A stretch of 64,000 nt of DNA, taken from Candidatus Pelagibacter communis (GTDB taxonomy: Bacteria > Pseudomonadota > Alphaproteobacteria > Pelagibacterales > Pelagibacteraceae). Positions 1 through 64,000 of this stretch are shown here, in pieces (positions within the stretch are counted from its first letter, which is position 1; each line of letters opens with the position of its first letter). The notes under the pieces are model-generated. The model was not told the origin of the DNA, searched no databases, and was given only the letters and a program-made list of their open reading frames with translations. The stretch covers positions 124,001-188,000 of the forward strand of contig NZ_CVSQ01000060.1 of assembly GCF_001180165.1 (NCBI RefSeq), written 5' to 3'. The position numbers and the translations under genes are program-made.

Positions 1-402
1 TTTTTCTTGTTTTTCTAATTTTAACCTTCTTGCTTCATCTTTTTTTAGAATTTTATACTGTGAAATTGTGTCTGCTATTTTATCAAAAAATGCTTGGATA
101 TATTTTTCAAAACCGAAATTTAATCTAAACTTAAATTCAGGCTTTAAAGAATTTTGAAAGTTAACTAATTTTAAAAGAAAATCTGGTTTCTTTGATACAA
201 TAGATTTAGATTTTTTTGAAATTTTTTTTGATTGTTTTGGTTTCTTTGATTTTTTTTGTTTTCTTCGATTATTAATTTTTTTTACAGATTTATTTTTAAT
301 CTTAAATTTATTTGACTTTTTAGATAATTTTTTAACTTTTTTTTTAGTTTTTTTTTGGTTTTTAGAAATACTTTTTTTTAATTTTTTTTTCTTTTTTTTC
401 AT
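1..402 (-). CDS. Lysine-rich protein of unknown function, N-terminal part
   Basis: An open frame begins with ATG at 400-402 and runs off the left edge after 134 codons, so only the N-terminus is visible. The first 74 residues are low complexity, about half lysine (37 of 74), with serine, asparagine and glutamine and almost no acidic residues. From about residue 75 the sequence becomes ordinary (PDFLLKLVNFQNSLKP), then an aromatic stretch (GFEKYIQAFFDKIADT), then charged helix-like sequence. There is no signal peptide. I do not recognise the family. The basic tail suggests nucleic-acid or ribosome contact, but that is inference. It starts 28 bases after the cfa stop on the same strand, so it may be the third gene of that transcript. 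Confidence 0.6.
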   Translation of the reverse strand, partial: MKKKKKKLKKSISKNQKKTKKKVKKLSKKSNKFKIKNKSVKKINNRRKQKKSKKPKQSKKISKKSKSIVSKKPDFLLKLVNFQNSLKPEFKFRLNFGFEKYIQAFFDKIADTISQYKILKKDEARRLKLEKQEK

Positions 403-430
403 CTTAAGGGAGTTAGTTTCTACCAATTAT

Positions 431-1621
431 TTATTGATAAATATAGTCTCTTGTGACTGGTGTGGAAGAATAATTCTTTGTTAATTGAAATTGGTATACA
501 ACTTGATCACCCCATTTAAATGCCATCTCACAACCAGCAAGATAAAATTCCCACATCCTAAAAAATCTTTCATCGAACATTTGAATTATTTTATCTTTAT
601 TTCGAATGCAATTTTCTTTCCAATGTCTTAGTGTATGTGAGTAATGAAGTCTTAAAACCTCAATATCTGCAACAATTAAGCCTGCTTTTTCAATTGGTGT
701 AGTTACCTCACTTAAACTTGGAGTATAGCCTCCAGGAAAAATATACTTAGTGATCCATGGATGTGGATCTCTTGGTGGATTAACTGATCCTATAGTATGA
801 ATTAATGACACCCCATCATCCTTTAAAAGTTTTTCAACTTGTGAAAAGAATTTTTTATAAAATTTTCTTCCTACATGTTCAAACATCCCAACACTGACAA
901 TTCTATCAAATTTTTCATCGAGCTCTCTATAATCCATTAACTTAAAGTTTAATTGATTTTCCAAATTAAGTTCTTTTGCTCTTTTCTTGCAGTAATTAAA
1001 TTGGTTTTCTGAAAGTGTAATACCTGTTACTTCACATTTTGCACTTTTTGCAATATCTATTGCAAGAGAACCCCATCCACATCCAATATCTAAAACTTTT
1101 TGATTTGGTTTTATATTAAGTTTTTTTATTAAATGTTGAATTTTATTATTTTGAGCTGTTTCCAATGTATCTGTTTCATTTTTAAAATATGCACATGAGT
1201 ATTGTCTTTTAGGATCCAAAAATAAGTCATAAAGATCATCCGAAATATCATAATGATGCGAAACATTCATCTTAGATTTTTTTATAAAATTAAAATTAGT
1301 TAAATATCTATAAGAACCTCTTAATCTATTAATCAAATAACTAAAAAAATTTAAATCTCCTCTTCCAAAATTCATTAAAGAGAGATCCAAAAAATCAGTC
1401 AGCGTTCCATTTTCAATAGTGATTTCACCATCTGTATATGCTTCACCAAAATATAAATCGGGATGAAATAGCAACTTATAATGAAGATTTTTATTTAAAA
1501 TGTTAACTTTTATAGGGTTTTCACTTTTTGGATTTCCAATAATGTAACTTTTTGAATTAGCATCAACTAATATAAATCCATCTTTTTTAAAAACATTATT
1601 TAAAAATCTAGCTAATTGCAT
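431..1621 (-). CDS. cfa: Cyclopropane-fatty-acyl-phospholipid synthase family methyltransferase
   Basis: This 396-residue protein matches the cyclopropane fatty acid synthase family, which transfers a methylene group from S-adenosylmethionine to the double bond of membrane phospholipid acyl chains. Visible landmarks are the family segments SHHYDISDDLYDLFLD (residues 121-136) and YSCAYF (141-146), the SAM-binding loop VLDIGCGWGS (176-185), and the later MFEHVG motif. Length is usual for the family. Its ATG shares one base with the TAA of the upstream DapA-like gene (TAATG), which suggests translational coupling. Some family members make other methylated or branched fatty acids, so the exact product is not certain. 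Confidence 0.9.
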   Translation of the reverse strand: MQLARFLNNVFKKDGFILVDANSKSYIIGNPKSENPIKVNILNKNLHYKLLFHPDLYFGEAYTDGEITIENGTLTDFLDLSLMNFGRGDLNFFSYLINRLRGSYRYLTNFNFIKKSKMNVSHHYDISDDLYDLFLDPKRQYSCAYFKNETDTLETAQNNKIQHLIKKLNIKPNQKVLDIGCGWGSLAIDIAKSAKCEVTGITLSENQFNYCKKRAKELNLENQLNFKLMDYRELDEKFDRIVSVGMFEHVGRKFYKKFFSQVEKLLKDDGVSLIHTIGSVNPPRDPHPWITKYIFPGGYTPSLSEVTTPIEKAGLIVADIEVLRLHYSHTLRHWKENCIRNKDKIIQMFDERFFRMWEFYLAGCEMAFKWGDQVVYQFQLTKNYSSTPVTRDYIYQ

Positions 1622-2505
1622 TAAGCCGCCTTAGTATTTTTTAAAGAAAAATTTAATTTTTCTAAATTATTGATTAAATCCAATTCATCTTTAGCATTTA
1701 AAATGCTAAGTGGTGGTAAAAGATTTTTATAATATATTTCTTTTTTACTAAAGTATGTATGTAAACCTGAAATTAAATTATATTTTTCAAATTCAGCTCT
1801 TACATCACAAAGATTTTGATTTACTGTCTGATCTTGTCCATCATTAAAATCATCATATACTTTTCTTGCCAGTGAAGAAGTGGCATTGCATGTAGCTGTG
1901 ATTATTCCTGAACAGCCTAATTGAAGTCCTTTAAGTAATTTAGATTCTGATCCAGGTAAAACTGAAAAATTATCAATTTTTAAATTTTCAAAAAGATTGT
2001 AAGAACTATCTTTTACACCAATAATATTTTTTGGATATTTTTTTACTAACTCTTCAATACATTCAATACTAAACTTATAACCACAGAGTTTTTCAAAATT
2101 ATAAAGTACTATTTCACAATCAGAAATTACTTCTACTATTTTGCTATAAAACTCTATTACTTCTTTATCTCCATATTTATAGTAAGCAGGCGGCATAATT
2201 AAGAATCTATTAAAACCTAAAGATTTAGAAACTCTCATTAAATTAATTGTTTCACCTAAAGAATTTAAACCAGTACCTATAATATATTTTTCTTTGTGTT
2301 TGCTTGAAGTCAGATGATTTAACAAATTAATTTTTTCAGAGACAGGTATAAGTTGAGCCTGCCCTGTACTACCAAATATAGCTGCTCCGTGACAACCATT
2401 GTCTATAACCATTTCTGCGTGCAGAATGGTTTTTTTAATATCAAGCGTCAAATCATCATTTAAGATCGACATTGAGGCCGCATAAATGCCTTTAATTTTA
2501 CTCAT
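1621..2505 (-). CDS. DapA / N-acetylneuraminate lyase family aldolase
   Basis: A 294-residue (beta/alpha)8-barrel protein of the dihydrodipicolinate synthase/N-acetylneuraminate lyase family. The GSTGQ loop (45-49) stands for the substrate carboxylate-binding GTTGE, Tyr135 (VLYNF) is the family's catalytic tyrosine, and Lys165 (IGVKDSS) is the Schiff-base lysine. The family condenses or cleaves pyruvate with aldehydes. The altered GSTGQ loop and the partner cfa gene argue against true lysine-pathway DapA, so the substrate is open. It is transcribed with cfa and is divergent from the GT9 gene. Confidence 0.8.
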   Translation of the reverse strand: MSKIKGIYAASMSILNDDLTLDIKKTILHAEMVIDNGCHGAAIFGSTGQAQLIPVSEKINLLNHLTSSKHKEKYIIGTGLNSLGETINLMRVSKSLGFNRFLIMPPAYYKYGDKEVIEFYSKIVEVISDCEIVLYNFEKLCGYKFSIECIEELVKKYPKNIIGVKDSSYNLFENLKIDNFSVLPGSESKLLKGLQLGCSGIITATCNATSSLARKVYDDFNDGQDQTVNQNLCDVRAEFEKYNLISGLHTYFSKKEIYYKNLLPPLSILNAKDELDLINNLEKLNFSLKNTKAA

Positions 2506-2554
2506 AGTAAAAATTTATATAAAAATATTAATTAGTAAAGTTTATAAATTAACT

Positions 2555-3517
2555 ATGAAAATATTAGCTATTCAAAATAAGATGGGTATTGGTGATACGG
2601 TTATTTTCCTACCATTTATTAAAGCTATTTCAAATAAATTTGGAGTACCTGTTAGCTTGCTAGTGAAAGAAAATTCAAAAGCTGACGAGTTTTTAAATCA
2701 AACAAATTATATTGATGAAATAATTCACTTAGAAAGAGACAATAAAATAAATCAAAAACATGATGGTTTAAAAGGATTTTTCAAATTGGCAAGTGATATA
2801 AAAAAATATAATTTCAATAAAGTTTTTTTATTTAATTCTTCTTTGAGATATAATTTAATTTCTAGATTAGCAGGTATCAAAGAAATATTTCAATACCCAT
2901 TATTTGAAAAACAAAATCAACATATTACAGAGTCTGCTAAAAAATTAATAAAAAGATACTTAGATATAGAAACTATTGATAATCCAGAAATTCAAATTGA
3001 TAATGATCTAGTTCAAAAATCAGCAGTAAACTTTAATATAAATAATGACGAACTTAATGTCTTGTTAGGTGTAGGTGGTTCAGGTCCAACAAAAAGAATA
3101 CCGTCAAAAACTTTTCTAAACGTAATGGAAAGATTAGAAAATACTAAAAAATGTAGGTTTTTTTTAGCTACAGGTAAAAATGATGATGAGCAAAAAATCT
3201 TAATGGAAATATTAAGTACAAAATTTAGAGAAAAGTGTGTTGCTTTAGATAACCTAAGTATAAAAGAAACATTACCTATTATAAAAAATTGTAATGTTGC
3301 AATTTGCAATGATACAAGTTTCTCCCATTTATCATCAGCATTAGGAATTAAAACAATTACATTAATGGCAGATACACCATTAATTTATGGTTCTTATAAT
3401 ACAAATATGCATCCAATAATTCCTGATGGAGAAACTACTGTTTCTCACAACACTCATGGTAAAGATAAAATAAATCCAGATAAGATTTATGAAAAACTAT
3501 TATCAATAATTAATTAA
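2555..3517 (+). CDS. Glycosyltransferase family 9 (heptosyltransferase-like)
   Basis: This 320-residue protein begins MKILAIQNKMGIGDTV, the usual GT9 N-terminus with the acceptor-side glycine loop. It also carries the donor-side segment CNDTSFSHLSSALGIKTI, typical of ADP-heptose:LPS heptosyltransferases. The role is probably addition of a sugar to lipopolysaccharide core on the cytoplasmic face of the inner membrane. I chose the ATG at 2555; an in-frame extension to 2486 adds 23 hydrophobic residues that run into the divergent gene. The stop codon overlaps the stop of the convergent J-domain gene in a shared TTAA. The sugar and acceptor cannot be read from sequence. Confidence 0.8.
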   Translation: MKILAIQNKMGIGDTVIFLPFIKAISNKFGVPVSLLVKENSKADEFLNQTNYIDEIIHLERDNKINQKHDGLKGFFKLASDIKKYNFNKVFLFNSSLRYNLISRLAGIKEIFQYPLFEKQNQHITESAKKLIKRYLDIETIDNPEIQIDNDLVQKSAVNFNINNDELNVLLGVGGSGPTKRIPSKTFLNVMERLENTKKCRFFLATGKNDDEQKILMEILSTKFREKCVALDNLSIKETLPIIKNCNVAICNDTSFSHLSSALGIKTITLMADTPLIYGSYNTNMHPIIPDGETTVSHNTHGKDKINPDKIYEKLLSIIN

Positions 3518-4017
3518 GAAATATCTTTAAGAACTATTTCTTTAGCTTCATTGACTATAGCTGACAATCTTGAAGTCTCAGGAGAAATATCTGGGTGAAT
3601 TTTTTTTTGTATTTTTTGGTAAGCTTTATTTAGTGTCTCTTTGGTTGGTTTTTTATTAATATCTAAATTTAAAATTTTATATGCCTCAGATGTTGATAAT
3701 GATGAAGGGTTATTATTTTGATGCTGATTAAAAGAAAATCTTCCAGAATTCCTCAAAGTTTGAATAAGCCTATAAAGAGAAAGCAATTGTATCAATGATA
3801 AACCTTTAAGTTTAACTAGAGCAAGACTTGCAAGAGTTAATGGTAATGTGAGTAGAAATTTCCCACCAATGGCAAATAAAACTGCTAATAAAGCCAATAA
3901 TAAAATTGTAATCAGCCTAACTCCTTTTGACATTTTTTTTGGAGAAATATTTGACCACCATCTTAATAAAAAATATAAAATGACTAAAATTACAAGTAGA
4001 TAAATAATAATATTCAT
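3514..4017 (-). CDS. Membrane-anchored J-domain (DnaJ-like) protein
   Basis: A 167-residue protein with an N-terminal membrane helix (residues 1-20), a second hydrophobic region (about 34-75) and a C-terminal J domain. The Hsp70-stimulating HPD tripeptide lies at 141-143 (KKIHPDISPE), preceded by the usual EAYKILNL opening. This is the layout of TIM14/Pam18-like or DjlA-like anchored co-chaperones, which recruit DnaK to the membrane. The ATG at 4017 is preferred over one 10 residues upstream, because the shorter form starts directly at the transmembrane segment. It is divergent from oligopeptidase B with only 15 bases between starts. Confidence 0.75.
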   Translation of the reverse strand: MNIIIYLLVILVILYFLLRWWSNISPKKMSKGVRLITILLLALLAVLFAIGGKFLLTLPLTLASLALVKLKGLSLIQLLSLYRLIQTLRNSGRFSFNQHQNNNPSSLSTSEAYKILNLDINKKPTKETLNKAYQKIQKKIHPDISPETSRLSAIVNEAKEIVLKDIS

Positions 4018-4032
4018 ATATTTCCTTATTAG

Positions 4033-6108
4033 ATGAAAGTACCACAACTTAAAAAAAAACTAGAGATAAAAACTTGTCACAATATTGATTGGGAAGACAA
4101 TTATAGCTGGATTCATCAAAAAGATATTTTAGAAGTCCTAAAAGATAAAAGTAAGTTAGATCCTGAAGTGAAAAAATATTTAGAAGACGAAAATGCTTAC
4201 ACAGATCATCATTTAAAAGATACAAAAGATATTCAAAAAAAATTATTCGATGAAATTAAAGGAAGAATTAAATTAGAAGATGAATCTTTACCCTATAAAG
4301 ATCATACGTACGAATATTGGACAAAAACTACAGCAAAAGGAAATTATTCCATAAAGCTTAGAAAAAAAATTGGTTCAGAAAATATTGAGGAGATATGGAA
4401 TGGGGATAAAGAAAAAGAAAAACTCAAAACTGAATATTTTGGTGTAGGAGATTTAGAAGTAAGTAATAATGATAAGTATTTAGGATATTCTTTAGATCTT
4501 AAGGGTTCTGAATATTATACAATTTATTTAAGAGATATAAAAACAAACAAGATTATTTCAAAAGAAATTACAGAAACATCGGGAGGAATAACATTTAGTT
4601 TAGATGATAAATATATTTTTTATTCTAAACTTGATGAAAATCATAGAGCAAGAACAATATACAGGCACAAAATAGGAGATTTTGATGGCAAAGATGAATT
4701 AATATTTGAGGAGAAAAGTGAGGCTTTTACTGTAGGAATTGAAAAAAGCTCAGATGAAAAATATTTTTTTATAAATACTTCTGACCATAATACTTCGGAG
4801 CAATATTACTTTAAATCAGAAGAATTAAGTCCATCTCCAAAACTTATTATTAAAAGAGAAAGAGGTGTTCTGTATTCTGTTAATTCATGGGATGGTAAAT
4901 TTTATAATCATACAAATAAAAATGCTGAAGACTTTAAAATTGATATTTGTGACAATTTAGAAAATCAAAATTGGCAAACATATATTCCAGCAAAAGATGA
5001 AGTTTTAATTGGTGGATTAACATTCCTTAAAAATTGGATTATTCGTGGTGAAACATCAGATGCACTAGATAAACTATTTGTCAAAAATGTTTCTACAAAT
5101 GTAGAAGAAGAATTAATTTTTTCTGATGAATCTGTTTATGTTCCAGGAGTAAGCTTAACTCAAAAAGATAGAAATACTGATGAAGTTCATTTGGGATATT
5201 CATCACCTAAAACTCCTTCTAGAGTATTTAAATATAATTTAGCAACAAAATCTAAAGAACTTGTTAAAGAACAAGAGATCCCATCTGGTCATAATAGAGA
5301 TGACTATATTGTAGAGAGAGTTGAGTTTAAATCTCATGATGGGAGGATGGTTCCATTAACAATTACTAGACACAAAAAAACAAATATTGATGGATCTGCA
5401 AATGTTTTGTTATATGGATACGGGTCTTATGGAAATTCTATGTCCCCAAGTTTTTCTTCTACAAGACTTAGTCTTATAAATAGAGATATAATTTGGGCTA
5501 CAGCTCACATTAGAGGTGGTATGGAAAAAGGTATGAAGTGGTGGAAAGAGGGAAAATTAACAAACAAAAAAAATACTTTTAAAGATTATATTTACTCAGC
5601 AAAATATTTGATCGAAAAGAATTATACATCAAAAGGAAATATTATTGGAATGGGTGGATCAGCTGGAGGATTATTAATGGGAGCTGTAGTCAATCAATCT
5701 CCTGAATTATTTTTAGGAATTATAATGGCTGTCCCTTTTGTGGATTCTTTAACAACAAATTTAGATCATTCTTTACCTTTAACTGTGGGAGAATTTGACG
5801 AATTTGGAAATGCAAAAGAGAATAAAGAACACTTTGATTATATTTTTTCATATGCGCCCTACAACAATATTAAAAAAATGGATTATCCACATATTTTTAT
5901 TACAACAAGTTTAAGTGATAATAGAGTTTTATTTGATGAACCTGCAAAGTTCACAGCAAAACTTAGAGACTATAAAACAGATAATAATTTACTTCTTTTA
6001 AAAACCGAAATGAATGCTGGTCATGGTGGAAAATCAGGAAGAGATGGCGCAATAGAAGAAATTGCGATTGATTATGCATTTGCATTAAAAATTTCAAATA
6101 AAATTTAG
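4033..6108 (+). CDS. ptrB: Oligopeptidase B (S9A serine peptidase)
   Basis: At 691 residues this has normal length for oligopeptidase B, a cytosolic peptidase that cuts after basic residues in short peptides. The N-terminal two thirds form the beta-propeller gate. The C-terminal alpha/beta-hydrolase domain carries the GMGGSAGG nucleophile elbow (Ser543), Asp629 in SLSDNRV and His664 in AGHGGKSGR. VPFVDSLTTNLD and LTVGEFDEFGN are characteristic of this family rather than of prolyl oligopeptidase. No signal peptide is present. It is monocistronic or weakly linked to the heat-shock gene that follows. Confidence 0.9.
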   Translation: MKVPQLKKKLEIKTCHNIDWEDNYSWIHQKDILEVLKDKSKLDPEVKKYLEDENAYTDHHLKDTKDIQKKLFDEIKGRIKLEDESLPYKDHTYEYWTKTTAKGNYSIKLRKKIGSENIEEIWNGDKEKEKLKTEYFGVGDLEVSNNDKYLGYSLDLKGSEYYTIYLRDIKTNKIISKEITETSGGITFSLDDKYIFYSKLDENHRARTIYRHKIGDFDGKDELIFEEKSEAFTVGIEKSSDEKYFFINTSDHNTSEQYYFKSEELSPSPKLIIKRERGVLYSVNSWDGKFYNHTNKNAEDFKIDICDNLENQNWQTYIPAKDEVLIGGLTFLKNWIIRGETSDALDKLFVKNVSTNVEEELIFSDESVYVPGVSLTQKDRNTDEVHLGYSSPKTPSRVFKYNLATKSKELVKEQEIPSGHNRDDYIVERVEFKSHDGRMVPLTITRHKKTNIDGSANVLLYGYGSYGNSMSPSFSSTRLSLINRDIIWATAHIRGGMEKGMKWWKEGKLTNKKNTFKDYIYSAKYLIEKNYTSKGNIIGMGGSAGGLLMGAVVNQSPELFLGIIMAVPFVDSLTTNLDHSLPLTVGEFDEFGNAKENKEHFDYIFSYAPYNNIKKMDYPHIFITTSLSDNRVLFDEPAKFTAKLRDYKTDNNLLLLKTEMNAGHGGKSGRDGAIEEIAIDYAFALKISNKI

Positions 6109-6120
6109 TAAATATTCAAT

Positions 6121-6148
6121 CTTGAAAAAAAAAAATTAATTCCCATAT
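6121..6148 (+). promoter_or_regulatory. Sigma-32 (RpoH)-type heat-shock promoter
   Basis: CTTGAAA at 6121-6127 and TCCCATAT at 6141-6148, separated by 13 bases, match the RpoH consensus CTTGAAA ... CCCCATNT in all but one position. They lie about 60 bases upstream of the Hsp20 gene. The predicted leader contains a short hairpin (TTAGG 6152-6156 with CCTAA 6164-6168) and ends in a strong AAGGAGG ribosome binding site. Whether the leader also acts as an RNA thermometer cannot be judged here. Confidence 0.75.
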
Positions 6149-6210
6149 AAGTTAGGTAAGTCGCCTAATGGGGCTTGCATAAATAAACTTGCTTAAAAAA
6201 GGAGGATATT

Positions 6211-6657
6211 ATGACAAGTAAGGATCTATCTATATTTAACTCACTTAGACCTTTTTCAATTGGTTTTGACGATATGTTCGACCAATTTGAAAATATGTTG
6301 GGAAATGGAAATTTGACGATGCAGTCAAATTATCCACCATACAACATCCGAAAGACAGGTAAAGACAACTATGCAATTGAAGTAGCATTGGCTGGCTTTA
6401 GCAAAAAAGACGTTGAGGTTGAGTTCGAGGACAATTTATTAACAGTTAGAACAAAACAAGTTAATAAGTCTGAGGACAGTGATGTAAATGGAGAAATTAT
6501 TCATAAAGGGATTTCTCAAAGACAATTTGCAAGATCATTTACTATAGCTGATGATGTAAAAGTTAATGGTGCTGAGCTTAAAGATGGTCTTTTAACAATA
6601 TCTTGTGAAAGAATAATTCCAGAACATAAAAAAAAGAAGCTTATTGAAATTAAATAA
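6211..6657 (+). CDS. ibpA: Small heat-shock protein, Hsp20/IbpA family
   Basis: A 148-residue holdase with the alpha-crystallin domain at about residues 40-135. It shows YNIRKTGKDNYAIEVALAGF and DGLLTISCER, and the family A-x-x-x-[ND]-G-x-L consensus appears as ELKDGLLTI. It opens with the conserved segment SLRPFSIGFDDMFD. Hsp20 proteins bind unfolding polypeptides without ATP and hand them to DnaK/ClpB. The strong AAGGAGG site just upstream, the sigma-32-like promoter and the clear terminator downstream indicate a single-gene heat-induced transcript, unusually self-contained in this compact region. Confidence 0.92.
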   Translation: MTSKDLSIFNSLRPFSIGFDDMFDQFENMLGNGNLTMQSNYPPYNIRKTGKDNYAIEVALAGFSKKDVEVEFEDNLLTVRTKQVNKSEDSDVNGEIIHKGISQRQFARSFTIADDVKVNGAELKDGLLTISCERIIPEHKKKKLIEIK

Positions 6658-6670
6658 GTCTTAAACCTTG

Positions 6671-6694
6671 CTTGTGGGGATTTCTCCCCACAAG
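6671..6694. terminator. Intrinsic terminator between convergent genes
   Basis: A perfect 10-base-pair stem, CTTGTGGGGA (6671-6680) with TCCCCACAAG (6685-6694), has a 4-base loop and is followed by TTTAAATTAATT. It lies between the stops of the Hsp20 gene and the convergent permease gene, so it can serve both strands. It is among the most GC-rich short elements in the window. Confidence 0.85.
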
Positions 6695-6704
6695 TTTAAA
6701 TTAA

Positions 6705-8027
6705 TTATTTCTTTGCCATTATAGCATTTAAAACAAATGCTAATAATCCAGCAGGTATAAGTCCAGTTGTTAACAGTAGTTTTAAACTTATTCCAAAATC
6801 TGGAATATTTTTCACAAAGTCTGGTAACAATGACATTCCAATTCCAAAAGACAAAGAAAGAGCTAAGATTAATAAATTTCTTTGATCCATTTCTGCTCTT
6901 GAAATTAATTTTATACCAGCAGCTACAATCATCCCAAACATAATGATTGCTGCTCCACCAATCACCGACTCTGGCATTGCTGCGATTATTCCACCTAATT
7001 TTGGAAATAATCCCATTAGAACTAATACTATTCCTGCAATAGTTCCAACGTGCCTACTTACCACTCCTGTAAACGCAACTAGTCCAGCATTTTGTGAATA
7101 GGATGTATTTGGCATCGCATTAAATATTGCACCAAATGCAGTACCAACACCATCTGCCATAATTCCACCTGATATTTCTTTATCCGTTGCTTCTCGTTTA
7201 GCACCACCCATTGTAGTAGCACTTATGTCTCCAATTGTTTCAATCGTTGTAACAATTGACATAAACAACATTAGAATTATTGCACCAGGCACAAAATCAA
7301 TTCCATATTGAAGTGGCATTGGAAATGCAAACCATGATGCAGATGCAATTTTACCATAGTTAACCATTCCTAGTGCTGCTGCAACTATGAAGCCAGCTAC
7401 TATTCCAATTAAAATTGAGGCTGCAGAAGCCATTCCTTTTCCTCTAAGATTGAAAAAAATAGCAACTATAAAAACTGAAGCGGCAACTGTTAAGTGATTT
7501 GCATTTGCAAAGATTTCAGGTTTATTATTCATTAACCATCCACCTCCACCAGCATACATAAAACCAACTTTAAGCAAACTAAATCCAATCATTAGTACAA
7601 CTATACCAGTGACTAATGGTGGAAATAGATGCCTTATTGGTTTCAAAACTTTTCCAATAAAAATTTGAAAAATTCCTCCAATGAACGCTGCTGTAAATAC
7701 CGCACCTAACCCTGCTGCTTTAAATGGTAGCATAATTGGTATAAACGCAAAACTTGTTCCTTGAACAATAGGAAGTCTTGCACCAATTTCTTTGTAACCA
7801 ACTGTTTGGATAATTGTTGCAACTCCCGCAACAAACAAAGCCATTTGAATCAAAAATATTTTTTGTTCAGGCGTTTGACCAAAAACTCCAGCCACAATAA
7901 TAGGAACCGTTATATTACCAGCAAACATTGCTAGTACGTGCTGAATTCCTAAAGGTATGGATTTATTTAATGGAAGTTTTTTATCCGGACTGTTTGTAGA
8001 GCCCACTTTTGTTTTTCTTGAAGCCAT
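6705..8027 (-). CDS. NCS2 nucleobase permease, PbuX-like (xanthine/uric acid type)
   Basis: A 440-residue inner-membrane transporter of the nucleobase:cation symporter-2 family, with about 12 to 14 hydrophobic segments from residue 25 onward. The family signature at 312-321 reads QNAGLVAFTG. The leading glutamine is typical of purine (xanthine/urate) carriers, whereas uracil carriers have glutamate there. NTSYS just before it is also typical. It stands alone but lies next to the purine degradation genes and has its own promoter and a structured leader, so import of xanthine or urate is the likely job. Guanine or hypoxanthine cannot be excluded. Confidence 0.85.
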   Translation of the reverse strand: MASRKTKVGSTNSPDKKLPLNKSIPLGIQHVLAMFAGNITVPIIVAGVFGQTPEQKIFLIQMALFVAGVATIIQTVGYKEIGARLPIVQGTSFAFIPIMLPFKAAGLGAVFTAAFIGGIFQIFIGKVLKPIRHLFPPLVTGIVVLMIGFSLLKVGFMYAGGGGWLMNNKPEIFANANHLTVAASVFIVAIFFNLRGKGMASAASILIGIVAGFIVAAALGMVNYGKIASASWFAFPMPLQYGIDFVPGAIILMLFMSIVTTIETIGDISATTMGGAKREATDKEISGGIMADGVGTAFGAIFNAMPNTSYSQNAGLVAFTGVVSRHVGTIAGIVLVLMGLFPKLGGIIAAMPESVIGGAAIIMFGMIVAAGIKLISRAEMDQRNLLILALSLSFGIGMSLLPDFVKNIPDFGISLKLLLTTGLIPAGLLAFVLNAIMAKK

Positions 8028-8028
8028 A

Positions 8029-8058
8029 TAACCTCCGTCGTTATCTAAACAGACGTTA
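8029..8058 (-). promoter_or_regulatory. Candidate xanthine-sensing leader RNA hairpin over the RBS
   Basis: On the mRNA strand the leader reads TAACGTC, a 12-base loop, then GACGGAGGTTA. TAAC (8055-8058) pairs with GTTA (8029-8032), and GTC (8052-8054) pairs with GAC (8037-8039). This leaves the 4-base bulge GGAG (8033-8036), which is part of the GGAGG ribosome binding site. A short imperfect hairpin with an asymmetric bulge holding the Shine-Dalgarno sequence, in front of a purine permease, resembles the NMT1 (xanthine-I) riboswitch as I recall it. I cannot check the consensus, so the class is tentative; the fold itself is visible. Confidence 0.4.
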
Positions 8059-8076
8059 CATTATTGGCTATGAATT

Positions 8077-8106
8077 AATATAAAAAAACTGATTAGTTTT
8101 GTACAA
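8077..8106 (-). promoter_or_regulatory. Sigma-70-type promoter of the NCS2 permease
   Basis: Reading the minus strand, TTGTAC (8101-8106) and TATATT (8077-8082) are 18 bases apart. This would start transcription near 8070 and give a leader of about 40 bases that holds little besides the RBS hairpin. Confidence 0.45.
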
Positions 8107-8165
8107 CTCCACTTTAGATAGTGAAAAAAACCTATAATGAGCAGATTTATTTTAATTAATAAATT

Positions 8166-8471
8166 TTAAAAGCAACCGTTTGAAACAAAACCCACGACTA
8201 TATTTTCTGAATTTATTTCAAATCTACGTTCACATGGAACAAGGTATTTTTTGCTATTATAAACAAACTCAAAATTGCCTTTAGCATTTTTAAAGTCTTC
8301 GTCTGGTTTTCCAAGCTCTATCTGAAGTTCACTAGCTGATTTTCCAAGAAATTTACTTAATTTTTCATTTTCCTTTTCAACAATAGCATCTGTTTTATCT
8401 TTAACAGTTTGACAGCCTGAAAAAAAAATTAATATAATTACAAGACTTATTGCTGATTTTAATTTTGACAT
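8166..8471 (-). CDS. Small lipoprotein of unknown function
   Basis: A 101-residue protein with a classic lipoprotein signal: basic MSKLK, a hydrophobic core, and lipobox FSGC with the acylated cysteine at about residue 20. The mature part has a helical, charged region (KEKDKTD-like, residues 23-45) and then SASELQIELGKPDEDFKNAKGNFEFVYN, followed by two cysteines near the end (PCERRF and NGCF). The LGKPD segment with a following short beta region recalls SmpA/BamE-like small outer-membrane lipoproteins, but I would not assign it. Its start is divergent from the deaminase gene, with 126 bases between. Confidence 0.7.
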   Translation of the reverse strand: MSKLKSAISLVIILIFFSGCQTVKDKTDAIVEKENEKLSKFLGKSASELQIELGKPDEDFKNAKGNFEFVYNSKKYLVPCERRFEINSENIVVGFVSNGCF

Positions 8472-8597
8472 AAGTTTAAACTAACATTTTTCGTTTCACA
8501 AATTATTAACTTTTAAGTTGTATAAATAATTTATTTCTTATTACTTTTAAGTTTAATTATAGTAACAATTGTGTTCTTTATTTGATGATCCAAGCAT

Positions 8598-9188
8598 ATG
8601 AATGAAAAAGCCCTAGAAAAGATACTAAATATATTTTTAAAAGAAGTTTTGCCCTTAACTGAACAAGGTGTTGCCAAAGGTAGTAAAATATTTGGTGCCG
8701 CAATAATTAAAAAAGAAGATTTATCTCTTGTAGCTGCAGAAACAAACAATGAAATAGAAAATCCATTGTGGCATGGTGAGATGCATACTCTTAAAAAATT
8801 TTATGAATTAGATGCAAATACAAGACCAAAAGAAAAAGACTGCATGTTCTTAAGTTCACATGAGCCTTGCAGTATGTGTTTGAGTGCAATCACATTTTCT
8901 GGCTTTGATAATTTTTATTATTTGTTTCCATATATTGCCACAAATGATGAATTTAATATTCCACATGATTTAAATATACTCAAAGAAGTATTTAAAATTA
9001 ATGATGGAGAATATAATAAAGAAAATTCCTATTGGAAAAGTCAGAATATAAATTTACTTATTGAAAATTTACCTTCTTCAAAAAAAGAAAAAATTTTAAA
9101 CCAACTAAACGAAATTAAAAAAAAATATCAAAAATTATCAAATCAATATCAGGAAAATAAGGATGGAAATTCTATACCATTAAATTAA
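8598..9188 (+). CDS. Zinc-dependent nucleoside/nucleobase deaminase, CDA fold
   Basis: This 196-residue protein has the cytidine-deaminase-superfamily zinc site: His59-Gly60-Glu61 (WHGEMHT) and Pro90-Cys91-x-x-Cys94 (HEPCSMC), with the glutamate as proton shuttle. The HGE and PCxMC pattern resembles guanine deaminases and tRNA/nucleoside deaminases, but the C-terminal 90 residues are divergent and end in a lysine-rich helix. The stop lies 3 bases before the ABC transporter ATPase start, so it is the first gene of a deaminase-ABC transporter operon and probably acts on the imported compound. A second, more typical guanine deaminase lies at 15321-15791. Substrate is unknown. Confidence 0.75.
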   Translation: MNEKALEKILNIFLKEVLPLTEQGVAKGSKIFGAAIIKKEDLSLVAAETNNEIENPLWHGEMHTLKKFYELDANTRPKEKDCMFLSSHEPCSMCLSAITFSGFDNFYYLFPYIATNDEFNIPHDLNILKEVFKINDGEYNKENSYWKSQNINLLIENLPSSKKEKILNQLNEIKKKYQKLSNQYQENKDGNSIPLN

Positions 9189-9191
9189 TTA

Positions 9192-10682
9192 ATGAATACA
9201 AACCTTAAAATTTCAAATGTAACTAAAATATATCCTGGGTGTGTTGCAAACGACAATGTTTCTCTGGAATTTAATAGTGGTAAAATTTATGCCCTTCTTG
9301 GAGAAAATGGTGCTGGAAAATCTACACTAGTTAAAATTCTATCAGGCGTCATCATTCCTGACGAAGGTAAAATTTATTTAAATGAAAATAATCTAAAGCT
9401 TAATTCGCCATTGGATGCAAAAAAAAATGATATCGGAATGGTATTCCAGCATTTTAATCTTTTTGAAACATTGTCCGTATTTGAAAACTTAATAATAGAC
9501 TCAGATGAACAAAGGGAAAGTTTAAGAGAAAAAATTGATACAATTATGAAAAAATATAATTTTTCAATTGATCTTGATATTCCTATTCTAAATCTATCAG
9601 CAGGTCAAAAACAGAAAGTGGAAATAATAAGATGTCTAATAAGGAATCCAAAAGTTTTAATTATGGATGAACCAACATCTGTATTAACAGAACAAGAAAC
9701 GAGTGAATTATTCTTATCTTTGAAAAAATTTTCAGAAGAAGGAATTTTAATTATTTATATTACACATAAACTAAAGGAAGTTATGCAGCTTTGTGATGAG
9801 GTTGCTGTAATGAGAAGAGGAAAGTTAGTTTCTGTAAGTGAAATAAAGAACGAAAATATTGAGTCACTTGCTAACAAAATGGTGGGTCAGAACCTTAAAA
9901 CAATTAAGAAAAAAAAAGCAAAAACTTCATCAGATCAATTAATTAAAATAACTAATCTTAATTTTACAAGTGAAGATCCTTTTGAAACAAATTTAATGGA
10001 TATTAATTTTTCTGTTAATCGAGGGGAGTGTTTAGGAATTGCTGGTATATCAGGAAACGGTCAAAGTGAATTATTTCAAGTATTAAGTGGTGAAATTATT
10101 TCGGAAAAAAAATCTATAGAATTTAATAATAATTACATAGGAGATTTAAATCCTCAAGAAAGAAGAGAATATTTGATGGCCTTTTCTCCAGAGGATAGGC
10201 TTGAGCAGGCTGCAATTCCACAAATGAAAATTTTTGAAAATGTAGCTCTAAACAATTTTAAATCATCAAATTTTTTTAATAATGGATTAATAAACGAAAA
10301 CAAAATTAAAGATCATTCCAAAAAAATAATTTCAGATTTTAATGTTAATACGGACAACATTGAATTAAAAAGCCAATTTTTGTCCGGAGGCAATCTTCAA
10401 AAATTAATTATTGGAAGAGAATTAATAACTTCTCCAGATTTATTAATTTGTTTTAATCCAACTTGGGGTCTAGATGTTGGAGCAATAAATTATATCCACG
10501 AAACATTGATAAGAATCAATGAACAAAATAAATCAATTATATTAATATCTACAGACACTGATGAGTTATTAAAATTAAGTGATAAAATTTCAGTAATTCA
10601 TAAAGGAAAATTGTCAAAAATTATGAATGCTGAAGAAGTTACCTCTGAAAAACTTGGGATTCTAATGGGAGGAGCAAATTGA
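9192..10682 (+). CDS. BMP-family nucleoside ABC transporter, ATP-binding protein
   Basis: A 496-residue fused double ATPase. The first domain has Walker A GENGAGKST (37-45), signature LSAGQKQKVEI and Walker B VLIMDEPTSVLT. The second has the degenerate GISGNGQS loop, signature LSGGNLQKLI and a weakened Walker B (DLLICFNPTWGLD), as is usual in this class (NupA/YufO, RbsA-like). It drives uptake of nucleosides or purines with the two permeases and the BMP binding protein downstream. The next gene overlaps its stop by 4 bases (TTGA). Confidence 0.9.
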   Translation: MNTNLKISNVTKIYPGCVANDNVSLEFNSGKIYALLGENGAGKSTLVKILSGVIIPDEGKIYLNENNLKLNSPLDAKKNDIGMVFQHFNLFETLSVFENLIIDSDEQRESLREKIDTIMKKYNFSIDLDIPILNLSAGQKQKVEIIRCLIRNPKVLIMDEPTSVLTEQETSELFLSLKKFSEEGILIIYITHKLKEVMQLCDEVAVMRRGKLVSVSEIKNENIESLANKMVGQNLKTIKKKKAKTSSDQLIKITNLNFTSEDPFETNLMDINFSVNRGECLGIAGISGNGQSELFQVLSGEIISEKKSIEFNNNYIGDLNPQERREYLMAFSPEDRLEQAAIPQMKIFENVALNNFKSSNFFNNGLINENKIKDHSKKIISDFNVNTDNIELKSQFLSGGNLQKLIIGRELITSPDLLICFNPTWGLDVGAINYIHETLIRINEQNKSIILISTDTDELLKLSDKISVIHKGKLSKIMNAEEVTSEKLGILMGGAN

Positions 10683-11743
10683 TTAAAATCGTAAAACGAG
10701 ATCAGCCATCAAGAGCTATTTTTTTCTTTACTCCTGTGTTAGCTATTTTTCTAACATTAGTAGCTGGAGGTTTAATTTTTTTTATTTTAGGTTTTAAACC
10801 ATTTGAAGCTCTTAAATTTTTTTTCATAGTTCCAATTGCAGATAAATATGGTTTCAGTGAATTGCTATTAAAAGCAACACCTCTTTGTTTAATTGCAATA
10901 GGTTTATCTTTTTGTTTTAAAAGTAATAACTGGAATATTGGAGCCGAAGGGCAATTAACTTTCGGGGCGATAGTTTCAGGGGGAGTTGCATTATTGTTTT
11001 ATGAGCAAGAAGGTTTTTATATTCTTCCAATAGTAATTTTAGCTGGTGCAATTGGTGGTATGCTTTATGCATCAATACCTGCAATCTTAAAAACTTACTT
11101 TAATACAAATGAAATATTAGTAAGTCTTATGTTGGTATATGTTTCAAAATTAATTTTGGACTATCTTGTTGTTGGTCCTTGGAGCAATCCAGAAGGATTT
11201 AATTTTCCTGAAACCAGACAGTTCAGTGACTCTGCTAAACTTCCGTTATTATTTGAAGGACTGAGAATTCACGCGGGAATATTTTTAGCTTTAGCTGCGG
11301 TGGTTATCAGTTGGTTTGTTTTTTATAAAACTTATTTAGGGTTCCAAATGAAAGTTTCAGGTTTTAGTTTAAAGACAGCAAAATATGCTGGATACAAAGG
11401 TAAAAAAATGATCGTCCTCGTTTTTCTAATAAGTGGTGCTTGCGCAGGTTTAGCTGGAGTTGGAGAAATAACTGGACCTATTGGACAGCTTCATAGAGAA
11501 ATTTCTCCAGATTATGGTTTTACTGCTATAATTGTAGCGTTTTTGGGTCGTTTACATCCTGTTGGTATCATCTTTGCATCACTAGTTGTTGCAATAACTT
11601 ATTTGGGTGCTGAAACAGCTCAAATATTTATGCAAATTCCTAAATATACTGGTCAGGTTTTTCAAGGAATGATTTTATTCTTTCTTCTTGCATCAGATTA
11701 TTTACTTTTTTTCAAAATTAAATTTATAGGTTCAAAAAAATGA
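10679..11743 (+). CDS. BMP-family nucleoside ABC transporter, permease 1
   Basis: A 354-residue membrane protein with about 8 to 10 hydrophobic segments. It has the NIGAEGQLTFGAI motif of the BPD_transp_2 family and the cytoplasmic loop AKYAGYKGKKMI that contacts the ATPase. It corresponds to NupB/YufP-type subunits. It starts with TTG inside the stop of the ATPase gene, and its own stop overlaps the next ATG by 4 bases, so the three genes are translationally coupled. Confidence 0.9.
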   Translation: MIKIVKRDQPSRAIFFFTPVLAIFLTLVAGGLIFFILGFKPFEALKFFFIVPIADKYGFSELLLKATPLCLIAIGLSFCFKSNNWNIGAEGQLTFGAIVSGGVALLFYEQEGFYILPIVILAGAIGGMLYASIPAILKTYFNTNEILVSLMLVYVSKLILDYLVVGPWSNPEGFNFPETRQFSDSAKLPLLFEGLRIHAGIFLALAAVVISWFVFYKTYLGFQMKVSGFSLKTAKYAGYKGKKMIVLVFLISGACAGLAGVGEITGPIGQLHREISPDYGFTAIIVAFLGRLHPVGIIFASLVVAITYLGAETAQIFMQIPKYTGQVFQGMILFFLLASDYLLFFKIKFIGSKK

Positions 11744-12672
11744 TCATCGATATAAATTTTATTGGACTGATAATTGCATCAATAATGGCCTCCGCTGTTC
11801 CTTTGATCCTAGCGTCCTGTGGTGAACTGATTACAGAAAGATCCGGTGTTCTAAACCTTGGTGTTGAAGGAATGATGATCATCGGCGCTATATCAGGCTT
11901 CGCACTAATGACAGTGACAGGAAGTTTAATTATTGCAATTTTTGGGGCAATGTTAGCTGGAGTTCTTATTTCAACTATTTTTGCATTCCTGACTCAAACA
12001 TTAATCACTAATCATGTTGCTACTGGTTTAGCGCTTACCATATTTGGAATTGGTATTTCTGCGATGATAGGAAAAAATTTTGTAGGTATTCCTGGAAAAG
12101 AGTTTCCTGTTTTATTTGAAGGTTTAAAAGACACAATACCACTTTTAGGTCCAATATTATTTGGACATTCAATTGTTTTTTATTTTGCTTTTGCCCTTCC
12201 CTTCATAACTAGCTATTTTTTAAAAAAAACGAAAATTGGATTAATTGTAAGAGCTGTAGGAGACTCACCTGAGTCTGCATCTAATCAAGGAATAAATGTT
12301 AGGCTAGTTCGTTACGCTTGTATACTTTATGGAGGCGCAATGAGTGGACTTGCTGGCGCATATTTATCCATGATTTATACTCCTCAGTGGATTGAAAATA
12401 TGACAGGTGGAAGAGGTTGGATCGCATTGGCTCTGGTGGTTTTCTCAACGTGGAACCCAATAAAAATTTTGATTGGTGCTATGATTTTTGGTGGCTTAAC
12501 AATTATTCAGTTCCATATGCAAGCAATTGGAGTAAGAATTCCTGTGCAATTTTTAACAGCTCTACCTTACATCGTTACAATAATAGTTTTAGTTGTAATT
12601 TCTCGTGATAGTAGAAAAATAAGACTAAGTACTCCTAGTTCATTGGGGAAATCTTTTCATAAAGACAATTAA
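11740..12672 (+). CDS. BMP-family nucleoside ABC transporter, permease 2
   Basis: A 310-residue inner-membrane subunit of the BPD_transp_2 family. NLGVEGMMIIGAISGF corresponds to the family's glycine-rich motif near the N-terminus, and VRAVGDSPESASNQGINV is the ATPase-contact loop. It pairs with permease 1 as a heterodimer (NupC/YufQ type). It begins in an ATGA overlap with the previous gene. A 78-base gap containing a hairpin separates it from the binding-protein gene. Confidence 0.9.
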   Translation: MIIDINFIGLIIASIMASAVPLILASCGELITERSGVLNLGVEGMMIIGAISGFALMTVTGSLIIAIFGAMLAGVLISTIFAFLTQTLITNHVATGLALTIFGIGISAMIGKNFVGIPGKEFPVLFEGLKDTIPLLGPILFGHSIVFYFAFALPFITSYFLKKTKIGLIVRAVGDSPESASNQGINVRLVRYACILYGGAMSGLAGAYLSMIYTPQWIENMTGGRGWIALALVVFSTWNPIKILIGAMIFGGLTIIQFHMQAIGVRIPVQFLTALPYIVTIIVLVVISRDSRKIRLSTPSSLGKSFHKDN

Positions 12673-12692
12673 TTTAAAAATAATCATTTTTT

Positions 12693-12712
12693 TTTAGATA
12701 ATTTAATCTAAA
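12693..12712 (+). other. Intercistronic hairpin before the binding-protein gene
   Basis: A 7-base-pair stem, TTTAGAT (12693-12699) with ATCTAAA (12706-12712), has a 6-base loop and is followed by TTTAATTTTATT. It lies between the permease and BMP binding-protein genes. It could stabilise the 5' end of a processed binding-protein mRNA or act as a weak terminator. The stem is AT-rich, so it is only a modest candidate. Confidence 0.35.
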
Positions 12713-12750
12713 TTTAATTTTATTAAAAAATCAAAAGGGGAAATAAATTT

Positions 12751-13821
12751 ATGCATAAATTTTTAATTCGTTCTTTCGTCTCTTCTTTAGTTTTAATATT
12801 TACATTAACTGTAGCTGCAGTTGCCAAAGATGTTAAAGCAGCATTTGTTTATATTGGTCCAACTGGTGACCATGGATGGACATATCAGCATGATGTAGGT
12901 AGAAAAGCTGTTGAAGCTGCCGGATTTAAAACAACTTACGTAGAAGGTGTTCCAGAAAGTGCTGATGCTGAGAGGGTTCTTAGACAATTAGCTAACTCTG
13001 GTCATGACGTTATCTTTACAACTAGCTTTGGATATATGAATCCAACTAACAAAGTTGCAAAAGAGTTTCCAAATGTAAAATTTGAACATGCTACTGGATA
13101 TAAAAGAGAACATCCAAATGTTTCTACATACGCAGCTAGATTCTACGAAGGTAGAACTATCTTAGGAACAATTGCTGGAACTATGACAAAATCAAATGTT
13201 ATTGGTTATGTTGCATCTTTTCCAATTCCTGAAGTTATCAGAGGTATCAATTCATTTACTTTAGCAGCTCAAAAAGTTAACCCAAATATTAAAACTAAAA
13301 TAGTTTGGGCTTTCACTTGGTATGATCCAGGTAAAGAAGCAGAGGCAGCAAAAGCTTTAATTGATCAGGGTGCTGATGTAATTGCTCAACATACAGATAG
13401 TACTGCTATTGTTCAAATAGCTGAAAAAGCTGGAGTATATGCTTTTGGACAAGCAAGTGATATGGATAAGTTTGCTCCTAAAGCTGTACTGACTTCAGTT
13501 GAAAACAATTGGGGCCCATATTACGTAGACAGAGTTAAAGCTGTAGCGAACGGTACATGGAGCCAAAAAGATACTTGGCATGGTATTGGAGACGGTATGG
13601 TGGTGATATCAGATTTAGATTCACAAATGCCAGCTGACCTGAGATCAAAAGTTAAAAAACTTCAAGCAGATTTAGCATCTGGTAAAGTTCATTCTTTCAC
13701 GGGACCAATTTATGACCAGAAAGGTAATTTAATGGTAGCAGAAGGAAAAACTGCAGATGATGGAATGCTTGCAGGAATGATGACTTACGTTAAAGGTGTT
13801 GAAGGAGATATACCTAAGTAA
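12751..13821 (+). CDS. BMP-family ABC transporter substrate-binding protein
   Basis: A 356-residue periplasmic protein with a signal peptide (residues 1-25, ending TVAAVAKD) and the BMP/PnrA fold: AAFVYIGPTGDHGWTYQHD, ESADAERVLRQLANSGHDVIFTTSFGY, and later GAVL-type strands such as KAVLTSVENNWG. The family binds nucleosides or purines; no lipobox is present, as usual for periplasmic forms in this group. It is preceded by AAAAGGGG at a suitable distance and ends the operon at a strong terminator. Its codons are richer in GCT, GGT and CCA than those of its neighbours, which fits high expression (an impression, not computed). Confidence 0.92.
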   Translation: MHKFLIRSFVSSLVLIFTLTVAAVAKDVKAAFVYIGPTGDHGWTYQHDVGRKAVEAAGFKTTYVEGVPESADAERVLRQLANSGHDVIFTTSFGYMNPTNKVAKEFPNVKFEHATGYKREHPNVSTYAARFYEGRTILGTIAGTMTKSNVIGYVASFPIPEVIRGINSFTLAAQKVNPNIKTKIVWAFTWYDPGKEAEAAKALIDQGADVIAQHTDSTAIVQIAEKAGVYAFGQASDMDKFAPKAVLTSVENNWGPYYVDRVKAVANGTWSQKDTWHGIGDGMVVISDLDSQMPADLRSKVKKLQADLASGKVHSFTGPIYDQKGNLMVAEGKTADDGMLAGMMTYVKGVEGDIPK

Positions 13822-13843
13822 CCAGTTTTCATTTAAAAATTTT

Positions 13844-13873
13844 AAAAGGCCGGTTTTTTAACTGGCCTTTTTT
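13844..13873. terminator. Bidirectional intrinsic terminator
   Basis: AAAAGGCC (13844-13851) pairs with GGCCTTTT (13864-13871), with inner GTT/AAC pairs, and a T run follows on the plus strand. On the minus strand the same stem ends in TTTT. It closes both the ABC transporter operon and the convergent uraH-to-phosphoribosyltransferase operon. Confidence 0.88.
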
Positions 13874-14396
13874 ATGTCTGATGTTTTTTTTTGATTTCTT
13901 CAATCCTTAATTCTTCATAAATTTCGAAGGGCTGTACTATCCAAGGATTATCAGGAAGTCTATTTGCACAAAAGTCTGGCTCAAATGTTGATTTCTTTTT
14001 TTTAAATAATGTTGCGGTTTTAATGTCTTCTATTTTATCCTTAATGGGTTCGTATTTTTTTAACCAATCTATACTTTTGTTAAAAGTGATTCCTGTGTCA
14101 GATAAATCATCACATAAAAGTATTTTTCCACCCATATTAGGTGCTATCGAACTCATTTCTCTTGAAAACACAATATCACCTTGCTCATCCTCTACTCCCT
14201 TACCACTGTAAGACTCAACTGCAAGATACGCACATTTTAATTTAAAAATTCTACTTAAAACATCTATCATCGGCGCTGCTCCACGCATGATACCAACTAG
14301 TATTGTTGGTTTATATCCGCTCTCATCAATTTGGATTGCTAGTTTCTCAACAGTTTTATTATACTCGTCCCAGCTAACAATCATTTTTTCAGACAT
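13872..14396 (-). CDS. Purine phosphoribosyltransferase (xanthine/hypoxanthine type)
   Basis: A 174-residue type I phosphoribosyltransferase with the PRPP-binding motif ILLCDDLSDTG (92-102), the GIMRGAAPM loop (35-43) and a C-terminal base-binding segment NPWIVQPFEIYEE. Similar enzymes (Gpt-like) convert xanthine, guanine or hypoxanthine plus PRPP to the nucleotide. It is the last gene of the catabolic operon, 16 bases after puuD, so it offers a salvage exit from the pathway. The base preference cannot be fixed by eye. Confidence 0.8.
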   Translation of the reverse strand: MSEKMIVSWDEYNKTVEKLAIQIDESGYKPTILVGIMRGAAPMIDVLSRIFKLKCAYLAVESYSGKGVEDEQGDIVFSREMSSIAPNMGGKILLCDDLSDTGITFNKSIDWLKKYEPIKDKIEDIKTATLFKKKKSTFEPDFCANRLPDNPWIVQPFEIYEELRIEEIKKKHQT

Positions 14397-14412
14397 AATT
14401 TTTTATATCTAG

Positions 14413-15321
14413 TTATTTAAATAATAAAACTAAAACTGCAAGAACGATAAGTGCTATTATTGAAGAAATTAAAATATACAACCTATGAATGTTTCTTCCT
14501 CTTAAATTAAAATAATGTCTTGCTACTCCAGAAATAACAGCAATCACACATAATATTAACCAATTATATTGGTGATAAACTAAAAAGCTCGAATGCCCAG
14601 AAAGCATTATAAACAAAACTAAAAAAGTTGAATAATTATTGTGAATTGATCTTTGTTTAGCTGCTAAAGACAAACTCATATCAAATTTTTCACCTCTTTC
14701 GCTGCTACTAATTATATTCATTTGATTAGGGATGATTACCGTGAAAACATTGCCAAACATATTGGATCCAATTATTAATCCAACACTTAAAATTGCAAAT
14801 TTTGGTCCAAATAATTTTGTAAGTCCAAATGATACAACTGCCAGCAAAATTATTCCCGTGGATATAAATAAAATATTATTCTCAATTAATTTTGATTTAC
14901 ATAAAAGATCGTAAACAAACCAAGAAATAATCAACGATAAAAGTGAGATAATAATTGCATAACTAGGGGGTATTAACAGAACACGCTTATCAACCATTAA
15001 TACACCAGCGTTATAATAGTAAATCACAACTAAGAGCAACATTCCAGTTACAAAAGTTAAGTAACTTTGCCATTTAAAAATTACTAATCTATTTAAATAA
15101 TCCTGTGGTGGTGAAGTTTTTAACCTTGAAAGTTTATAAAAAAAACCAGAATGCATCAGATATCCTTCTCCATCGACATCATCGCTTGTTACATTTTTAT
15201 TTAAATTATTATCTAAATAATTAAATAAAAAACTATTACCTACCCATAATATTGCAAATAATACATGGCCCCATCTTAAAATAACCTCTAACCATTTTAT
15301 TGTATAAGGTAAAAATTCCAT
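14413..15321 (-). CDS. puuD: Urate hydroxylase PuuD, membrane domain without cytochrome c tail
   Basis: This 302-residue protein has about 8 transmembrane segments and the landmarks of PuuD, the membrane-bound enzyme that oxidises urate to 5-hydroxyisourate. They are KWLEVILRWGHVLFAILWVGNSF near the start (given here only in outline), GEGYLMHSGFFY (51-62) and FKWQSYLT (82-89). Typical PuuD proteins are about 400 residues, with a C-terminal class I cytochrome c; here the protein ends after the last membrane helix (VLAVLVLLFK) and has no CxxCH. ATG at 15321 is preferred over TTG one codon upstream; it shares a base with the guaD stop (TGATG). A separate cytochrome c gene is at 22793-23116. Confidence 0.88.
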   Translation of the reverse strand: MEFLPYTIKWLEVILRWGHVLFAILWVGNSFLFNYLDNNLNKNVTSDDVDGEGYLMHSGFFYKLSRLKTSPPQDYLNRLVIFKWQSYLTFVTGMLLLVVIYYYNAGVLMVDKRVLLIPPSYAIIISLLSLIISWFVYDLLCKSKLIENNILFISTGIILLAVVSFGLTKLFGPKFAILSVGLIIGSNMFGNVFTVIIPNQMNIISSSERGEKFDMSLSLAAKQRSIHNNYSTFLVLFIMLSGHSSFLVYHQYNWLILCVIAVISGVARHYFNLRGRNIHRLYILISSIIALIVLAVLVLLFK

Positions 15322-15791
15322 CAATATTTAATTTTATCTACTTTTTTATCCCAAATTTCAAATGCTTTTAAAGCTTCATCTCTAAGCATTTGTACCATTT
15401 TAATTTTCCTATCATCTATTTTTTTCGGAATTTCTGTATAAATAAAAGAGTCATCGAAATCTATATTTTTTGCATCTTCTCTAGTGTTTGCATAATATAT
15501 TTTATCTAATCTTGACCAATAAATTGCTGAAAGACACATCGGGCAAGGTTCACAAGATGTATAAATCTCACATCCAGAAAGATCGAAAGTATTTAAATTT
15601 TGACAGGCTTCTCGAATTGCTACTATTTCTCCATGTGCAGTTGGATCATTTGAAGAAGTAACTTTATTAGAACCCTCTGCAATAATCTTGTCATTCTTAA
15701 CTATAACGCTTCCAAAGGGACCTCCAATAGTATTCGCGCTATTAATTGATAGTTCAATGGCCCTTGCCATAAATTTTTTTTTATCTTCCAT
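15321..15791 (-). CDS. guaD: Guanine deaminase (CDA fold)
   Basis: A 156-residue enzyme with the zinc site His53-Gly54-Glu55 (TAHGEIVAIREA) and Cys83-x-x-Cys86 (CEPCPMCLSAIYW), and the C-terminal segment of Bacillus-type guanine deaminases. It hydrolyses guanine to xanthine and ammonia, feeding the xanthine dehydrogenase encoded just upstream. Its start overlaps the xdhB stop by 11 bases. Length and motifs are normal. A tRNA adenosine deaminase (TadA) is the main alternative, but the operon argues strongly for guanine. Confidence 0.88.
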   Translation of the reverse strand: MEDKKKFMARAIELSINSANTIGGPFGSVIVKNDKIIAEGSNKVTSSNDPTAHGEIVAIREACQNLNTFDLSGCEIYTSCEPCPMCLSAIYWSRLDKIYYANTREDAKNIDFDDSFIYTEIPKKIDDRKIKMVQMLRDEALKAFEIWDKKVDKIKY

Positions 15792-18084
15792 TTAAATTTT
15801 TAATTTTGTTGATACTCATTAAAATTCTTTCAGGTGTTGCCGGTGCATTAAGTTCTGGTGCAAACTGGTAATTTCCAATCGAAGCAACTGCGTCTTTAAT
15901 TGCATAAAAAACACTCATAGCTAGCATCAAAGGGGGCTCACCAGTTGTTTTTGCTTTATTAACAACTTTTTCTTTATTTAATCCCTCTTTAAAAATTTCT
16001 ACATTAAATTTTTTTGGAATATCACTTACTGCAGGTATTTTGTAAGTCGATGGAGAAAAAGTTGTAATCTGACCATCTGACTTCCACTTTAATTCCTCTA
16101 TTGTCAGCCATCCCTGTCCTTGCACAAAACCGCCCTCAATCTGACCTAGTTCTAGTGCTGGATTTATTGGTTTGCCGGCATCGTGTAAGATATCCACTCT
16201 TTCCAATATATTTTCACCCGTTAATGTATCTACAGTTACTTCCGAAACAGCTGCCCCATAACAAAAGTAATAAAAAGGTCTACCTCTAAATTTTTTTTTA
16301 TCAAAATTAATTTTTGGTGTTGAATAGAAACCTGATGATGAAAGAGATATTCTATTTAAATATGCCTCTTGAATAATGCTTTTAAATTCAAATTGTCTGT
16401 TTCCAAATATTATATATTGATCTTTATATACTGCCTCTTGATTGTAGATCTTATATTTTTTCTTAATAAATTTTTCTAAATTTAATTTAATTTTAGCTAC
16501 TGCATTTAGAGCTGCTGCTCCATTAAGGTCTGTAGTTGACGAAGCGGCGCTAGCTGAAGTATTTGGAACCTTGGCTGTATTTGTTGATGAGATATGAACT
16601 AAATTATATGGTAATCCCAAAGAATTTGCCACTAACTGAGCAATCTTTGTGTGAGTCCCCTGACCCATTTCAATTCCTCCATGATTCAAATGAACACTTC
16701 CATCTGTGTAAATATGAACTAAGGCTCCAGCTTGATTTAAATGAATTGTAGTAAATGAAATACCAAATTTTAAAGGTGTAATAGCTATACCCTTCTTTTT
16801 AAATTTATTTTTTTCATTAAATTTTCTTATATCGGAATATCTTTTCTTATAATTAGATTTATTTTCTAATTTTTTAAATATTTCATTAATAACATTATCT
16901 TCAACTGTCATTCCATAATGAGTTACATTCCTTTTATCTTTTTGATAAAAATTTTTCTTTCTGACTTCTATAGGATCTTTTTTTAAGTACCTTGCGATAT
17001 TGTCTATAATATTCTCTATAGCCATCATCCCTTGATTTCCACCAAAGCCTCTAAATGCAGTTGATGTTGGAATATTTGTTTTACATAAATTATTTGTTAC
17101 CTCGATATCTGAAATGTAATATGCATTGTCCACATGAAGCAAAGCTCTCTCGTTTATTGCAGCTGATAAATCGGGTGACATTCCACAATTTGAGGATAAG
17201 TTTATTTTTAATCCTTCAATAATTCCTTCATCATTAAAACCAACTTCATATTCAGATAAAAATTCATGTCTTTTACCAGTCAATATTATATCATCATCTC
17301 TATCTAATCTTAGTTTGACTGGCTGTCCTGATTTTTTTGCCAACAACGCACAAATACACGCTGTCATGAAATTTGTTTCTTTTCCCCCAAACCCACCTCC
17401 AATTCTTCTAACTTCTACATTTATTGAATTACTTTTTTGATTAAACATTTTTGCAATTAATTGTTGAGTTTCTGATGGATGTTGTGTTGAACTATAAACT
17501 AAAAAATTATCATCTTCCTTAGGAACAACGAAAGCTGCCTGGCCTTCTAGATAGAAGTGCTCTTGGCTTCCAGTTGTAAAATTTCCTTTTAAATTATTTT
17601 TTGAATTTTTTATTTTTTTAGAAGGGTTGCCTTTTTTAACTTTTCTAGGTTTAAATAGGAATTGCTTCTTATTTAAAGCTTCTTTTATTGTAATAATTGG
17701 TTTTAAATCTTTATAGGTAACTTTAGCTTTTAATACTGCCTTTCTAGCAAGTTCTGTGGTTGTAGCAGCTACAGCAAATAAAGGCTGACCAAAAAACTCT
17801 ACTTTTTTTTCTGGAAAGATTGGATCACCTTCAAAAACAGGACCTACGTCATTCCTACCAGGGATGTCTCTTTGAGTAACTACCGATATTACTCCATCAC
17901 TTTTTTTTACTTCAGTGAGGTCTATTTTTTTGATTATTGCATGAGCTTTTTTACTTAAACCAATAGCGCCATAAATTGTGTTTTTTGGCTCATTAATATC
18001 ATCGGTATACTCTGCATATCCACTCACATGTTTATACGCACTATCATGTGGTCTTATTTCCTCAATATAGTTCTCTTTGCTCAT
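15781..18084 (-). CDS. xdhB: Xanthine dehydrogenase, molybdenum-binding subunit
   Basis: A 767-residue molybdopterin subunit of the xanthine dehydrogenase family. It has the a/b hammerhead N-terminal domain, GGGFGGKET, STAFRGFGGNQG, the cofactor loop GGIEMGQGTHTK and the catalytic base Glu716 in TTGEPPLML. It hydroxylates hypoxanthine and xanthine to urate at the molybdenum centre. It abuts xdhA exactly (TAA then ATG), as expected for a two-subunit enzyme. Length is that of bacterial XdhB. The cofactor-sulfurating XdhC is not in this window. Confidence 0.93.
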   Translation of the reverse strand: MSKENYIEEIRPHDSAYKHVSGYAEYTDDINEPKNTIYGAIGLSKKAHAIIKKIDLTEVKKSDGVISVVTQRDIPGRNDVGPVFEGDPIFPEKKVEFFGQPLFAVAATTTELARKAVLKAKVTYKDLKPIITIKEALNKKQFLFKPRKVKKGNPSKKIKNSKNNLKGNFTTGSQEHFYLEGQAAFVVPKEDDNFLVYSSTQHPSETQQLIAKMFNQKSNSINVEVRRIGGGFGGKETNFMTACICALLAKKSGQPVKLRLDRDDDIILTGKRHEFLSEYEVGFNDEGIIEGLKINLSSNCGMSPDLSAAINERALLHVDNAYYISDIEVTNNLCKTNIPTSTAFRGFGGNQGMMAIENIIDNIARYLKKDPIEVRKKNFYQKDKRNVTHYGMTVEDNVINEIFKKLENKSNYKKRYSDIRKFNEKNKFKKKGIAITPLKFGISFTTIHLNQAGALVHIYTDGSVHLNHGGIEMGQGTHTKIAQLVANSLGLPYNLVHISSTNTAKVPNTSASAASSTTDLNGAAALNAVAKIKLNLEKFIKKKYKIYNQEAVYKDQYIIFGNRQFEFKSIIQEAYLNRISLSSSGFYSTPKINFDKKKFRGRPFYYFCYGAAVSEVTVDTLTGENILERVDILHDAGKPINPALELGQIEGGFVQGQGWLTIEELKWKSDGQITTFSPSTYKIPAVSDIPKKFNVEIFKEGLNKEKVVNKAKTTGEPPLMLAMSVFYAIKDAVASIGNYQFAPELNAPATPERILMSINKIKNLNGR

Positions 18085-19521
18085 TTAATTTACTCTTGAT
18101 AACTTATTAGAATTTATTTCTACAAAACATTTCATCAATAAATTTTTTGCTATCTCTAGTCTGTATTCTTTACTAGCTCTCATGTCTCCAATAGGACTTA
18201 AATCTTTTTCTAAATATTTTTTTGCTTGATCAAAAGTGTTGATGGTAAGAGGTTTATTTTTAAGAATTTTTTCACATGTTTTAGCTCTTTTTGGCACAGC
18301 AGCCATACCTCCATATGCAATATAAACCTCCTTAATTTTATTATTATTAATCTCAAAATTAAAAGATCCACAAACAGATGAAATATCATCATCAAATCTT
18401 TTTGAGATCTTAAATGCCTTAAAAATATTTTTCTTAAATAATGGTATTTTTATTGAGTGTATAAATTCATTGTTTTTTAATTTAGTTTTTCTGTAATCAA
18501 GAAAAAAATGATTTAAAGGTAATACTTTTCTTTTATTAAAACTTTCAATTAAAACTTCTGCATTTAAAGATAATAGAATTGGCAGTGAGTCGCCAATTGG
18601 AGATGCAGTTGCAATATTGCCACCTATAGTTCCAACATTTCGAATTTGAACAGATCCATATCTTTTTAGAACCGAATAAAAATCTGGATAATATTTTTTA
18701 ATTTCTTTTTCAAATTTTATTAATGGTGTAGCGGAACCAACTTCTAAATAATTTTTACTTACTTTTATAAAATCTAATTCATTAATTTCTTTTAAATCAA
18801 TTATAAAAGGAATTTCTTTTCTTTCTTTTGTAACTTTTAAAGATAAGTCAGTTCCACCAGCAAGAAAACTAAACTTAGAATGTTTTTTAATTATACCTTT
18901 TAAATCTTTAATATTTTTTGGTGAAAAATAGATTTTATCATCTTTTTTAATATAAACATTTTTTGGTTTAATTTTTTTTAATTGCTGAATAACTTTATTT
19001 TTATTTTTAGAAAATTGATCATTTTTGTTTATCTTATTTAAACTTTTGGCCGCATCCATTATAGGTCTATAACCAGTACAACGACATAAATTACCTGATA
19101 TAGAATCTGTTATTAATTCATTACTAAGTTTTTTGTTATTTTTAAACATTGAAAATAAAGACATAACAAATCCTGGGGTGCAGAAACCACATTGGGAACC
19201 ATGAAATTTAACCATCGCATCTTGCACTGGATGAAGTTTTCCATTTTGAGAAACTAAATCTTCAACAATTATAAGTTGCTTACCATTCAATGATGGTACA
19301 AATGAAATGCAAGAATTAATTGCTTTATATTCGATTTTATTATCGACTAATTCACCTAAAACAATTGTACATGCGCCACAGCCACCCTCTGAACATCCCT
19401 CTTTAGTTCCAGTCTTTTTTAATTCAGTTCTAATATAATTAAGTAATGTTTGGTTTGGATCTGGATTTTTGATTACTATAAGCTTGTCATTTAATAAAAA
19501 TTTAACAGAACTCGATATCAC
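18085..19521 (-). CDS. xdhA: Xanthine dehydrogenase, iron-sulfur and FAD subunit
   Basis: A 478-residue subunit. The plant-type [2Fe-2S] domain has Cys43, 48, 51 and 71 (EGCSEGGCGAC), and the second cluster has Cys111, 114, 146 and 148 (CGFCTPGF and GNLCRCTGYRP). The FAD domain follows, with FLAGGTDLSL and RNVGTIGGNIATASPIGDS. It passes electrons from the molybdenum site in XdhB to NAD+. It starts with GTG, directly after the uraH stop. All eight cluster cysteines are present, so the enzyme looks functional. Confidence 0.93.
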   Translation of the reverse strand: MISSSVKFLLNDKLIVIKNPDPNQTLLNYIRTELKKTGTKEGCSEGGCGACTIVLGELVDNKIEYKAINSCISFVPSLNGKQLIIVEDLVSQNGKLHPVQDAMVKFHGSQCGFCTPGFVMSLFSMFKNNKKLSNELITDSISGNLCRCTGYRPIMDAAKSLNKINKNDQFSKNKNKVIQQLKKIKPKNVYIKKDDKIYFSPKNIKDLKGIIKKHSKFSFLAGGTDLSLKVTKERKEIPFIIDLKEINELDFIKVSKNYLEVGSATPLIKFEKEIKKYYPDFYSVLKRYGSVQIRNVGTIGGNIATASPIGDSLPILLSLNAEVLIESFNKRKVLPLNHFFLDYRKTKLKNNEFIHSIKIPLFKKNIFKAFKISKRFDDDISSVCGSFNFEINNNKIKEVYIAYGGMAAVPKRAKTCEKILKNKPLTINTFDQAKKYLEKDLSPIGDMRASKEYRLEIAKNLLMKCFVEINSNKLSRVN

Positions 19522-19872
19522 TTAACTACCTCTATAAGTAGAATAACTCCAAGGTGAAACAAGTAAAGGAACATGATAATGCTGCGAAGGATCTGAAATA
19601 CCAAATCTGATAACAACATCATCCAAGAATGGTACATCACTAGCTGAAGATGTATTTTTAAAATAATCACCAATATGAAAAACTAATTCATATTTACCCT
19701 TAATAAAAACATCTCCCTCTGCTAATGGTGAATTAGCTCTACCATCTTCATTGAGTTTTGTTGACGTTAATTTTTTTCGTTCTGAATTATTAATATAAAA
19801 TAACTCAACTAAGATACCTTTGCCAGGTTTACCAGAATACACATCTAAAACATGAGTTGTGAGCTTTGTCAT
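19522..19872 (-). CDS. uraH: 5-hydroxyisourate hydrolase (transthyretin-like)
   Basis: A 116-residue transthyretin-related protein: THVLDVYSGKPGKGI at the N-terminus carries the active-site histidine, the middle has GKYELVFHIGDYF, and the C-terminus is the diagnostic YRGS tetrapeptide. It hydrolyses 5-hydroxyisourate to OHCU, the step after PuuD. It is the first gene of the minus-strand operon and lies 47 bases from the divergent uraD start, so the two halves of the pathway share one regulatory gap. The ATG at 19870-19872 has no obvious Shine-Dalgarno sequence. Confidence 0.93.
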   Translation of the reverse strand: MTKLTTHVLDVYSGKPGKGILVELFYINNSERKKLTSTKLNEDGRANSPLAEGDVFIKGKYELVFHIGDYFKNTSSASDVPFLDDVVIRFGISDPSQHYHVPLLVSPWSYSTYRGS

Positions 19873-19919
19873 AAAATTATAGTATCATTTAATTTCAAAC
19901 TTAAATTATTTAAAGTTAT
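19873..19919. promoter_or_regulatory. Divergent promoter gap between uraH and uraD operons
   Basis: Only 47 AT-rich bases separate the two starts. On the minus strand TATAAT (19876-19881) sits 3 bases before the uraH ATG, with TTAAGT at 17-base spacing, which would give a nearly leaderless mRNA. On the plus strand TATAGT (19878-19883) overlaps it. No clear repressor palindrome is visible and no regulator gene is adjacent. Confidence 0.35.
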
Positions 19920-20417
19920 ATGAGAACAATAGATAACATTAACGATCTTAACAAGTCTGATTTTTTGTCTGTATTTGGTAATGTTTTTGAAAAAACTGAA
20001 TCAGTTGCTATGGAAGCTTTTGAGTCAAGACCATTTAAAAACTTCGAAGATATTGTGTTTAAAATGCTTGATATTTATGAAAATTACGAAAACAATAAAA
20101 TTTTAGAGATTTTAAATGCACATCCTGAGCTTGCTGTAGCAAAAAAAATGACCTCTGAATCTATATCAGAACAAGCCTCTGCAAAATTAAACCAATGTTC
20201 TAATGATGAATATGAGGAATTTAAAAAATTAAATGCAGAATATAAAAAAAAGTTTAATTTTCCTTTTATAATTGCCGTAAAAGGTAAAGATAAAAATGAA
20301 ATTTTGAATAATTTTAGACAAAGAATACAAAGTGATGTAGAAAGTGAATTCCTTGAAGCAAAAAAACAAGTAAAAAAAATCGCAACCTTTCGTTTGAATG
20401 AAATAAACAAAAAATGA
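19920..20417 (+). CDS. uraD: OHCU decarboxylase
   Basis: A 165-residue helical protein that matches 2-oxo-4-hydroxy-4-carboxy-5-ureidoimidazoline decarboxylase, which gives S-allantoin. It shows the catalytic-histidine segment NAHPELA (His68), the SxxEQ-type SISEQASA and the C-terminal FPFIIAVKGKDKNEIL stretch. It opens the plus-strand operon and overlaps alc by 4 bases (ATGA). No peroxisomal or export signal is present. UraH and UraD next to each other make assignment secure. Confidence 0.92.
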   Translation: MRTIDNINDLNKSDFLSVFGNVFEKTESVAMEAFESRPFKNFEDIVFKMLDIYENYENNKILEILNAHPELAVAKKMTSESISEQASAKLNQCSNDEYEEFKKLNAEYKKKFNFPFIIAVKGKDKNEILNNFRQRIQSDVESEFLEAKKQVKKIATFRLNEINKK

Positions 20418-21400
20418 AAAAATTTATAAGTGCAAAAATGATTAACTTAGCAGATCCAAGAATTGGATCTAAAGTTATATTTAAGACTGATGATTTTTTT
20501 GCAGCCGCTCATAGAATATTAAGCGTCGAAACTCCAGTTTTTAAAGATGGACTATTTGACAAACATGGTAAATGGATGGATGGATGGGAAACAAGGAGAA
20601 GAAGATCAAAAGGTTTTGATTATTTAATTTTAAAACTTGGTAAACCTGGAAAGATATTTGATATAGACATTGACACAACACACTTCAATGGAAATCAGCC
20701 TACACATGCTTCTTTAGAGGGTTGCTTAAGTAAAACAAAGCCTAATAATAAAACAAAATGGATTTCTTTATTGGGCAAAAAAAAACTTGGGCCAAGCCAA
20801 AACCATGGCTTCAAATCAAAGAACAAATCTGTTTTTAATTATATAAGACTAAACATTTTTCCAGATGGTGGAGTTGCAAGACTAAGGCTTTATGGAAAAA
20901 TTGAAATGGAGAAAAACTTTTTAAATAACAAAACTATCAACCTTACATCTGTTTTAAATGGAGCATCAATTATTGGTTGTAATAATGAACATTTCGGCAG
21001 GGCTGAAAATATCATAGCACCTGGTAAAGGAAAAAATATGGGAGATGGTTGGGAAACAAGAAGAAGTAGAGGAAAAAACTTTGATTGGCTTATAATAAAA
21101 TTTGGAAAACCAGGATTAATAAAAAAACTAGAGATAGATACCCATCATTTTAAAGGAAACTATCCCGACAGTTGTTCAATTCAAACTGCAAGCATTTTAA
21201 AAGATCTGTCCAATAAATCAATTGTCAATAATTCAAAAAATTGGAAATTTATTTTAAATAAGTCAAAACTGTCAGCTCACAAGAAACATGTTTTTAAAAA
21301 ATTCTTAATTAAGAGAATTAAGGAAAATTATCTTAGAATAAATATCTATCCAGACGGTGGAATTTCAAGAATAAGAGCATTCGGAAATTTTGTAAGATGA
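20414..21400 (+). CDS. alc: Allantoicase
   Basis: A 328-residue protein made of two homologous jelly-roll halves. Each half holds DGWETRR (56-62 and 211-217) followed by FDYLILKLG or FDWLIIKFG, and each ends in PDGGVARLRLYG or PDGGISRIRAFG. That internal duplication is the allantoicase hallmark. It hydrolyses allantoate to ureidoglycolate and urea. Length is normal. It overlaps both neighbours by 4 bases, so uraD, alc and allA are translationally coupled. Confidence 0.95.
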   Translation: MKKFISAKMINLADPRIGSKVIFKTDDFFAAAHRILSVETPVFKDGLFDKHGKWMDGWETRRRRSKGFDYLILKLGKPGKIFDIDIDTTHFNGNQPTHASLEGCLSKTKPNNKTKWISLLGKKKLGPSQNHGFKSKNKSVFNYIRLNIFPDGGVARLRLYGKIEMEKNFLNNKTINLTSVLNGASIIGCNNEHFGRAENIIAPGKGKNMGDGWETRRSRGKNFDWLIIKFGKPGLIKKLEIDTHHFKGNYPDSCSIQTASILKDLSNKSIVNNSKNWKFILNKSKLSAHKKHVFKKFLIKRIKENYLRINIYPDGGISRIRAFGNFVR

Positions 21401-21888
21401 AAATAATAAAAGCAAAAAAAATTACTAAAAAAAATTTTTCTAAATTTGGTCAATTAATAGATACATCAAAAAAAAATCCTATAAATATTAATGATGGCTA
21501 TGCAAAAAGATTTGATAATTTGATAAACGTAGATGCATCAAAAAACAAAGGGAAAGCAATTGTTAGTATTTTTAAAGCAAAAAAAAGAAGGTTTCCTATG
21601 AAAATTGATATGATGGAAAAACATCCTTTAGGAAGCCAAGCCTTTATACCAATGGAAGATACAAAGTTTTTAGTATTTGTAGCACCAAAAGGAGATAAGC
21701 CGGATGTAAATAAAATCCAATCCTTTTTAGTCCCAAAACAAACTGGGGTTAATTACAATGCTGGTATTTGGCACTTTCCATTAATTTCTATGAAAAATAT
21801 GAATTTTCTAATTGTTGATAGAAAAGGAAAAGGAAACAATCTTGTTATTTATAAATTTAAAAAAGATAAAATTATTTTGAAAAAATGA
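21397..21888 (+). CDS. allA: Ureidoglycolate lyase
   Basis: A 163-residue cupin-like protein with the AllA pattern: an N-terminal KFGQLID, the metal-site region EKHPLGSQAFIPM, then VNYNAGIWHFPLISM and DFLIVDR-like NFLIVDRKG. It splits ureidoglycolate to glyoxylate and urea. The position between alc and puuE fits exactly. It overlaps both neighbours by 4 bases. Sequence is strongly lysine-rich near both ends, as in its neighbours. Confidence 0.9.
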   Translation: MKIIKAKKITKKNFSKFGQLIDTSKKNPININDGYAKRFDNLINVDASKNKGKAIVSIFKAKKRRFPMKIDMMEKHPLGSQAFIPMEDTKFLVFVAPKGDKPDVNKIQSFLVPKQTGVNYNAGIWHFPLISMKNMNFLIVDRKGKGNNLVIYKFKKDKIILKK

Positions 21889-22784
21889 AAAAAAAATACC
21901 CAAGAGATTTAGTGGGATATGGTTCCAAAAAAGTTAAGGTAAAATGGCCTGGTAATGCTAAGTTGGCTTTGCAATTTGTGCTTAATTACGAGGAGGGAGC
22001 AGAAAATTGTACTCTTCATGGTGATAAAACTTCAGAAGTATTTTTATCAGAAATTATAGGAGCAAAACCAATTAAAGGTCGACACTTAAATATGGAATCA
22101 ATTTATGAATATGGATCTAGAAGAGGTTTTTGGAGAATTCATGATCTATTTAATAAAAAGAAAATTCCACTTACTATTTTTGGAGTCGGTATGGCATTGG
22201 AAAGAAATAAAGAAGTTTGTTCGGCTATAAAGAAAGCAAATTATGAAGTTGCTAGTCATGGGTGGAGATGGATTGACTATCAAAATGTATCAAAGAAAAA
22301 AGAAAAGAATGATATGAAGCTTGCAGTAAAATCCATAAAAAAGATTTTTGGTAATCAACCTGCTGGTTGGTACACTGGTAGATGTAGTGAAAATACTCTA
22401 GATTTAGTAATTGATAATGGTAGTTTTTTATACTGTAGCGATACATACAGTGATGACCTTCCTTATTGGATAAAAAAAGGAAATAAAAAACAGCTAATGG
22501 TTCCTTATACACTTGATAACAATGATATGAGGTTTGCAACCAATCAAGGGTTTAATTCGGGTGAACAATTTTATAATTATTTAAAAGATAGTTTTGATGC
22601 CCTTTATGAGGAAGGAAAAACTTCACCAAAGATGATGTCAGTCGGCTTGCATTGTAGATTAATTGGAAGACCTGGTAGAATACAGTCTCTTAAAAAATTT
22701 TTGAATTACATCACAAAATTTAAGGATATTTGGATCTGCAAGAGAGTAGATATAGCTAAACATTGGATAAAAAATTATAGTTAA
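21885..22784 (+). CDS. puuE: Allantoinase PuuE (polysaccharide-deacetylase fold)
   Basis: A 299-residue protein beginning YPRDLVGYGSKKVKVKWP, which is diagnostic of PuuE, a metal-independent allantoinase of the NodB/polysaccharide-deacetylase fold unrelated to the amidohydrolase AllB. It opens allantoin to allantoate. NYEEGAENCTLHGD, ASHGWRWIDY, GWYTGRCSENT and SVGLHCRLIGRPGR are further family segments. It is last in the plus-strand operon. With it the cluster contains every enzyme from guanine to glyoxylate. Confidence 0.93.
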   Translation: MKKKYPRDLVGYGSKKVKVKWPGNAKLALQFVLNYEEGAENCTLHGDKTSEVFLSEIIGAKPIKGRHLNMESIYEYGSRRGFWRIHDLFNKKKIPLTIFGVGMALERNKEVCSAIKKANYEVASHGWRWIDYQNVSKKKEKNDMKLAVKSIKKIFGNQPAGWYTGRCSENTLDLVIDNGSFLYCSDTYSDDLPYWIKKGNKKQLMVPYTLDNNDMRFATNQGFNSGEQFYNYLKDSFDALYEEGKTSPKMMSVGLHCRLIGRPGRIQSLKKFLNYITKFKDIWICKRVDIAKHWIKNYS

Positions 22785-22792
22785 AATTTTTA

Positions 22793-23116
22793 TTATTGTT
22801 CCGCAGCTATAGAAGTATAGTGAGCAACTGCTTCTATTTCCTCATCAGTTAGTATACCCTCCATTGCGGGCATTACTCCTATACCGTTTCTAACTGCCAT
22901 TATAATTCTTTGAATATCAGGTCTAATTTCATTTAAATTTGGACCAACCATTGCGTTCGATCCAGCATCTGAGAGCATATGGCATGCTGCACAATTTCCA
23001 GTTCCCAGAAAAACTTCTTTTCCCTTATTAAACAATTCATCAGCATTAACGTGGGTTAATGATAAAAATATCAAAAATAATGATGTACCAAAGAAATTTA
23101 AAAATAATTTTTTCAC
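22793..23116 (-). CDS. Soluble class I cytochrome c, possible PuuD partner
   Basis: A 107-residue periplasmic protein with a signal peptide (about 1-25, ending HVNADE), one c-type heme site CAACH (42-46) and a candidate methionine axial ligand in GVMPAMEG (Met82 or Met85). The family carries electrons to terminal oxidases. It starts with GTG and sits 8 bases from the puuE stop in the opposite direction. Since PuuD here lacks its cytochrome domain, this protein could accept the electrons from urate oxidation. That link rests on position and on the missing domain only. Confidence 0.85.
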   Translation of the reverse strand: MKKLFLNFFGTSLFLIFLSLTHVNADELFNKGKEVFLGTGNCAACHMLSDAGSNAMVGPNLNEIRPDIQRIIMAVRNGIGVMPAMEGILTDEEIEAVAHYTSIAAEQ

Positions 23117-23159
23117 ATAAATTTGGTATCATAATTAAAAAAATTTAAAAAGGAGAATT

Positions 23160-23447
23160 ATGAAAGCTTATTGGATTGCAAATTATACTGAAATAAAAGA
23201 TGACGAAAGACTTAAAAAATATGCCGTTAAAGCTAAAGAAGCGGTTGAAAAATATTCTGGAAAAATAATAGCAAGAAGTGCAAATAATGTAACTTTGGAA
23301 GGTAGGGAAATGGTCAGAGTAGCTCTTGCAGAATTTCCAGATATTGAAACAGCAAAAAATTGTTACAATTCTGAAGAGTATGTTGAAGCTAGAAAACATT
23401 TGGAAAATAATGCTACTAGAGAACACATAATTTTTGAGGGAATGTAA
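23160..23447 (+). CDS. DUF1330 family protein
   Basis: A 95-residue ferredoxin-like alpha+beta-barrel protein. The DUF1330 pattern is visible: MKAYWIANY at the start, LKKYAVKAKEAVEKYSGKIIAR, then VRVALAEFPDIETAKNCYNSEEYVEARK. No enzyme function is established for the family. A good AAGGAG site precedes the ATG by 7 bases. It is divergent from the cytochrome c gene and may be co-transcribed with the next glycosyltransferase gene 32 bases downstream. Confidence 0.85.
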   Translation: MKAYWIANYTEIKDDERLKKYAVKAKEAVEKYSGKIIARSANNVTLEGREMVRVALAEFPDIETAKNCYNSEEYVEARKHLENNATREHIIFEGM

Positions 23448-23479
23448 GATAATAAATTTAAAATTTATAAATTAAGAGC

Positions 23480-24367
23480 ATGAAGATATTTGATTGTTTT
23501 ATGTATTTTGACGAGGAAATGATTTTAGATCTTAGGCTAAATATTTTAAACAAATACGTTGATTATTTTGTAATCGTGGAGAGTACATTCACTCATCGTG
23601 GAGAAAAGAGAGAATTAAAATTTAATCAAAATAAGTTTGAACAATTTAAAGATAAAATCATTTATCTTATTTATGATCAAGTCCCAGAAAATATTGAAAG
23701 TATCAATACAAATGATACCGAAAAAGAGAAATCAAGAAAATTGATTATGAATGCAATTTTTAGGGAAAATGGTCAAAGAAATTTCATTGAAAAAGGTTTA
23801 AAAAGTGCTGAAAGCGAAGATATTATTTTAATTTCAGATGTAGACGAAATACCAAACCTAAATGATTTAGATTTTAATCAAATAAATCAAAAAATTTTTT
23901 TGTTTGAACAAGATATGTTTTATTACAAATTTAATTTAAAATTACCTAACTTATCATGGAAAGGGTCAAGGGGCTGTAGAAAGAAATATTTTAAAAATCC
24001 TCAGTGGTTAAGAAATATAAAAGATCGTAAATACCCATTTTATAGGTTAGATGCATTTTTTTCTGAAAAAAAATTTATTAATTGTAAGATAATTAAAAAT
24101 GGTGGATGGCATTTTACCAACTTAAAAACAGCTGAAGAAATAAAACATAAATTAAAATCATATCTTCATCATATTGAATTTGATAGAAATCCATTAACTA
24201 CCGATCAAATTGATCAAATAATAAAAGATAAAGTTGCAGTTTATAATTTATCAGCTGATCAAAGACAAAATAAATTAGGTGGGAACAAATTAGAAAATTA
24301 TCCGATACAAAATTTACCTAAATTTTTAACTGATAATATAGAACAATACAGAGAATGGATAGATTGA
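23480..24367 (+). CDS. Glycosyltransferase family 17 protein
   Basis: A 295-residue protein matching GT17 (beta-1,4-N-acetylglucosaminyltransferase type). Visible segments are MKIFDCFMYFDEEMILDLRL in part, FVIVESTFTHRG, the acidic ILISDVDEIPNL metal-binding motif and GGWHFTNLKTAEEI. There is no membrane anchor. In marine bacteria such genes usually belong to surface polysaccharide synthesis, but here the neighbours are unrelated. The sugar specificity is unknown. Confidence 0.8.
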   Translation: MKIFDCFMYFDEEMILDLRLNILNKYVDYFVIVESTFTHRGEKRELKFNQNKFEQFKDKIIYLIYDQVPENIESINTNDTEKEKSRKLIMNAIFRENGQRNFIEKGLKSAESEDIILISDVDEIPNLNDLDFNQINQKIFLFEQDMFYYKFNLKLPNLSWKGSRGCRKKYFKNPQWLRNIKDRKYPFYRLDAFFSEKKFINCKIIKNGGWHFTNLKTAEEIKHKLKSYLHHIEFDRNPLTTDQIDQIIKDKVAVYNLSADQRQNKLGGNKLENYPIQNLPKFLTDNIEQYREWID

Positions 24368-24376
24368 TATAGAAAT

Positions 24377-25012
24377 TTAGTACTGTATAGGCTCAGGATC
24401 TATACTTCTCCATAAGTACCAAGTTGCAACTGAACAATAGGGTGAAAATTTTTTGTTTAAATATTTAACGTAACTTTCTGGTGGTAGATATTTTTTATTA
24501 AAATTTTTTGAAATAGCTCTTAATAAACCAATATCCTGAATTGGCCAAATATTAGGACGATTATAAGTAAATAATAAAATCATTTCTGCTGACCATCTTC
24601 CAATTTGTCTTAATTGAGAAAGATAAATTATGGCATCTTCATCAGACATTTTTGAAATAAGTCTTGGATTAAAATCTTTACTTAATATTTTTTGAGCTAA
24701 ACTTTTTATACCTTTCACTTTCTGTCTACTTAGACCACAACTTTTGAGCTGAATAGTAGACAGCTTGCTTACTGTTTTTGCGTTAATTTTATTTTTACAT
24801 TTTTTCTTAAATTTTAAAAAAACCGAATTAGCAGCAGCTACACTAATTTGTTGTCCAATTATACTTTTACAAAGAGAGAAAAAAACATCTTTTCTTGAAG
24901 TTAGCACTGTCTCTGAGGGGGATTTATATTTTTTAATCAAAGAGGACATGATTTTATCTTTTTTCGACAAATATTTTTTTGCTTTATTCCAATATGATGG
25001 GGTTTTACTCAT
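24377..25012 (-). CDS. DNA-3-methyladenine glycosylase II (AlkA-like)
   Basis: A 211-residue helix-hairpin-helix GPD glycosylase. It has IIGQQISVAAAN (51-62), the hairpin LRQIGRWSAEM (134-144) and the catalytic Asp160 in WPIQDIGLLRAI. It excises alkylated bases such as 3-methyladenine from DNA. It is shorter than E. coli AlkA because it lacks the N-terminal TATA-like domain, like many bacterial AlkA homologues. Its start overlaps the stop of the EamA permease gene by 8 bases. Confidence 0.85.
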   Translation of the reverse strand: MSKTPSYWNKAKKYLSKKDKIMSSLIKKYKSPSETVLTSRKDVFFSLCKSIIGQQISVAAANSVFLKFKKKCKNKINAKTVSKLSTIQLKSCGLSRQKVKGIKSLAQKILSKDFNPRLISKMSDEDAIIYLSQLRQIGRWSAEMILLFTYNRPNIWPIQDIGLLRAISKNFNKKYLPPESYVKYLNKKFSPYCSVATWYLWRSIDPEPIQY

Positions 25013-25886
25013 GGCGTGAAACAGATAGCTTTTTTTTTAAATACATCTCTCTTCTAAATATAATAATAGATGAAACTATAACTAATAGGGCACCTAATAA
25101 TGTTTTAGAAGTTGGTATTTCGTTCCAAATAAAATATCCAAATATTATAGCAAAGACCAATCCAAGATATTTTAAAGGGGAAACTAAACTTACTTCTGAA
25201 TATTTGTAAGATTGTGACAACCATAAATTTGCTAGACCACCTAATATACCAACCATAGATAGCAAAAATAAATCAACTAAACTTGGCAAGATCCATCCCT
25301 GATAAAAAGATAAAAAACTTAGAAGCATTATTGAGAATGAAAAGAAAAAACTAATTAACCAAGCAGGCTCGGTTGATGATAATTTTCTTATAGCAATAGC
25401 TACATAAGATAAGCCTAAGCAAAAAATTATTGGATAAATATAATATAAATTCAAAGAGCTAAAACCTGGTTCAGTGATGAAAATTATACCAACAAATCCT
25501 ACTAAAACTGCTAACCATCGATAAATACCAACTTTCTCTTTTAGTAAAAAAATTGAAAATATTGTTATAAATATTGGTGCCGCAAATGAAATACTTACCA
25601 CTGTTGCTAAAGGCAAATTTCTTAATGCTATAAATATAGAAACCAAAGCAATTAATCCTGCTAGACATCTTTTAAAATGAAGAAATGGTCTAGTTGTTTT
25701 GTAAAAATCTAAATATCTATCTTTAGGAATAAGAAATAAAATAGGAATTATTCCACAAAATCCTCTGAAAAATAATACTTGTCCAACGGGATAATCCTCA
25801 GACCATTTAACAATCACATCCATAAGTGAAAATGCACATACCGATATAAACATGTAAAAAAAGCCTAATTGATTTTTTGATAACAT
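25005..25886 (-). CDS. EamA/DMT-family permease
   Basis: A 293-residue protein with ten predicted transmembrane helices in two EamA repeats (the first from residue 8, the second from about 150). The repeat ends carry PLATVVSISFAAPIF and KYSEVSLVSPLKYLG, typical of the drug/metabolite transporter superfamily. Substrates in this superfamily range from amino acids to nucleotides, and none can be assigned here. It is upstream of and coupled to the AlkA-like gene. Confidence 0.85.
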   Translation of the reverse strand: MLSKNQLGFFYMFISVCAFSLMDVIVKWSEDYPVGQVLFFRGFCGIIPILFLIPKDRYLDFYKTTRPFLHFKRCLAGLIALVSIFIALRNLPLATVVSISFAAPIFITIFSIFLLKEKVGIYRWLAVLVGFVGIIFITEPGFSSLNLYYIYPIIFCLGLSYVAIAIRKLSSTEPAWLISFFFSFSIMLLSFLSFYQGWILPSLVDLFLLSMVGILGGLANLWLSQSYKYSEVSLVSPLKYLGLVFAIIFGYFIWNEIPTSKTLLGALLVIVSSIIIFRREMYLKKKLSVSRHE

Positions 25887-25920
25887 ATGATTAACTTTAG
25901 ATTAATTAACTTAATTATCA

Positions 25921-26364
25921 ATGGAAATAGCAATTTTAGGATTAGGATGTTTTTGGGGACCAGAAATTAAGTTTAGTAAACTTGATGGAGTTATAAAAAC
26001 AGAAGTAGGTTATTGTGGAGGTCATAATACTGAAACAAATTACAAAGAAGTATGCACAGGCACAACAAATCATGCAGAAGTAGTAAAATTAGATTTTGAT
26101 CCTAAAGTAATATCTTACGAGAAAATTCTTGAATATTTTTTTGAAATTCATGACCCAACAACATTAAATTCTCAAGGACCAGATTTTGGAACCCAATATA
26201 GAAGTGAAATATTTTATTTAAATGATCAGCAAAAAATTACTGCTGAAAAAATGATAGAAAAAGAAAACGTCAAATTATCTGGAAAAGTAGTAACAAAAAC
26301 TTCTTTAGTTAAAAATTATTGCCCAGCTGAAGAGTATCACCAAAGATATTTGGAAAAAAGATAA
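25921..26364 (+). CDS. msrA: Peptide-methionine (S)-S-oxide reductase
   Basis: A 147-residue MsrA: the GCFWG active-site motif places the sulfenic-acid cysteine at Cys10, followed by VGYCGG and NHAEVVKLDFDP. A C-terminal cysteine in YCPAEEYHQRYL is a candidate resolving residue. It reduces S-methionine sulfoxide in proteins. It is short but complete, lacking the N- and C-terminal extensions of enteric MsrA. No msrB is nearby. The sulfurtransferase gene starts 1 base after its stop. Confidence 0.92.
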   Translation: MEIAILGLGCFWGPEIKFSKLDGVIKTEVGYCGGHNTETNYKEVCTGTTNHAEVVKLDFDPKVISYEKILEYFFEIHDPTTLNSQGPDFGTQYRSEIFYLNDQQKITAEKMIEKENVKLSGKVVTKTSLVKNYCPAEEYHQRYLEKR

Positions 26365-26365
26365 A

Positions 26366-27178
26366 ATGTCTTTAGTTGATACAAGTTGGTTAGAAAATAA
26401 TATAGATAAAGTAAAAATTATTGATTGCTCATGGCATATGCCTCAAACTCAAAGAAACGGTTTTGAGGAATATAAAGAGGAACATATTCCAAATGCTATT
26501 TTTTTTGATTTGGATAAAAATTCAAAATTAGATACTGATTTACCACATATGCTTACTGATACTAAATCTTGGGAAAAAATAATGAGCAACATGGGTATAG
26601 AAAATAATGATCGAATAGTAATTTATGATAATTCTGATGTTATTAGTTCTTGTAGATGTTGGTACAATTTAATTTATTATGGACATGATCCTAAACTAGT
26701 TCATGTTCTGGATGGCGGGTTAAAAAAATGGAAAAAAGAAAATAAACCTACAGATAACAAAGAAGTAACCAATCAAACTTCAAAGTATATATGCAAAGAA
26801 AATTTAGAACTAGTTAAAAATAAAAAACAAATAGATGAAAATATTAATTCACATGAATTTAATGTTGTTGATGCAAGAAGTAGAGAAAGATTTGAAGGCA
26901 AAGTTGCTGAACCAAGGAAAGGCCTTAGAAGTGGTTCAATAAAAAATTCTTTTTGCCTACCCTTTTCTGAATTAGTAAACGAAGACCATACTTTCGTTAG
27001 TAAAGATAAAATAATGGAAATATTTAAGTCGTTTAAATTTGACCATGATAAAAATCTAGTATTTTCATGTGGTTCTGGAGTGACTGCAAGTGTATTGGCA
27101 CTAGCTTATTCTTTAATAAATGCTAAATATATGCCGACAATTTACGATGGCTCTTGGGCTGAATACGGAAAAAATTAA
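26366..27178 (+). CDS. sseA: Thiosulfate / 3-mercaptopyruvate sulfurtransferase
   Basis: A 270-residue tandem-rhodanese protein. The N-terminal domain is inactive, and the C-terminal domain carries the persulfide cysteine Cys235 in FSCGSGVTA. The CGSGVTA loop is typical of SseA-type 3-mercaptopyruvate sulfurtransferases. DARSRERFEGKVAEPRKGLRSGSI is the usual inter-domain segment. It moves sulfane sulfur to thiols or cyanide. It probably shares a transcript with msrA and the efflux genes that follow (gaps 1 and 3 bases). Confidence 0.9.
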   Translation: MSLVDTSWLENNIDKVKIIDCSWHMPQTQRNGFEEYKEEHIPNAIFFDLDKNSKLDTDLPHMLTDTKSWEKIMSNMGIENNDRIVIYDNSDVISSCRCWYNLIYYGHDPKLVHVLDGGLKKWKKENKPTDNKEVTNQTSKYICKENLELVKNKKQIDENINSHEFNVVDARSRERFEGKVAEPRKGLRSGSIKNSFCLPFSELVNEDHTFVSKDKIMEIFKSFKFDHDKNLVFSCGSGVTASVLALAYSLINAKYMPTIYDGSWAEYGKN

Positions 27179-27181
27179 CTT

Positions 27182-28177
27182 ATGAAAACATCTACAAAAA
27201 TAACAAGTATAGTAATCATATTTTTCTTGATCATTGCAACAGTGATCATTGGAAGAACGATGATAGGTAATCATTTCAAAAAAAAATTTAGCAAAAGACC
27301 ACCTCCTGGAATAATAATAACTACTACTAAAGAGAGAATTTTTGAAAATGTTGTTAGTACTTACGGGACTGCAACTCCAATTCAAACACAATCATTTAAA
27401 ATTGAAAAATATGAAATATTAAAACCTATAAAATTTAATCAAAAAGTTAAAAAGGGTGATATAATTGCTGAGCTTAAAAATCGAAAAGTTATCGCTCAAT
27501 TTGATGGTGTTATTGGAAAAAGAGAATTTTCGGAAGATATAGAAGTTTCAAAATCTTCAATATTAATTAATCTTGAAGATACTAGCTCAATATATTGTGA
27601 TGTAGATATACCTGAAATTTTTGTACCATTTATTGAAGTTGGTCTGCCAGTTGATATTAAATTTTCTGGATATAAAAATAAAATTTATAAAGGTGAAGTA
27701 GACTCTTTTGCTAGCAGAATAAGTGAAGATACAAGAGCTTTAGCAACAAGAATTAAGATGGATAATTCATCAGGTGAAATTTTACCTGGCTCATTTTTAG
27801 AAATATCAATTAAATATGATGTGAGAAATGGTTTAAGTGCTCCTGACACTAGTACAATTGTCGAGGGTGAAAATGTTTTTATTTATAAAGTAGATGAAAA
27901 AAATAAAGTAATAAAAACAAAGGTAACCATTGGTGATAGATATTTAGGCTTTGTAGAAATATTAGATGGATTAAATAATGGAGATAAAATTGTTGCAGAA
28001 GGAACAAAAAAAGTAAGACCAAATTTAACAATTAGACCTATAGAGAAAGGTGCTAAAAAAAAACAAGGAAATTCTAGCTGGGGCAAAAAAGATAAATCAA
28101 AAAAAACTGAAGAAAAAAAAGGTAAATTTGATTGGTTGAAAAATATTTTTAAAAAATCAGATAAAGAGAAAAAATAA
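27182..28177 (+). CDS. RND efflux periplasmic adaptor subunit
   Basis: A 331-residue membrane fusion protein with an N-terminal anchor (residues 8-28), a short lipoyl-like half motif (KPIKFNQKVKKGDIIAELKN), a beta-barrel domain (DVDIPEIFVPFIEVGLPVDIKF) and a membrane-proximal domain (VFIYKVDEKNKVIKTKVTIGDRY). It lacks the long coiled-coil hairpin of AcrA-type adaptors. The last 45 residues are an unusual lysine-rich tail. It links the RND pump to an outer-membrane channel. The pump gene starts 4 bases later. Confidence 0.88.
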   Translation: MKTSTKITSIVIIFFLIIATVIIGRTMIGNHFKKKFSKRPPPGIIITTTKERIFENVVSTYGTATPIQTQSFKIEKYEILKPIKFNQKVKKGDIIAELKNRKVIAQFDGVIGKREFSEDIEVSKSSILINLEDTSSIYCDVDIPEIFVPFIEVGLPVDIKFSGYKNKIYKGEVDSFASRISEDTRALATRIKMDNSSGEILPGSFLEISIKYDVRNGLSAPDTSTIVEGENVFIYKVDEKNKVIKTKVTIGDRYLGFVEILDGLNNGDKIVAEGTKKVRPNLTIRPIEKGAKKKQGNSSWGKKDKSKKTEEKKGKFDWLKNIFKKSDKEKK

Positions 28178-28181
28178 TTAA

Positions 28182-31100
28182 ATGTATATAACTGAAGTTA
28201 GCATTAAACGACCTGTTGTTGCTTGGGTTATGTCTTTGATATTGATAATTTTTGGTATTTTTGTCTTTTTAGAATTGCCAGTACGAGAACTTCCAGATGG
28301 TATACAGCCTCCAGTAGTACAAGTTCAAACTGATTATAAATCTGCTTCTGCTGAAATCGTTGATGAAGAAATAACTCAAAAACTAGAGGATGTAATTGGA
28401 GGCGCTGAAGGTATCAAAAATATTGACTCAAGTTCTCTCAATGGAAGAAGTAGGATTAATATTCAATTCAATACAGATATTGATTTAGATGATGCAGCTA
28501 ATGATATAAGGGAAAGAGTTGCAAGAGTTGTAGATAATTTACCAAGTGAGTCAAATCCTCCACAAATTTTAAAACAGGCAGCAGGTTTTACAACTACAAT
28601 GTGGGTAGCATTATCATCCCCAACCTGGAATGATCTAGATCTTGGTGATTATGCTGAAAGATATCTAATAGATGCATTTTCAAGCGTACCAAACGTAGGT
28701 CGAATTTTAGTTGGTGGATTAAGAGAGCTTAGTGTTAGAGTTTGGATAGATCCAATAAAATTAGCTGCAAACGATCTTACAATTCAAGAAGTTGAAAGAG
28801 CTCTTAGAAATGAGAATATAAATCTTCCAGCTGGAACCTTAGAAGCTAATAACAAAGACTTAACTTTAAACATTGATAAATCGTATTCTAATATTGATAC
28901 TATTAAACAATTGCCACTAAAGAAAAATAAAGAAAAAGTTATTATTTTATCTGATGTAGCTAATATAGAGTTTGGACCTGTTTCAGAAAAAACTTTATTT
29001 AAAGCACAAAGAAAAAATGCAGTAAATTTAAAAACCGTAGGAATTGGAATTTATGCAAAAAGTGGTGCATCAACGGTAGAGCTTTCTAAACAAATAAAAA
29101 CTAAAATTAAAGAACTTAACAAATCCTTACCTGATGGATTAAAGTTAGAGATAGCATTTAACAGAGCGACCTACATTGGTGCAGCGATTGAAGAAGTATA
29201 TAAAAGTTTAGTAATTGCATTCGTACTAGTTGTTTTAATTATTTATCTTTTTTTAGGTAACCTAAAAGCTGTAATTGTTCCTGCGGTTGCTTTACCAGTT
29301 AGTCTTATTGGATCATTTCTCGGATTATATATATTCGATCTATCAATTAATATTTTTGTATTACTAAGTTTTATTCTAGCAATTGGTATAATCACTGATG
29401 ACTCTGTAATCATGACTGATGCGATTTATACAAGAATTGAAAATGGGGAAACACCTTTAGTGGCTGCTTACAAAGGTTCTAAACAAATTACATTTGCAAT
29501 TATTGCAACAACTTTAATTCTTGTAGCAGTATTTTTACCTTTAATTTTTATTAAAGGAATATCAGGAACTTTGTTTAAAGAAACAGCAATTGCCTTATCT
29601 TTTTCAATTGTTGTATCTTCTTTTGTGGCATTAACATTATCTCCAATGCTAGGAAGTAAATTTTTAAACAAAAAAGAAAAAATAAATTTCTTCGTAAAAA
29701 AATTCAATAATGGATTTAAATCTTTTACAGGATTTTATGTAAACTCTCTTAAATATTGGGTGAATAAACAAAAAACTATTTCAATATTTATAATTTTAAT
29801 TATAGCCACTTCAGCTTATTTGTTTAGTTTTTCCAAAAAAGAATTAATACCAATTGAAGATAGGGGTGCTTATTTAATTATTGGGTCAACTGATGAAGGA
29901 AGTTCATTCGAATATACCCAGGAAAAAGCGCAAATAATTGAAGGAAGAATATTAAGATTATTACAGGCAGAAGACAGTCCATATGAAAGACTAATCATGA
30001 GAGTTCCTGGTTTCGGAAGATCTGCAACGTCTTATAACAGTTTTATAATTATTGCATTACTTGATGAATGGAAAAATAGAGAAAAAGGTAGTCAAACAAT
30101 ATTAAGAGAAGCAATTGGACAAGTGGTTTCTGTACCTGAAACTTTTGCTTTTCCAATTTCTCCACAATCAATAAGAGTATCTAGTTACAATAAGCCCGTT
30201 CAGATGGTGATATATGGATCTAGCTACGAAGAATTGGAAGAAATTCAAAATAGTGTTTTAAGAGAATTAAGAAAAAATAGAAATATGTCTAGAATTGAAA
30301 GTGATTATACAAAAAATAAACCTGAGGTTAAATTAATCACTAATAAAAACAGAGCAAATGATTTGGGAGTTTCTACTGAAAATATAGGTAGAACTCTAGA
30401 AACTCTTTATGGAGGAAAAAGAGTAACAACTTTTAGTAAAGAAGGAAGAGAATATCCAATTATTTTACAACAATATTTAGCAGACAGAAGAGATAAAGAT
30501 GGCTTGTCAAAAATTTTTGTTAGATCTGAAACAACTGGTAAACTTGTATCTGTTGCAAGTTTAGTTGAGTTTAAAGAGAAAGGCACTGCTGAAGCGCTTC
30601 CAAGATACAATCGTCAAAGAGCAGTTACAATTTCTGCTGCGCTTGCAGAAGATTACACTCTAACAGAGGCTATAAAATACCTGGAAGATGTCATGATTAG
30701 AGTTGCTCCTCAAAATCAAATCACTTGGAAAGGAAAATCTGAAGAGTTAAAAGAAACAACAAATGAAATATACTTAATTTTTGCTCTTGCTTTGTTAACT
30801 GCCTATTTAGTAATGGCAGCAACATTTAACTCTTTTGTTCATCCATTTATTATTATTTTAACAGTTCCACTAGCTGTATTTGGTGGATTAGTATTTATTT
30901 TATTTTTAAATAGTTCAGTAAATATTTTCTCTCAAATCGCTTTAATAATACTGATTGGTATATCCACAAAGAATAGTATTTTGATTGTAGACTACACAAA
31001 CCAGATAAGAACTACCGGTGTTAAAATTCAGGACGCTATAATTAAAGCTTGCCAACTTAGAATTCGACCAATCATAATGACCTCACTTAGTACAATGATA

Positions 31101-31304
31101 GCAATGCTTCCATTAGTTATAGGAAATATTGGCCCCGGTGCAGGTGAAGGCTCTAGATTAGCTGTGGGTTCTACAATTTTAGGAGGAATGATCATTTCAA
31201 CCTTCTTTACTTTATATGTAACTCCAACAATGTATTTAGCTCTTGCAAAAAATACTAAGCGAATTGATGCAGTTGATATTGAATTAAAAAAACAGCTAAA
31301 TTAA
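28182..31304 (+). CDS. RND-family efflux permease
   Basis: A 1040-residue inner-membrane pump with the duplicated RND layout: TM1 at residues 12-30, a large periplasmic loop, TM2-6 (about 340-490), TM7, a second loop and TM8-12 (about 860-1020). The proton-relay pair Asp406-Asp407 (GIITDDSVIM) and the partner lysine in GISTKNSILIVDY are present, so proton coupling should work. AEALPRYNRQRAVTI is typical of the family. It exports drugs, lipids or metals; the residues look more like HAE1-type than metal pumps. Its stop shares TTAA with the convergent lipoprotein gene. Confidence 0.93.
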   Translation: MYITEVSIKRPVVAWVMSLILIIFGIFVFLELPVRELPDGIQPPVVQVQTDYKSASAEIVDEEITQKLEDVIGGAEGIKNIDSSSLNGRSRINIQFNTDIDLDDAANDIRERVARVVDNLPSESNPPQILKQAAGFTTTMWVALSSPTWNDLDLGDYAERYLIDAFSSVPNVGRILVGGLRELSVRVWIDPIKLAANDLTIQEVERALRNENINLPAGTLEANNKDLTLNIDKSYSNIDTIKQLPLKKNKEKVIILSDVANIEFGPVSEKTLFKAQRKNAVNLKTVGIGIYAKSGASTVELSKQIKTKIKELNKSLPDGLKLEIAFNRATYIGAAIEEVYKSLVIAFVLVVLIIYLFLGNLKAVIVPAVALPVSLIGSFLGLYIFDLSINIFVLLSFILAIGIITDDSVIMTDAIYTRIENGETPLVAAYKGSKQITFAIIATTLILVAVFLPLIFIKGISGTLFKETAIALSFSIVVSSFVALTLSPMLGSKFLNKKEKINFFVKKFNNGFKSFTGFYVNSLKYWVNKQKTISIFIILIIATSAYLFSFSKKELIPIEDRGAYLIIGSTDEGSSFEYTQEKAQIIEGRILRLLQAEDSPYERLIMRVPGFGRSATSYNSFIIIALLDEWKNREKGSQTILREAIGQVVSVPETFAFPISPQSIRVSSYNKPVQMVIYGSSYEELEEIQNSVLRELRKNRNMSRIESDYTKNKPEVKLITNKNRANDLGVSTENIGRTLETLYGGKRVTTFSKEGREYPIILQQYLADRRDKDGLSKIFVRSETTGKLVSVASLVEFKEKGTAEALPRYNRQRAVTISAALAEDYTLTEAIKYLEDVMIRVAPQNQITWKGKSEELKETTNEIYLIFALALLTAYLVMAATFNSFVHPFIIILTVPLAVFGGLVFILFLNSSVNIFSQIALIILIGISTKNSILIVDYTNQIRTTGVKIQDAIIKACQLRIRPIIMTSLSTMIAMLPLVIGNIGPGAGEGSRLAVGSTILGGMIISTFFTLYVTPTMYLALAKNTKRIDAVDIELKKQLN

Positions 31305-31900
31305 AAAATAATATATTTTGAAGTTGATAAAGAATTTTTACATTCTGATAATTGTTGCTTATAAATATTTGATTGTTTCTCAACTCTTTTGGCTAGATTA
31401 ATTACTTTTTTATTTTTTTTATAATTTTTATAGTTACCCCACCCTTCATGATAAGCAATATACTGCTTAAAAGCATCTTTTTTTGAAACTTTTAAAATTT
31501 TTTCAGTTTTATTAGTATACCAACCAATAAAATCTACACTGTCTTTAAATCTTGTCCTGGCAGCAAGCCTATTCCCAGTTTCTTCTTTATATTGTTTCCA
31601 TGTTCCTTTTACAGCCTGTGAATACCCAAAAGAACTTGATGGTCTCTTATAAGGCACTACTTTAAATAATTTCTGTCTAGGAGGTTTTGCTAACCAGTCA
31701 AAACTGGATTCCATTTTTATAATTGCAAGCTGTAAATAAACAGGGGTTCCCCATTTTTTTTCAGCTTTTTTTGCATGTTTGTACCACATGTATCTTTCAT
31801 TAAATATAGAACAACCATCTGCTGTATTTTTTGGAACAGATGAGCAACCTGAAATAAAAATTATTAAAATAAATAAATAATTAATTTTCAAAATTTTCAT
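31301..31900 (-). CDS. Lytic-transglycosylase-like (SLT) lipoprotein
   Basis: A 199-residue lipoprotein with a signal ending in the lipobox ISGC (Cys19). The SLT fold follows, with the likely catalytic glutamate in IIKMESSFDWLAKPP and the later SSSFGYSQAVKGTWKQYKEETG and YIAYHEGWGNY. It would cleave peptidoglycan between MurNAc and GlcNAc to give 1,6-anhydro-muropeptides in the periplasm. The N-terminus overlaps the end of the VanZ-like gene by 20 bases. Confidence 0.85.
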   Translation of the reverse strand: MKILKINYLFILIIFISGCSSVPKNTADGCSIFNERYMWYKHAKKAEKKWGTPVYLQLAIIKMESSFDWLAKPPRQKLFKVVPYKRPSSSFGYSQAVKGTWKQYKEETGNRLAARTRFKDSVDFIGWYTNKTEKILKVSKKDAFKQYIAYHEGWGNYKNYKKNKKVINLAKRVEKQSNIYKQQLSECKNSLSTSKYIIF

Positions 31901-32276
31901 TTTTTTTAAAAAAGTAAAATATAATTATGGCTATAATTACACCTGCTAGATTTCCAAATAAATCCGAAAATTCAAAACTTCTATTGGGCACAAAGTATTG
32001 TAACACCTCAAGTACAATAGACAAAAATATTAAATAAATACTTAAAATGTTGAATTGATTTTTTTTTCGGTAAGTTAGAAAACCAATTAGAGAAAGGACT
32101 ATATATGCATACAAATGATTTGTTGAAACAATAAAATTTGCAGTTATTTGAGGCTGTATTTTACAATCGTCATAAAAATAACAGCCAAGCAAACTGCCTG
32201 GAAACAAATACAAAACAATTAAAATGAAATTGCATAAATAAAAAATAAATTTATATTTCGAAAAATAATTAATCAT
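31881..32276 (-). CDS. VanZ-like membrane protein
   Basis: A 131-residue protein with four hydrophobic segments and the VanZ-like ending VLEVLQYFVPNRSFEFSDLFGNLAGVIIA in outline, where the E and the SxxDxxxNxxG pattern are family features. The ATG at 32276 is chosen; an in-frame TTG eight codons upstream at 32300 is the alternative. VanZ-family function is not understood outside teicoplanin resistance. It lies divergent from gpmA and upstream of the transglycosylase gene. Confidence 0.7.
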   Translation of the reverse strand: MINYFSKYKFIFYLCNFILIVLYLFPGSLLGCYFYDDCKIQPQITANFIVSTNHLYAYIVLSLIGFLTYRKKNQFNILSIYLIFLSIVLEVLQYFVPNRSFEFSDLFGNLAGVIIAIIIFYFFKKNENFEN

Positions 32277-32321
32277 TAATAATATAGTTTTATTTATCAA
32301 ATTGATTTAAAAGATAAACAA

Positions 32322-33029
32322 ATGAGTTATTTAATTTTAGTAAGACACGGTCAAAGTGTATGGAATCTTGAAAAGAAATTTACTGGATGGGTTGATGTAG
32401 ATCTGACAGAAAATGGAAAATCAGAGGCAAAAAAAGCTGGTGAATTAATAAAACAAGAAAAAATTAAAGTTAATTTGTATTACTCTTCTTTTCAATTGAG
32501 GGCTAAGAATACTTTAAAAATAATACAAGAAGAATTACAAGATTTTAAAGAAGTAAAGAGTGCATGGGAATTAAACGAGAGACATTATGGAGCTCTGACA
32601 GGGTTAAATAAAGATGAAATGAAAAAAAAACTTGGAGAAGAAAAAGTTCATCAATTTAGACGTTCTTGGGACCTTAGACCCGACCCTTTAGATAAAAAAA
32701 ATCCATATCACCCACTAAATATTGAAACATATAAAAAAATTCCTTTAGAAAAAATTCCAGATACTGAGTCACTCAAAGACACATATGAAAGAGTAATAAA
32801 ATTTTATAACAAAGAGATTGAAAACAAAACAAGTGAAAATATCCTCATTTCTGCTCATGGAAACTCTATTAGAGCTTTATGCAAATATTTGTTTAATTTA
32901 GATAATAATAAAATCTCTAAACTTGAAATTCCTACAGGAAACCCCCTTTTAATTGAATTAGAAAACAGCAAAATTTCTAATTGTAAATATCTTGATCAAG
33001 ATAGAGCTAAAGATCTTTTAGTTTTTTAA
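32322..33029 (+). CDS. gpmA: 2,3-bisphosphoglycerate-dependent phosphoglycerate mutase
   Basis: A 235-residue enzyme with the phosphohistidine motif LVRHGQSVWN (His9), GWVDVDLTENG, ELNERHYGALTGLNK and the second histidine in SAHGNSIRAL. It interconverts 3- and 2-phosphoglycerate in glycolysis and gluconeogenesis. Length is normal. Its last 23 bases overlap the end of the convergent murU-like gene, so neither gene has room for a separate terminator there. Confidence 0.93.
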   Translation: MSYLILVRHGQSVWNLEKKFTGWVDVDLTENGKSEAKKAGELIKQEKIKVNLYYSSFQLRAKNTLKIIQEELQDFKEVKSAWELNERHYGALTGLNKDEMKKKLGEEKVHQFRRSWDLRPDPLDKKNPYHPLNIETYKKIPLEKIPDTESLKDTYERVIKFYNKEIENKTSENILISAHGNSIRALCKYLFNLDNNKISKLEIPTGNPLLIELENSKISNCKYLDQDRAKDLLVF

Positions 33030-33696
33030 AAATATCCAGATCAGTTAAATGATAAAATTTTTTTTGGCTTTCATAACCAAATAACTTTTTTTGGTCTAAT
33101 AAATTGTTCCAAATTTCCAAAATTGAATAATTTTCTATTTTCTCTTTAATAAATAATTTTTTATTAATTATTTGACATCCAATGTAAATAAATTCTTTTT
33201 CAGCCTCTTTGTTAATTAAATTATTTTTTAAATTAAAATCTCCCTTTAACTTTTTATCAAAACTAAATCTTTTGTTTACCAAAAGAAGAATGTTTTCTAA
33301 TTTTTCAGAAAAATACATTGTTTCCATTTTTAATATCTCATCTTTATAGTCATTACTCCAGATTGTATCTGGATTAAAAATTATAAAATCCCTTTCATTA
33401 GAACCTTTAATCATATTTTGAATACCTCCCCCTGTATCTAAAATATGCTCACCATCCTCAATTATTTTGATATCAATATTGAAATTTTTACTATTTAAAA
33501 AAGCTGAAAATTGATCCTTTAAATAAAAAGTATTTATTAAGATTTTTTGAATACCTAGTTTTTCGATTAAATGAATACATCTCTCCAGCATACTTATATC
33601 TTTAATCTCTAATAAGGGCTTAGGAGTATTTAAAGTAATTGGATTTAATCTCTTACCAAAACCTGCACATAAAATTAAAGCTGTATTTATTTTCAC
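33007..33696 (-). CDS. murU: MurNAc-1-phosphate uridylyltransferase-like nucleotidyltransferase
   Basis: A 229-residue nucleotidyltransferase with the nucleotide-binding signature LCAGFGKRLNPITLNTPKPLLEI (10-32, in outline) and the metal-site region IIFNPDTIW. Together with the kinase gene 4 bases upstream it fits the AmgK-MurU pair, which turns MurNAc into UDP-MurNAc and bypasses de novo synthesis. It starts with GTG. Other sugar-1-phosphate nucleotidyltransferases look similar, so the assignment leans on the neighbour. Confidence 0.75.
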   Translation of the reverse strand: MKINTALILCAGFGKRLNPITLNTPKPLLEIKDISMLERCIHLIEKLGIQKILINTFYLKDQFSAFLNSKNFNIDIKIIEDGEHILDTGGGIQNMIKGSNERDFIIFNPDTIWSNDYKDEILKMETMYFSEKLENILLLVNKRFSFDKKLKGDFNLKNNLINKEAEKEFIYIGCQIINKKLFIKEKIENYSILEIWNNLLDQKKLFGYESQKKFYHLTDLDIFKKLKDL

Positions 33697-33700
33697 AACT

Positions 33701-34645
33701 CTACCTTATATATTTTGGAAAATTATTTTTTAATAGCAACATCAAATTATTGAATTCATTTTGCTCTTTAATTCTATGATTAATCATTTCCCAAGCGTAG
33801 GGAATTAATTTTAGATATTTTTTTTTATTGTCTCTAACAGCTAAACGCATAAATATACCGATTATTTTTAAATTTCTTAAAACAGATAATATTTCAAAAT
33901 CTTTTTTAAATTTTTTCAAATCAATTTTTTTATTTGTTTTGATGTAAAACTTAAATACTTTTTCTTTTAATTCATTAGATGTTTTTAATCTTACGTCGTC
34001 AATTAAGGATGCTAAATCGTAAGCTCTATTGCCAATTAGTGCATCTTGACTATCTATTACTGCAATTTTTTTATTGTGATACATCAAATTTGAAACATGA
34101 AAATCTCTATGAACAAATGTAACATTTTTATAATTTAATTTTGATAATAATTTTTTTATCTCTAATCTAAATTTTTTTCTAAATTGAATACTTTTAGATT
34201 TAGATAATATCTTTGGTGCATACCATTCACAAAAAAGTTTAGTTTCATCAAACAAAATATTGTTTTTATATTCTTGAACTTTATATAGTTTGTTTTTAAA
34301 ATTTTTTACTTTTTTATCTTTTATTAATTGTATTTTATTTAAAATTTTTATTATCTTTTTAAAAATAACATATTTATTATTCTTTTTGTTTTTTAAAATT
34401 TGAAACAAAGTTTGGCCTCCAAAGTCATTTATTTCTATATAATTATTAATGTAATTTTCACTTATTAGATTTGGTGCTAAAATTTTATTTTTAATTAAAA
34501 TTTTATTTATCGCATCATAAATTAAAAGATTTTTTAACTTTTCTTTCTTGGATAGTACAATAATAGATTTATTATCTCTGTTTCTATAAAATTCTCTAAA
34601 AGAAGCGTCACCTTTTATTTTTTTCAATTTTGCTAAGCTTTTCAT
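33701..34645 (-). CDS. amgK: AmgK-like sugar kinase (aminoglycoside phosphotransferase fold)
   Basis: A 314-residue protein of the APH fold, with the catalytic Brenner motif VHRDFHVSNLMY, the metal-binding AVIDSQDALIG and the AYDLASLIDD segment that is typical of AmgK. It would phosphorylate MurNAc or GlcNAc at the anomeric position for peptidoglycan recycling. The ATG at 34645 is preferred to a TTG one codon upstream. It lies between tsaE and the murU-like gene in the order common in alphaproteobacteria. It is very lysine-rich. Confidence 0.78.
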   Translation of the reverse strand: MKSLAKLKKIKGDASFREFYRNRDNKSIIVLSKKEKLKNLLIYDAINKILIKNKILAPNLISENYINNYIEINDFGGQTLFQILKNKKNNKYVIFKKIIKILNKIQLIKDKKVKNFKNKLYKVQEYKNNILFDETKLFCEWYAPKILSKSKSIQFRKKFRLEIKKLLSKLNYKNVTFVHRDFHVSNLMYHNKKIAVIDSQDALIGNRAYDLASLIDDVRLKTSNELKEKVFKFYIKTNKKIDLKKFKKDFEILSVLRNLKIIGIFMRLAVRDNKKKYLKLIPYAWEMINHRIKEQNEFNNLMLLLKNNFPKYIR

Positions 34646-34661
34646 CAAAATAGGTTTTAAT

Positions 34662-35111
34662 TTAAACTTTTATATCTACAGTTCTATCATTTAATTGATT
34701 TAAATAATTAAATGTTAAAGTTATAAATTTTATATCTTGTTTATCAGCAATTAATTGTGGCCATTCTATAAGTGTTATTAATTTATTATCTTTTTCAAAA
34801 ATATCTAAATTATTGATATCTTCTTTCCTATTAATTCTAAATAAATCATAATGTTTTATTCTTATATCTTTCACCTGATACTCATTTAATAAACTAAAAG
34901 TAGGGCTTGTAATTTCTGTTTGTGTTAAATTATTTATTTTTTGATACTCATTTATAAAATATTTAACAAAGGTTGTTTTACCAACGCCCATCTCTCCATA
35001 TAAAAAAACAAACTCACCACCTTTAAGATATTTTGTAAATTCTTTAGCTAATTCTTTGGTTAACTTCTCTGAAGTGATATCGATTGTGCTATCTTTAATA
35101 GCGATAGGCAT
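34662..35111 (-). CDS. tsaE: tRNA threonylcarbamoyladenosine biosynthesis ATPase TsaE
   Basis: A 149-residue P-loop protein: [13 protein letters not shown] is Walker [11 protein letters not shown] the switch segment and LITLIEWPQ the conserved strand near the end. With TsaB and TsaD it makes the t6A37 modification of ANN-decoding tRNAs. The ATG at 35111 is chosen; the frame extends 9 codons to a TTG. Even so, the start lies inside the last 17 bases of ahcY. Confidence 0.88.
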
Positions 35112-36381
35112 CTGGTTTGAAAGGACCTTCTGTTCCAACGCTTATATAGTCTGCTTGCTCTTTTGATAATTTTGTTAGTTTTGCTCCAACCTTTTTTAAA
35201 TGCAGAGTTGCTACTTTTTCATCTAAATGTTTTGGAAGCACGTAAACTTTATTTTCATAATTTTTATGATTATGCCAAAGTTCTATTTGAGCAATTACTT
35301 GATTAGTAAATGATGCACTCATTACAAAACTTGGATGTCCTGTTGCACAGCCAAGATTAACTAATCTTCCTTCAGCTAAAAGAATAATTCTTTTACCGCT
35401 TGGCAGCTCTATTTCATGCACTTGAGGTTTTACTTCAGTCCACTTATAATTTCTAAGAGCTTCAACTTGTATTTCATTATCAAAGTGACCAATATTACAC
35501 AAGATAGCTCTGTCCTTCATATCTCTCATATGATCTGCAGTAACAATGTCTTTGTTACCTGTTGCTGTTACAACGATATCCGCTCTACTTATAGCCTCCT
35601 CCATTAATACCACTTCATAACCTTCCATTGCAGCCTGAAGAGCACATATTGGATCTGCTTCTGTAACTAAAACTCTAGCTCCACTTTGTCTTAAAGATGC
35701 AGCACTTCCTTTTCCAACGTCTCCAAAACCAGCAACAATAGCAATTTTTCCAGACATCATTACATCAGTAGCTCTTCTGATGCCGTCTACTAAACTTTCT
35801 CTACATCCATATAAATTATCAAATTTTGATTTTGTGACAGAGTCATTCACGTTTATTGCTGGAACTAAAAGCGATTTATCTTTTTCCATTTTATTTAATG
35901 CTTTAATCCCAGTGGTAGTCTCTTCTGAAACGCCTTTAATATCTTTCATTAAATCTTGATATTCATTGTGCATGATAGCTGTTAAATCACCACCGTCATC
36001 TAATAACATGTTAGGTTTCCAGTCAGGTTTTCCAACTATAGTTTGTTTAATGCACCATAAATATTCCTCTTCTGTTTCACCTTTCCAAGCATAAACAGGG
36101 ATCCCAGCCTTTGCAATTGCAGCAGCTGCATGATCTTGAGTTGAAAAAATATTACAAGAAGACCAACGAACTTCAGCACCTAATGCAACTAAAGTTTCAA
36201 TTAGTACAGCCGTTTGGATTGTCATATGAAGGCATCCTATAATTCTTGCACCCTTTAATGGTTTTTCATTAGAATACTCTTCTCTTAAAGCCATTAATCC
36301 AGGCATTTCACTTTCAGCTATTGATATTTCTTTTCTACCAAATTCAGCTTGATCAATGTTTTTTACTTTATAATCTTCCAT
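35095..36381 (-). CDS. ahcY: S-adenosylhomocysteinase
   Basis: A 428-residue NAD+-dependent enzyme that splits S-adenosylhomocysteine to adenosine and homocysteine. Markers are [23 protein letters not shown], the NAD-binding [14 protein letters not shown] and the C-terminal KPDAYRY. Length and ending are standard. It recycles the product of methyltransferases such as the Cfa encoded in this window. A good promoter places the transcription start only a few bases from its ATG. It leads an ahcY-tsaE-amgK-murU run. Confidence 0.95.
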
Positions 36382-36388
36382 GGCAAGC

Positions 36389-36416
36389 TTTATACAGCTA
36401 AGTATTTATTTATCAA
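36389..36416 (-). promoter_or_regulatory. Promoter of ahcY, nearly leaderless
   Basis: On the minus strand TTGATA (36411-36416) and TATAAA (36389-36394) are 16 bases apart, each 5 of 6 to consensus. Transcription would begin about at 36382, right at the ATG (36381). No Shine-Dalgarno sequence and no room for a leader riboswitch are present. Confidence 0.5.
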
Positions 36417-36423
36417 GGATTGA

Positions 36424-37965
36424 TTAAACATTTGGAAATCTTATCTCTATCATTGCTCCTTCTTTATCAATACGATTAGATGCTACAATTTCACCATCGT
36501 GGAGTTCAACCAAGTTTTTTACTATATTTAAACCTAAGCCTGAGTGTTCTCCAAATTTTTCAGGTCTATTACTATAAAATCTTTTAAATATTCTTGATGT
36601 GTCTTTTTCTTTAAATCCTTGTCCTTCATCAAGAATTTTGATTGATATTTGACTTTTTTCATTAACAGAAACATCAACAAAAACATTAGCACCGTCTTTA
36701 CTAAATGATATTGAATTGTCTAATAAATTTGCAATGATTTGTTCAATTCTATTTTCTATACCATTTATAAAATATTTATCTTTTCCATCATTTTTGTATT
36801 CAATTTTAATTCCTTTTTTTACTTGATGAATATTATTATAATCATCAACAACAGATTGAATTATAGGTTCAATATCAATTTTTTTCATTTTTTCTTTACT
36901 TAAGGCAACTTCATCCTTTAACATTTGTGAATAATCAGTAATCAATCTTTCTATTCTTTGTACGTCGTGACTAAGTATATTTAATAATTTATTTCTTTGT
37001 TTGTTATCATTTGTATCTTGTAAAATTTCTGATGCACTTTTTAAAGATGCTAATGGATTTCTAATTTCATGAACTAAATCTGTCGAAAAGTTTTCTGCAT
37101 GAGTAACTCTATTTTGAAGCTCATTTGTCATATCCTCTAAAGAATTTGATAAAAGTCCCAATTCATCATTTCTTTTTTTAAGATTTTCAATACCTGGTTT
37201 AGCTTGACTTTTTTCTTTAATACGAATTGTATATCCAACGAGATTCTGTATTGGTTTAATAAAATATCTGCTTAACACAAAAGAAAAAATTAATATTACA
37301 AATCCTACTGATATAGCTGTTCTTATTACAAATGCTTTCCTCTCATCTATTGCTGTCTTTATTTCATTAGCGTTTTCTGTAATAGCTACATAACCAAGAT
37401 TTATCTCATTCTTTGTAACATTCTTAATAGTTGTTACATTAAATTGATTAAACTCTTCTTGAATAAATGTGTAAGTAACTCCTAAATTTTCAGAGCTAGA
37501 ATAATTTTTTAATATATCTTTGAATGAAACAGGTTTTTTTTCATCAATTTTTATATTTTTTTCCTCAATAGTTTTTTCTATTTCCTCATTATCTAAACTT
37601 TCAAATTCAATTCTATCAAGCCTTGTAGAGAATGATCTTGGATCAAGATCTAAAGTATCAGTGTCACCAATAAGGTTAAGTTGATCATCAAAAAATATTA
37701 CTCTATCTAAATTTTGAAAAATAAACCTTGTAGAAAATAAAAATCTTCTAATATCGTCAGATTGGAATTTTACATCTAGCCTTAAAATATTATCAATGGT
37801 GTTGTTAATGATGTTTGTGTGATTTTGAGATTTTTTTTTTATTAAACTTGGCTGAATATTATTTAGATATATGAATGTAAATAGTCCAATAATTGTAAAA
37901 ATTACAAAATTTATAAATAAAAATTTTTTTAATATAGAAAGAGTTTTTAAGTATTTACTAAACAT
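36424..37965 (-). CDS. chvG: Sensor histidine kinase, ChvG type
   Basis: A 513-residue membrane kinase: TM1 at about 13-35, a periplasmic sensor of about 175 residues, TM2 at 212-232, a HAMP linker, the HisKA box with His299 (DLVHEIRNPLASLKS), an N box (NLLDNSISFS) and G boxes (DEGQGF and GLGLNIVKNL). The periplasmic sensor with an FLFSTR segment fits ChvG/ExoS of alphaproteobacteria, which responds to acid or envelope stress. Its start shares one base with the chvI stop. The expected HPr kinase downstream is absent here; ahcY follows instead. Confidence 0.82.
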   Translation of the reverse strand: MFSKYLKTLSILKKFLFINFVIFTIIGLFTFIYLNNIQPSLIKKKSQNHTNIINNTIDNILRLDVKFQSDDIRRFLFSTRFIFQNLDRVIFFDDQLNLIGDTDTLDLDPRSFSTRLDRIEFESLDNEEIEKTIEEKNIKIDEKKPVSFKDILKNYSSSENLGVTYTFIQEEFNQFNVTTIKNVTKNEINLGYVAITENANEIKTAIDERKAFVIRTAISVGFVILIFSFVLSRYFIKPIQNLVGYTIRIKEKSQAKPGIENLKKRNDELGLLSNSLEDMTNELQNRVTHAENFSTDLVHEIRNPLASLKSASEILQDTNDNKQRNKLLNILSHDVQRIERLITDYSQMLKDEVALSKEKMKKIDIEPIIQSVVDDYNNIHQVKKGIKIEYKNDGKDKYFINGIENRIEQIIANLLDNSISFSKDGANVFVDVSVNEKSQISIKILDEGQGFKEKDTSRIFKRFYSNRPEKFGEHSGLGLNIVKNLVELHDGEIVASNRIDKEGAMIEIRFPNV

Positions 37966-38672
37966 TAGCTAACATTCCATCTATATCCACTACCATACCT
38001 AGTTTCAATAGCTGAAAAATCAGGATCTACTTTTTTAAATTTTTTTCTAATTCGTTTTACGTGACTATCAATAGTTCTATCCTCAATATCTGTATCTTCT
38101 CGGTAAGCTATATCCATAAGCTGAGCTCTTTCTTTAATTATACCAGGCCTCTTTGCTAACTCTTTAACAATTAAAAACTCAGTAGTTGTCAATTTATCAG
38201 GCAGCTGTTTTCCATTCCATTCACACTCAAGTTGTGATGGATCTAATTTTAATCTTCCATGGGATATCAGACTTTTATTTTCCTCTAGAATATTATTTGA
38301 ATCTTTTTTTCTTAACTGCACTCTAATTCTTTCAATCAAAACTTTTATAGAAAAACCTCCTGATTTTTTTACAAAATCATCTGCACCCAGCTTTAGACCT
38401 AACAACTCATCAATTTCATCATCTTTAGATGTTAAAAAAATTACTGGTAAGGAAGTTTTTTTTCGAAGTTTTTTTAGTAATTCTTCTCCATCCATCTTAG
38501 GCATTTTTATATCTATGACTGCTAAGTCAGGTGGCATTCTGGTTAAACCGATTAATGCACTTTCACCATCAATGTATGTTTGAACTTTAAAACCCTCTTT
38601 TTCTAATGCGATACTTAAACTTGTTAAAATATTTCTATCGTCATCTATCAAGGCTATTGTTTGTTTTTGCAT
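37965..38672 (-). CDS. chvI: Response regulator, ChvI/OmpR type
   Basis: A 235-residue regulator with a receiver domain (Asp54 in VIDIKMPKMDGEE as phosphoacceptor, Lys in the FLTSKDDE region) and a winged-helix DNA-binding domain ending RTIDSHVKRIRKKF and RYGSGYRWN. It is coupled to the ChvG-like kinase (TAATG). In Rhizobiales, ChvI controls envelope and exopolysaccharide genes; the target genes here are unknown. Confidence 0.85.
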   Translation of the reverse strand: MQKQTIALIDDDRNILTSLSIALEKEGFKVQTYIDGESALIGLTRMPPDLAVIDIKMPKMDGEELLKKLRKKTSLPVIFLTSKDDEIDELLGLKLGADDFVKKSGGFSIKVLIERIRVQLRKKDSNNILEENKSLISHGRLKLDPSQLECEWNGKQLPDKLTTTEFLIVKELAKRPGIIKERAQLMDIAYREDTDIEDRTIDSHVKRIRKKFKKVDPDFSAIETRYGSGYRWNVS

Positions 38673-38722
38673 AAAGTAGTTTAAAAATACTAAATTGTCC
38701 TAATTTGGGCAATGTTATAAAT

Positions 38723-41497
38723 TTAATGTAACATGCCCCAATTATCTCCAACATTAATATCAACTGTTAAAGGAGTTGAAAAAGAATGATAATCACTCTG
38801 AGCTACACTGGTCATTTCTTTCTCAATTAATTTAATCATTACTTTTTCATCTTTTTTTGGAATTTCAAAAATTAATTCATCATGAATTTGCAAGAGCATT
38901 TTTGAATTAGAATTTTTTTCCTCTGATAATTTCTTATCCAATCTTATCATAGCTAATCTCATTACTTCAGAAGCAGAACCTTGAATGGGAGCATTAATTG
39001 CTGCACGTTCTTGAAAATTTCTTACATTAAAGTTTTTGTCATTTATTCCATTAAAGTGAGATCTACGTCCAAAAATATTGTTAACATATCCACTTTTTCT
39101 ACAGAATTTAATTGTATTATCCATATAAACTTTAATTTCTGGAAACTTAGCAAAATATGAATTCAAAAATTCCTCTGCTTCATAATTAGAAACATTTATT
39201 TGCTTAGCTAATCCATATTGCGAAATTCCATAAATAATTCCAAAATTAATAGCCTTAGCCTTTCGTCTGTGATCTTGATTAACTTTTTTGATATCAATAT
39301 TAAATATTTGGCTAGCTGTTAAAGAGTGAATATCTTCTTTATTCTTAAAAGCTTTTTTCAATTCTTTTACATCTGCCAGGTCTGCTAAAATTCTCATCTC
39401 AATTTGATTGTAATCTGCAGAGATTAATAGGTGCCCCTTTTTTGCAGTGAAAGCTTTTCTTATATCTTTTCCATCTTCTGATTTAATTGGTATATTTTGT
39501 AAGTTGGGATCACTAGACGCTAGTCTTCCAGTCGTTGTAGCGGCCAGCAAAAACGAAGTATGAACCCTTTTTGTATTTGGATTTAAATGTTCGGGTAAAG
39601 CATCTGAATAAGTATTTTTCAATTTTGAAACTTGTCTCCATTCTAAAATTAATTTTGGAAACTCATGACCTTTAAAAGCTAAATCCTCTAAAACACTTGC
39701 ACTTGTTGCAAAACTTCCTTTTTTAGTTTTCTTTAAACCAGCTATTTTCAAGTCATTATAAATTATTTCACCTAATTGCTTTGGGGATGCGATATTGAAC
39801 TCTTTTTTAGAAATTCTAAATACTTCTTTTTCAAGTTTTTGAATTTTTTTTTCAAATTTAGATGAAAGAGATTTTAAAAACTTACTATCAATTTCAACTC
39901 CCTCTATTTCCATAAATGCAAGAATTTTAATTAGTGGCTTTTCAAAAATTTCATAGATATTTATCATTTTTTCTGATTTTAAATTTTTGACAAATTTCTT
40001 GTATAATCTAAAAGTAACATCAGCATCTTCTGCAGCGTAATCTTTTGCTTTATCTAATTCTACTTCGCTAAAATTAATTTCTTTCTTACCTGTTCCTACC
40101 ATCTCTTTAAAAGAAATAGTTTTATGCCCTAAATGAATTTCTGATAAAGTATCCATATTATGTCTATTTTTTCCTGCATCTAAGACATAAGACATTAGCA
40201 TCGTATCTTCCATTGATGAAAGCGTTATTCCACACTTATAAAGTACGATAAAATCAAATTTTATATTTTGACCTATTTTTTTTATACTAGGATCTTCTAA
40301 TATTTTTTTTAATTTTTTAATTACTGCGTCTTTTTTAAGACACTTGGGTGACTTGTGACCAACTGGTATGTAACATGCTCTCCCAACTTTAGAGCAAAGA
40401 GAAATGCCCACTAAATCAGCTTGGTGCGGATCTAATGATGTAGTTTCTGTATCTACAGCAACTTCACCAACTTCTTCTGCCTCCTCTATCCATTTATCAA
40501 TTTCATCTAAACTATTAATTAAATAATAATTTTTGTTATTTATCGTTTGTTGTTTATCTAGATTTTGAGTTTCAATCTTATTACTTTCTAGCTCAGGTTC
40601 TCCATAAGCAGAAATTGCAGAACTTAACAACCTGTTAAATTCCATTTCTCTTAAAAATTTATATAATTTATCTTTATCTATATTTTGTAATTTAAATTCA
40701 CTTAACTCTCTATTAACAGGAGATTCATGATCAAGTGTTACAAGTTTTTTACTTATTAATGCTTTATCCTTATTCTCTATTAATGTTTCTCTTCTTTTAT
40801 TTTGCTTAATCTCATGAGCTGATTTTAGTAAATTTTCTAAAGTGCCATATTTATTAATAAGCTCTGCAGCCGTCTTAATACCTATACCCGGAACACCAGG
40901 GACATTATCACTACTATCTCCTGCTAAAGATTGTACATCAATAACTTTTGAGGCATCTACTCCAAATTTTTTTAAGACATCATCATCAGTTATAAATTTG
41001 TTTTTCATGGGGTCAAAAATTCGGACCCCTTTTTTGTAAAGCTGCATTAAATCTTTATCTGATGAGACAATTGTAACCTTTGCACCTTTTTTAAGGATTT
41101 GATCAACATATGTGGCTATTAAATCATCTGCTTCATAATTAGGAAGATCCACAGATGGCAAATTGAATGCTAGTACTGATTTTCTTATATACTCAAATTG
41201 AGGAGCCAAATCATCAGGCGCCTCAGACCTATTGGCTTTGTAATCACTATAAATTTCATTTCTGAAAGTTTTTCTTGCTGAATCGAAGATTACTGCAAAA
41301 TGTGTTGGTTTTTGCAAGTTTTGATCAGATTTTGAGTCCTCTAATAATTTAAATAACATACTGCAAAAACCACTTACAGCACCTGTTGGAAGTCCATCAC
41401 TTTTTCTAGTCAATGGAGGCAAAGCATAATAAGCTCTAAAAATATAACCAGAACCATCAATCAAATAAAAATGATCTGTTTTTTGAATTTTATTCAT
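38723..41497 (-). CDS. polA: DNA polymerase I
   Basis: A 924-residue polymerase with all three domains. The 5'-nuclease domain holds SDKDLMQL and DSSDNVPGVPGIG. The 3'-5' exonuclease domain keeps its acidic residues (DTETTSLD, KFDF and EDADVTF), so proofreading should work. The polymerase domain has SADYNQIEMR, RRKAKAINFGIIYG and QIHDELIFE. It fills gaps and removes RNA primers. It is monocistronic, divergent from bioY. Confidence 0.97.
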   Translation of the reverse strand: MNKIQKTDHFYLIDGSGYIFRAYYALPPLTRKSDGLPTGAVSGFCSMLFKLLEDSKSDQNLQKPTHFAVIFDSARKTFRNEIYSDYKANRSEAPDDLAPQFEYIRKSVLAFNLPSVDLPNYEADDLIATYVDQILKKGAKVTIVSSDKDLMQLYKKGVRIFDPMKNKFITDDDVLKKFGVDASKVIDVQSLAGDSSDNVPGVPGIGIKTAAELINKYGTLENLLKSAHEIKQNKRRETLIENKDKALISKKLVTLDHESPVNRELSEFKLQNIDKDKLYKFLREMEFNRLLSSAISAYGEPELESNKIETQNLDKQQTINNKNYYLINSLDEIDKWIEEAEEVGEVAVDTETTSLDPHQADLVGISLCSKVGRACYIPVGHKSPKCLKKDAVIKKLKKILEDPSIKKIGQNIKFDFIVLYKCGITLSSMEDTMLMSYVLDAGKNRHNMDTLSEIHLGHKTISFKEMVGTGKKEINFSEVELDKAKDYAAEDADVTFRLYKKFVKNLKSEKMINIYEIFEKPLIKILAFMEIEGVEIDSKFLKSLSSKFEKKIQKLEKEVFRISKKEFNIASPKQLGEIIYNDLKIAGLKKTKKGSFATSASVLEDLAFKGHEFPKLILEWRQVSKLKNTYSDALPEHLNPNTKRVHTSFLLAATTTGRLASSDPNLQNIPIKSEDGKDIRKAFTAKKGHLLISADYNQIEMRILADLADVKELKKAFKNKEDIHSLTASQIFNIDIKKVNQDHRRKAKAINFGIIYGISQYGLAKQINVSNYEAEEFLNSYFAKFPEIKVYMDNTIKFCRKSGYVNNIFGRRSHFNGINDKNFNVRNFQERAAINAPIQGSASEVMRLAMIRLDKKLSEEKNSNSKMLLQIHDELIFEIPKKDEKVMIKLIEKEMTSVAQSDYHSFSTPLTVDINVGDNWGMLH

Positions 41498-41611
41498 GAA
41501 GTAATATTAAATATTATAATGATAATATATTCTGTATATAAAAAAATTTACTTTCAATTAATTTAACAATTATAAGTAGATTATTTTTTATATTTTGAGT
41601 ATTATTTAACG

Positions 41612-42163
41612 ATGGAATTAACAAAAAATCTCACGCACGCTAAACTATTTAAATCTCTGGTTGTTATTGTTCTTGGTTCAATAGCACTAACTATATCTGC
41701 AAAGATCAAAATTCCTTTCTATCCGGTTCCTATGACTATGCAAACATTTGTTGTATTGTTTTTAGGAATAAGTTTAGGACATAAAATTGCACTAGCTACA
41801 ATTAGTCTGTATTTAATTGAAGGAATTGCAGGTCTTCCTGTATTTTCAAATTCACCTGAAAAAGGTGTTGGATTAGTTTACTTTACAGGACCAACTATGG
41901 GTTACTTAATTGGTTTTTTAACAGCTTGTTACTTAGCTTCCAAAATTAAGATTGATGACAATTTTTTCGTTGTTTTATTTAAGTTAATTATCGCAACTTC
42001 AACAATCTATATTCTGGGTCTAATTTGGCTTGGAACATTGATTGGATGGGATAAGCCAATTTTTGCATTAGGTGCAAAACCTTTTCTATTAGCTGAGATT
42101 TTTAAAATTATGCTTTTAGCTCTTTTGACTAAGCAAATAATTAAAATTAAAAAATTTATCTAG
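41612..42163 (+). CDS. bioY: Biotin transporter BioY (S component)
   Basis: A 183-residue membrane protein with six hydrophobic segments. The BioY pattern includes IKIPFYPVPMTMQTFVVLFLG in outline, EGIAGLPVF and FTGPTMGYLIGF. It binds and imports biotin as the S component of an ECF transporter. No bioM or bioN ATPase module is present here, so it may work alone or use a shared module. The last bases overlap the end of the convergent regA-like gene (8 bases). Confidence 0.9.
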   Translation: MELTKNLTHAKLFKSLVVIVLGSIALTISAKIKIPFYPVPMTMQTFVVLFLGISLGHKIALATISLYLIEGIAGLPVFSNSPEKGVGLVYFTGPTMGYLIGFLTACYLASKIKIDDNFFVVLFKLIIATSTIYILGLIWLGTLIGWDKPIFALGAKPFLLAEIFKIMLLALLTKQIIKIKKFI

Positions 42164-42719
42164 GTGATCTTTTAGAAAGAATTCTTTGAAGAGTTCTTCT
42201 GTGCATTTTAAGCCTTCTGGCTGTTTCTGAAACATTCCTATTACATAACTCGAAAACTCTATGTATATGTTCCCATTTAACTCTATCAGCTGACATCGGG
42301 TTTTCTGGTGGAGCTGCTTTTTTTGAAGGATCTGCCAACAATGCTTTCTCTACATCTTCTGCATCAGCAGGTTTAGCTAAATAATCTATGGCACCTTCTT
42401 TAATTGCAGCTACTGCAGTTGGAATATTTCCATAACCAGTTAACATGATAATCCTACTATCACTATTTGAAGACTGAATTTCTTTTACAACCTCAAGTCC
42501 ATTACCATCTGCAAGTCTTAAGTCTACAACAGCAAAACCAGGTTTTTTAGTTTTTACGGATTCAACTCCCTTTTGTACACTCTCAGCTTGAAAAACCTCA
42601 AATCCTTTTTTTTCCATCGCTCTTGCTAAACGCTCACGGAAAGGATTATCGTCATCCACGATTAATAATGACTTATTTTCAAAATCATTGAGATTCTGTA
42701 GTTTTGCTTCTTCTTTCAT
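42156..42719 (-). CDS. regA: RegA/ActR-type response regulator
   Basis: A 187-residue regulator. The receiver domain has the acidic pocket VDDD at 21-24, phosphoacceptor Asp66 (VVDLRLADG) and MLTGYGNIPTAV. After a proline-rich hinge a Fis-type helix-turn-helix follows (CNRNVSETARRLKMHRRTLQRIL), nearly invariant in the alphaproteobacterial RegA/ActR/PrrA group. These proteins adjust respiration and carbon and nitrogen use to redox state. The partner kinase RegB is not in the window. Confidence 0.9.
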   Translation of the reverse strand: MKEEAKLQNLNDFENKSLLIVDDDNPFRERLARAMEKKGFEVFQAESVQKGVESVKTKKPGFAVVDLRLADGNGLEVVKEIQSSNSDSRIIMLTGYGNIPTAVAAIKEGAIDYLAKPADAEDVEKALLADPSKKAAPPENPMSADRVKWEHIHRVFELCNRNVSETARRLKMHRRTLQRILSKRSPR

Positions 42720-42791
42720 GGATCTAATATGGGGTCTCTGCTAGATATTACAATATATGAATTTTACGCATTTCTGGCTTGAATTATTTGC

Positions 42792-42819
42792 TTTACTTTA
42801 GTGCTGTTTACTTTATATG
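42792..42819 (+). promoter_or_regulatory. Possible promoter of the polyamine operon
   Basis: TTTACT (42792-42797) and TATATG (42814-42819) are 16 bases apart, each 4 of 6 to consensus, in the 167-base gap between regA and the decarboxylase. The rest of the gap is T-rich and ends in a clear TTTGGAGG ribosome binding site (42871-42878) 8 bases before the chosen ATG. I see no stable RNA fold in it. Confidence 0.3.
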
Positions 42820-42886
42820 CCAAAAAATATTAAAGTTTTTTTTAAAAAGACTTTTTTTTATTAAATTTTTTTTGGAGGCATTTAAA

Positions 42887-44071
42887 ATGCAAAAATTTAA
42901 ATCAGTTGAGGAATTAGTTAGTCAACTGAAACCTGAAAAACCAGTTTACTGTATTAGAAAGAATTCCATTAAATCTGCTGTTAAATTTTTCCTAAAAAAA
43001 TTTCCAGGTAAAATTTTATATGCAGTTAAAACTAATCCACATTCTGAGGTAATTAAAACAATCATAGAAAGTGGAGTTGAGCAATTTGATGTTGCTTCAA
43101 TTGAGGAAATTAAAAATATTAGAACTTTCAGTAATACAGCAAAATGCTCTTATATGCATACTGTTAAAAGCAGAGAAAGTATAAAAGAAGCATACTTTAA
43201 TTATGGTGTAAAAACTTTTTCATTAGATACTAAAGATGAACTGATTAAAATAATTGAAAGTACAAATAACGCTAAAGATTTAGAGTTATTTGTAAGAGTT
43301 GCTGTTTCAAATGAACATGCGGAAATTGATTTATCAAAAAAATTTGGTGCTTTAACATCAGAAGCAATAGGTTTATTAAGACTTGTAAAACAACATGCTA
43401 AAAAAATTGGCTTGAGTTTTCATGTTGGTTCACAATGCATGCATCCAATTTCTTATTCGAAAGGAATTAGTGAAATTGGAAATATAATTAAAAAGACAAA
43501 AATTATTCCACATTACATTAATGTAGGTGGAGGTTTTCCTACAATCTATCCTGACTTAATTCCACAATCTTTAGATAGTTATTTTAATGAAATAAATAAG
43601 AGTTTAGAAAATCTAAAGCTTGAAAAACTTCCTGAAATTATTTGTGAGCCTGGTAGAGCTATAGTTGCAGAAAGTGGCTCTACAATTGCAAGGGTTAATT
43701 TAAGAAAAAAACAAAAACTTTATATTAATGATGGTACCTATGGTACTCTTTTTGATGCAGGTACACCAAACATTGTATTCCCATCTAAAATGATTAAAGA
43801 AAATTCTAATAAAATAATTTCAAAAAAATTAACTGCTTTTAATTTCTTTGGACCTACATGTGATAGCATGGATTATATGAAAGGTCCTTTTTTGCTTCCA
43901 AATAATATTAAAGAAAATGATTATATTGAACTCGGTCAACTTGGTGCATACGGATTGACATTTAGAACTCAGTTTAATGGTTATTACTCAAATGAAATTT
44001 ACGAAGTTGAAGATAATCCAATAATGACAATGTATGACAAAGACATTAACAAAGCTAACATGGTAGCTTAA
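42887..44071 (+). CDS. PLP-dependent ornithine/lysine decarboxylase (fold III)
   Basis: A 394-residue alanine-racemase-fold decarboxylase. The PLP lysine is Lys48 in ILYAVKTNPH; further markers are HVGSQCMHP, INVGGGFPT, ICEPGRAIVAESG and the active-site cysteine in FFGPTCDSMDYM. The family makes putrescine from ornithine or cadaverine from lysine. The ATG at 42887 has a GGAGG site 8 bases upstream; the open frame extends 36 residues further to a TTG but that part is low complexity. The next gene's ATG overlaps its stop. Confidence 0.88.
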   Translation: MQKFKSVEELVSQLKPEKPVYCIRKNSIKSAVKFFLKKFPGKILYAVKTNPHSEVIKTIIESGVEQFDVASIEEIKNIRTFSNTAKCSYMHTVKSRESIKEAYFNYGVKTFSLDTKDELIKIIESTNNAKDLELFVRVAVSNEHAEIDLSKKFGALTSEAIGLLRLVKQHAKKIGLSFHVGSQCMHPISYSKGISEIGNIIKKTKIIPHYINVGGGFPTIYPDLIPQSLDSYFNEINKSLENLKLEKLPEIICEPGRAIVAESGSTIARVNLRKKQKLYINDGTYGTLFDAGTPNIVFPSKMIKENSNKIISKKLTAFNFFGPTCDSMDYMKGPFLLPNNIKENDYIELGQLGAYGLTFRTQFNGYYSNEIYEVEDNPIMTMYDKDINKANMVA

Positions 44072-45114
44072 TGTCAGGTCAAAAAAATCCAGGTCATAAC
44101 AGCAAAAGGGATTTCTTAAAAAATCCTGTTGAACACATCGATATAACTTCTTTTGATAGTAGAAAAATTATTTCCTCAATGGAGAAAATGTCATTTGTTT
44201 CTAGAGAAGCAGCAAATGCTGCTAATATTTATAACGAAATGCTTAAAGATAAAGATTGTACAATTTTCCTTACTTTAGCAGGCTCTACTTCGGCAGCTGG
44301 ATGCATGAATATTTATAAAGATTTAGTTAAATATAATATGGTAGATGCAATAGTTGCAACAGGTGCCTCAATTGTAGATATGGATTTTTTTGAAGCTCTT
44401 GGCTTTAAACATTATCAAGGTTCACAATTTCAAGATGATACTGAGCTGAGGAATAACTATATAGATAGAATTTACGATACCTACATAGATGAAGAAGAGC
44501 TTCAAGTGTGTGATAAAATCATATGTGAAATCGCAAACAACTTAGAAGCGAGAAGCTATACTTCAAGAGAATTCATTTATGAAATGGGAAAATATTTAAA
44601 AAATAACTCAAAGAAAAAAGACTCTTTAATTGAAACTGCTTTTGACAACAATGTTCCTATTTTCTGTCCAGCTTTTACTGACTCAAGTGCAGGATTCGGA
44701 TTAGTTATGCATCAAGAACAAAATCCAAAAAAACATATGACAATAGACTCTGTTAGAGAATTTAGAGAACTAACAGAAATTAAAATCAAATCTAAAGGTT
44801 CTGGATTATTTATGATTGGTGGTGGTGTACCTAAAAACTTTATTCAAGATACTGTAATTTGTGCTGAACTATTAGGAAAAGATGTAGACATGCATAAATA
44901 TGCTGTTCAAATTACTGTTGCTGATAGTAGAGACGGTGCTTGTAGTAGCTCCACATTAAAAGAAGCAAGTTCATGGGGAAAAGTAGATATTACAAAAGAA
45001 CAGATGGTGTTTGCAGAAGCAACTAGTGTTTTACCATTGATAGCAAGTGATGCTTATCATAAGGGTGAGTGGAAAAATAGAACAAGAAAAAACTTTACTA
45101 AAATTTTTGAATAA
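44071..45114 (+). CDS. Deoxyhypusine-synthase-like protein (probable homospermidine-type synthase)
   Basis: A 347-residue protein of the deoxyhypusine synthase family. TGASIVDMDFFEALG is the NAD-binding region and SSWGK holds Lys304, which aligns with the lysine that forms the enzyme-aminobutyl imine in eukaryotic deoxyhypusine synthase (Lys329 in human). Bacteria lack the substrate eIF5A, so the acceptor is probably a small amine such as putrescine, giving homospermidine; that is inference. It lies between the decarboxylase and the ureohydrolase with 1- and 2-base junctions. Confidence 0.85.
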   Translation: MSGQKNPGHNSKRDFLKNPVEHIDITSFDSRKIISSMEKMSFVSREAANAANIYNEMLKDKDCTIFLTLAGSTSAAGCMNIYKDLVKYNMVDAIVATGASIVDMDFFEALGFKHYQGSQFQDDTELRNNYIDRIYDTYIDEEELQVCDKIICEIANNLEARSYTSREFIYEMGKYLKNNSKKKDSLIETAFDNNVPIFCPAFTDSSAGFGLVMHQEQNPKKHMTIDSVREFRELTEIKIKSKGSGLFMIGGGVPKNFIQDTVICAELLGKDVDMHKYAVQITVADSRDGACSSSTLKEASSWGKVDITKEQMVFAEATSVLPLIASDAYHKGEWKNRTRKNFTKIFE

Positions 45115-45116
45115 AA

Positions 45117-45992
45117 TTGAAATATCTCTCAAATAAAAACGGGTTTTTAGGAATTGATAATAAATTTAGCTTTAAAGAAAAAGCTGTAATTGTTCCATTT
45201 GGTTTAGAAAAAACTGTCAGTTATGGGGGAGGAACAAAAAATGGACCTAAAGAAATTATAAAAGCATCTCATCAAGTTGAGCTGTATGATGAAGAACTTA
45301 ATTGTGAACCTTATAAAAAAATAGGTATTAAAACTTTAAAACCGTTTAAAATTGATAAAAATATTAAAAAAGCACTTAATAAAATCTCAAATATTAATAA
45401 AGAAATTTTAGATAAAAAGCTTTTCCCAATGACTTTGGGTGGAGAACATTCGATAACTCCTGGATGTATTGTTCCTTTTACTAAAAAGTATAAAAACATT
45501 TGCCTGCTACATTTTGATGCTCATGCAGACTTACGTCAAAGTTATAATGGAGAAAAATTTTCACATGCTTCTGCAATTAGAAGGTGTCTAGATTATAAAA
45601 ACGTTTCGTTAATTTCATTTGGCATAAGAAACATCTCAGAAAGTGAAATCCCATTTTTAAAAAAGAATTCTTCAAGAATAAATATTTTTTGGGCGAAAGA
45701 TAAAAAAAAATGGAATTTGTCTAAATTTAAAAAACTAATTAAAAACAAAACTGTTTATCTAACATTTGATGTAGATGGACTAGATTCAAGTATTATGCCT
45801 GCGACTGGTACGCCTGAACCAGGAGGACTTTTGTGGGACGAAACATTAGATATAATAAGAATTGCAGCTAAAAACTCGAAAATTGTTGGTGCAGATATCA
45901 ATGAACTATCTCCAATTAAAGGATTTAATTCTTATAATTTTCTTGTTGCAAAATTAGCTTATAAAATTTTGTCTTATAAATTTTTGTATTAA
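45117..45992 (+). CDS. speB: Ureohydrolase (agmatinase/arginase family)
   Basis: A 291-residue ureohydrolase with every manganese ligand visible: GGEHSIT (His111), DAHADLR (Asp134, His136, Asp138) and DVDGLDSS (Asp218, Asp220). It removes urea from a guanidino compound, most likely agmatine, giving putrescine; arginine or guanidinobutyrate are alternatives. It begins with TTG 2 bases after the previous stop. Its stop shares TTAA with the convergent transporter gene. Confidence 0.87.
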   Translation: MKYLSNKNGFLGIDNKFSFKEKAVIVPFGLEKTVSYGGGTKNGPKEIIKASHQVELYDEELNCEPYKKIGIKTLKPFKIDKNIKKALNKISNINKEILDKKLFPMTLGGEHSITPGCIVPFTKKYKNICLLHFDAHADLRQSYNGEKFSHASAIRRCLDYKNVSLISFGIRNISESEIPFLKKNSSRINIFWAKDKKKWNLSKFKKLIKNKTVYLTFDVDGLDSSIMPATGTPEPGGLLWDETLDIIRIAAKNSKIVGADINELSPIKGFNSYNFLVAKLAYKILSYKFLY

Positions 45993-46543
45993 ACTTTAAT
46001 TGGTTTAATAATTTTCAACAACATTCTGAATGGTATCAACATTATTATAGCAACTAAAATTTTTACTGCTAAGTCTCCAAGAGATAAAGTAACCCAAGGC
46101 ACCCCTGTTGCATAAAATGATATTGAGAAAAATAAAAATGTGTCGACTGTTGATCCAATCAAAGATGAAGTAAGTGGTGCAACAAACCACTCTTTTTTTC
46201 TTAATCGATCAAAAATTTGAATATCTAACAATTGAGCAGTAATAAATGCTACACCTGATCCAATTGCAATTCTAACAGAAATTAAATCTGCAAAATCAGT
46301 TGAGAAAAGCAATGTAAACATAATTCCTATTAAAAAGCCCAAATATACAATTTGTCTTGCTAATAATTTTCCGTAAGACCTATTCGCTAAATCGGTTATT
46401 AAAAAAGCTATTGGGTAACTAAAAGCCCCATAAGTTAAAATCTCATTTAATCCAAAATAGTTTATTGGGAACTGAACCAAATAATTAGAAGATAGTACAA
46501 CAACCCCCATCATTACAGACAGGGTGATAAATAATTTGTTCAT
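45989..46543 (-). CDS. yhhQ: Queuosine precursor transporter (YhhQ/VUT family)
   Basis: A 184-residue membrane protein with about six hydrophobic segments and the VUT motif YPIAFLITDLANRSYG near residues 42-57. It also has TSSLIGSTVDTFLFFSISF, which is conserved in YhhQ. The family imports preQ0/preQ1-type precursors for queuosine in tRNA. Its ATG shares a base with the rpmB stop (TAATG). Confidence 0.88.
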   Translation of the reverse strand: MNKLFITLSVMMGVVVLSSNYLVQFPINYFGLNEILTYGAFSYPIAFLITDLANRSYGKLLARQIVYLGFLIGIMFTLLFSTDFADLISVRIAIGSGVAFITAQLLDIQIFDRLRKKEWFVAPLTSSLIGSTVDTFLFFSISFYATGVPWVTLSLGDLAVKILVAIIMLIPFRMLLKIIKPIKV

Positions 46544-46854
46544 TAAGCTGATTTAGCTACAGGTTTCTTTTTAAAAGGGGATTTAATTAAAACTACTTTT
46601 TTTAACTTTTTTAATCTAGGAGATAAATTTTTATTTTTTACGGTTTTTAAAAATTCATCAAAACTGCCTTTTTTGTCTACTGACCTTACACCTGAATTAC
46701 TTACAGTAAGTTTTAAACTTCTTCCAGTGAGCTCGCTTGTAAATTTTACTTTTTTAAGATTCGGTAAAAATCTTCTTTTAGTCTTGTTGTTAGCATGGCT
46801 AACATTATGACCTTTCATAGGAATTTTACCGGTAAGTTCGCATTTTTTTGGCAT
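46543..46854 (-). CDS. rpmB: 50S ribosomal protein L28
   Basis: A 103-residue protein starting [26 protein letters not shown], the L28 N-terminus (in outline), followed by [10 protein letters not shown] and [23 protein letters not shown]. The ATG at 46854 is chosen over an open-frame extension to 46956, which lies in a different composition and overlaps pyrD. It is longer at the C-terminus than E. coli L28 (78 residues), as usual in alphaproteobacteria. Confidence 0.93.
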
Positions 46855-46906
46855 AATAACAGTGCTTATATAAGGGGAGATATTGAAGGCGTCAAGTTTA
46901 ATACTT

Positions 46907-47959
46907 TTAAGAAACAGTTTTATTTCCCACAATTTCTGTGAAATTTTTAACACCATCTCTTATTAGTAATTCTTTTAGGTCCTTTTTAATCATCCCAGCA
47001 ATATTGGGTCCTTGAAATACCATGCCGGTATACAACTGAATATAATCTGCTCCTAATAAAAACTTTTCATAAGCTGCTTTACCAGAGTCAACACCACCTA
47101 CTCCAATTATTTTAATTTTACCTTTAATTAAATTGTAGAATTTACTTATTAAAAGATTTGATTTTTTTTCAATAGGTTTTCCAGATAAACCACCTTTTTG
47201 ATGTCTCTGTATATTTTGAAGTGTTTCCCGAGAAACTTCTGAAGTATTTGAAATTATTATTGCGCTTATTTCATTTTCTAAAAGTATTTCTGAAATTAAG
47301 TCAATTTGATTTTCATTTATATCTGGTGAAATCTTTACAGCTACAGGAATTTCAGTTTTTAATTGTTTTTTTTTCTCTAAGATAGATTGTAATAACTCTT
47401 TTAATTTATTCTCATCATGAAAGTTTCTTAGATTTTCAGTATTTGGTGAAGAAATATTGATCGTAATATAATCTGCAACTTCAGAAAATTTTTCTAATCC
47501 AATTAAATAATCATTCAATCTATCATTAGAATCTTTGTTTGGACCCACATTTACACCTAGCACACCTAGTTTTTTATTAGATTTTATTCTGTTTAATATT
47601 GTATCTGATCCGTGGTTGTTAAAACCTAACCTATTAATTAATGCTTGATCTTCTACCAATCTAAATACTCTTGGTTTTTCATTTCCATATTGTTTTAATG
47701 GTGTAACTGTACCTACTTCAACAAATCCAAATCCCAGCTTAAATAAAGGGTTGTATACCTCTGCGTTCTTATCAAAACCTGCAGCAATACCGATAGGATT
47801 ATCAAGATTTTGATTAAATAATTTTGTTTTTAAAATTGGATCATTTTTGTTTTCATCAAATATATTTGAAACTAAATTGAGTTTGAGTGATTGAATTGCT
47901 AAAAAATGTGCTCTTTCAGGATCTATTTTAAATATTAAAGATCTTAAATTTGAATACAT
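46907..47959 (-). CDS. pyrD: Dihydroorotate dehydrogenase, quinone type
   Basis: A 350-residue class 2 enzyme: the N-terminal helical region [11 protein letters not shown] binds the membrane, [17 protein letters not shown] and [15 protein letters not shown] form the FMN site, [13 protein letters not shown] holds the catalytic-serine loop, and [16 protein letters not shown] binds phosphate. It oxidises dihydroorotate to orotate and passes electrons to ubiquinone. Its start overlaps the lysS stop by one base. Confidence 0.95.
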
Positions 47960-49521
47960 TATTTCAATTTATTAATTATCAATTCTTTTGTTTCGTTAAC
48001 ACCGAAAAAACTTATAAAAAAACCCATTCTAGGTCCATTTTCATCTCCAAACACCACTTCATAAATTAACTTAAACCAATCTCTTAAGTTTTCTGCATAC
48101 CCATTTTCTTTGCCTGTTGAATAAATTAATGTTTGTATATCCTCTGGAGACATTTGGTCATTACATTGTTCTAAAGTTTTAACTAAAGCTTGTAGAGCTA
48201 ATTTTTCATTTTCAGATGGATTTTTATATTTTTTTTGAGCCTTAATAACATCATTAAAATACTTAATTGCATAACCAACTAGTCCATCAAAAATCGGAAA
48301 ATTTTTTTCATGAATATTAGATTTGTATTTTTTAACAAACTTCCATAATAAGTCTTTGTTATCAGCATTACTTGTTTCAACTAAATTCAACAACATAGAA
48401 AAAGTCATGATCATCTCTTCTTTTGGAATTTTTCCATTATGAACATGCCAAACAGGATTCATTACTAATTGTTGTTCTGTTTGTTTTTTTGATTTTTCAA
48501 TATTATCAAGGTACTCATCTACAGCCTTAGGCACTATTTCTTTATAAAGTTTTTTTGCTCTTTTTGGATTTTGATACATGTATAAAGATAAGCTTTCGGG
48601 TGAGGCATATTTTAACCATTGGTCGATGGTAATACCATTTCCTTTTGATTTTGAAATTTTTTCTCCCTTTTCATCAAGAAATAATTCATAAGCAAATCCG
48701 GATGGATGTTTTTTACCAATTAAATTTATTATTTTGGTCGATAAAATTGCACTCTCAATAAGGTCTTTTCCATACATTTCAAAATCTATATCTAGAGCAT
48801 ACCATCTCATTGCCCAATCAACTTTCCATTGTAATTTACAATTTCCATCCAAAATACTAGATTCTAATTTTTTACCTTTATTATCAAAAATTATTTTAGA
48901 ATTTTTTTTATCAATTTCTATAACTGGAATTTCGAGGACATGACCTGTATCTGGACAAATAGGTAAAAAAGGGCAATAAGTTTGTTGACGTTCTTTGCCT
49001 AAAGTTGGAAGTATAATATTCATTATACCATCATAATTTTCTAAAATAATTTTTAAAGTTGGGTTGAAAAAACCACCTTTGTATAAAGATGTCGAACTTT
49101 TAAAACTATATTTAAAGTTAAAACTATTTAAAAAATCTTTTAACATTTCATTATTATGCTCTCCAAAACTTGCAAATTTTTCAAATGGATCAGGAACTTG
49201 TGTTAATGGTTTATGAAGATTTTTATTTAGCAATTCCTGATTAGGAACATTGTCAGGAACTTTTCTTAAACCATCCATATCATCAGAAAAAGTAATTATC
49301 TCAGTTGGTAAATCTGTAAGTTGCTTTAAGGCATTCACCATCATTGAAGTCCTTGCAACTTCGCCGAATGTTCCAATATGAGGAAGACCACTTGGACCAT
49401 ATCCTGTTTGAAGGGTAATTTTCCCTTTTTTATCAATAAATGATTTTCTCTCACGAAGCATTTTTTTTGCTTCAACGAAAGGCCAAGCACTTGTTTTGTC
49501 CAAAATTTCTTTTTTAATCAC
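47959..49521 (-). CDS. lysS: Lysyl-tRNA synthetase, class I
   Basis: A 520-residue class I synthetase with the HIGH-type sequence PSGLPHIGTFGEVART and the KMSKS-type KISKSKGNG. This is the archaeal/alphaproteobacterial form, unrelated to the class II LysRS of most bacteria. The zinc-ligand region has CPFLPICPDTGH. It charges tRNA-Lys in the cytosol. It begins with GTG; pyrD is coupled downstream. Confidence 0.95.
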   Translation of the reverse strand: MIKKEILDKTSAWPFVEAKKMLRERKSFIDKKGKITLQTGYGPSGLPHIGTFGEVARTSMMVNALKQLTDLPTEIITFSDDMDGLRKVPDNVPNQELLNKNLHKPLTQVPDPFEKFASFGEHNNEMLKDFLNSFNFKYSFKSSTSLYKGGFFNPTLKIILENYDGIMNIILPTLGKERQQTYCPFLPICPDTGHVLEIPVIEIDKKNSKIIFDNKGKKLESSILDGNCKLQWKVDWAMRWYALDIDFEMYGKDLIESAILSTKIINLIGKKHPSGFAYELFLDEKGEKISKSKGNGITIDQWLKYASPESLSLYMYQNPKRAKKLYKEIVPKAVDEYLDNIEKSKKQTEQQLVMNPVWHVHNGKIPKEEMIMTFSMLLNLVETSNADNKDLLWKFVKKYKSNIHEKNFPIFDGLVGYAIKYFNDVIKAQKKYKNPSENEKLALQALVKTLEQCNDQMSPEDIQTLIYSTGKENGYAENLRDWFKLIYEVVFGDENGPRMGFFISFFGVNETKELIINKLK

Positions 49522-49612
49522 GAATATATCTTTTATAAAAATCTTAAATTGGCGATTTTATTAATTCTTATAGAGTTGAAATTTATTTACCATAAAATAA
49601 TGTTCTTTCAAA

Positions 49613-51052
49613 ATGTCTAATTATAAAACTGTTTTTTTTACACTTGGAATTTTGCAAATAATTTTAGGGGTTTCAATGTTGATCCCTATAATTGCTCAAT
49701 TTATTTATTCTGAAATAGACTCTTCATTTTTTGGTGCATCTATTGTAACAATAATTTTTGGATCATTATTTTTTCTTTCAAATCTAGACCACGACAAAAA
49801 GTTAAATTTACAACAAGCTTTCTTATTAACTGCTTTGTCCTGGTTAAGTATTGCTATTTTTGGATCTTTACCATTTATATTTTCAACTATGGAGCTTTCA
49901 ATTACTGATGCCTTTTTTGAGAGTATGTCTGGTATTACAACAACTGGATCTACAATTATTTCCAACTTAGAGAGTACTCCAAAAGGCATTCTATTATGGA
50001 GAGCAATACTACAATGGCTAGGTGGCATTGGTATTATTGTGATGGCAATTACTCTAATGCCTATAATGAATGTTGGTGGTATGCAATTATTTAAAATTTC
50101 TAGCAACGACTCATCTGAAAAAATTCTTCCTAAATCAAAAGAAATAGCTTTGAGACTTATTTATATTTATTCAGGTTTAACCGCTCTTTGTGCATTTTCA
50201 TATTGGATATTTGGAATGGGGAAATTTGATAGTTTAACTCATTCTATGACTACCATAGCTACTGGTGGATTTTCTAATTATAATCAATCTATCGGATATT
50301 TTGACAGCGTTCCTATAGAAATATCATCGATGATTTTTATAATTTTAGGAAGTATTCCATTTATTGCATATATTAAATTTATTAATGGTAATAAAAGTAT
50401 ATTTTTAAGCGATATTCAAATTAGAACATTTATTAAAATAATAATTATAAGCATTATTATATTATCAATTTATTTATTATTTAATAATAACGGAAACTTC
50501 AATTTAAGATCTATTTTTTTTAATACAATTTCAATATTGACTGGAACAGGCTATGTCAATGCTCAATTTGATGGTTGGGGAAGCTTTCCAATAACAATAT
50601 TTCTTGCACTAATGTTTATTGGAGGGTGTGCTGGATCTACTACTTGTGGTATTAAAATCTTTAGAATTCAAATTCTTTATTTATTTATATTAAATCAATT
50701 AAAAAAAATTATATATCCAAAGGGAATATTTATAATTAAATACGATCAAGGATCTGTTGATGATAAATTTATTGCATCAATAATTTCATTTATTTATTTT
50801 TACTTTGTTATTTTTTTTATTTTAGCTGCATTATTATCATTAACTGGTCTCGATTTTATAACTGCTATCTCTGGAGCAGCAACATCAATATCGAATGTAG
50901 GTCCAGGATTAGGTCCTATAATTGGGCCTAATGGAGATTTTTCGGCTTTACCTGATATTTCTAAATGGATTTTAACTTTAGGTATGATTTTAGGTAGACT
51001 TGAGTTGTTTGCGATATTAGTATTGTTCTTACCATCTTTTTGGAGAAATTAA
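49613..51052 (+). CDS. trkH: Trk-type potassium transporter, membrane subunit
   Basis: A 479-residue protein with four M1-P-M2 repeats. The selectivity-filter segments TTTGSTI (first repeat), IATGGFSN, TGTGYVN and SNVGPGLG are all visible. It moves K+ with TrkA as the cytosolic NAD-binding gate; no trkA is in the window. Length and motifs are standard. It precedes the AmpG-like gene by 2 bases. Confidence 0.93.
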   Translation: MSNYKTVFFTLGILQIILGVSMLIPIIAQFIYSEIDSSFFGASIVTIIFGSLFFLSNLDHDKKLNLQQAFLLTALSWLSIAIFGSLPFIFSTMELSITDAFFESMSGITTTGSTIISNLESTPKGILLWRAILQWLGGIGIIVMAITLMPIMNVGGMQLFKISSNDSSEKILPKSKEIALRLIYIYSGLTALCAFSYWIFGMGKFDSLTHSMTTIATGGFSNYNQSIGYFDSVPIEISSMIFIILGSIPFIAYIKFINGNKSIFLSDIQIRTFIKIIIISIIILSIYLLFNNNGNFNLRSIFFNTISILTGTGYVNAQFDGWGSFPITIFLALMFIGGCAGSTTCGIKIFRIQILYLFILNQLKKIIYPKGIFIIKYDQGSVDDKFIASIISFIYFYFVIFFILAALLSLTGLDFITAISGAATSISNVGPGLGPIIGPNGDFSALPDISKWILTLGMILGRLELFAILVLFLPSFWRN

Positions 51053-51054
51053 TT

Positions 51055-52431
51055 ATGTCTGAAACAAAGAAACAAACATGGCTTGATTCTCTTGCAGTTT
51101 ATAAAGATATTCGAATGGTAAGAATTCTTTTATTAGGTGCAATAAGTGGTTTCCCATGGGTATTAATTGCAAGTAGCTTAAGTCTTTGGCTTAAAGAAGA
51201 AGGTCTTAGTAGATCAACAATTGGTTGGGCTGGTTTAATATTTGGAGTTTACGCTTTCAATTATTTGTGGGCTCCCATTATAGATAGAATTCAAATTCCA
51301 ATACTAACAAAAAAATTAGGTCATAGAAGAGGATGGATAGTTTTGATGCAATTAATTATTTTGTTAAGTCTTGTTGTTTGGAGTGTGATTAATCCAACTG
51401 AAAATTTGGCTTTATTAATTACTGTAGGTTTAATTATTGCAATCGCGTCAGCAACCCAAGATATAACTGTGGATGCATTAAGAATTGAACAGATAAATGA
51501 AAATGAAGGAAAATCAATGGCTGCCGGCGCAGCCATGGCTGTTGTTGGTTGGTGGACAGGTTATAAATTAGGTGGGGTTGTTGCTTTATTTACGGCAGAA
51601 TTTTTTGAAAACATAGGGGTAACTGACTACTGGCAAGCTACTTTTTTGATTTTAGGTATTTTAATAATTTTAATGAATATTGGATTAATGTTTGTTCATG
51701 AACCTATAGAGACAAACAGACAAGCAAAACAGAGAGAAACAGACAAATTAATTGAAGAAAAACTTGGATCTAGCAATATTATTACAAACTTTATCGCATA
51801 TATTACAGGAACTATAGGCGGACCTATAATTAGTTTTTTTAGAAAAAATGGTTTTGCTATTGCAGCTGGAATTTTAGGGTTTGTTTTTTTGTTTAAAATA
51901 GGCGAGGCATTTATGGGAAGAATGTCTATTGTTTTTTATAAAGAAATTGGATTCTCCAAAGGTCAAATTGCAATTTATTCAAAAGGACTTGGTTGGATAA
52001 CAACTGTTGTATTTACTTTGTTGGGTGGTGTAATGGCTATGAGAGCTGGAACAATTAAAACTATGTTCTTTGCTGGTGGGTTAATGGCTATAACAAATCT
52101 TTTATTTGCAGTTTTAGCGTGGACTGGAAAATCAGAAATTTTATTTGCAATTGCGGTTATAGCTGATGATATCACAGCAGCTTTTGCAACTGTAGCATTT
52201 GTTGCATTTATATCATTACTAGTTGATAGAACTTATACAGCCACACAATATGCATTGCTTGCTTCAATTGGTACTGCTGGTCGTACTACTTTAGCTTCAT
52301 CCTCTGGAGCTCTAGTTGACTGGTTAAACGGAGATTGGGGAACATTTTTTGTTTTAACGACTATAATGGTGATACCATCATTAATTTGTTTGTGGTTAAT
52401 TAAAAACAAAATTAAAGTTGGTGCAAAATAA
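51055..52431 (+). CDS. ampG: AmpG-like MFS permease (muropeptide type)
   Basis: A 458-residue MFS protein of 12 or more helices. It opens with the AmpG pattern LLLGAISGFPWVLIASSLSLWL in outline, then STIGWAGLIFGVYAFNYLWAPIIDR and the loop GHRRGWIVLMQL. AmpG imports anhydro-muropeptides for cell-wall recycling. The ATG at 51055 is chosen, with an upstream TTG possible. Its substrate is not certain, since PAT-family members also carry acetyl-CoA or siderophores. The NlpC/P60 gene overlaps its 3' end by 14 bases. Confidence 0.78.
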   Translation: MSETKKQTWLDSLAVYKDIRMVRILLLGAISGFPWVLIASSLSLWLKEEGLSRSTIGWAGLIFGVYAFNYLWAPIIDRIQIPILTKKLGHRRGWIVLMQLIILLSLVVWSVINPTENLALLITVGLIIAIASATQDITVDALRIEQINENEGKSMAAGAAMAVVGWWTGYKLGGVVALFTAEFFENIGVTDYWQATFLILGILIILMNIGLMFVHEPIETNRQAKQRETDKLIEEKLGSSNIITNFIAYITGTIGGPIISFFRKNGFAIAAGILGFVFLFKIGEAFMGRMSIVFYKEIGFSKGQIAIYSKGLGWITTVVFTLLGGVMAMRAGTIKTMFFAGGLMAITNLLFAVLAWTGKSEILFAIAVIADDITAAFATVAFVAFISLLVDRTYTATQYALLASIGTAGRTTLASSSGALVDWLNGDWGTFFVLTTIMVIPSLICLWLIKNKIKVGAK

Positions 52432-53167
52432 TTTTTATTTCATAGGTAATTTTTCGAATATTTACAAAAATCCTTCGAAAAGATCTGAAGTAACTTCACA
52501 AATTATACATGGTGAAAAATTCAAAATATTAGCAAAAAATAAAAATTGGATAAAAATTAAAACTTTATTTGATAATTATAAGGGGTTTATAAAAAATTCA
52601 AAATATATAGAAAAATTTAGCCCCAATTATAAAGTCAGTTCACTAAAAGCAAAGATTTATAAAAAACCTGGAATTGGAACTAACAGTTGGCTTCCATTTG
52701 CATCCAAATTATCTGTATTTGAGCAAAATAAGAATTACGTAAAAATTGAAAAAAATAAATGGATTAAAAAAGCTGATATTAAAAAAATAAACCATAAGGA
52801 AAATAATTTTACAAAAATATTTAAAAAATTTATCGATAAAAAATATGTTTGGGGTGGAAAAACATTTAAAGGTATTGATTGTTCAGCCTTATTGCAAATA
52901 TTTTATTTTTATAATAATTCGTTTTATCCAAGAGATACAAAAGATCAGATCAAATATACAAAAAAGAATTCAAAGAAAAAACTATTTAAAAAAGGAGATG
53001 TTATTTTTTGGAAAGGTCATGTTGCTATCTGTTTAAATTCTAAACAACTAATTCATGCTTATGGTCCAGAAAAAAAAGTAATTATTATGCCAATTATAGA
53101 AACAATTAATAGAATTGAAAAAACTGCCAAGCTAAAGGTAAAAAAAGTATCTAAAATAAAATATTAA
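52418..53167 (+). CDS. SH3 and NlpC/P60 domain peptidase
   Basis: A 249-residue protein with two N-terminal SH3-like repeats (about residues 8-70 and 72-128, the last with YVKIEKNKWIKKADI) and an NlpC/P60 domain. The catalytic cysteine is Cys155 in GIDCSALLQIF, the histidine lies in WKGHVAICL, and a third residue lies in HAYGP. It should cut gamma-D-Glu-diamino-acid bonds of peptidoglycan stem peptides. No signal peptide is visible, so it may act on imported muropeptides in the cytoplasm. The start is TTG at 52418 or GTG at 52421, both inside the AmpG-like gene. Confidence 0.82.
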   Translation: MVQNNFYFIGNFSNIYKNPSKRSEVTSQIIHGEKFKILAKNKNWIKIKTLFDNYKGFIKNSKYIEKFSPNYKVSSLKAKIYKKPGIGTNSWLPFASKLSVFEQNKNYVKIEKNKWIKKADIKKINHKENNFTKIFKKFIDKKYVWGGKTFKGIDCSALLQIFYFYNNSFYPRDTKDQIKYTKKNSKKKLFKKGDVIFWKGHVAICLNSKQLIHAYGPEKKVIIMPIIETINRIEKTAKLKVKKVSKIKY

Positions 53168-54060
53168 TTTCTTCCAAAGTCAGGTTTATCAATATCTTGT
53201 TTCAATTTGATGATTTTTGACCTTACTTTTTTAGTCTGAATAAGTTTCTTTACGATAGACTTATTATTTTTTGAATTAATATCTTTTTTAAATTGATTTA
53301 AATTTTTAATAAACAAATCAATCGCTTTTGAAATATTATTTTTATTGTTAAAAAAAATATCTCTCCACATGATTTCATTTGATGCTGCAATCCTTGAAAA
53401 ATCTCTTAATCCACCAGCGCTATATTTGATTAGTTCATAATTTTGTTTTTTCTCAAAATCTTGTGCAGATTTCACCAGATTATATGCAACTAAATGTGGT
53501 AAATGACTAGTAATTGAAAAAATTTTGTCATGTTTTTCAGCGCTCATAACAACTACTTTTGCTCCAATTTTTTTCCAAAACTTAGTTAGAATATTTATAT
53601 TATTTTTTTTAATATTTTTTTCTTTAATTATTATGCACCATCTATCAGTAAACATATTTTCTTTACCATGCTCTGGTCCACTGACCTCTGATCCAGCTAT
53701 TGGGTGACTTTGAATCCAATGAATACCTTTCTTTAAAAATTTATTTATAATTTTAGAAGTTTCAATTTTCGAAGAACCAATATCTGTAATCAATGTTTTC
53801 GATGTTATAAATTTATTAATTTTTAAAATAATATTTTTGTATTCACTCATTGGTGTACAAAAGATTATGAAATCGGAATTACATGCACCTTCTTTTAATG
53901 ATTTAACAATTGTTCCAGGTAATTTTAATCTTTTTATCTTGGCAATATTTGATTTTGATTTTTCATAAATAAATATTTTTTTTGCTATTTTTTTTTTGCT
54001 AATACGCCTTAATAAAGATGAACCTAATAATCCACAACCAATAATTAAAATATTTTTCAT
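53164..54060 (-). CDS. tyrA: Prephenate/arogenate dehydrogenase
   Basis: A 298-residue NAD(P)-dependent enzyme: the Rossmann motif is IIGCGLLGSSLLRRI, and CTPMSEY, LITDIGSSK and the substrate-loop IQSHPIAGSEVSGPEHG match TyrA. It oxidises prephenate or arogenate toward tyrosine. It follows hisC in a 4-base ATGA overlap, a pairing often seen in alphaproteobacteria because the aminotransferase can act on both histidinol phosphate and aromatic acids. Its stop shares TTAA with the NlpC/P60 gene. Confidence 0.92.
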   Translation of the reverse strand: MKNILIIGCGLLGSSLLRRISKKKIAKKIFIYEKSKSNIAKIKRLKLPGTIVKSLKEGACNSDFIIFCTPMSEYKNIILKINKFITSKTLITDIGSSKIETSKIINKFLKKGIHWIQSHPIAGSEVSGPEHGKENMFTDRWCIIIKEKNIKKNNINILTKFWKKIGAKVVVMSAEKHDKIFSITSHLPHLVAYNLVKSAQDFEKKQNYELIKYSAGGLRDFSRIAASNEIMWRDIFFNNKNNISKAIDLFIKNLNQFKKDINSKNNKSIVKKLIQTKKVRSKIIKLKQDIDKPDFGRN

Positions 54061-55142
54061 TTTTTCAATACTTGCTTAATAACACTCATAAATTTTAAGT
54101 TTTCTTTTTTAGATCCAATAGTTAACCTTAATTTATTCTTTATATGATAACCATCTTCTGTTGATCTTAAAATAATTCCCTTATTTTTAAGTTTTTCATA
54201 TAGAAATTTTGCTGAATATCTGCATTTTTCAAAATTAAGTAACAAAAAATTTGCTGAAACTGAATTTGAAAAAATATTATATGTCTCAAGAAATTTCTTA
54301 ATTTTTTCAGAATATAATAAATTATGTCTAATCGATTTATTTATGAAAGCTTTATCCTTCAGTGACTCGGTGGCAGCTAATTGAGCAATACCATTTACAT
54401 TAAATGGTGGTTTTATAACATTTAGCGCATCAACTATTTTTTTTGATCCATATCCCCAACCTACTCTCAGAGAAGCTAATCCAAACATTTTTGAAAAAGT
54501 TCTAAGGATGAAAACATTGTCTTTATTTTTAAACAAATCTAACCCAGATGAATAATCTTTGTTTTTCATATATTCTGCATAGGCATCATCTATAACTAGT
54601 AAAATTTTTTTATTTAATCTTTTTCTTAATTGTAAAACTTCTTTTTTCGTTAAGTAAGTTCCTGTAGGATTATTTGGGTTAGCTATAAAAACAATTTTAG
54701 TTTTTTTTGTTATTTTTTTTAAAATTTCATTTACTGAAACTTTAAATTTAATTTCTTTTGCAAATACAACTTTTGCACCTACAATTTTTGAGTAAATTCT
54801 GTACATTAAAAAACTGTACTCTGGTACCACAACCTCATCTTTTGGGTTTAAAAATAACTGACAGAGCATTTGGATAACTTCATCTGAACCTGCTCCACAA
54901 ATAATTTTCTCAGAATTACATTTATAAGCTTTAGATATTGCTTTTCTTAAATTTTGAGATTTTCCATCTGGATATTTATCTAAATTCAGATTTTTATTTG
55001 ATATTATTTTCTTTGCTTTAGGGCTCATACCTAAAGCAGACTCATTTGCAGAAAGTTTAATTACGTTCTTAAGTTTTTTAACTTTTGATTTACCAGGCTT
55101 ATAAGCCTCAATTTTAAATTTTTTGAAATTTGGAGTTATCAT
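54057..55142 (-). CDS. hisC: Histidinol-phosphate / aromatic aminotransferase
   Basis: A 361-residue fold-I PLP aminotransferase: the PLP lysine lies in LRTFSKMFGLASLRVGWG, and FIANPNNPTGTYL, IDDAYAEYM and KLSANESALG are typical of HisC. It transaminates imidazole acetol phosphate in histidine synthesis and probably prephenate or phenylpyruvate for tyrosine and phenylalanine. It is divergent from metX across the SAM-II gap. Confidence 0.9.
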   Translation of the reverse strand: MITPNFKKFKIEAYKPGKSKVKKLKNVIKLSANESALGMSPKAKKIISNKNLNLDKYPDGKSQNLRKAISKAYKCNSEKIICGAGSDEVIQMLCQLFLNPKDEVVVPEYSFLMYRIYSKIVGAKVVFAKEIKFKVSVNEILKKITKKTKIVFIANPNNPTGTYLTKKEVLQLRKRLNKKILLVIDDAYAEYMKNKDYSSGLDLFKNKDNVFILRTFSKMFGLASLRVGWGYGSKKIVDALNVIKPPFNVNGIAQLAATESLKDKAFINKSIRHNLLYSEKIKKFLETYNIFSNSVSANFLLLNFEKCRYSAKFLYEKLKNKGIILRSTEDGYHIKNKLRLTIGSKKENLKFMSVIKQVLKK

Positions 55143-55216
55143 TTTTTTTTAATTTATGTGCTCTTTATAGATAAAATTACAAAATTTTATAGAGAATAAG
55201 AGGTTTTTTTAAAAAA

Positions 55217-55245
55217 TTGACATAATAAATAAGTTCTAGTAAAAA
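55217..55245 (+). promoter_or_regulatory. Promoter upstream of the SAM-II riboswitch
   Basis: TTGACA (55217-55222) is a perfect -35 element. A -10 candidate at 17-base spacing is TAAAAA (55240-55245), and TAGTAA (55237-55242) is a second choice. Transcription would start near 55250, just ahead of the riboswitch aptamer. Confidence 0.5.
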
Positions 55246-55249
55246 AATT

Positions 55250-55300
55250 ATGCGCTGATTTAACTGAATTGCGAGCGCTTAAAAAAAACCGCTAAAATAG
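55250..55300 (+). promoter_or_regulatory. SAM-II riboswitch
   Basis: The core reads GCGCTGATTTAACTG, then TTGCGAGCGCTT, an A-rich linker, and CCGCTAAAATAG. P1 is GCGCT (55252-55256) with AGCGC (55274-55278); the GATTTAA loop and the distal GCTAAAA (55291-55297) are the conserved pseudoknot elements of SAM-II. It lies 34 bases before metX, a classic SAM-II target in alphaproteobacteria. When S-adenosylmethionine is bound, metX translation is expected to fall. Confidence 0.9.
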
Positions 55301-55334
55301 TTTTTTTTCTCACAATTCGAAACAGTCAAAAACT

Positions 55335-56450
55335 ATGAATACTGAGAAAAACATAAAAACTTTGATTGTAAAGAAACCACTAAAATTAGACTGTGGGAAG
55401 ACCATAAAAGATTTTCCAATAGCCTATGAAACTTACGGTTCACTTAATTCAAAAAAAGATAATGCAATATTAGTTTTTCATGCTCTAACTGGAGATCAAT
55501 TTGTAACTGGAACAAACCCTGTAACTAACAAAGAGGGCTGGTGGAGTTATGCAGTAGGTCCTGATAAGGCTATCGATACGAATAAATATTTTGTTATTTG
55601 CTCTAATGTAATTGGAGGATGTATGGGATCATACGGACCAAGTCATAAAGATCCTGATCAAAAAATTTTTGGAACAAATTTTCCAGTTATTACAATTAAT
55701 GATATGGTGAATGCTCAATATAATTTACTTGATCATTTTGGTATTGATAAACTATTTTCTATAACTGGTGGTTCAATGGGAGGTATGCAAGTCCTTCAGT
55801 TTATTAGTAATTTTCCTGATAAATCTAAAACAGTCATACCGATAGCAACCACATCTAGTCATTCAGCTCAAAATATTGCTTTTAACGAGCTAGGTAGACA
55901 AGCTATTACAGCTGATAGTAACTGGAAGGATGGAAATTATACATCAAACGAAACTAATCCTGGAAAAGGATTGGCGGTAGCTAGAATGGCAGCTCATATT
56001 ACTTATTTATCTAAAAAAGGTTTGCAGGAAAAATTTGGAAGAAAGTTACAAGAAAGAGAAGATCTTAAATTTGGATTTGACGCTGACTTTCAAATAGAAA
56101 GTTATTTAAGATATCAGGGATCAGTTTTCGTAGATAGATTTGACGCAAATACTTATCTTTATATTACTAGAGCTATGGATTATTTTGATTTAGCTAAGCA
56201 ATTCAAAGGTAATCTTTCAGATGCTTTTATAAATACAAAAGCGAAATTTTTTATAATTTCATTTACTTCAGATTGGCTTTATCCAACCCAAGAAAACAAA
56301 GATATTGTGATTGCTTTAAACTCAATAGGAGCTGATGTTGGATTTGTAGAAATTGAGTCAGATAAAGGTCACGACTCCTTTTTACTAGACGTTCCTGATT
56401 TCTTGAGTGCACTTAAAAACTTTTTAGATAAATCTTACGAAGAAAATTAA
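55335..56450 (+). CDS. metX: Homoserine O-acetyltransferase
   Basis: A 371-residue alpha/beta hydrolase: nucleophile Ser147 in TGGSMGGMQ, aspartate in SDWLYPT and histidine in GHDSFLLD, with the MetX segments LTGDQF, GGCMGSYGP and LAVARMAAHITYLS. It activates homoserine by acetylation for methionine synthesis (some members use succinyl-CoA). A SAM-II riboswitch controls it. It is followed by metW after 2 bases, the usual pair in alphaproteobacteria. Confidence 0.95.
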   Translation: MNTEKNIKTLIVKKPLKLDCGKTIKDFPIAYETYGSLNSKKDNAILVFHALTGDQFVTGTNPVTNKEGWWSYAVGPDKAIDTNKYFVICSNVIGGCMGSYGPSHKDPDQKIFGTNFPVITINDMVNAQYNLLDHFGIDKLFSITGGSMGGMQVLQFISNFPDKSKTVIPIATTSSHSAQNIAFNELGRQAITADSNWKDGNYTSNETNPGKGLAVARMAAHITYLSKKGLQEKFGRKLQEREDLKFGFDADFQIESYLRYQGSVFVDRFDANTYLYITRAMDYFDLAKQFKGNLSDAFINTKAKFFIISFTSDWLYPTQENKDIVIALNSIGADVGFVEIESDKGHDSFLLDVPDFLSALKNFLDKSYEEN

Positions 56451-56452
56451 TT

Positions 56453-57049
56453 ATGAAAAATGAATTTCAGGTAATAGCAGATTTAATTGAAAAAGATAAG
56501 AAGGTCTTAGATGTTGGTTGTGCCGATGGAACTTTGATGAAATTTTTAAAGGATAATAAAAACATAAATATAAGAGGATTAGAGATTTCAAAAGAAAAAG
56601 TGCAAGAATGTATTGCTAAAGGTTTAACTGTAATTGAAGGAAATGCTGAAAAAGATTTAAAGCAATTTCCAGACAAATCATTTGATTATGTTGTTTTAAG
56701 TCAAACCCTTCAAGCTTTTCTTAATCCTGAATTAGTTTTAGATGAACTTTTAAGAGTTGGAAAAAAAGCAATAGTTACGATTCCTAATTTTGGATACTGG
56801 AAAGTAAGATTTCATTTATTATTTAAAGGCACAATGCCAATTACAAAAACATTACCAGATGAATGGTATAACACACCAAATTTACATATGTGTACAATCA
56901 AAGATTTTTTTCACTTTGTAAAATCAAAAGATATTAAAATTTTTAAATCACTTGCTTTAAATAATCTTAATTCATCAATAATAAATGAGAGTAATTTAGG
57001 AGTTAAAAATTTATCTGCAGATCTAGGTATATTTTTGATAGAAAAATAA
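56453..57049 (+). CDS. metW: MetW-family methyltransferase-like protein
   Basis: A 198-residue Rossmann protein with VLDVGCADGTLM as SAM-binding loop, IRGLEIS and VVLSQTLQAFLNPELVLDELLRVG. MetW is reported to support homoserine transacylation with MetX. The GPG/LFKGTMPITKTLPDEWYNTPNLHMC region is diagnostic. Coupled to metX and to gloB (1-base gap). Confidence 0.92.
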   Translation: MKNEFQVIADLIEKDKKVLDVGCADGTLMKFLKDNKNINIRGLEISKEKVQECIAKGLTVIEGNAEKDLKQFPDKSFDYVVLSQTLQAFLNPELVLDELLRVGKKAIVTIPNFGYWKVRFHLLFKGTMPITKTLPDEWYNTPNLHMCTIKDFFHFVKSKDIKIFKSLALNNLNSSIINESNLGVKNLSADLGIFLIEK

Positions 57050-57050
57050 A

Positions 57051-57770
57051 ATGCGTATTGAAATTATACCCTGTCTTCAAGACAACTATAGCTATTTAAT
57101 AATAGACGAAAGTAACAATTTTGCGTGTGTCGTAGATCCTAGTGAGTCTGAACCAATAATAAATTTCCTAAAAAATAAAAATATAAAATTAAAATATATT
57201 CTTAATACCCATCATCATTATGATCATATCGGAGGAAATCAAGAATTAAAAAAAAAATATGGGTCAGTTGTTATAGGTTTTAAAGGAGACTCAAAAAGAA
57301 TACCTGGAATAGACATATTGTTACAAGACAATCAAATATGGAAAGCTGAAAACTTTGAAGCTAAAATTATGCATATACCTGGACACACATCAGGACATAT
57401 TTGTTTTAATTTTTTTAAAGAAAAATTAGTTTTTACTGGAGATACACTTTTCTCACTTGGCTGTGGAAGAATATTTGAAGGCTCTTATGAAGAAATGTTT
57501 GAATCTTTGAACAAAATTAAATTATTACCAAAAGAGACAAAAATTTATTGTGGTCATGAATACACTCTTAACAATGCAAAATTTTGCAAAAAATATGATT
57601 CTGAGAATAAAGATTTGCAAAAAAAAATAGAAAAAATAGAAAAATTAAGAGAAAAGGGAATTCCTACCATACCCTCAACCTTAAAGGAGGAATTAGATTG
57701 TAATATATTTTTAAGAGCAAAAGATGTGGAAACCTTTTCAAAATTAAGAGATTTTAAGGATAATTTCTAA
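57051..57770 (+). CDS. gloB: Hydroxyacylglutathione hydrolase (glyoxalase II)
   Basis: A 239-residue metallo-beta-lactamase-fold hydrolase: NTHHHYDHIGGN holds the metal ligands, HIPGHTSGHI, FTGDTLFSLGCGR and IYCGHEYTLNNAKF complete the site. It releases lactate from S-lactoylglutathione in methylglyoxal detoxification. The usual length is about 255, so this is slightly short at the end but complete in motifs. Confidence 0.93.
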   Translation: MRIEIIPCLQDNYSYLIIDESNNFACVVDPSESEPIINFLKNKNIKLKYILNTHHHYDHIGGNQELKKKYGSVVIGFKGDSKRIPGIDILLQDNQIWKAENFEAKIMHIPGHTSGHICFNFFKEKLVFTGDTLFSLGCGRIFEGSYEEMFESLNKIKLLPKETKIYCGHEYTLNNAKFCKKYDSENKDLQKKIEKIEKLREKGIPTIPSTLKEELDCNIFLRAKDVETFSKLRDFKDNF

Positions 57771-57780
57771 TTAATTCGGC

Positions 57781-57808
57781 TTGACTATAGGCTGACTACA
57801 ACTATATT
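57781..57808 (+). promoter_or_regulatory. Sigma-70 promoter of the rplU operon
   Basis: TTGACT (57781-57786) and TATATT (57803-57808) are separated by 16 bases, each 5 of 6 to consensus, and lie 27 bases before the rplU ATG. Upstream is the end of gloB, so this is the clear start of the ribosomal-protein run. Confidence 0.65.
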
Positions 57809-57834
57809 GCGATAACTTTAAATTAAATCATACT

Positions 57835-58233
57835 ATGTCATACGCAGTAATAAAAACAGGTGGAAAACAGTATAAAGTAAAATCTGGAGAAATTCTAAAG
57901 ATTGAAAAACTAACAGATTCTAAACCTGAGACTAAGATAGAGTTTAATGAAATTTTGGCATACGGTGATAACAAATCAATTGAAATTGGAACTCCAAATG
58001 TTGAGGGTGCAAAAGTAGAAGCTGATTTAATTAAAAATAGCAAAAATAGAACTATTTTAATTTTTAAAAAAAGAAGAAGACAAAATTCAAGAAGAAAAAA
58101 TGGGCATAGACAAGAATATTCTATGATAAGAATTAACAAAATTTTTTCAAAAGATGGTAAAGTGTTATCAGAAGCTGAAAAAATTTCTAAAACTTCAAAA
58201 AAAGAAGAAGTTAAGGAAGCAGTAAGCAAATAG
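57835..58233 (+). CDS. rplU: 50S ribosomal protein L21
   Basis: A 132-residue protein starting MSYAVIKTGGKQYKVKSGE, the L21 signature, with FKKRRRQNSRRKNGHRQEYSMIRI in outline near residue 75-98. It carries a C-terminal lysine/serine-rich extension of about 25 residues compared with E. coli L21 (103). It binds 23S rRNA with L20. It is paired with rpmA, 14 bases downstream. Confidence 0.95.
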   Translation: MSYAVIKTGGKQYKVKSGEILKIEKLTDSKPETKIEFNEILAYGDNKSIEIGTPNVEGAKVEADLIKNSKNRTILIFKKRRRQNSRRKNGHRQEYSMIRINKIFSKDGKVLSEAEKISKTSKKEEVKEAVSK

Positions 58234-58247
58234 TTATTAGGTAAGTT

Positions 58248-58502
58248 ATGGCAACAAAAAAAGCAGGTGGATCATCACGAAACGGACGAGATAGTGCCGG
58301 TAGAAGACTTGGTGTAAAAAAGTATGGTGGTGAAACAGTAATTCCTGGAAACATAATTGTTAGACAAAGAGGAACTAAGATTTTTCCAGGTGAAAATGTT
58401 GGTATGGGTAAAGATCATTCAATATTTTCAGTTGTTAAGGGAAAAGTTGTCTTCAAAAAATCAAAATCAGATAGAACTTTCGTTTCTGTAAAGCCCAATT
58501 AA
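58248..58502 (+). CDS. rpmA: 50S ribosomal protein L27
   Basis: An 84-residue protein of exactly the family's usual length: [20 protein letters not shown] followed by LGVKKYGGE and [21 protein letters not shown] in outline. The N-terminal tail reaches the peptidyl-transferase centre. Gene order rplU-rpmA-obg is widely conserved. Confidence 0.97.
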
Positions 58503-58518
58503 TAGTACAACCAATTAA

Positions 58519-60613
<2,095 letters not shown>

Positions 60614-61864
60614 ATGATTAAATATATGAATTTAATTGGAATAAAAGCTCGAAAAGCTAGTGAGTATAAAGTTTCAACTGAAGTAAAAAATAAAGTCTTA
60701 AATGATTACGCAAAATTAATTAAGAATGAAAAAAAATTTATTATAAATCAAAATTCAAAAGATATTAATTACGCAAGAAAAAAAGGGTTAAAAGAGAACT
60801 TAATCAAAAGACTTCATTTAAATGAAAATAAATTAGATGGAATAATAAATTCTATTTTAAAAATAGCTAAATTAAGGGACCCTATAGATAGCACTTTAGA
60901 AAAATGGAAAAGACCAAATGGTTTGAATATTAAAAGAGTATCAATACCAATTGGAGTTATTGGGGTTATTTATGAAAGTAGACCAAATGTAACTTCAGAT
61001 GTTGCTAGTCTTTGTTTTAAATCTGGAAATGTAGTGATTTTGAAAGGTGGCTCTGAGGCCATAAACTCAAATAAAGCTTTAGCTAAGTTGTTTAGAAAAG
61101 CACTTAAAAAAAATAAAGTTAATGAAAACTTTATACAATTTATTGATTCAAAGCAAAGGAGGCTTGTGGATATTATGCTTTCTAAAATGAAAAAATATAT
61201 CGATGTCATCATACCTCGTGGTGGAAAAAATTTAGTTAAAAAAGTTTTAGAATTATCTAAAGTACCTATAATTGGGCACTTAGAAGGGCTTTGTCATACT
61301 TATATAGATAAAGATGCAGAATTAAAAATGGCTAAAGAAGTTGTCTATAACGCTAAATTAAGAAATACAAGTATTTGTGGTGCGACTGAAACTATTCTTA
61401 TTCACAAAAATGTAGTCAAAAAATTTAGTAATCCTATTTTGCAGGCACTTGAAAATAGTGGTTGTAAAATAATTGGCGATAAGATTTTGAAGAGTTATTA
61501 CAAAGGCCAAGTATATCCTGCAAAAGAAAAAGATTGGTCAACTGAATATTTATCATCAATTGTATCTGTTAAAGTTGTTCAAAATTCTGTAGAGGCAATT
61601 AAGCATATTAATAAATACGGAACTATGCACACTGACTCCATCATTACAAAAAATAAAAAAACAGCAAAATATTTCTTAAAAAATGTTAAAAGCTCAATTG
61701 CAATGCATAATACCTCAACTCAATTTGCTGATGGTGGTGAATTTGGATTTGGTGGAGAAGTTGGTATTTCTACTAATACACTACCACCGAGAGGTCCTGT
61801 GGGTTTAAATCAATTGATTTCATATAAATATGAAATTACTAGTAATGGTAAAATAAGAAATTAA
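60614..61864 (+). CDS. proA: Gamma-glutamyl phosphate reductase
   Basis: A 416-residue aldehyde-dehydrogenase-fold enzyme: PIGVIGVIYESRPNVTSDVA, LKGGSEAINSN and the catalytic cysteine in NTSICGATETILI, plus FGGEVGISTNTLPPRGPVGL. It reduces glutamyl phosphate to glutamate semialdehyde in proline synthesis. The ATG at 60614 is adjacent to the proB stop; a second ATG 4 codons later is possible. Confidence 0.95.
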   Translation: MIKYMNLIGIKARKASEYKVSTEVKNKVLNDYAKLIKNEKKFIINQNSKDINYARKKGLKENLIKRLHLNENKLDGIINSILKIAKLRDPIDSTLEKWKRPNGLNIKRVSIPIGVIGVIYESRPNVTSDVASLCFKSGNVVILKGGSEAINSNKALAKLFRKALKKNKVNENFIQFIDSKQRRLVDIMLSKMKKYIDVIIPRGGKNLVKKVLELSKVPIIGHLEGLCHTYIDKDAELKMAKEVVYNAKLRNTSICGATETILIHKNVVKKFSNPILQALENSGCKIIGDKILKSYYKGQVYPAKEKDWSTEYLSSIVSVKVVQNSVEAIKHINKYGTMHTDSIITKNKKTAKYFLKNVKSSIAMHNTSTQFADGGEFGFGGEVGISTNTLPPRGPVGLNQLISYKYEITSNGKIRN

Positions 61865-61865
61865 A

Positions 61866-62387
61866 TTGAATAACACAAAAATAAAAATTGGTGTATTGGG
61901 CGGATCGTTTGATCCTGCTCATAAAGGACATTTGGCAATTTCTAAGGAAGCAAAAAAAAGATTTAAACTCAAAAAAATTATTTGGGCAATTACAAAAAAA
62001 AATCCATTTAAAATAGAGAGTAAGACAACTCTTGCTGACAGGATTAAATTTTGTAAAAAAATAATTGGTACAAATTCATTTATTAAGGTTAAATTTTATG
62101 AAAAAATTATTAAATCAAATAAAACTATAAATTTAATCAATCATTTAAAAAAAGATAAAAACATTGAAATTTATTTTTTAATGGGTGCCGACAACCTTAT
62201 TAATTTTCATAAATGGCATAAATCTAAATTAATTTCACAAAAATGTAACATTCTAGTTTTTGATCGACATGGGTATAAAAAAAATTCTTTAAAATCAAAG
62301 ACATTTAAGCAACTTAGTAAGGCCAATCTAGAGTTTGTTGAGTTTAATAAAGTCAACATTTCATCTTCTCAATTAAGAAAAATTTGA
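61866..62387 (+). CDS. nadD: Nicotinate-nucleotide adenylyltransferase
   Basis: A 173-residue nucleotidyltransferase with GGSFDPAHKGHLAIS (the HxGH site), ITKKNPFK and the ending NISSSQLRK, which is the ISSTxIR motif. It makes NaAD from nicotinate mononucleotide in NAD synthesis. It begins with TTG one base after the proA stop. Slightly shorter than E. coli NadD. Confidence 0.9.
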   Translation: MNNTKIKIGVLGGSFDPAHKGHLAISKEAKKRFKLKKIIWAITKKNPFKIESKTTLADRIKFCKKIIGTNSFIKVKFYEKIIKSNKTINLINHLKKDKNIEIYFLMGADNLINFHKWHKSKLISQKCNILVFDRHGYKKNSLKSKTFKQLSKANLEFVEFNKVNISSSQLRKI

Positions 62388-62404
62388 TAATCTAAAATCA
62401 ATTA

Positions 62405-62755
62405 ATGGACAAAATTTCAGACTTAAAAGAAATTGTAATTAAAACACTAGATCTCAATAAAGCTCAAGACATTGTAACTATTGATCTTAAAGACAAAAGT
62501 TCTATGGCTGATTACATGATCATAGCAAGTGGAACATCATCTAGACATATTCAATCTTTATCAGAACAAGTTTTAGAAAAACTTAAAAATAACGGTGTAA
62601 AAGACTCAAAAATTGAGGGTAAAGAAAGTGGAGAATGGAAACTTGTTGATGGGATTGATTTGATTGTTCATATTTTTCATCCAGAAAAAAGAAAATTTTA
62701 TGAATTAGAAAAAATTTGGTCAGAGCTAATTCCAAAAGAAAAAGTGATGATATGA
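62405..62755 (+). CDS. rsfS: Ribosome silencing factor RsfS
   Basis: A 116-residue protein of the DUF143/Iojap family: KAQDIVTIDLKDKSSMADYMIIASGTSSRHIQSLSEQV in outline, then EGKESGEWKLVDGIDLIVHIFHPEKRKFYELEKIW. It binds L14 and keeps ribosomal subunits apart under starvation. It sits after nadD as in most bacteria; the ctpA ATG overlaps its TGA (ATGA). Confidence 0.93.
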   Translation: MDKISDLKEIVIKTLDLNKAQDIVTIDLKDKSSMADYMIIASGTSSRHIQSLSEQVLEKLKNNGVKDSKIEGKESGEWKLVDGIDLIVHIFHPEKRKFYELEKIWSELIPKEKVMI

Positions 62756-63891
62756 AAAAAATTAAATTTTTATTATTAATTTTTTTTTCTGTTTTTTATT
62801 TAAATAAAACAGTTATTTCAGCTGAAATTGATATTTATAAAAAAATTGATCTCTTCGGTGAGGTTCTAGAAAAAATTAATAAAGAGTATGTTGATGAGTT
62901 CAACCAATCTGAGAGTATGGACTCTGCTATCAATGGACTTTTACAATCCTTAGATCCTTATTCATCCTACATGTCTCCTAAAATTTTTGATGAAATGCAA
63001 ACAGAAACCAGTGGTGAATTTGGTGGACTAGGAATTGAAGTTAGTATGGAGGCTGGTGTGGTAAAAGTAATTTCACCAATAGATGATACACCTGCATCTA
63101 GGGCTGGATTAAAAGCTGGTGATTACATAGTCAAAATAAATGATGTCCAGGTTCAAGGAAAATCATTAAGTGAAGCTGTTGATTTAATGAGAGGACCTGT
63201 AGGTTCTGGAATAGAGTTAACAGTAAGACGGAGAGGCGAAAGAAAAGCGCTAACATTTAATATCATAAGAGAAGTTATTCAGGTTCAATCTGTAAAATCT
63301 GAAATTATAGATGAAAATATTGGATACATCAGGCTTACTTCATTTAACGATAACAGTAGTGATCAAATAGAAAAACAAATTAAAAAACTTAAGAAAGATA
63401 AAAACTTAAATTCATTTATTTTAGATTTAAGAAATAATCCTGGAGGTCTTTTATCTCAAGCAATAAAGATATCAGATTTTTTTCTGGAAAATGGAGAGAT
63501 AGTTTCAACAAAAAGTAGAAAAAAATCTGAAAATAGAAAATGGTTTGCAAAAAAAGGAGATATTACCGATGGAAAAACACTATTGGTTTTAATTAACTAT
63601 GGTTCAGCATCTGCATCTGAAATTGTTGCTGGAGCTTTAAAGGATCACAAAAGAGCAATCATCGTTGGTGAAAATAGCTTTGGTAAAGGTTCTGTCCAAT
63701 CCATTATTCCTTTAAAAAATCGTGGTGCTATCAGATTAACTGTCGCAAAATATTATCTTCCTTCTGGAAAATCTATTTCTGAAGTAGGTGTTAGACCAGA
63801 TATTGAAGTAAATGAAGAAGGTGATGATTTTAGAATAAAAACTGATACTGATAATCAATTAAACTACGCTATTAAGTTACTTAACGGATAA
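62752..63891 (+). CDS. ctpA: C-terminal processing peptidase (S41 family)
   Basis: A 379-residue periplasmic serine peptidase with a signal peptide (residues 1-24, MKKIKFLLLIFFS...), a PDZ domain (GLGIEVSMEAGVVKVISPIDDTPASRAGLKAGDYIV in outline) and the S41 core: catalytic serine in NYGSASASEIVAGAL and lysine in ENSFGKGSVQS. It trims C-terminal tails of periplasmic proteins. The ATG at 62752 is chosen, since a 12-residue extension upstream lies inside rsfS. Confidence 0.93.
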   Translation: MKKIKFLLLIFFSVFYLNKTVISAEIDIYKKIDLFGEVLEKINKEYVDEFNQSESMDSAINGLLQSLDPYSSYMSPKIFDEMQTETSGEFGGLGIEVSMEAGVVKVISPIDDTPASRAGLKAGDYIVKINDVQVQGKSLSEAVDLMRGPVGSGIELTVRRRGERKALTFNIIREVIQVQSVKSEIIDENIGYIRLTSFNDNSSDQIEKQIKKLKKDKNLNSFILDLRNNPGGLLSQAIKISDFFLENGEIVSTKSRKKSENRKWFAKKGDITDGKTLLVLINYGSASASEIVAGALKDHKRAIIVGENSFGKGSVQSIIPLKNRGAIRLTVAKYYLPSGKSISEVGVRPDIEVNEEGDDFRIKTDTDNQLNYAIKLLNG

Positions 63892-63892
63892 T

Positions 63893-64000
63893 ATGAATAA
63901 AAATTTAAAAGATTTACCACTGAGAAGTGGGGTAGGAATTATGTTATTAAATAAAGAAAATAAAGTATTCGTAGCGAAAAGAATAGATAATCCTAAAAAT
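63893..64000 (+). CDS. rppH: RNA pyrophosphohydrolase RppH, N-terminal part
   Basis: The first 36 codons of a frame that runs off the right edge: NLKDLPLRSGVGIMLLNKEN then KVFVAKRID. The LPxRxGVGIMLLN opening and VFVAxRID strand are the start of alphaproteobacterial RppH (Nudix). The Nudix box itself lies outside the window. It starts one base after the ctpA stop. Confidence 0.8.
   Translation, partial: MNKNLKDLPLRSGVGIMLLNKENKVFVAKRIDNPKN

Follow-up and report, generated by a model that had tools for sequence, protein, structure and literature searches.

A PuuD protein without its heme domain and a linked SorU-like cytochrome c in a purine-degradation island of Candidatus Pelagibacter communis

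The 64,000-nucleotide stretch of Candidatus Pelagibacter communis DNA analyzed here (hereafter the window) carries an island for purine uptake and breakdown, and its putative urate oxidase, PuuD, lacks the heme domain of its family. How, then, would the electrons taken from urate reach the respiratory chain? In the explanation that we favor, with a probability of about 0.6, the island serves complete purine import and breakdown, and PuuD passes its electrons to a separate periplasmic cytochrome c.

The gene set from guanine to glyoxylate is complete within the window. GuaD, XdhAB, PuuD, UraH, UraD, PuuE, Alc, and AllA supply one gene for each step of bacterial aerobic purine degradation, and all are intact ORFs with strong family matches in profile and PDB sequence searches. 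They lie in two operons that diverge from a 47-base gap in the ORF list (Table 1). The first-pass annotation had recognized this arrangement together with two adjoining uptake systems, a BMP ABC transporter and an NCS2 permease, and both points hold, the permease lying just outside the island start that it gave (8029). Its reading of the locus as purine catabolism is also right and already published, since the SAR11 operon was described gene by gene by Braakman et al. 2025 (PMC11698098); the pathway itself is thus not new. The legend in that paper for the HIMB083-type full pathway names the same genes: NCS2, purine deaminase 2, the ABC transporter, PPRT, PuuD, purine deaminase 1, XDH_Mo, XDH_FAD, hiuH, uraD, alc, ugl, and PuuE. 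The legend calls both deaminases tadA, whereas the deaminase of the XDH operon is GuaD-like here. The word cytochrome is absent from the main text of PMC11698098; the heme-less PuuD and its linked cytochrome are added by the present analysis. We found no published description of a SAR11 PuuD lacking the C-terminal cytochrome c.

Table 1 Features of the purine island, with window coordinates and supporting matches.
Feature	Position	Strand	Evidence
NCS2 permease, xanthine-permease type (PbuX-like)	6705..8027	-	PF00860 304.4 bits
Second deaminase, cytidine-deaminase fold (CDA_A)	8598..9188	+	PF00383 40.8 bits
ABC transporter ATPase, two ABC domains	9192..10682	+	PF00005 179.1 bits, 2 stretches
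ABC permease A	10679..11743	+	NF047929 183.6 bits, below cut-off
ABC permease B	11740..12672	+	NF047928 180.3 bits, below cut-off
BMP-family solute-binding protein, purine-base type	12751..13821	+	PF02608 180.7 bits
Purine phosphoribosyltransferase (salvage branch)	13872..14396	-	PF00156 93.9 bits
PuuD urate oxidase, membrane domain only	14413..15324	-	PF06181 283.8 bits (cut-off 26.9), residues 7-298 of 303
GuaD guanine deaminase (CDA fold)	15321..15791	-	1wkq/1tiy 1.3e-47
XdhB, xanthine dehydrogenase molybdopterin subunit	15781..18084	-	TIGR02965 1114.7 bits (cut-off 849.5); 1jro_B 9.5e-209
XdhA, xanthine dehydrogenase 2Fe-2S/FAD subunit	18085..19521	-	TIGR02963 583.7 bits (cut-off 467)
UraH, 5-hydroxyisourate hydrolase	19522..19872	-	TIGR02962 127.2 bits (cut-off 87.45)
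Divergent intergenic gap, common to both operons	19873..19919	.	ORF list
UraD, OHCU decarboxylase	19920..20417	+	TIGR03164 162.1 bits (cut-off 96.25)
Alc, allantoicase	20414..21400	+	TIGR02961 392.8 bits (cut-off 277.9)
AllA, ureidoglycolate lyase	21397..21888	+	PF04115 169.3 bits (cut-off 23); below NCBIfam AllA cut-offs
PuuE, allantoinase	21885..22784	+	TIGR03212 485.8 bits (cut-off 424.6)
Secreted class I cytochrome c, SorU-like	22793..23116	-	PF13442 46.6 bits

Several assignments are refined by residue-level comparison. In GuaD, the zinc motifs of the B. subtilis guanine deaminase 1wkq are kept, as is its C-terminal segment; the alignment with 1wkq spans residues 5-155 of 156, tail included, and the GuaD motif is HGE where 1wkq has HAE. 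The second deaminase also retains HGE and PCxxC motifs by eye, matches 1wkq weakly (7.6e-6, PDB sequence search), and is probably the purine deaminase 2 of PMC11698098. The NCS2 permease exceeds the cut-off of TIGR00801 and reaches 410 bits with TIGR03173 against a cut-off of 414.15, while the phosphoribosyltransferase stays below the cut-offs of all listed NCBIfam HGPRT/XPRT models. In PDB sequence searches, the BMP protein matches 3s99 (7.5e-120) and AtzT 6pi5 (1.8e-109), and it is homologous over nearly its whole length to AtzT and the Brucella protein 3s99, the purine-binding proteins treated in PMC6834077, where adenine is modelled in the 3s99 site. By eye, Ser97, Phe98, Glu165, and Trp194 of the AtzT site in that paper are kept, Tyr45 is replaced by Trp, and Asn218/Asn220 are His/Asp, as in 3s99. 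In XDH, an alignment read by eye shows that all three residues matching E232, R310, and E730 of the R. capsulatus enzyme are kept. These three we take to be its active-site residues.

From this gene content, we propose that purine bases would be imported through the ABC system and the NCS2 permease and then broken down completely. GuaD would yield xanthine, XdhAB would convert it to urate in a step that may also yield energy, and PuuD would oxidize urate; all these activities, including urate oxidation by a SAR11 PuuD, are predicted from sequence. Allantoin would then arise through UraH and UraD, allantoate through PuuE, and glyoxylate with two urea through Alc and AllA. Maturation of XDH is expected to depend on an XdhC pair whose genes lie elsewhere in the genome or, for some relatives, within the island. 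The first-pass annotation had placed cofactor sulfuration and the fate of urea outside the window, which agrees with the relatives: all 18 well-covered PuuD-containing genomes of the genus have the split XdhC pair over cut-off. PF13478 was used for this search because the two split ORFs of the relatives score 37 and 57 bits with TIGR02964, below its cut-off of 161.6. In the same 18 genomes, moaA is over cut-off, and a lack of molybdenum cofactor synthesis, which that annotation had named as refuting its reading, is thus not seen in these relatives. XdhC (no TIGR02964 match), moaA, and urease were not found in the window's own assembly, which is 65.89% complete; we infer that this genome nevertheless encodes XdhC, cofactor synthesis, and urease.

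PuuD had been taken as an ordinary member of its family, yet it has 303 residues, no CXXCH motif, and no cytochrome c domain. It covers profile positions 2-293 of 295 in PF06181, which corresponds to a full-length membrane domain. Among 297 Pelagibacteraceae genomes searched, PuuD stops after this domain in all 39 with a full-length gene (273-303 aa; CXXCH in 0 of 39), a count that leaves out the contig-end copy in G130 and the fragments in G126, G025, and G006. None of the 70 PuuD ORFs read contains the motif; they come from 39 SAR11 genomes, many of which were read twice, plus G404. Across the 80 named loci (the best of 224), whose PuuDs are 95-99% identical to that of the window, the protein always has 302 or 303 residues. 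In G404, a non-SAR11 genome, PuuD has 303 aa, and neither its own frame nor any of the three forward frames immediately downstream contains CXXCH. In the rest of the class, 73 of 74 full-length matches lie in open frames of 395-765 aa, and all 30 fused-length proteins read carry a C-terminal CXXCH; of 99 in a phylum sample, 98 are 399-555 aa long, and a contig end truncates the other. A purine gene context surrounds PuuD in the 38 loci read.

The characterized reference is PuuD of Agrobacterium fabrum (Atu2314; Doniselli et al. 2015, PMC4562309), which shares with the SAR11 protein a homologous PF06181 (formerly DUF989) membrane domain, conserved residues, and the purine operon context. That paper describes the C-terminal cytochrome c as invariant in PuuD, whereas the SAR11 protein has none. 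Its topology has urate oxidized at the cytosolic side of the membrane, with the cytochrome on the periplasmic side; the paper argues that the fused heme is essential and leaves open how PuuD oxidizes urate. The window PuuD is 32-39% identical to the 10 fused proteins aligned with it. The SAR11 sequences form one group in a PuuD tree (100/100), but since the tree is unrooted and has long branches, both domain loss and pre-fusion ancestry are compatible with it. PuuD here corresponds to just the membrane part of the characterized enzyme. We propose that it works like the fused form, except that both electrons from urate would cross the membrane to a cytochrome c encoded as its own periplasmic protein and pass from there to the respiratory chain.

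The last gene of the island encodes a cytochrome c that the first-pass annotation did not mention. It has a signal peptide by eye and lies on the strand opposite to PuuE, outside both operons. By NCBIfam and PDB searches, its nearest known relative is SorU of the SorT/SorU sulfite dehydrogenase (eLife 2015, PMC4760952), with 7.9e-20 to 4pw9_B. It differs from that system in scoring 85 bits with the SorU model NF052248, below the cut-off of 100, and in that the partner SorT was found in 0 of 15 comparable carrier genomes (91-98% complete) and not in G000 (66% complete). A SorT-linked SAR11 cytochrome scores 72.8 bits with the same model. We rejected the idea that the gene is a split-off PuuD heme domain: a model built from 30 fused PuuD heme domains gives it 4-7 bits, against 93-104 bits from one built on 12 other SAR11 cytochromes, mostly SorT- or sulfur-linked, and a tree of few columns separates it from the PuuD domains (100/100). 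The neighboring DUF1330 gene (23160-23447) was dropped as a PuuD-linked candidate, since 50 of the 51 genomes tested contain PF07045 whether or not they have PuuD; in 18 of 18 g3/g6 loci, it sits between PuuD and the phosphoribosyltransferase.

The cytochrome accompanies the window-type island closely. Among the named loci (the best 80 of 224), every one of the 57 in which an intact PuuE is followed by over 500 bases of sequence has it, and in three loci without Alc, AllA, and PuuE, it still stands beside UraD with the XDH/PuuD block. This linkage, together with the lack of SorT in the 15 genomes of the window's clade, weighs against the possibility that PuuD uses any periplasmic cytochrome c of the general respiratory pool and that the island cytochrome serves another oxidation, such as that of sulfite, and was placed here by history. 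We regard this as rather unlikely, although the SorU-like character of the protein favors it, as do the related cytochromes that other-layout genomes carry beside SorT or in apparent sulfur-oxidation loci (gene names by eye). Such g1/g3/g6 matches confound co-occurrence over all PuuD-containing genomes, which was discarded; with three g1 genomes without allantoin genes and the g3/g6 set put aside, co-occurrence was limited to window-type islands. Of the 15 genomes in the genus in which neither a full-length PuuD nor SorT was found, one gives a match at E 1.7e-12, and three give matches at E <= 0.001, with 31-47% identity against 75-99% in the islands; G040, from another genus and with no full-length PuuD or SorT detected, has a SorU-type cytochrome at 45% identity. 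Of the 38 PuuD loci read (L031-L068), the 23 that lack the window's ABC-type layout contain no CXXCH gene; 8 of these break off before UraD, and the 15 that could be followed beyond it into the flank further favor the general pool. One of the 23, L062, has Alc, AllA, and PuuE and no cytochrome. Judging from these loci, heme-less PuuD does not generally require a cytochrome of its own nearby. The g3/g6 loci without a linked cytochrome would also suit a PuuD that needs no cytochrome c at all and delivers electrons from its membrane domain to quinone or oxygen, perhaps via a b-type heme on conserved histidines; H20 and H58 show no variation among 20 aligned PuuDs, heme-less ones included, and H228 and H244 almost none. 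However, a PDB sequence search found nothing credible and no solved relative, and AlphaFold2 with 27 close sequences reached pLDDT 42, leaving no usable model for a heme or quinone site, while the impaired purine use of S. meliloti ccmC mutants (PMC4562309) points to a c-type heme in the fused enzyme. We hold this route to be improbable. Within the favored reading of a separate periplasmic acceptor, the acceptor would most likely be the island's SorU-like cytochrome. A two-component urate oxidase of heme-less membrane PuuD and a SorU-type soluble cytochrome c drawn into the purine island, whether through non-homologous replacement of the fused domain or with a surviving pre-fusion PuuD, is a tentative proposal to which we give slightly less than even odds.

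The fate of urea bears on what the island is for. Of 15 genomes sharing the window's ABC-type layout, 12 have urease alpha over cut-off, against 0 of 35 others tested, with G000 set aside, and PMC11698098 itself ties the ABC transporter to nitrogen harvesting. Both observations argue against an island mainly for energy and carbon whose urea is released rather than used, which we consider improbable, although urea release is inferred for many SAR11 in that paper, with urease in about 5% of genomes, and no urease is over cut-off in the remaining 3 of the 15 genomes or in the window's own incomplete genome. In this clade, urea is probably split by a urease encoded elsewhere, and purines would therefore serve as both nitrogen and carbon.

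A PuuD variant with its halves apart would make the electron step approachable with separately made proteins. Close relatives show where the missing XdhC and urease lie, and the island confirms the published account of how a very abundant group of marine bacteria feeds on purines.

The first-pass annotation had claimed, from sequence alone, a purine degradation island in two divergent operons. The ORF list and profile matches confirmed both operons, which diverge from a 47-base gap, and recovered every claimed pathway enzyme in the window. The island is not new as a finding, since Braakman et al. 2025 (PMC11698098) list the same SAR11 operon gene by gene and PMC12636525 reports two offshore genera with xdhAB, urease being present in 6/8 genomes of one. 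Braakman et al. also describe the release of urea, report urease from about 5% of SAR11 genomes and associate the ABC transporter with nitrogen harvesting.

Features of the purine degradation island and its neighbors in the window
Feature	Position	Strand	Remark
NCS2 permease	inside 6705-23116
Deaminase, then BMP-type ABC transporter	inside 6705-23116
UraH-XdhA-XdhB-GuaD-PuuD-phosphoribosyltransferase operon	inside 6705-23116	minus
UraD-Alc-AllA-PuuE operon	inside 6705-23116	plus
Cytochrome c gene	22793-23116		107-aa class I cytochrome c; signal peptide by eye
Lipoprotein-like ORF	8166-8471		101 aa, no Pfam match
DUF1330 gene	23160-23447		adjoins the island

XdhB and R. capsulatus XDH align along the length of XdhB (9.5e-209), with the three active-site residues E232, R310 and E730 of the R. 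capsulatus enzyme conserved. The XDH-operon deaminase is nearest to B. subtilis guanine deaminase 1wkq (1.3e-47, residues 5-155 of 156) and much more distant from TadA (best chain 8.9e-21), and the deaminase at 8598-9188 shows distant similarity to 1wkq (7.6e-6). While PMC11698098 labels both operon deaminases tadA, the XDH-operon enzyme is thus GuaD-like here; the tadA reported in purine-using genera in PMC12636525 may be the same gene. In a PDB sequence comparison, the nearest matches of the ABC binding protein are 3s99 and AtzT; AtzT has affinities of 0.11 uM for guanine and 2.5 uM for adenine (PMC6834077). By eye, with the sites of that paper, Ser97, Phe98, Glu165 and Trp194 of AtzT are kept, whereas Tyr45 is replaced by Trp and Asn218/Asn220 by His/Asp, the latter change being shared with 3s99.

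Many PuuD islands have ORFs of similar size, judged on size only, at the place of the lipoprotein-like ORF. In loci L031-L068, the island variants appear from ORF size and order to share one chromosomal slot between a prolyl oligopeptidase/Hsp20-like pair and a DNA glycosylase/transporter/MsrA-like group (names by eye), which suggests block replacement at one site. DUF1330 lies between PuuD and the phosphoribosyltransferase in 18/18 loci of genera g3 and g6, but is probably unrelated to purines because the family occurs in 50/51 SAR11 genomes tested.

Urea breakdown and cofactor sulfuration had been assumed to be handled elsewhere. This holds in relatives, but none of XdhC (PF13478), moaA or urease was found over cut-off in the window's own genome (G000; 804,609 bases, 62 contigs, 65.89% complete). 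For these counts, 51 genomes were hand-picked from a 297-genome Pelagibacteraceae set: the window's own, 18 others of its genus with full-length PuuD (15 with the window-type ABC island and 3 lacking Alc, AllA and PuuE), 10 of the 18 PuuD-positive g3/g6 genomes, and 22 lacking full-length PuuD, drawn largely from the genomes of highest completeness (16 in the genus and 6 outside it); the PuuD-positive G268 and G014 were excluded. XdhC, called by PF13478 over cut-off, was present in 18/18 of the genus, 9/10 of g3/g6 (one of the nine, G042, by a partial match) and 4/22 without full-length PuuD (3/16 and 1/6). The corresponding counts for moaA, also over cut-off, were 18/18, 7/10 and 11/22. Urease passed its cut-off in 12/15 genomes with the window's island type and in 0/3, 0/10 and 0/22 of the others; the Fisher value of 4e-9 overstates the evidence because the genomes are related.

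Since SAR11 XdhC is split into two ORFs, XdhC_CoxI and XdhC_C (e.g., L038:16725-17740 and L145:9888-10897), each falls far below the cut-off of the full-length model TIGR02964. The pair lies within the island region in 5/15 window-type genomes and 20/57 named loci. In G168, where the cytochrome shares 99% identity with that of the window, XdhC lies close to moaA and further molybdenum cofactor genes; no CO dehydrogenase ORFs were seen beside it (both by eye). A compact molybdenum region of about 13 kb in a relative (L129:2177-15383) combines split XdhC, moaA and an MsrP-like gene with the sulfite dehydrogenase SorT and its cytochrome, and with genes named by eye as CO dehydrogenase-like and MobA-like.

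PuuD, the urate oxidase, is described in PMC4562309 as a membrane domain with an invariant C-terminal cytochrome c. Unlike that protein, SAR11 PuuD has no C-terminal cytochrome c, and the window's PuuD ends after the membrane domain. Full-length PuuD (ORFs of 273-303 aa) occurs in 39 of the 297 Pelagibacteraceae genomes, not counting a copy that runs off a contig in G130 or the fragments seen in three genomes (G126, G025 and G006), and CXXCH is absent in 39/39; the CXXCH reading covered 70 ORFs (the window's, 30 plus 38 from loci that repeat genomes, and that of G404). A match of some sort to PF06181, the profile of the PuuD membrane domain, is present in 245/297 genomes, mostly only a short partial relative. 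Such frames of about 200 aa with a partial profile match are common in SAR11 and the class (e.g., G000:C51:22683-22949). The best 80 of 224 named loci, all Pelagibacteraceae, have a PuuD of 302 or 303 aa that is 95-99% identical to the window's; having been retrieved with its peptides, they represent the window's type only.

In 197 genomes of the order, all 26 full-length matches (frames of 299-306 aa) belong to the window's genus and none to the other family. Outside SAR11, 289 genomes of the class gave 74 full-length matches, excluding a distant match in G490 and fragments. Their open frames are 395-765 aa except for 308 in G404, a non-SAR11 alphaproteobacterium whose 303-aa PuuD (L146:7771-8682) is the sole one among the 74 without the heme domain; a C-terminal CXXCH is present in 30/30 class PuuDs read, the remaining matches being known by frame length alone. 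In 299 genomes of the phylum, 11 of them also in the class sample, 98/99 full-length matches are 399-555 aa, and the remaining one, in G763, is truncated where its contig stops. Within the samples examined, the heme domain is thus missing from PuuD in SAR11 and in one case outside it. Decay of SAR11 PuuD is disfavored because the conserved membrane-domain residues are retained. In an unrooted tree with long branches, the SAR11 PuuDs form one group with support of 100/100. Among titles and abstract openings on PuuD, urate oxidase and Pelagibacter in largely open-access literature, we found no report of a heme-less PuuD.

The cytochrome c at the end of the island is not a detached PuuD heme domain, as it is not nearest to that domain by model scores or tree; NCBIfam and PDB sequence searches place it nearest to SorU, the cytochrome partner of SorT. 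SorT itself was found in 0/15 genomes with the window-type island, 3/3 of the genus's other type, 4/10 of g3/g6 and 3/22 without full-length PuuD. The cytochrome is present in 57/57 named loci with an intact PuuE and more than 500 bases beyond it. Since it still adjoins UraD, at 57-61% identity, in three loci lacking Alc, AllA and PuuE (L197, L212 and L225), it goes with the XDH/PuuD block and not with allantoin breakdown. A linked cytochrome is not a general rule, however, because the ABC layout is missing from 23 of the 38 loci read, and no CXXCH gene was seen in any of these 23; the stretch covered extends beyond UraD into flanking sequence in 15 and stops short of UraD in 8. One of the 23, L062, has the allantoin genes. 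The related g3/g6 cytochromes read lie in apparent sulfur loci or beside SorT. In G040, a genome from a different genus in which neither SorT nor full-length PuuD was found, a SorU-type cytochrome is present at 45% identity.

In the topology of PMC4562309, urate is oxidized on the cytosolic side and the heme is periplasmic. The gene content is observed, and the electron route is inferred: by analogy with this topology, we propose that SAR11 PuuD would deliver its electrons to a cytochrome c that is a protein of its own in the periplasm. For the window's clade, the most likely candidate for this acceptor is the island cytochrome.
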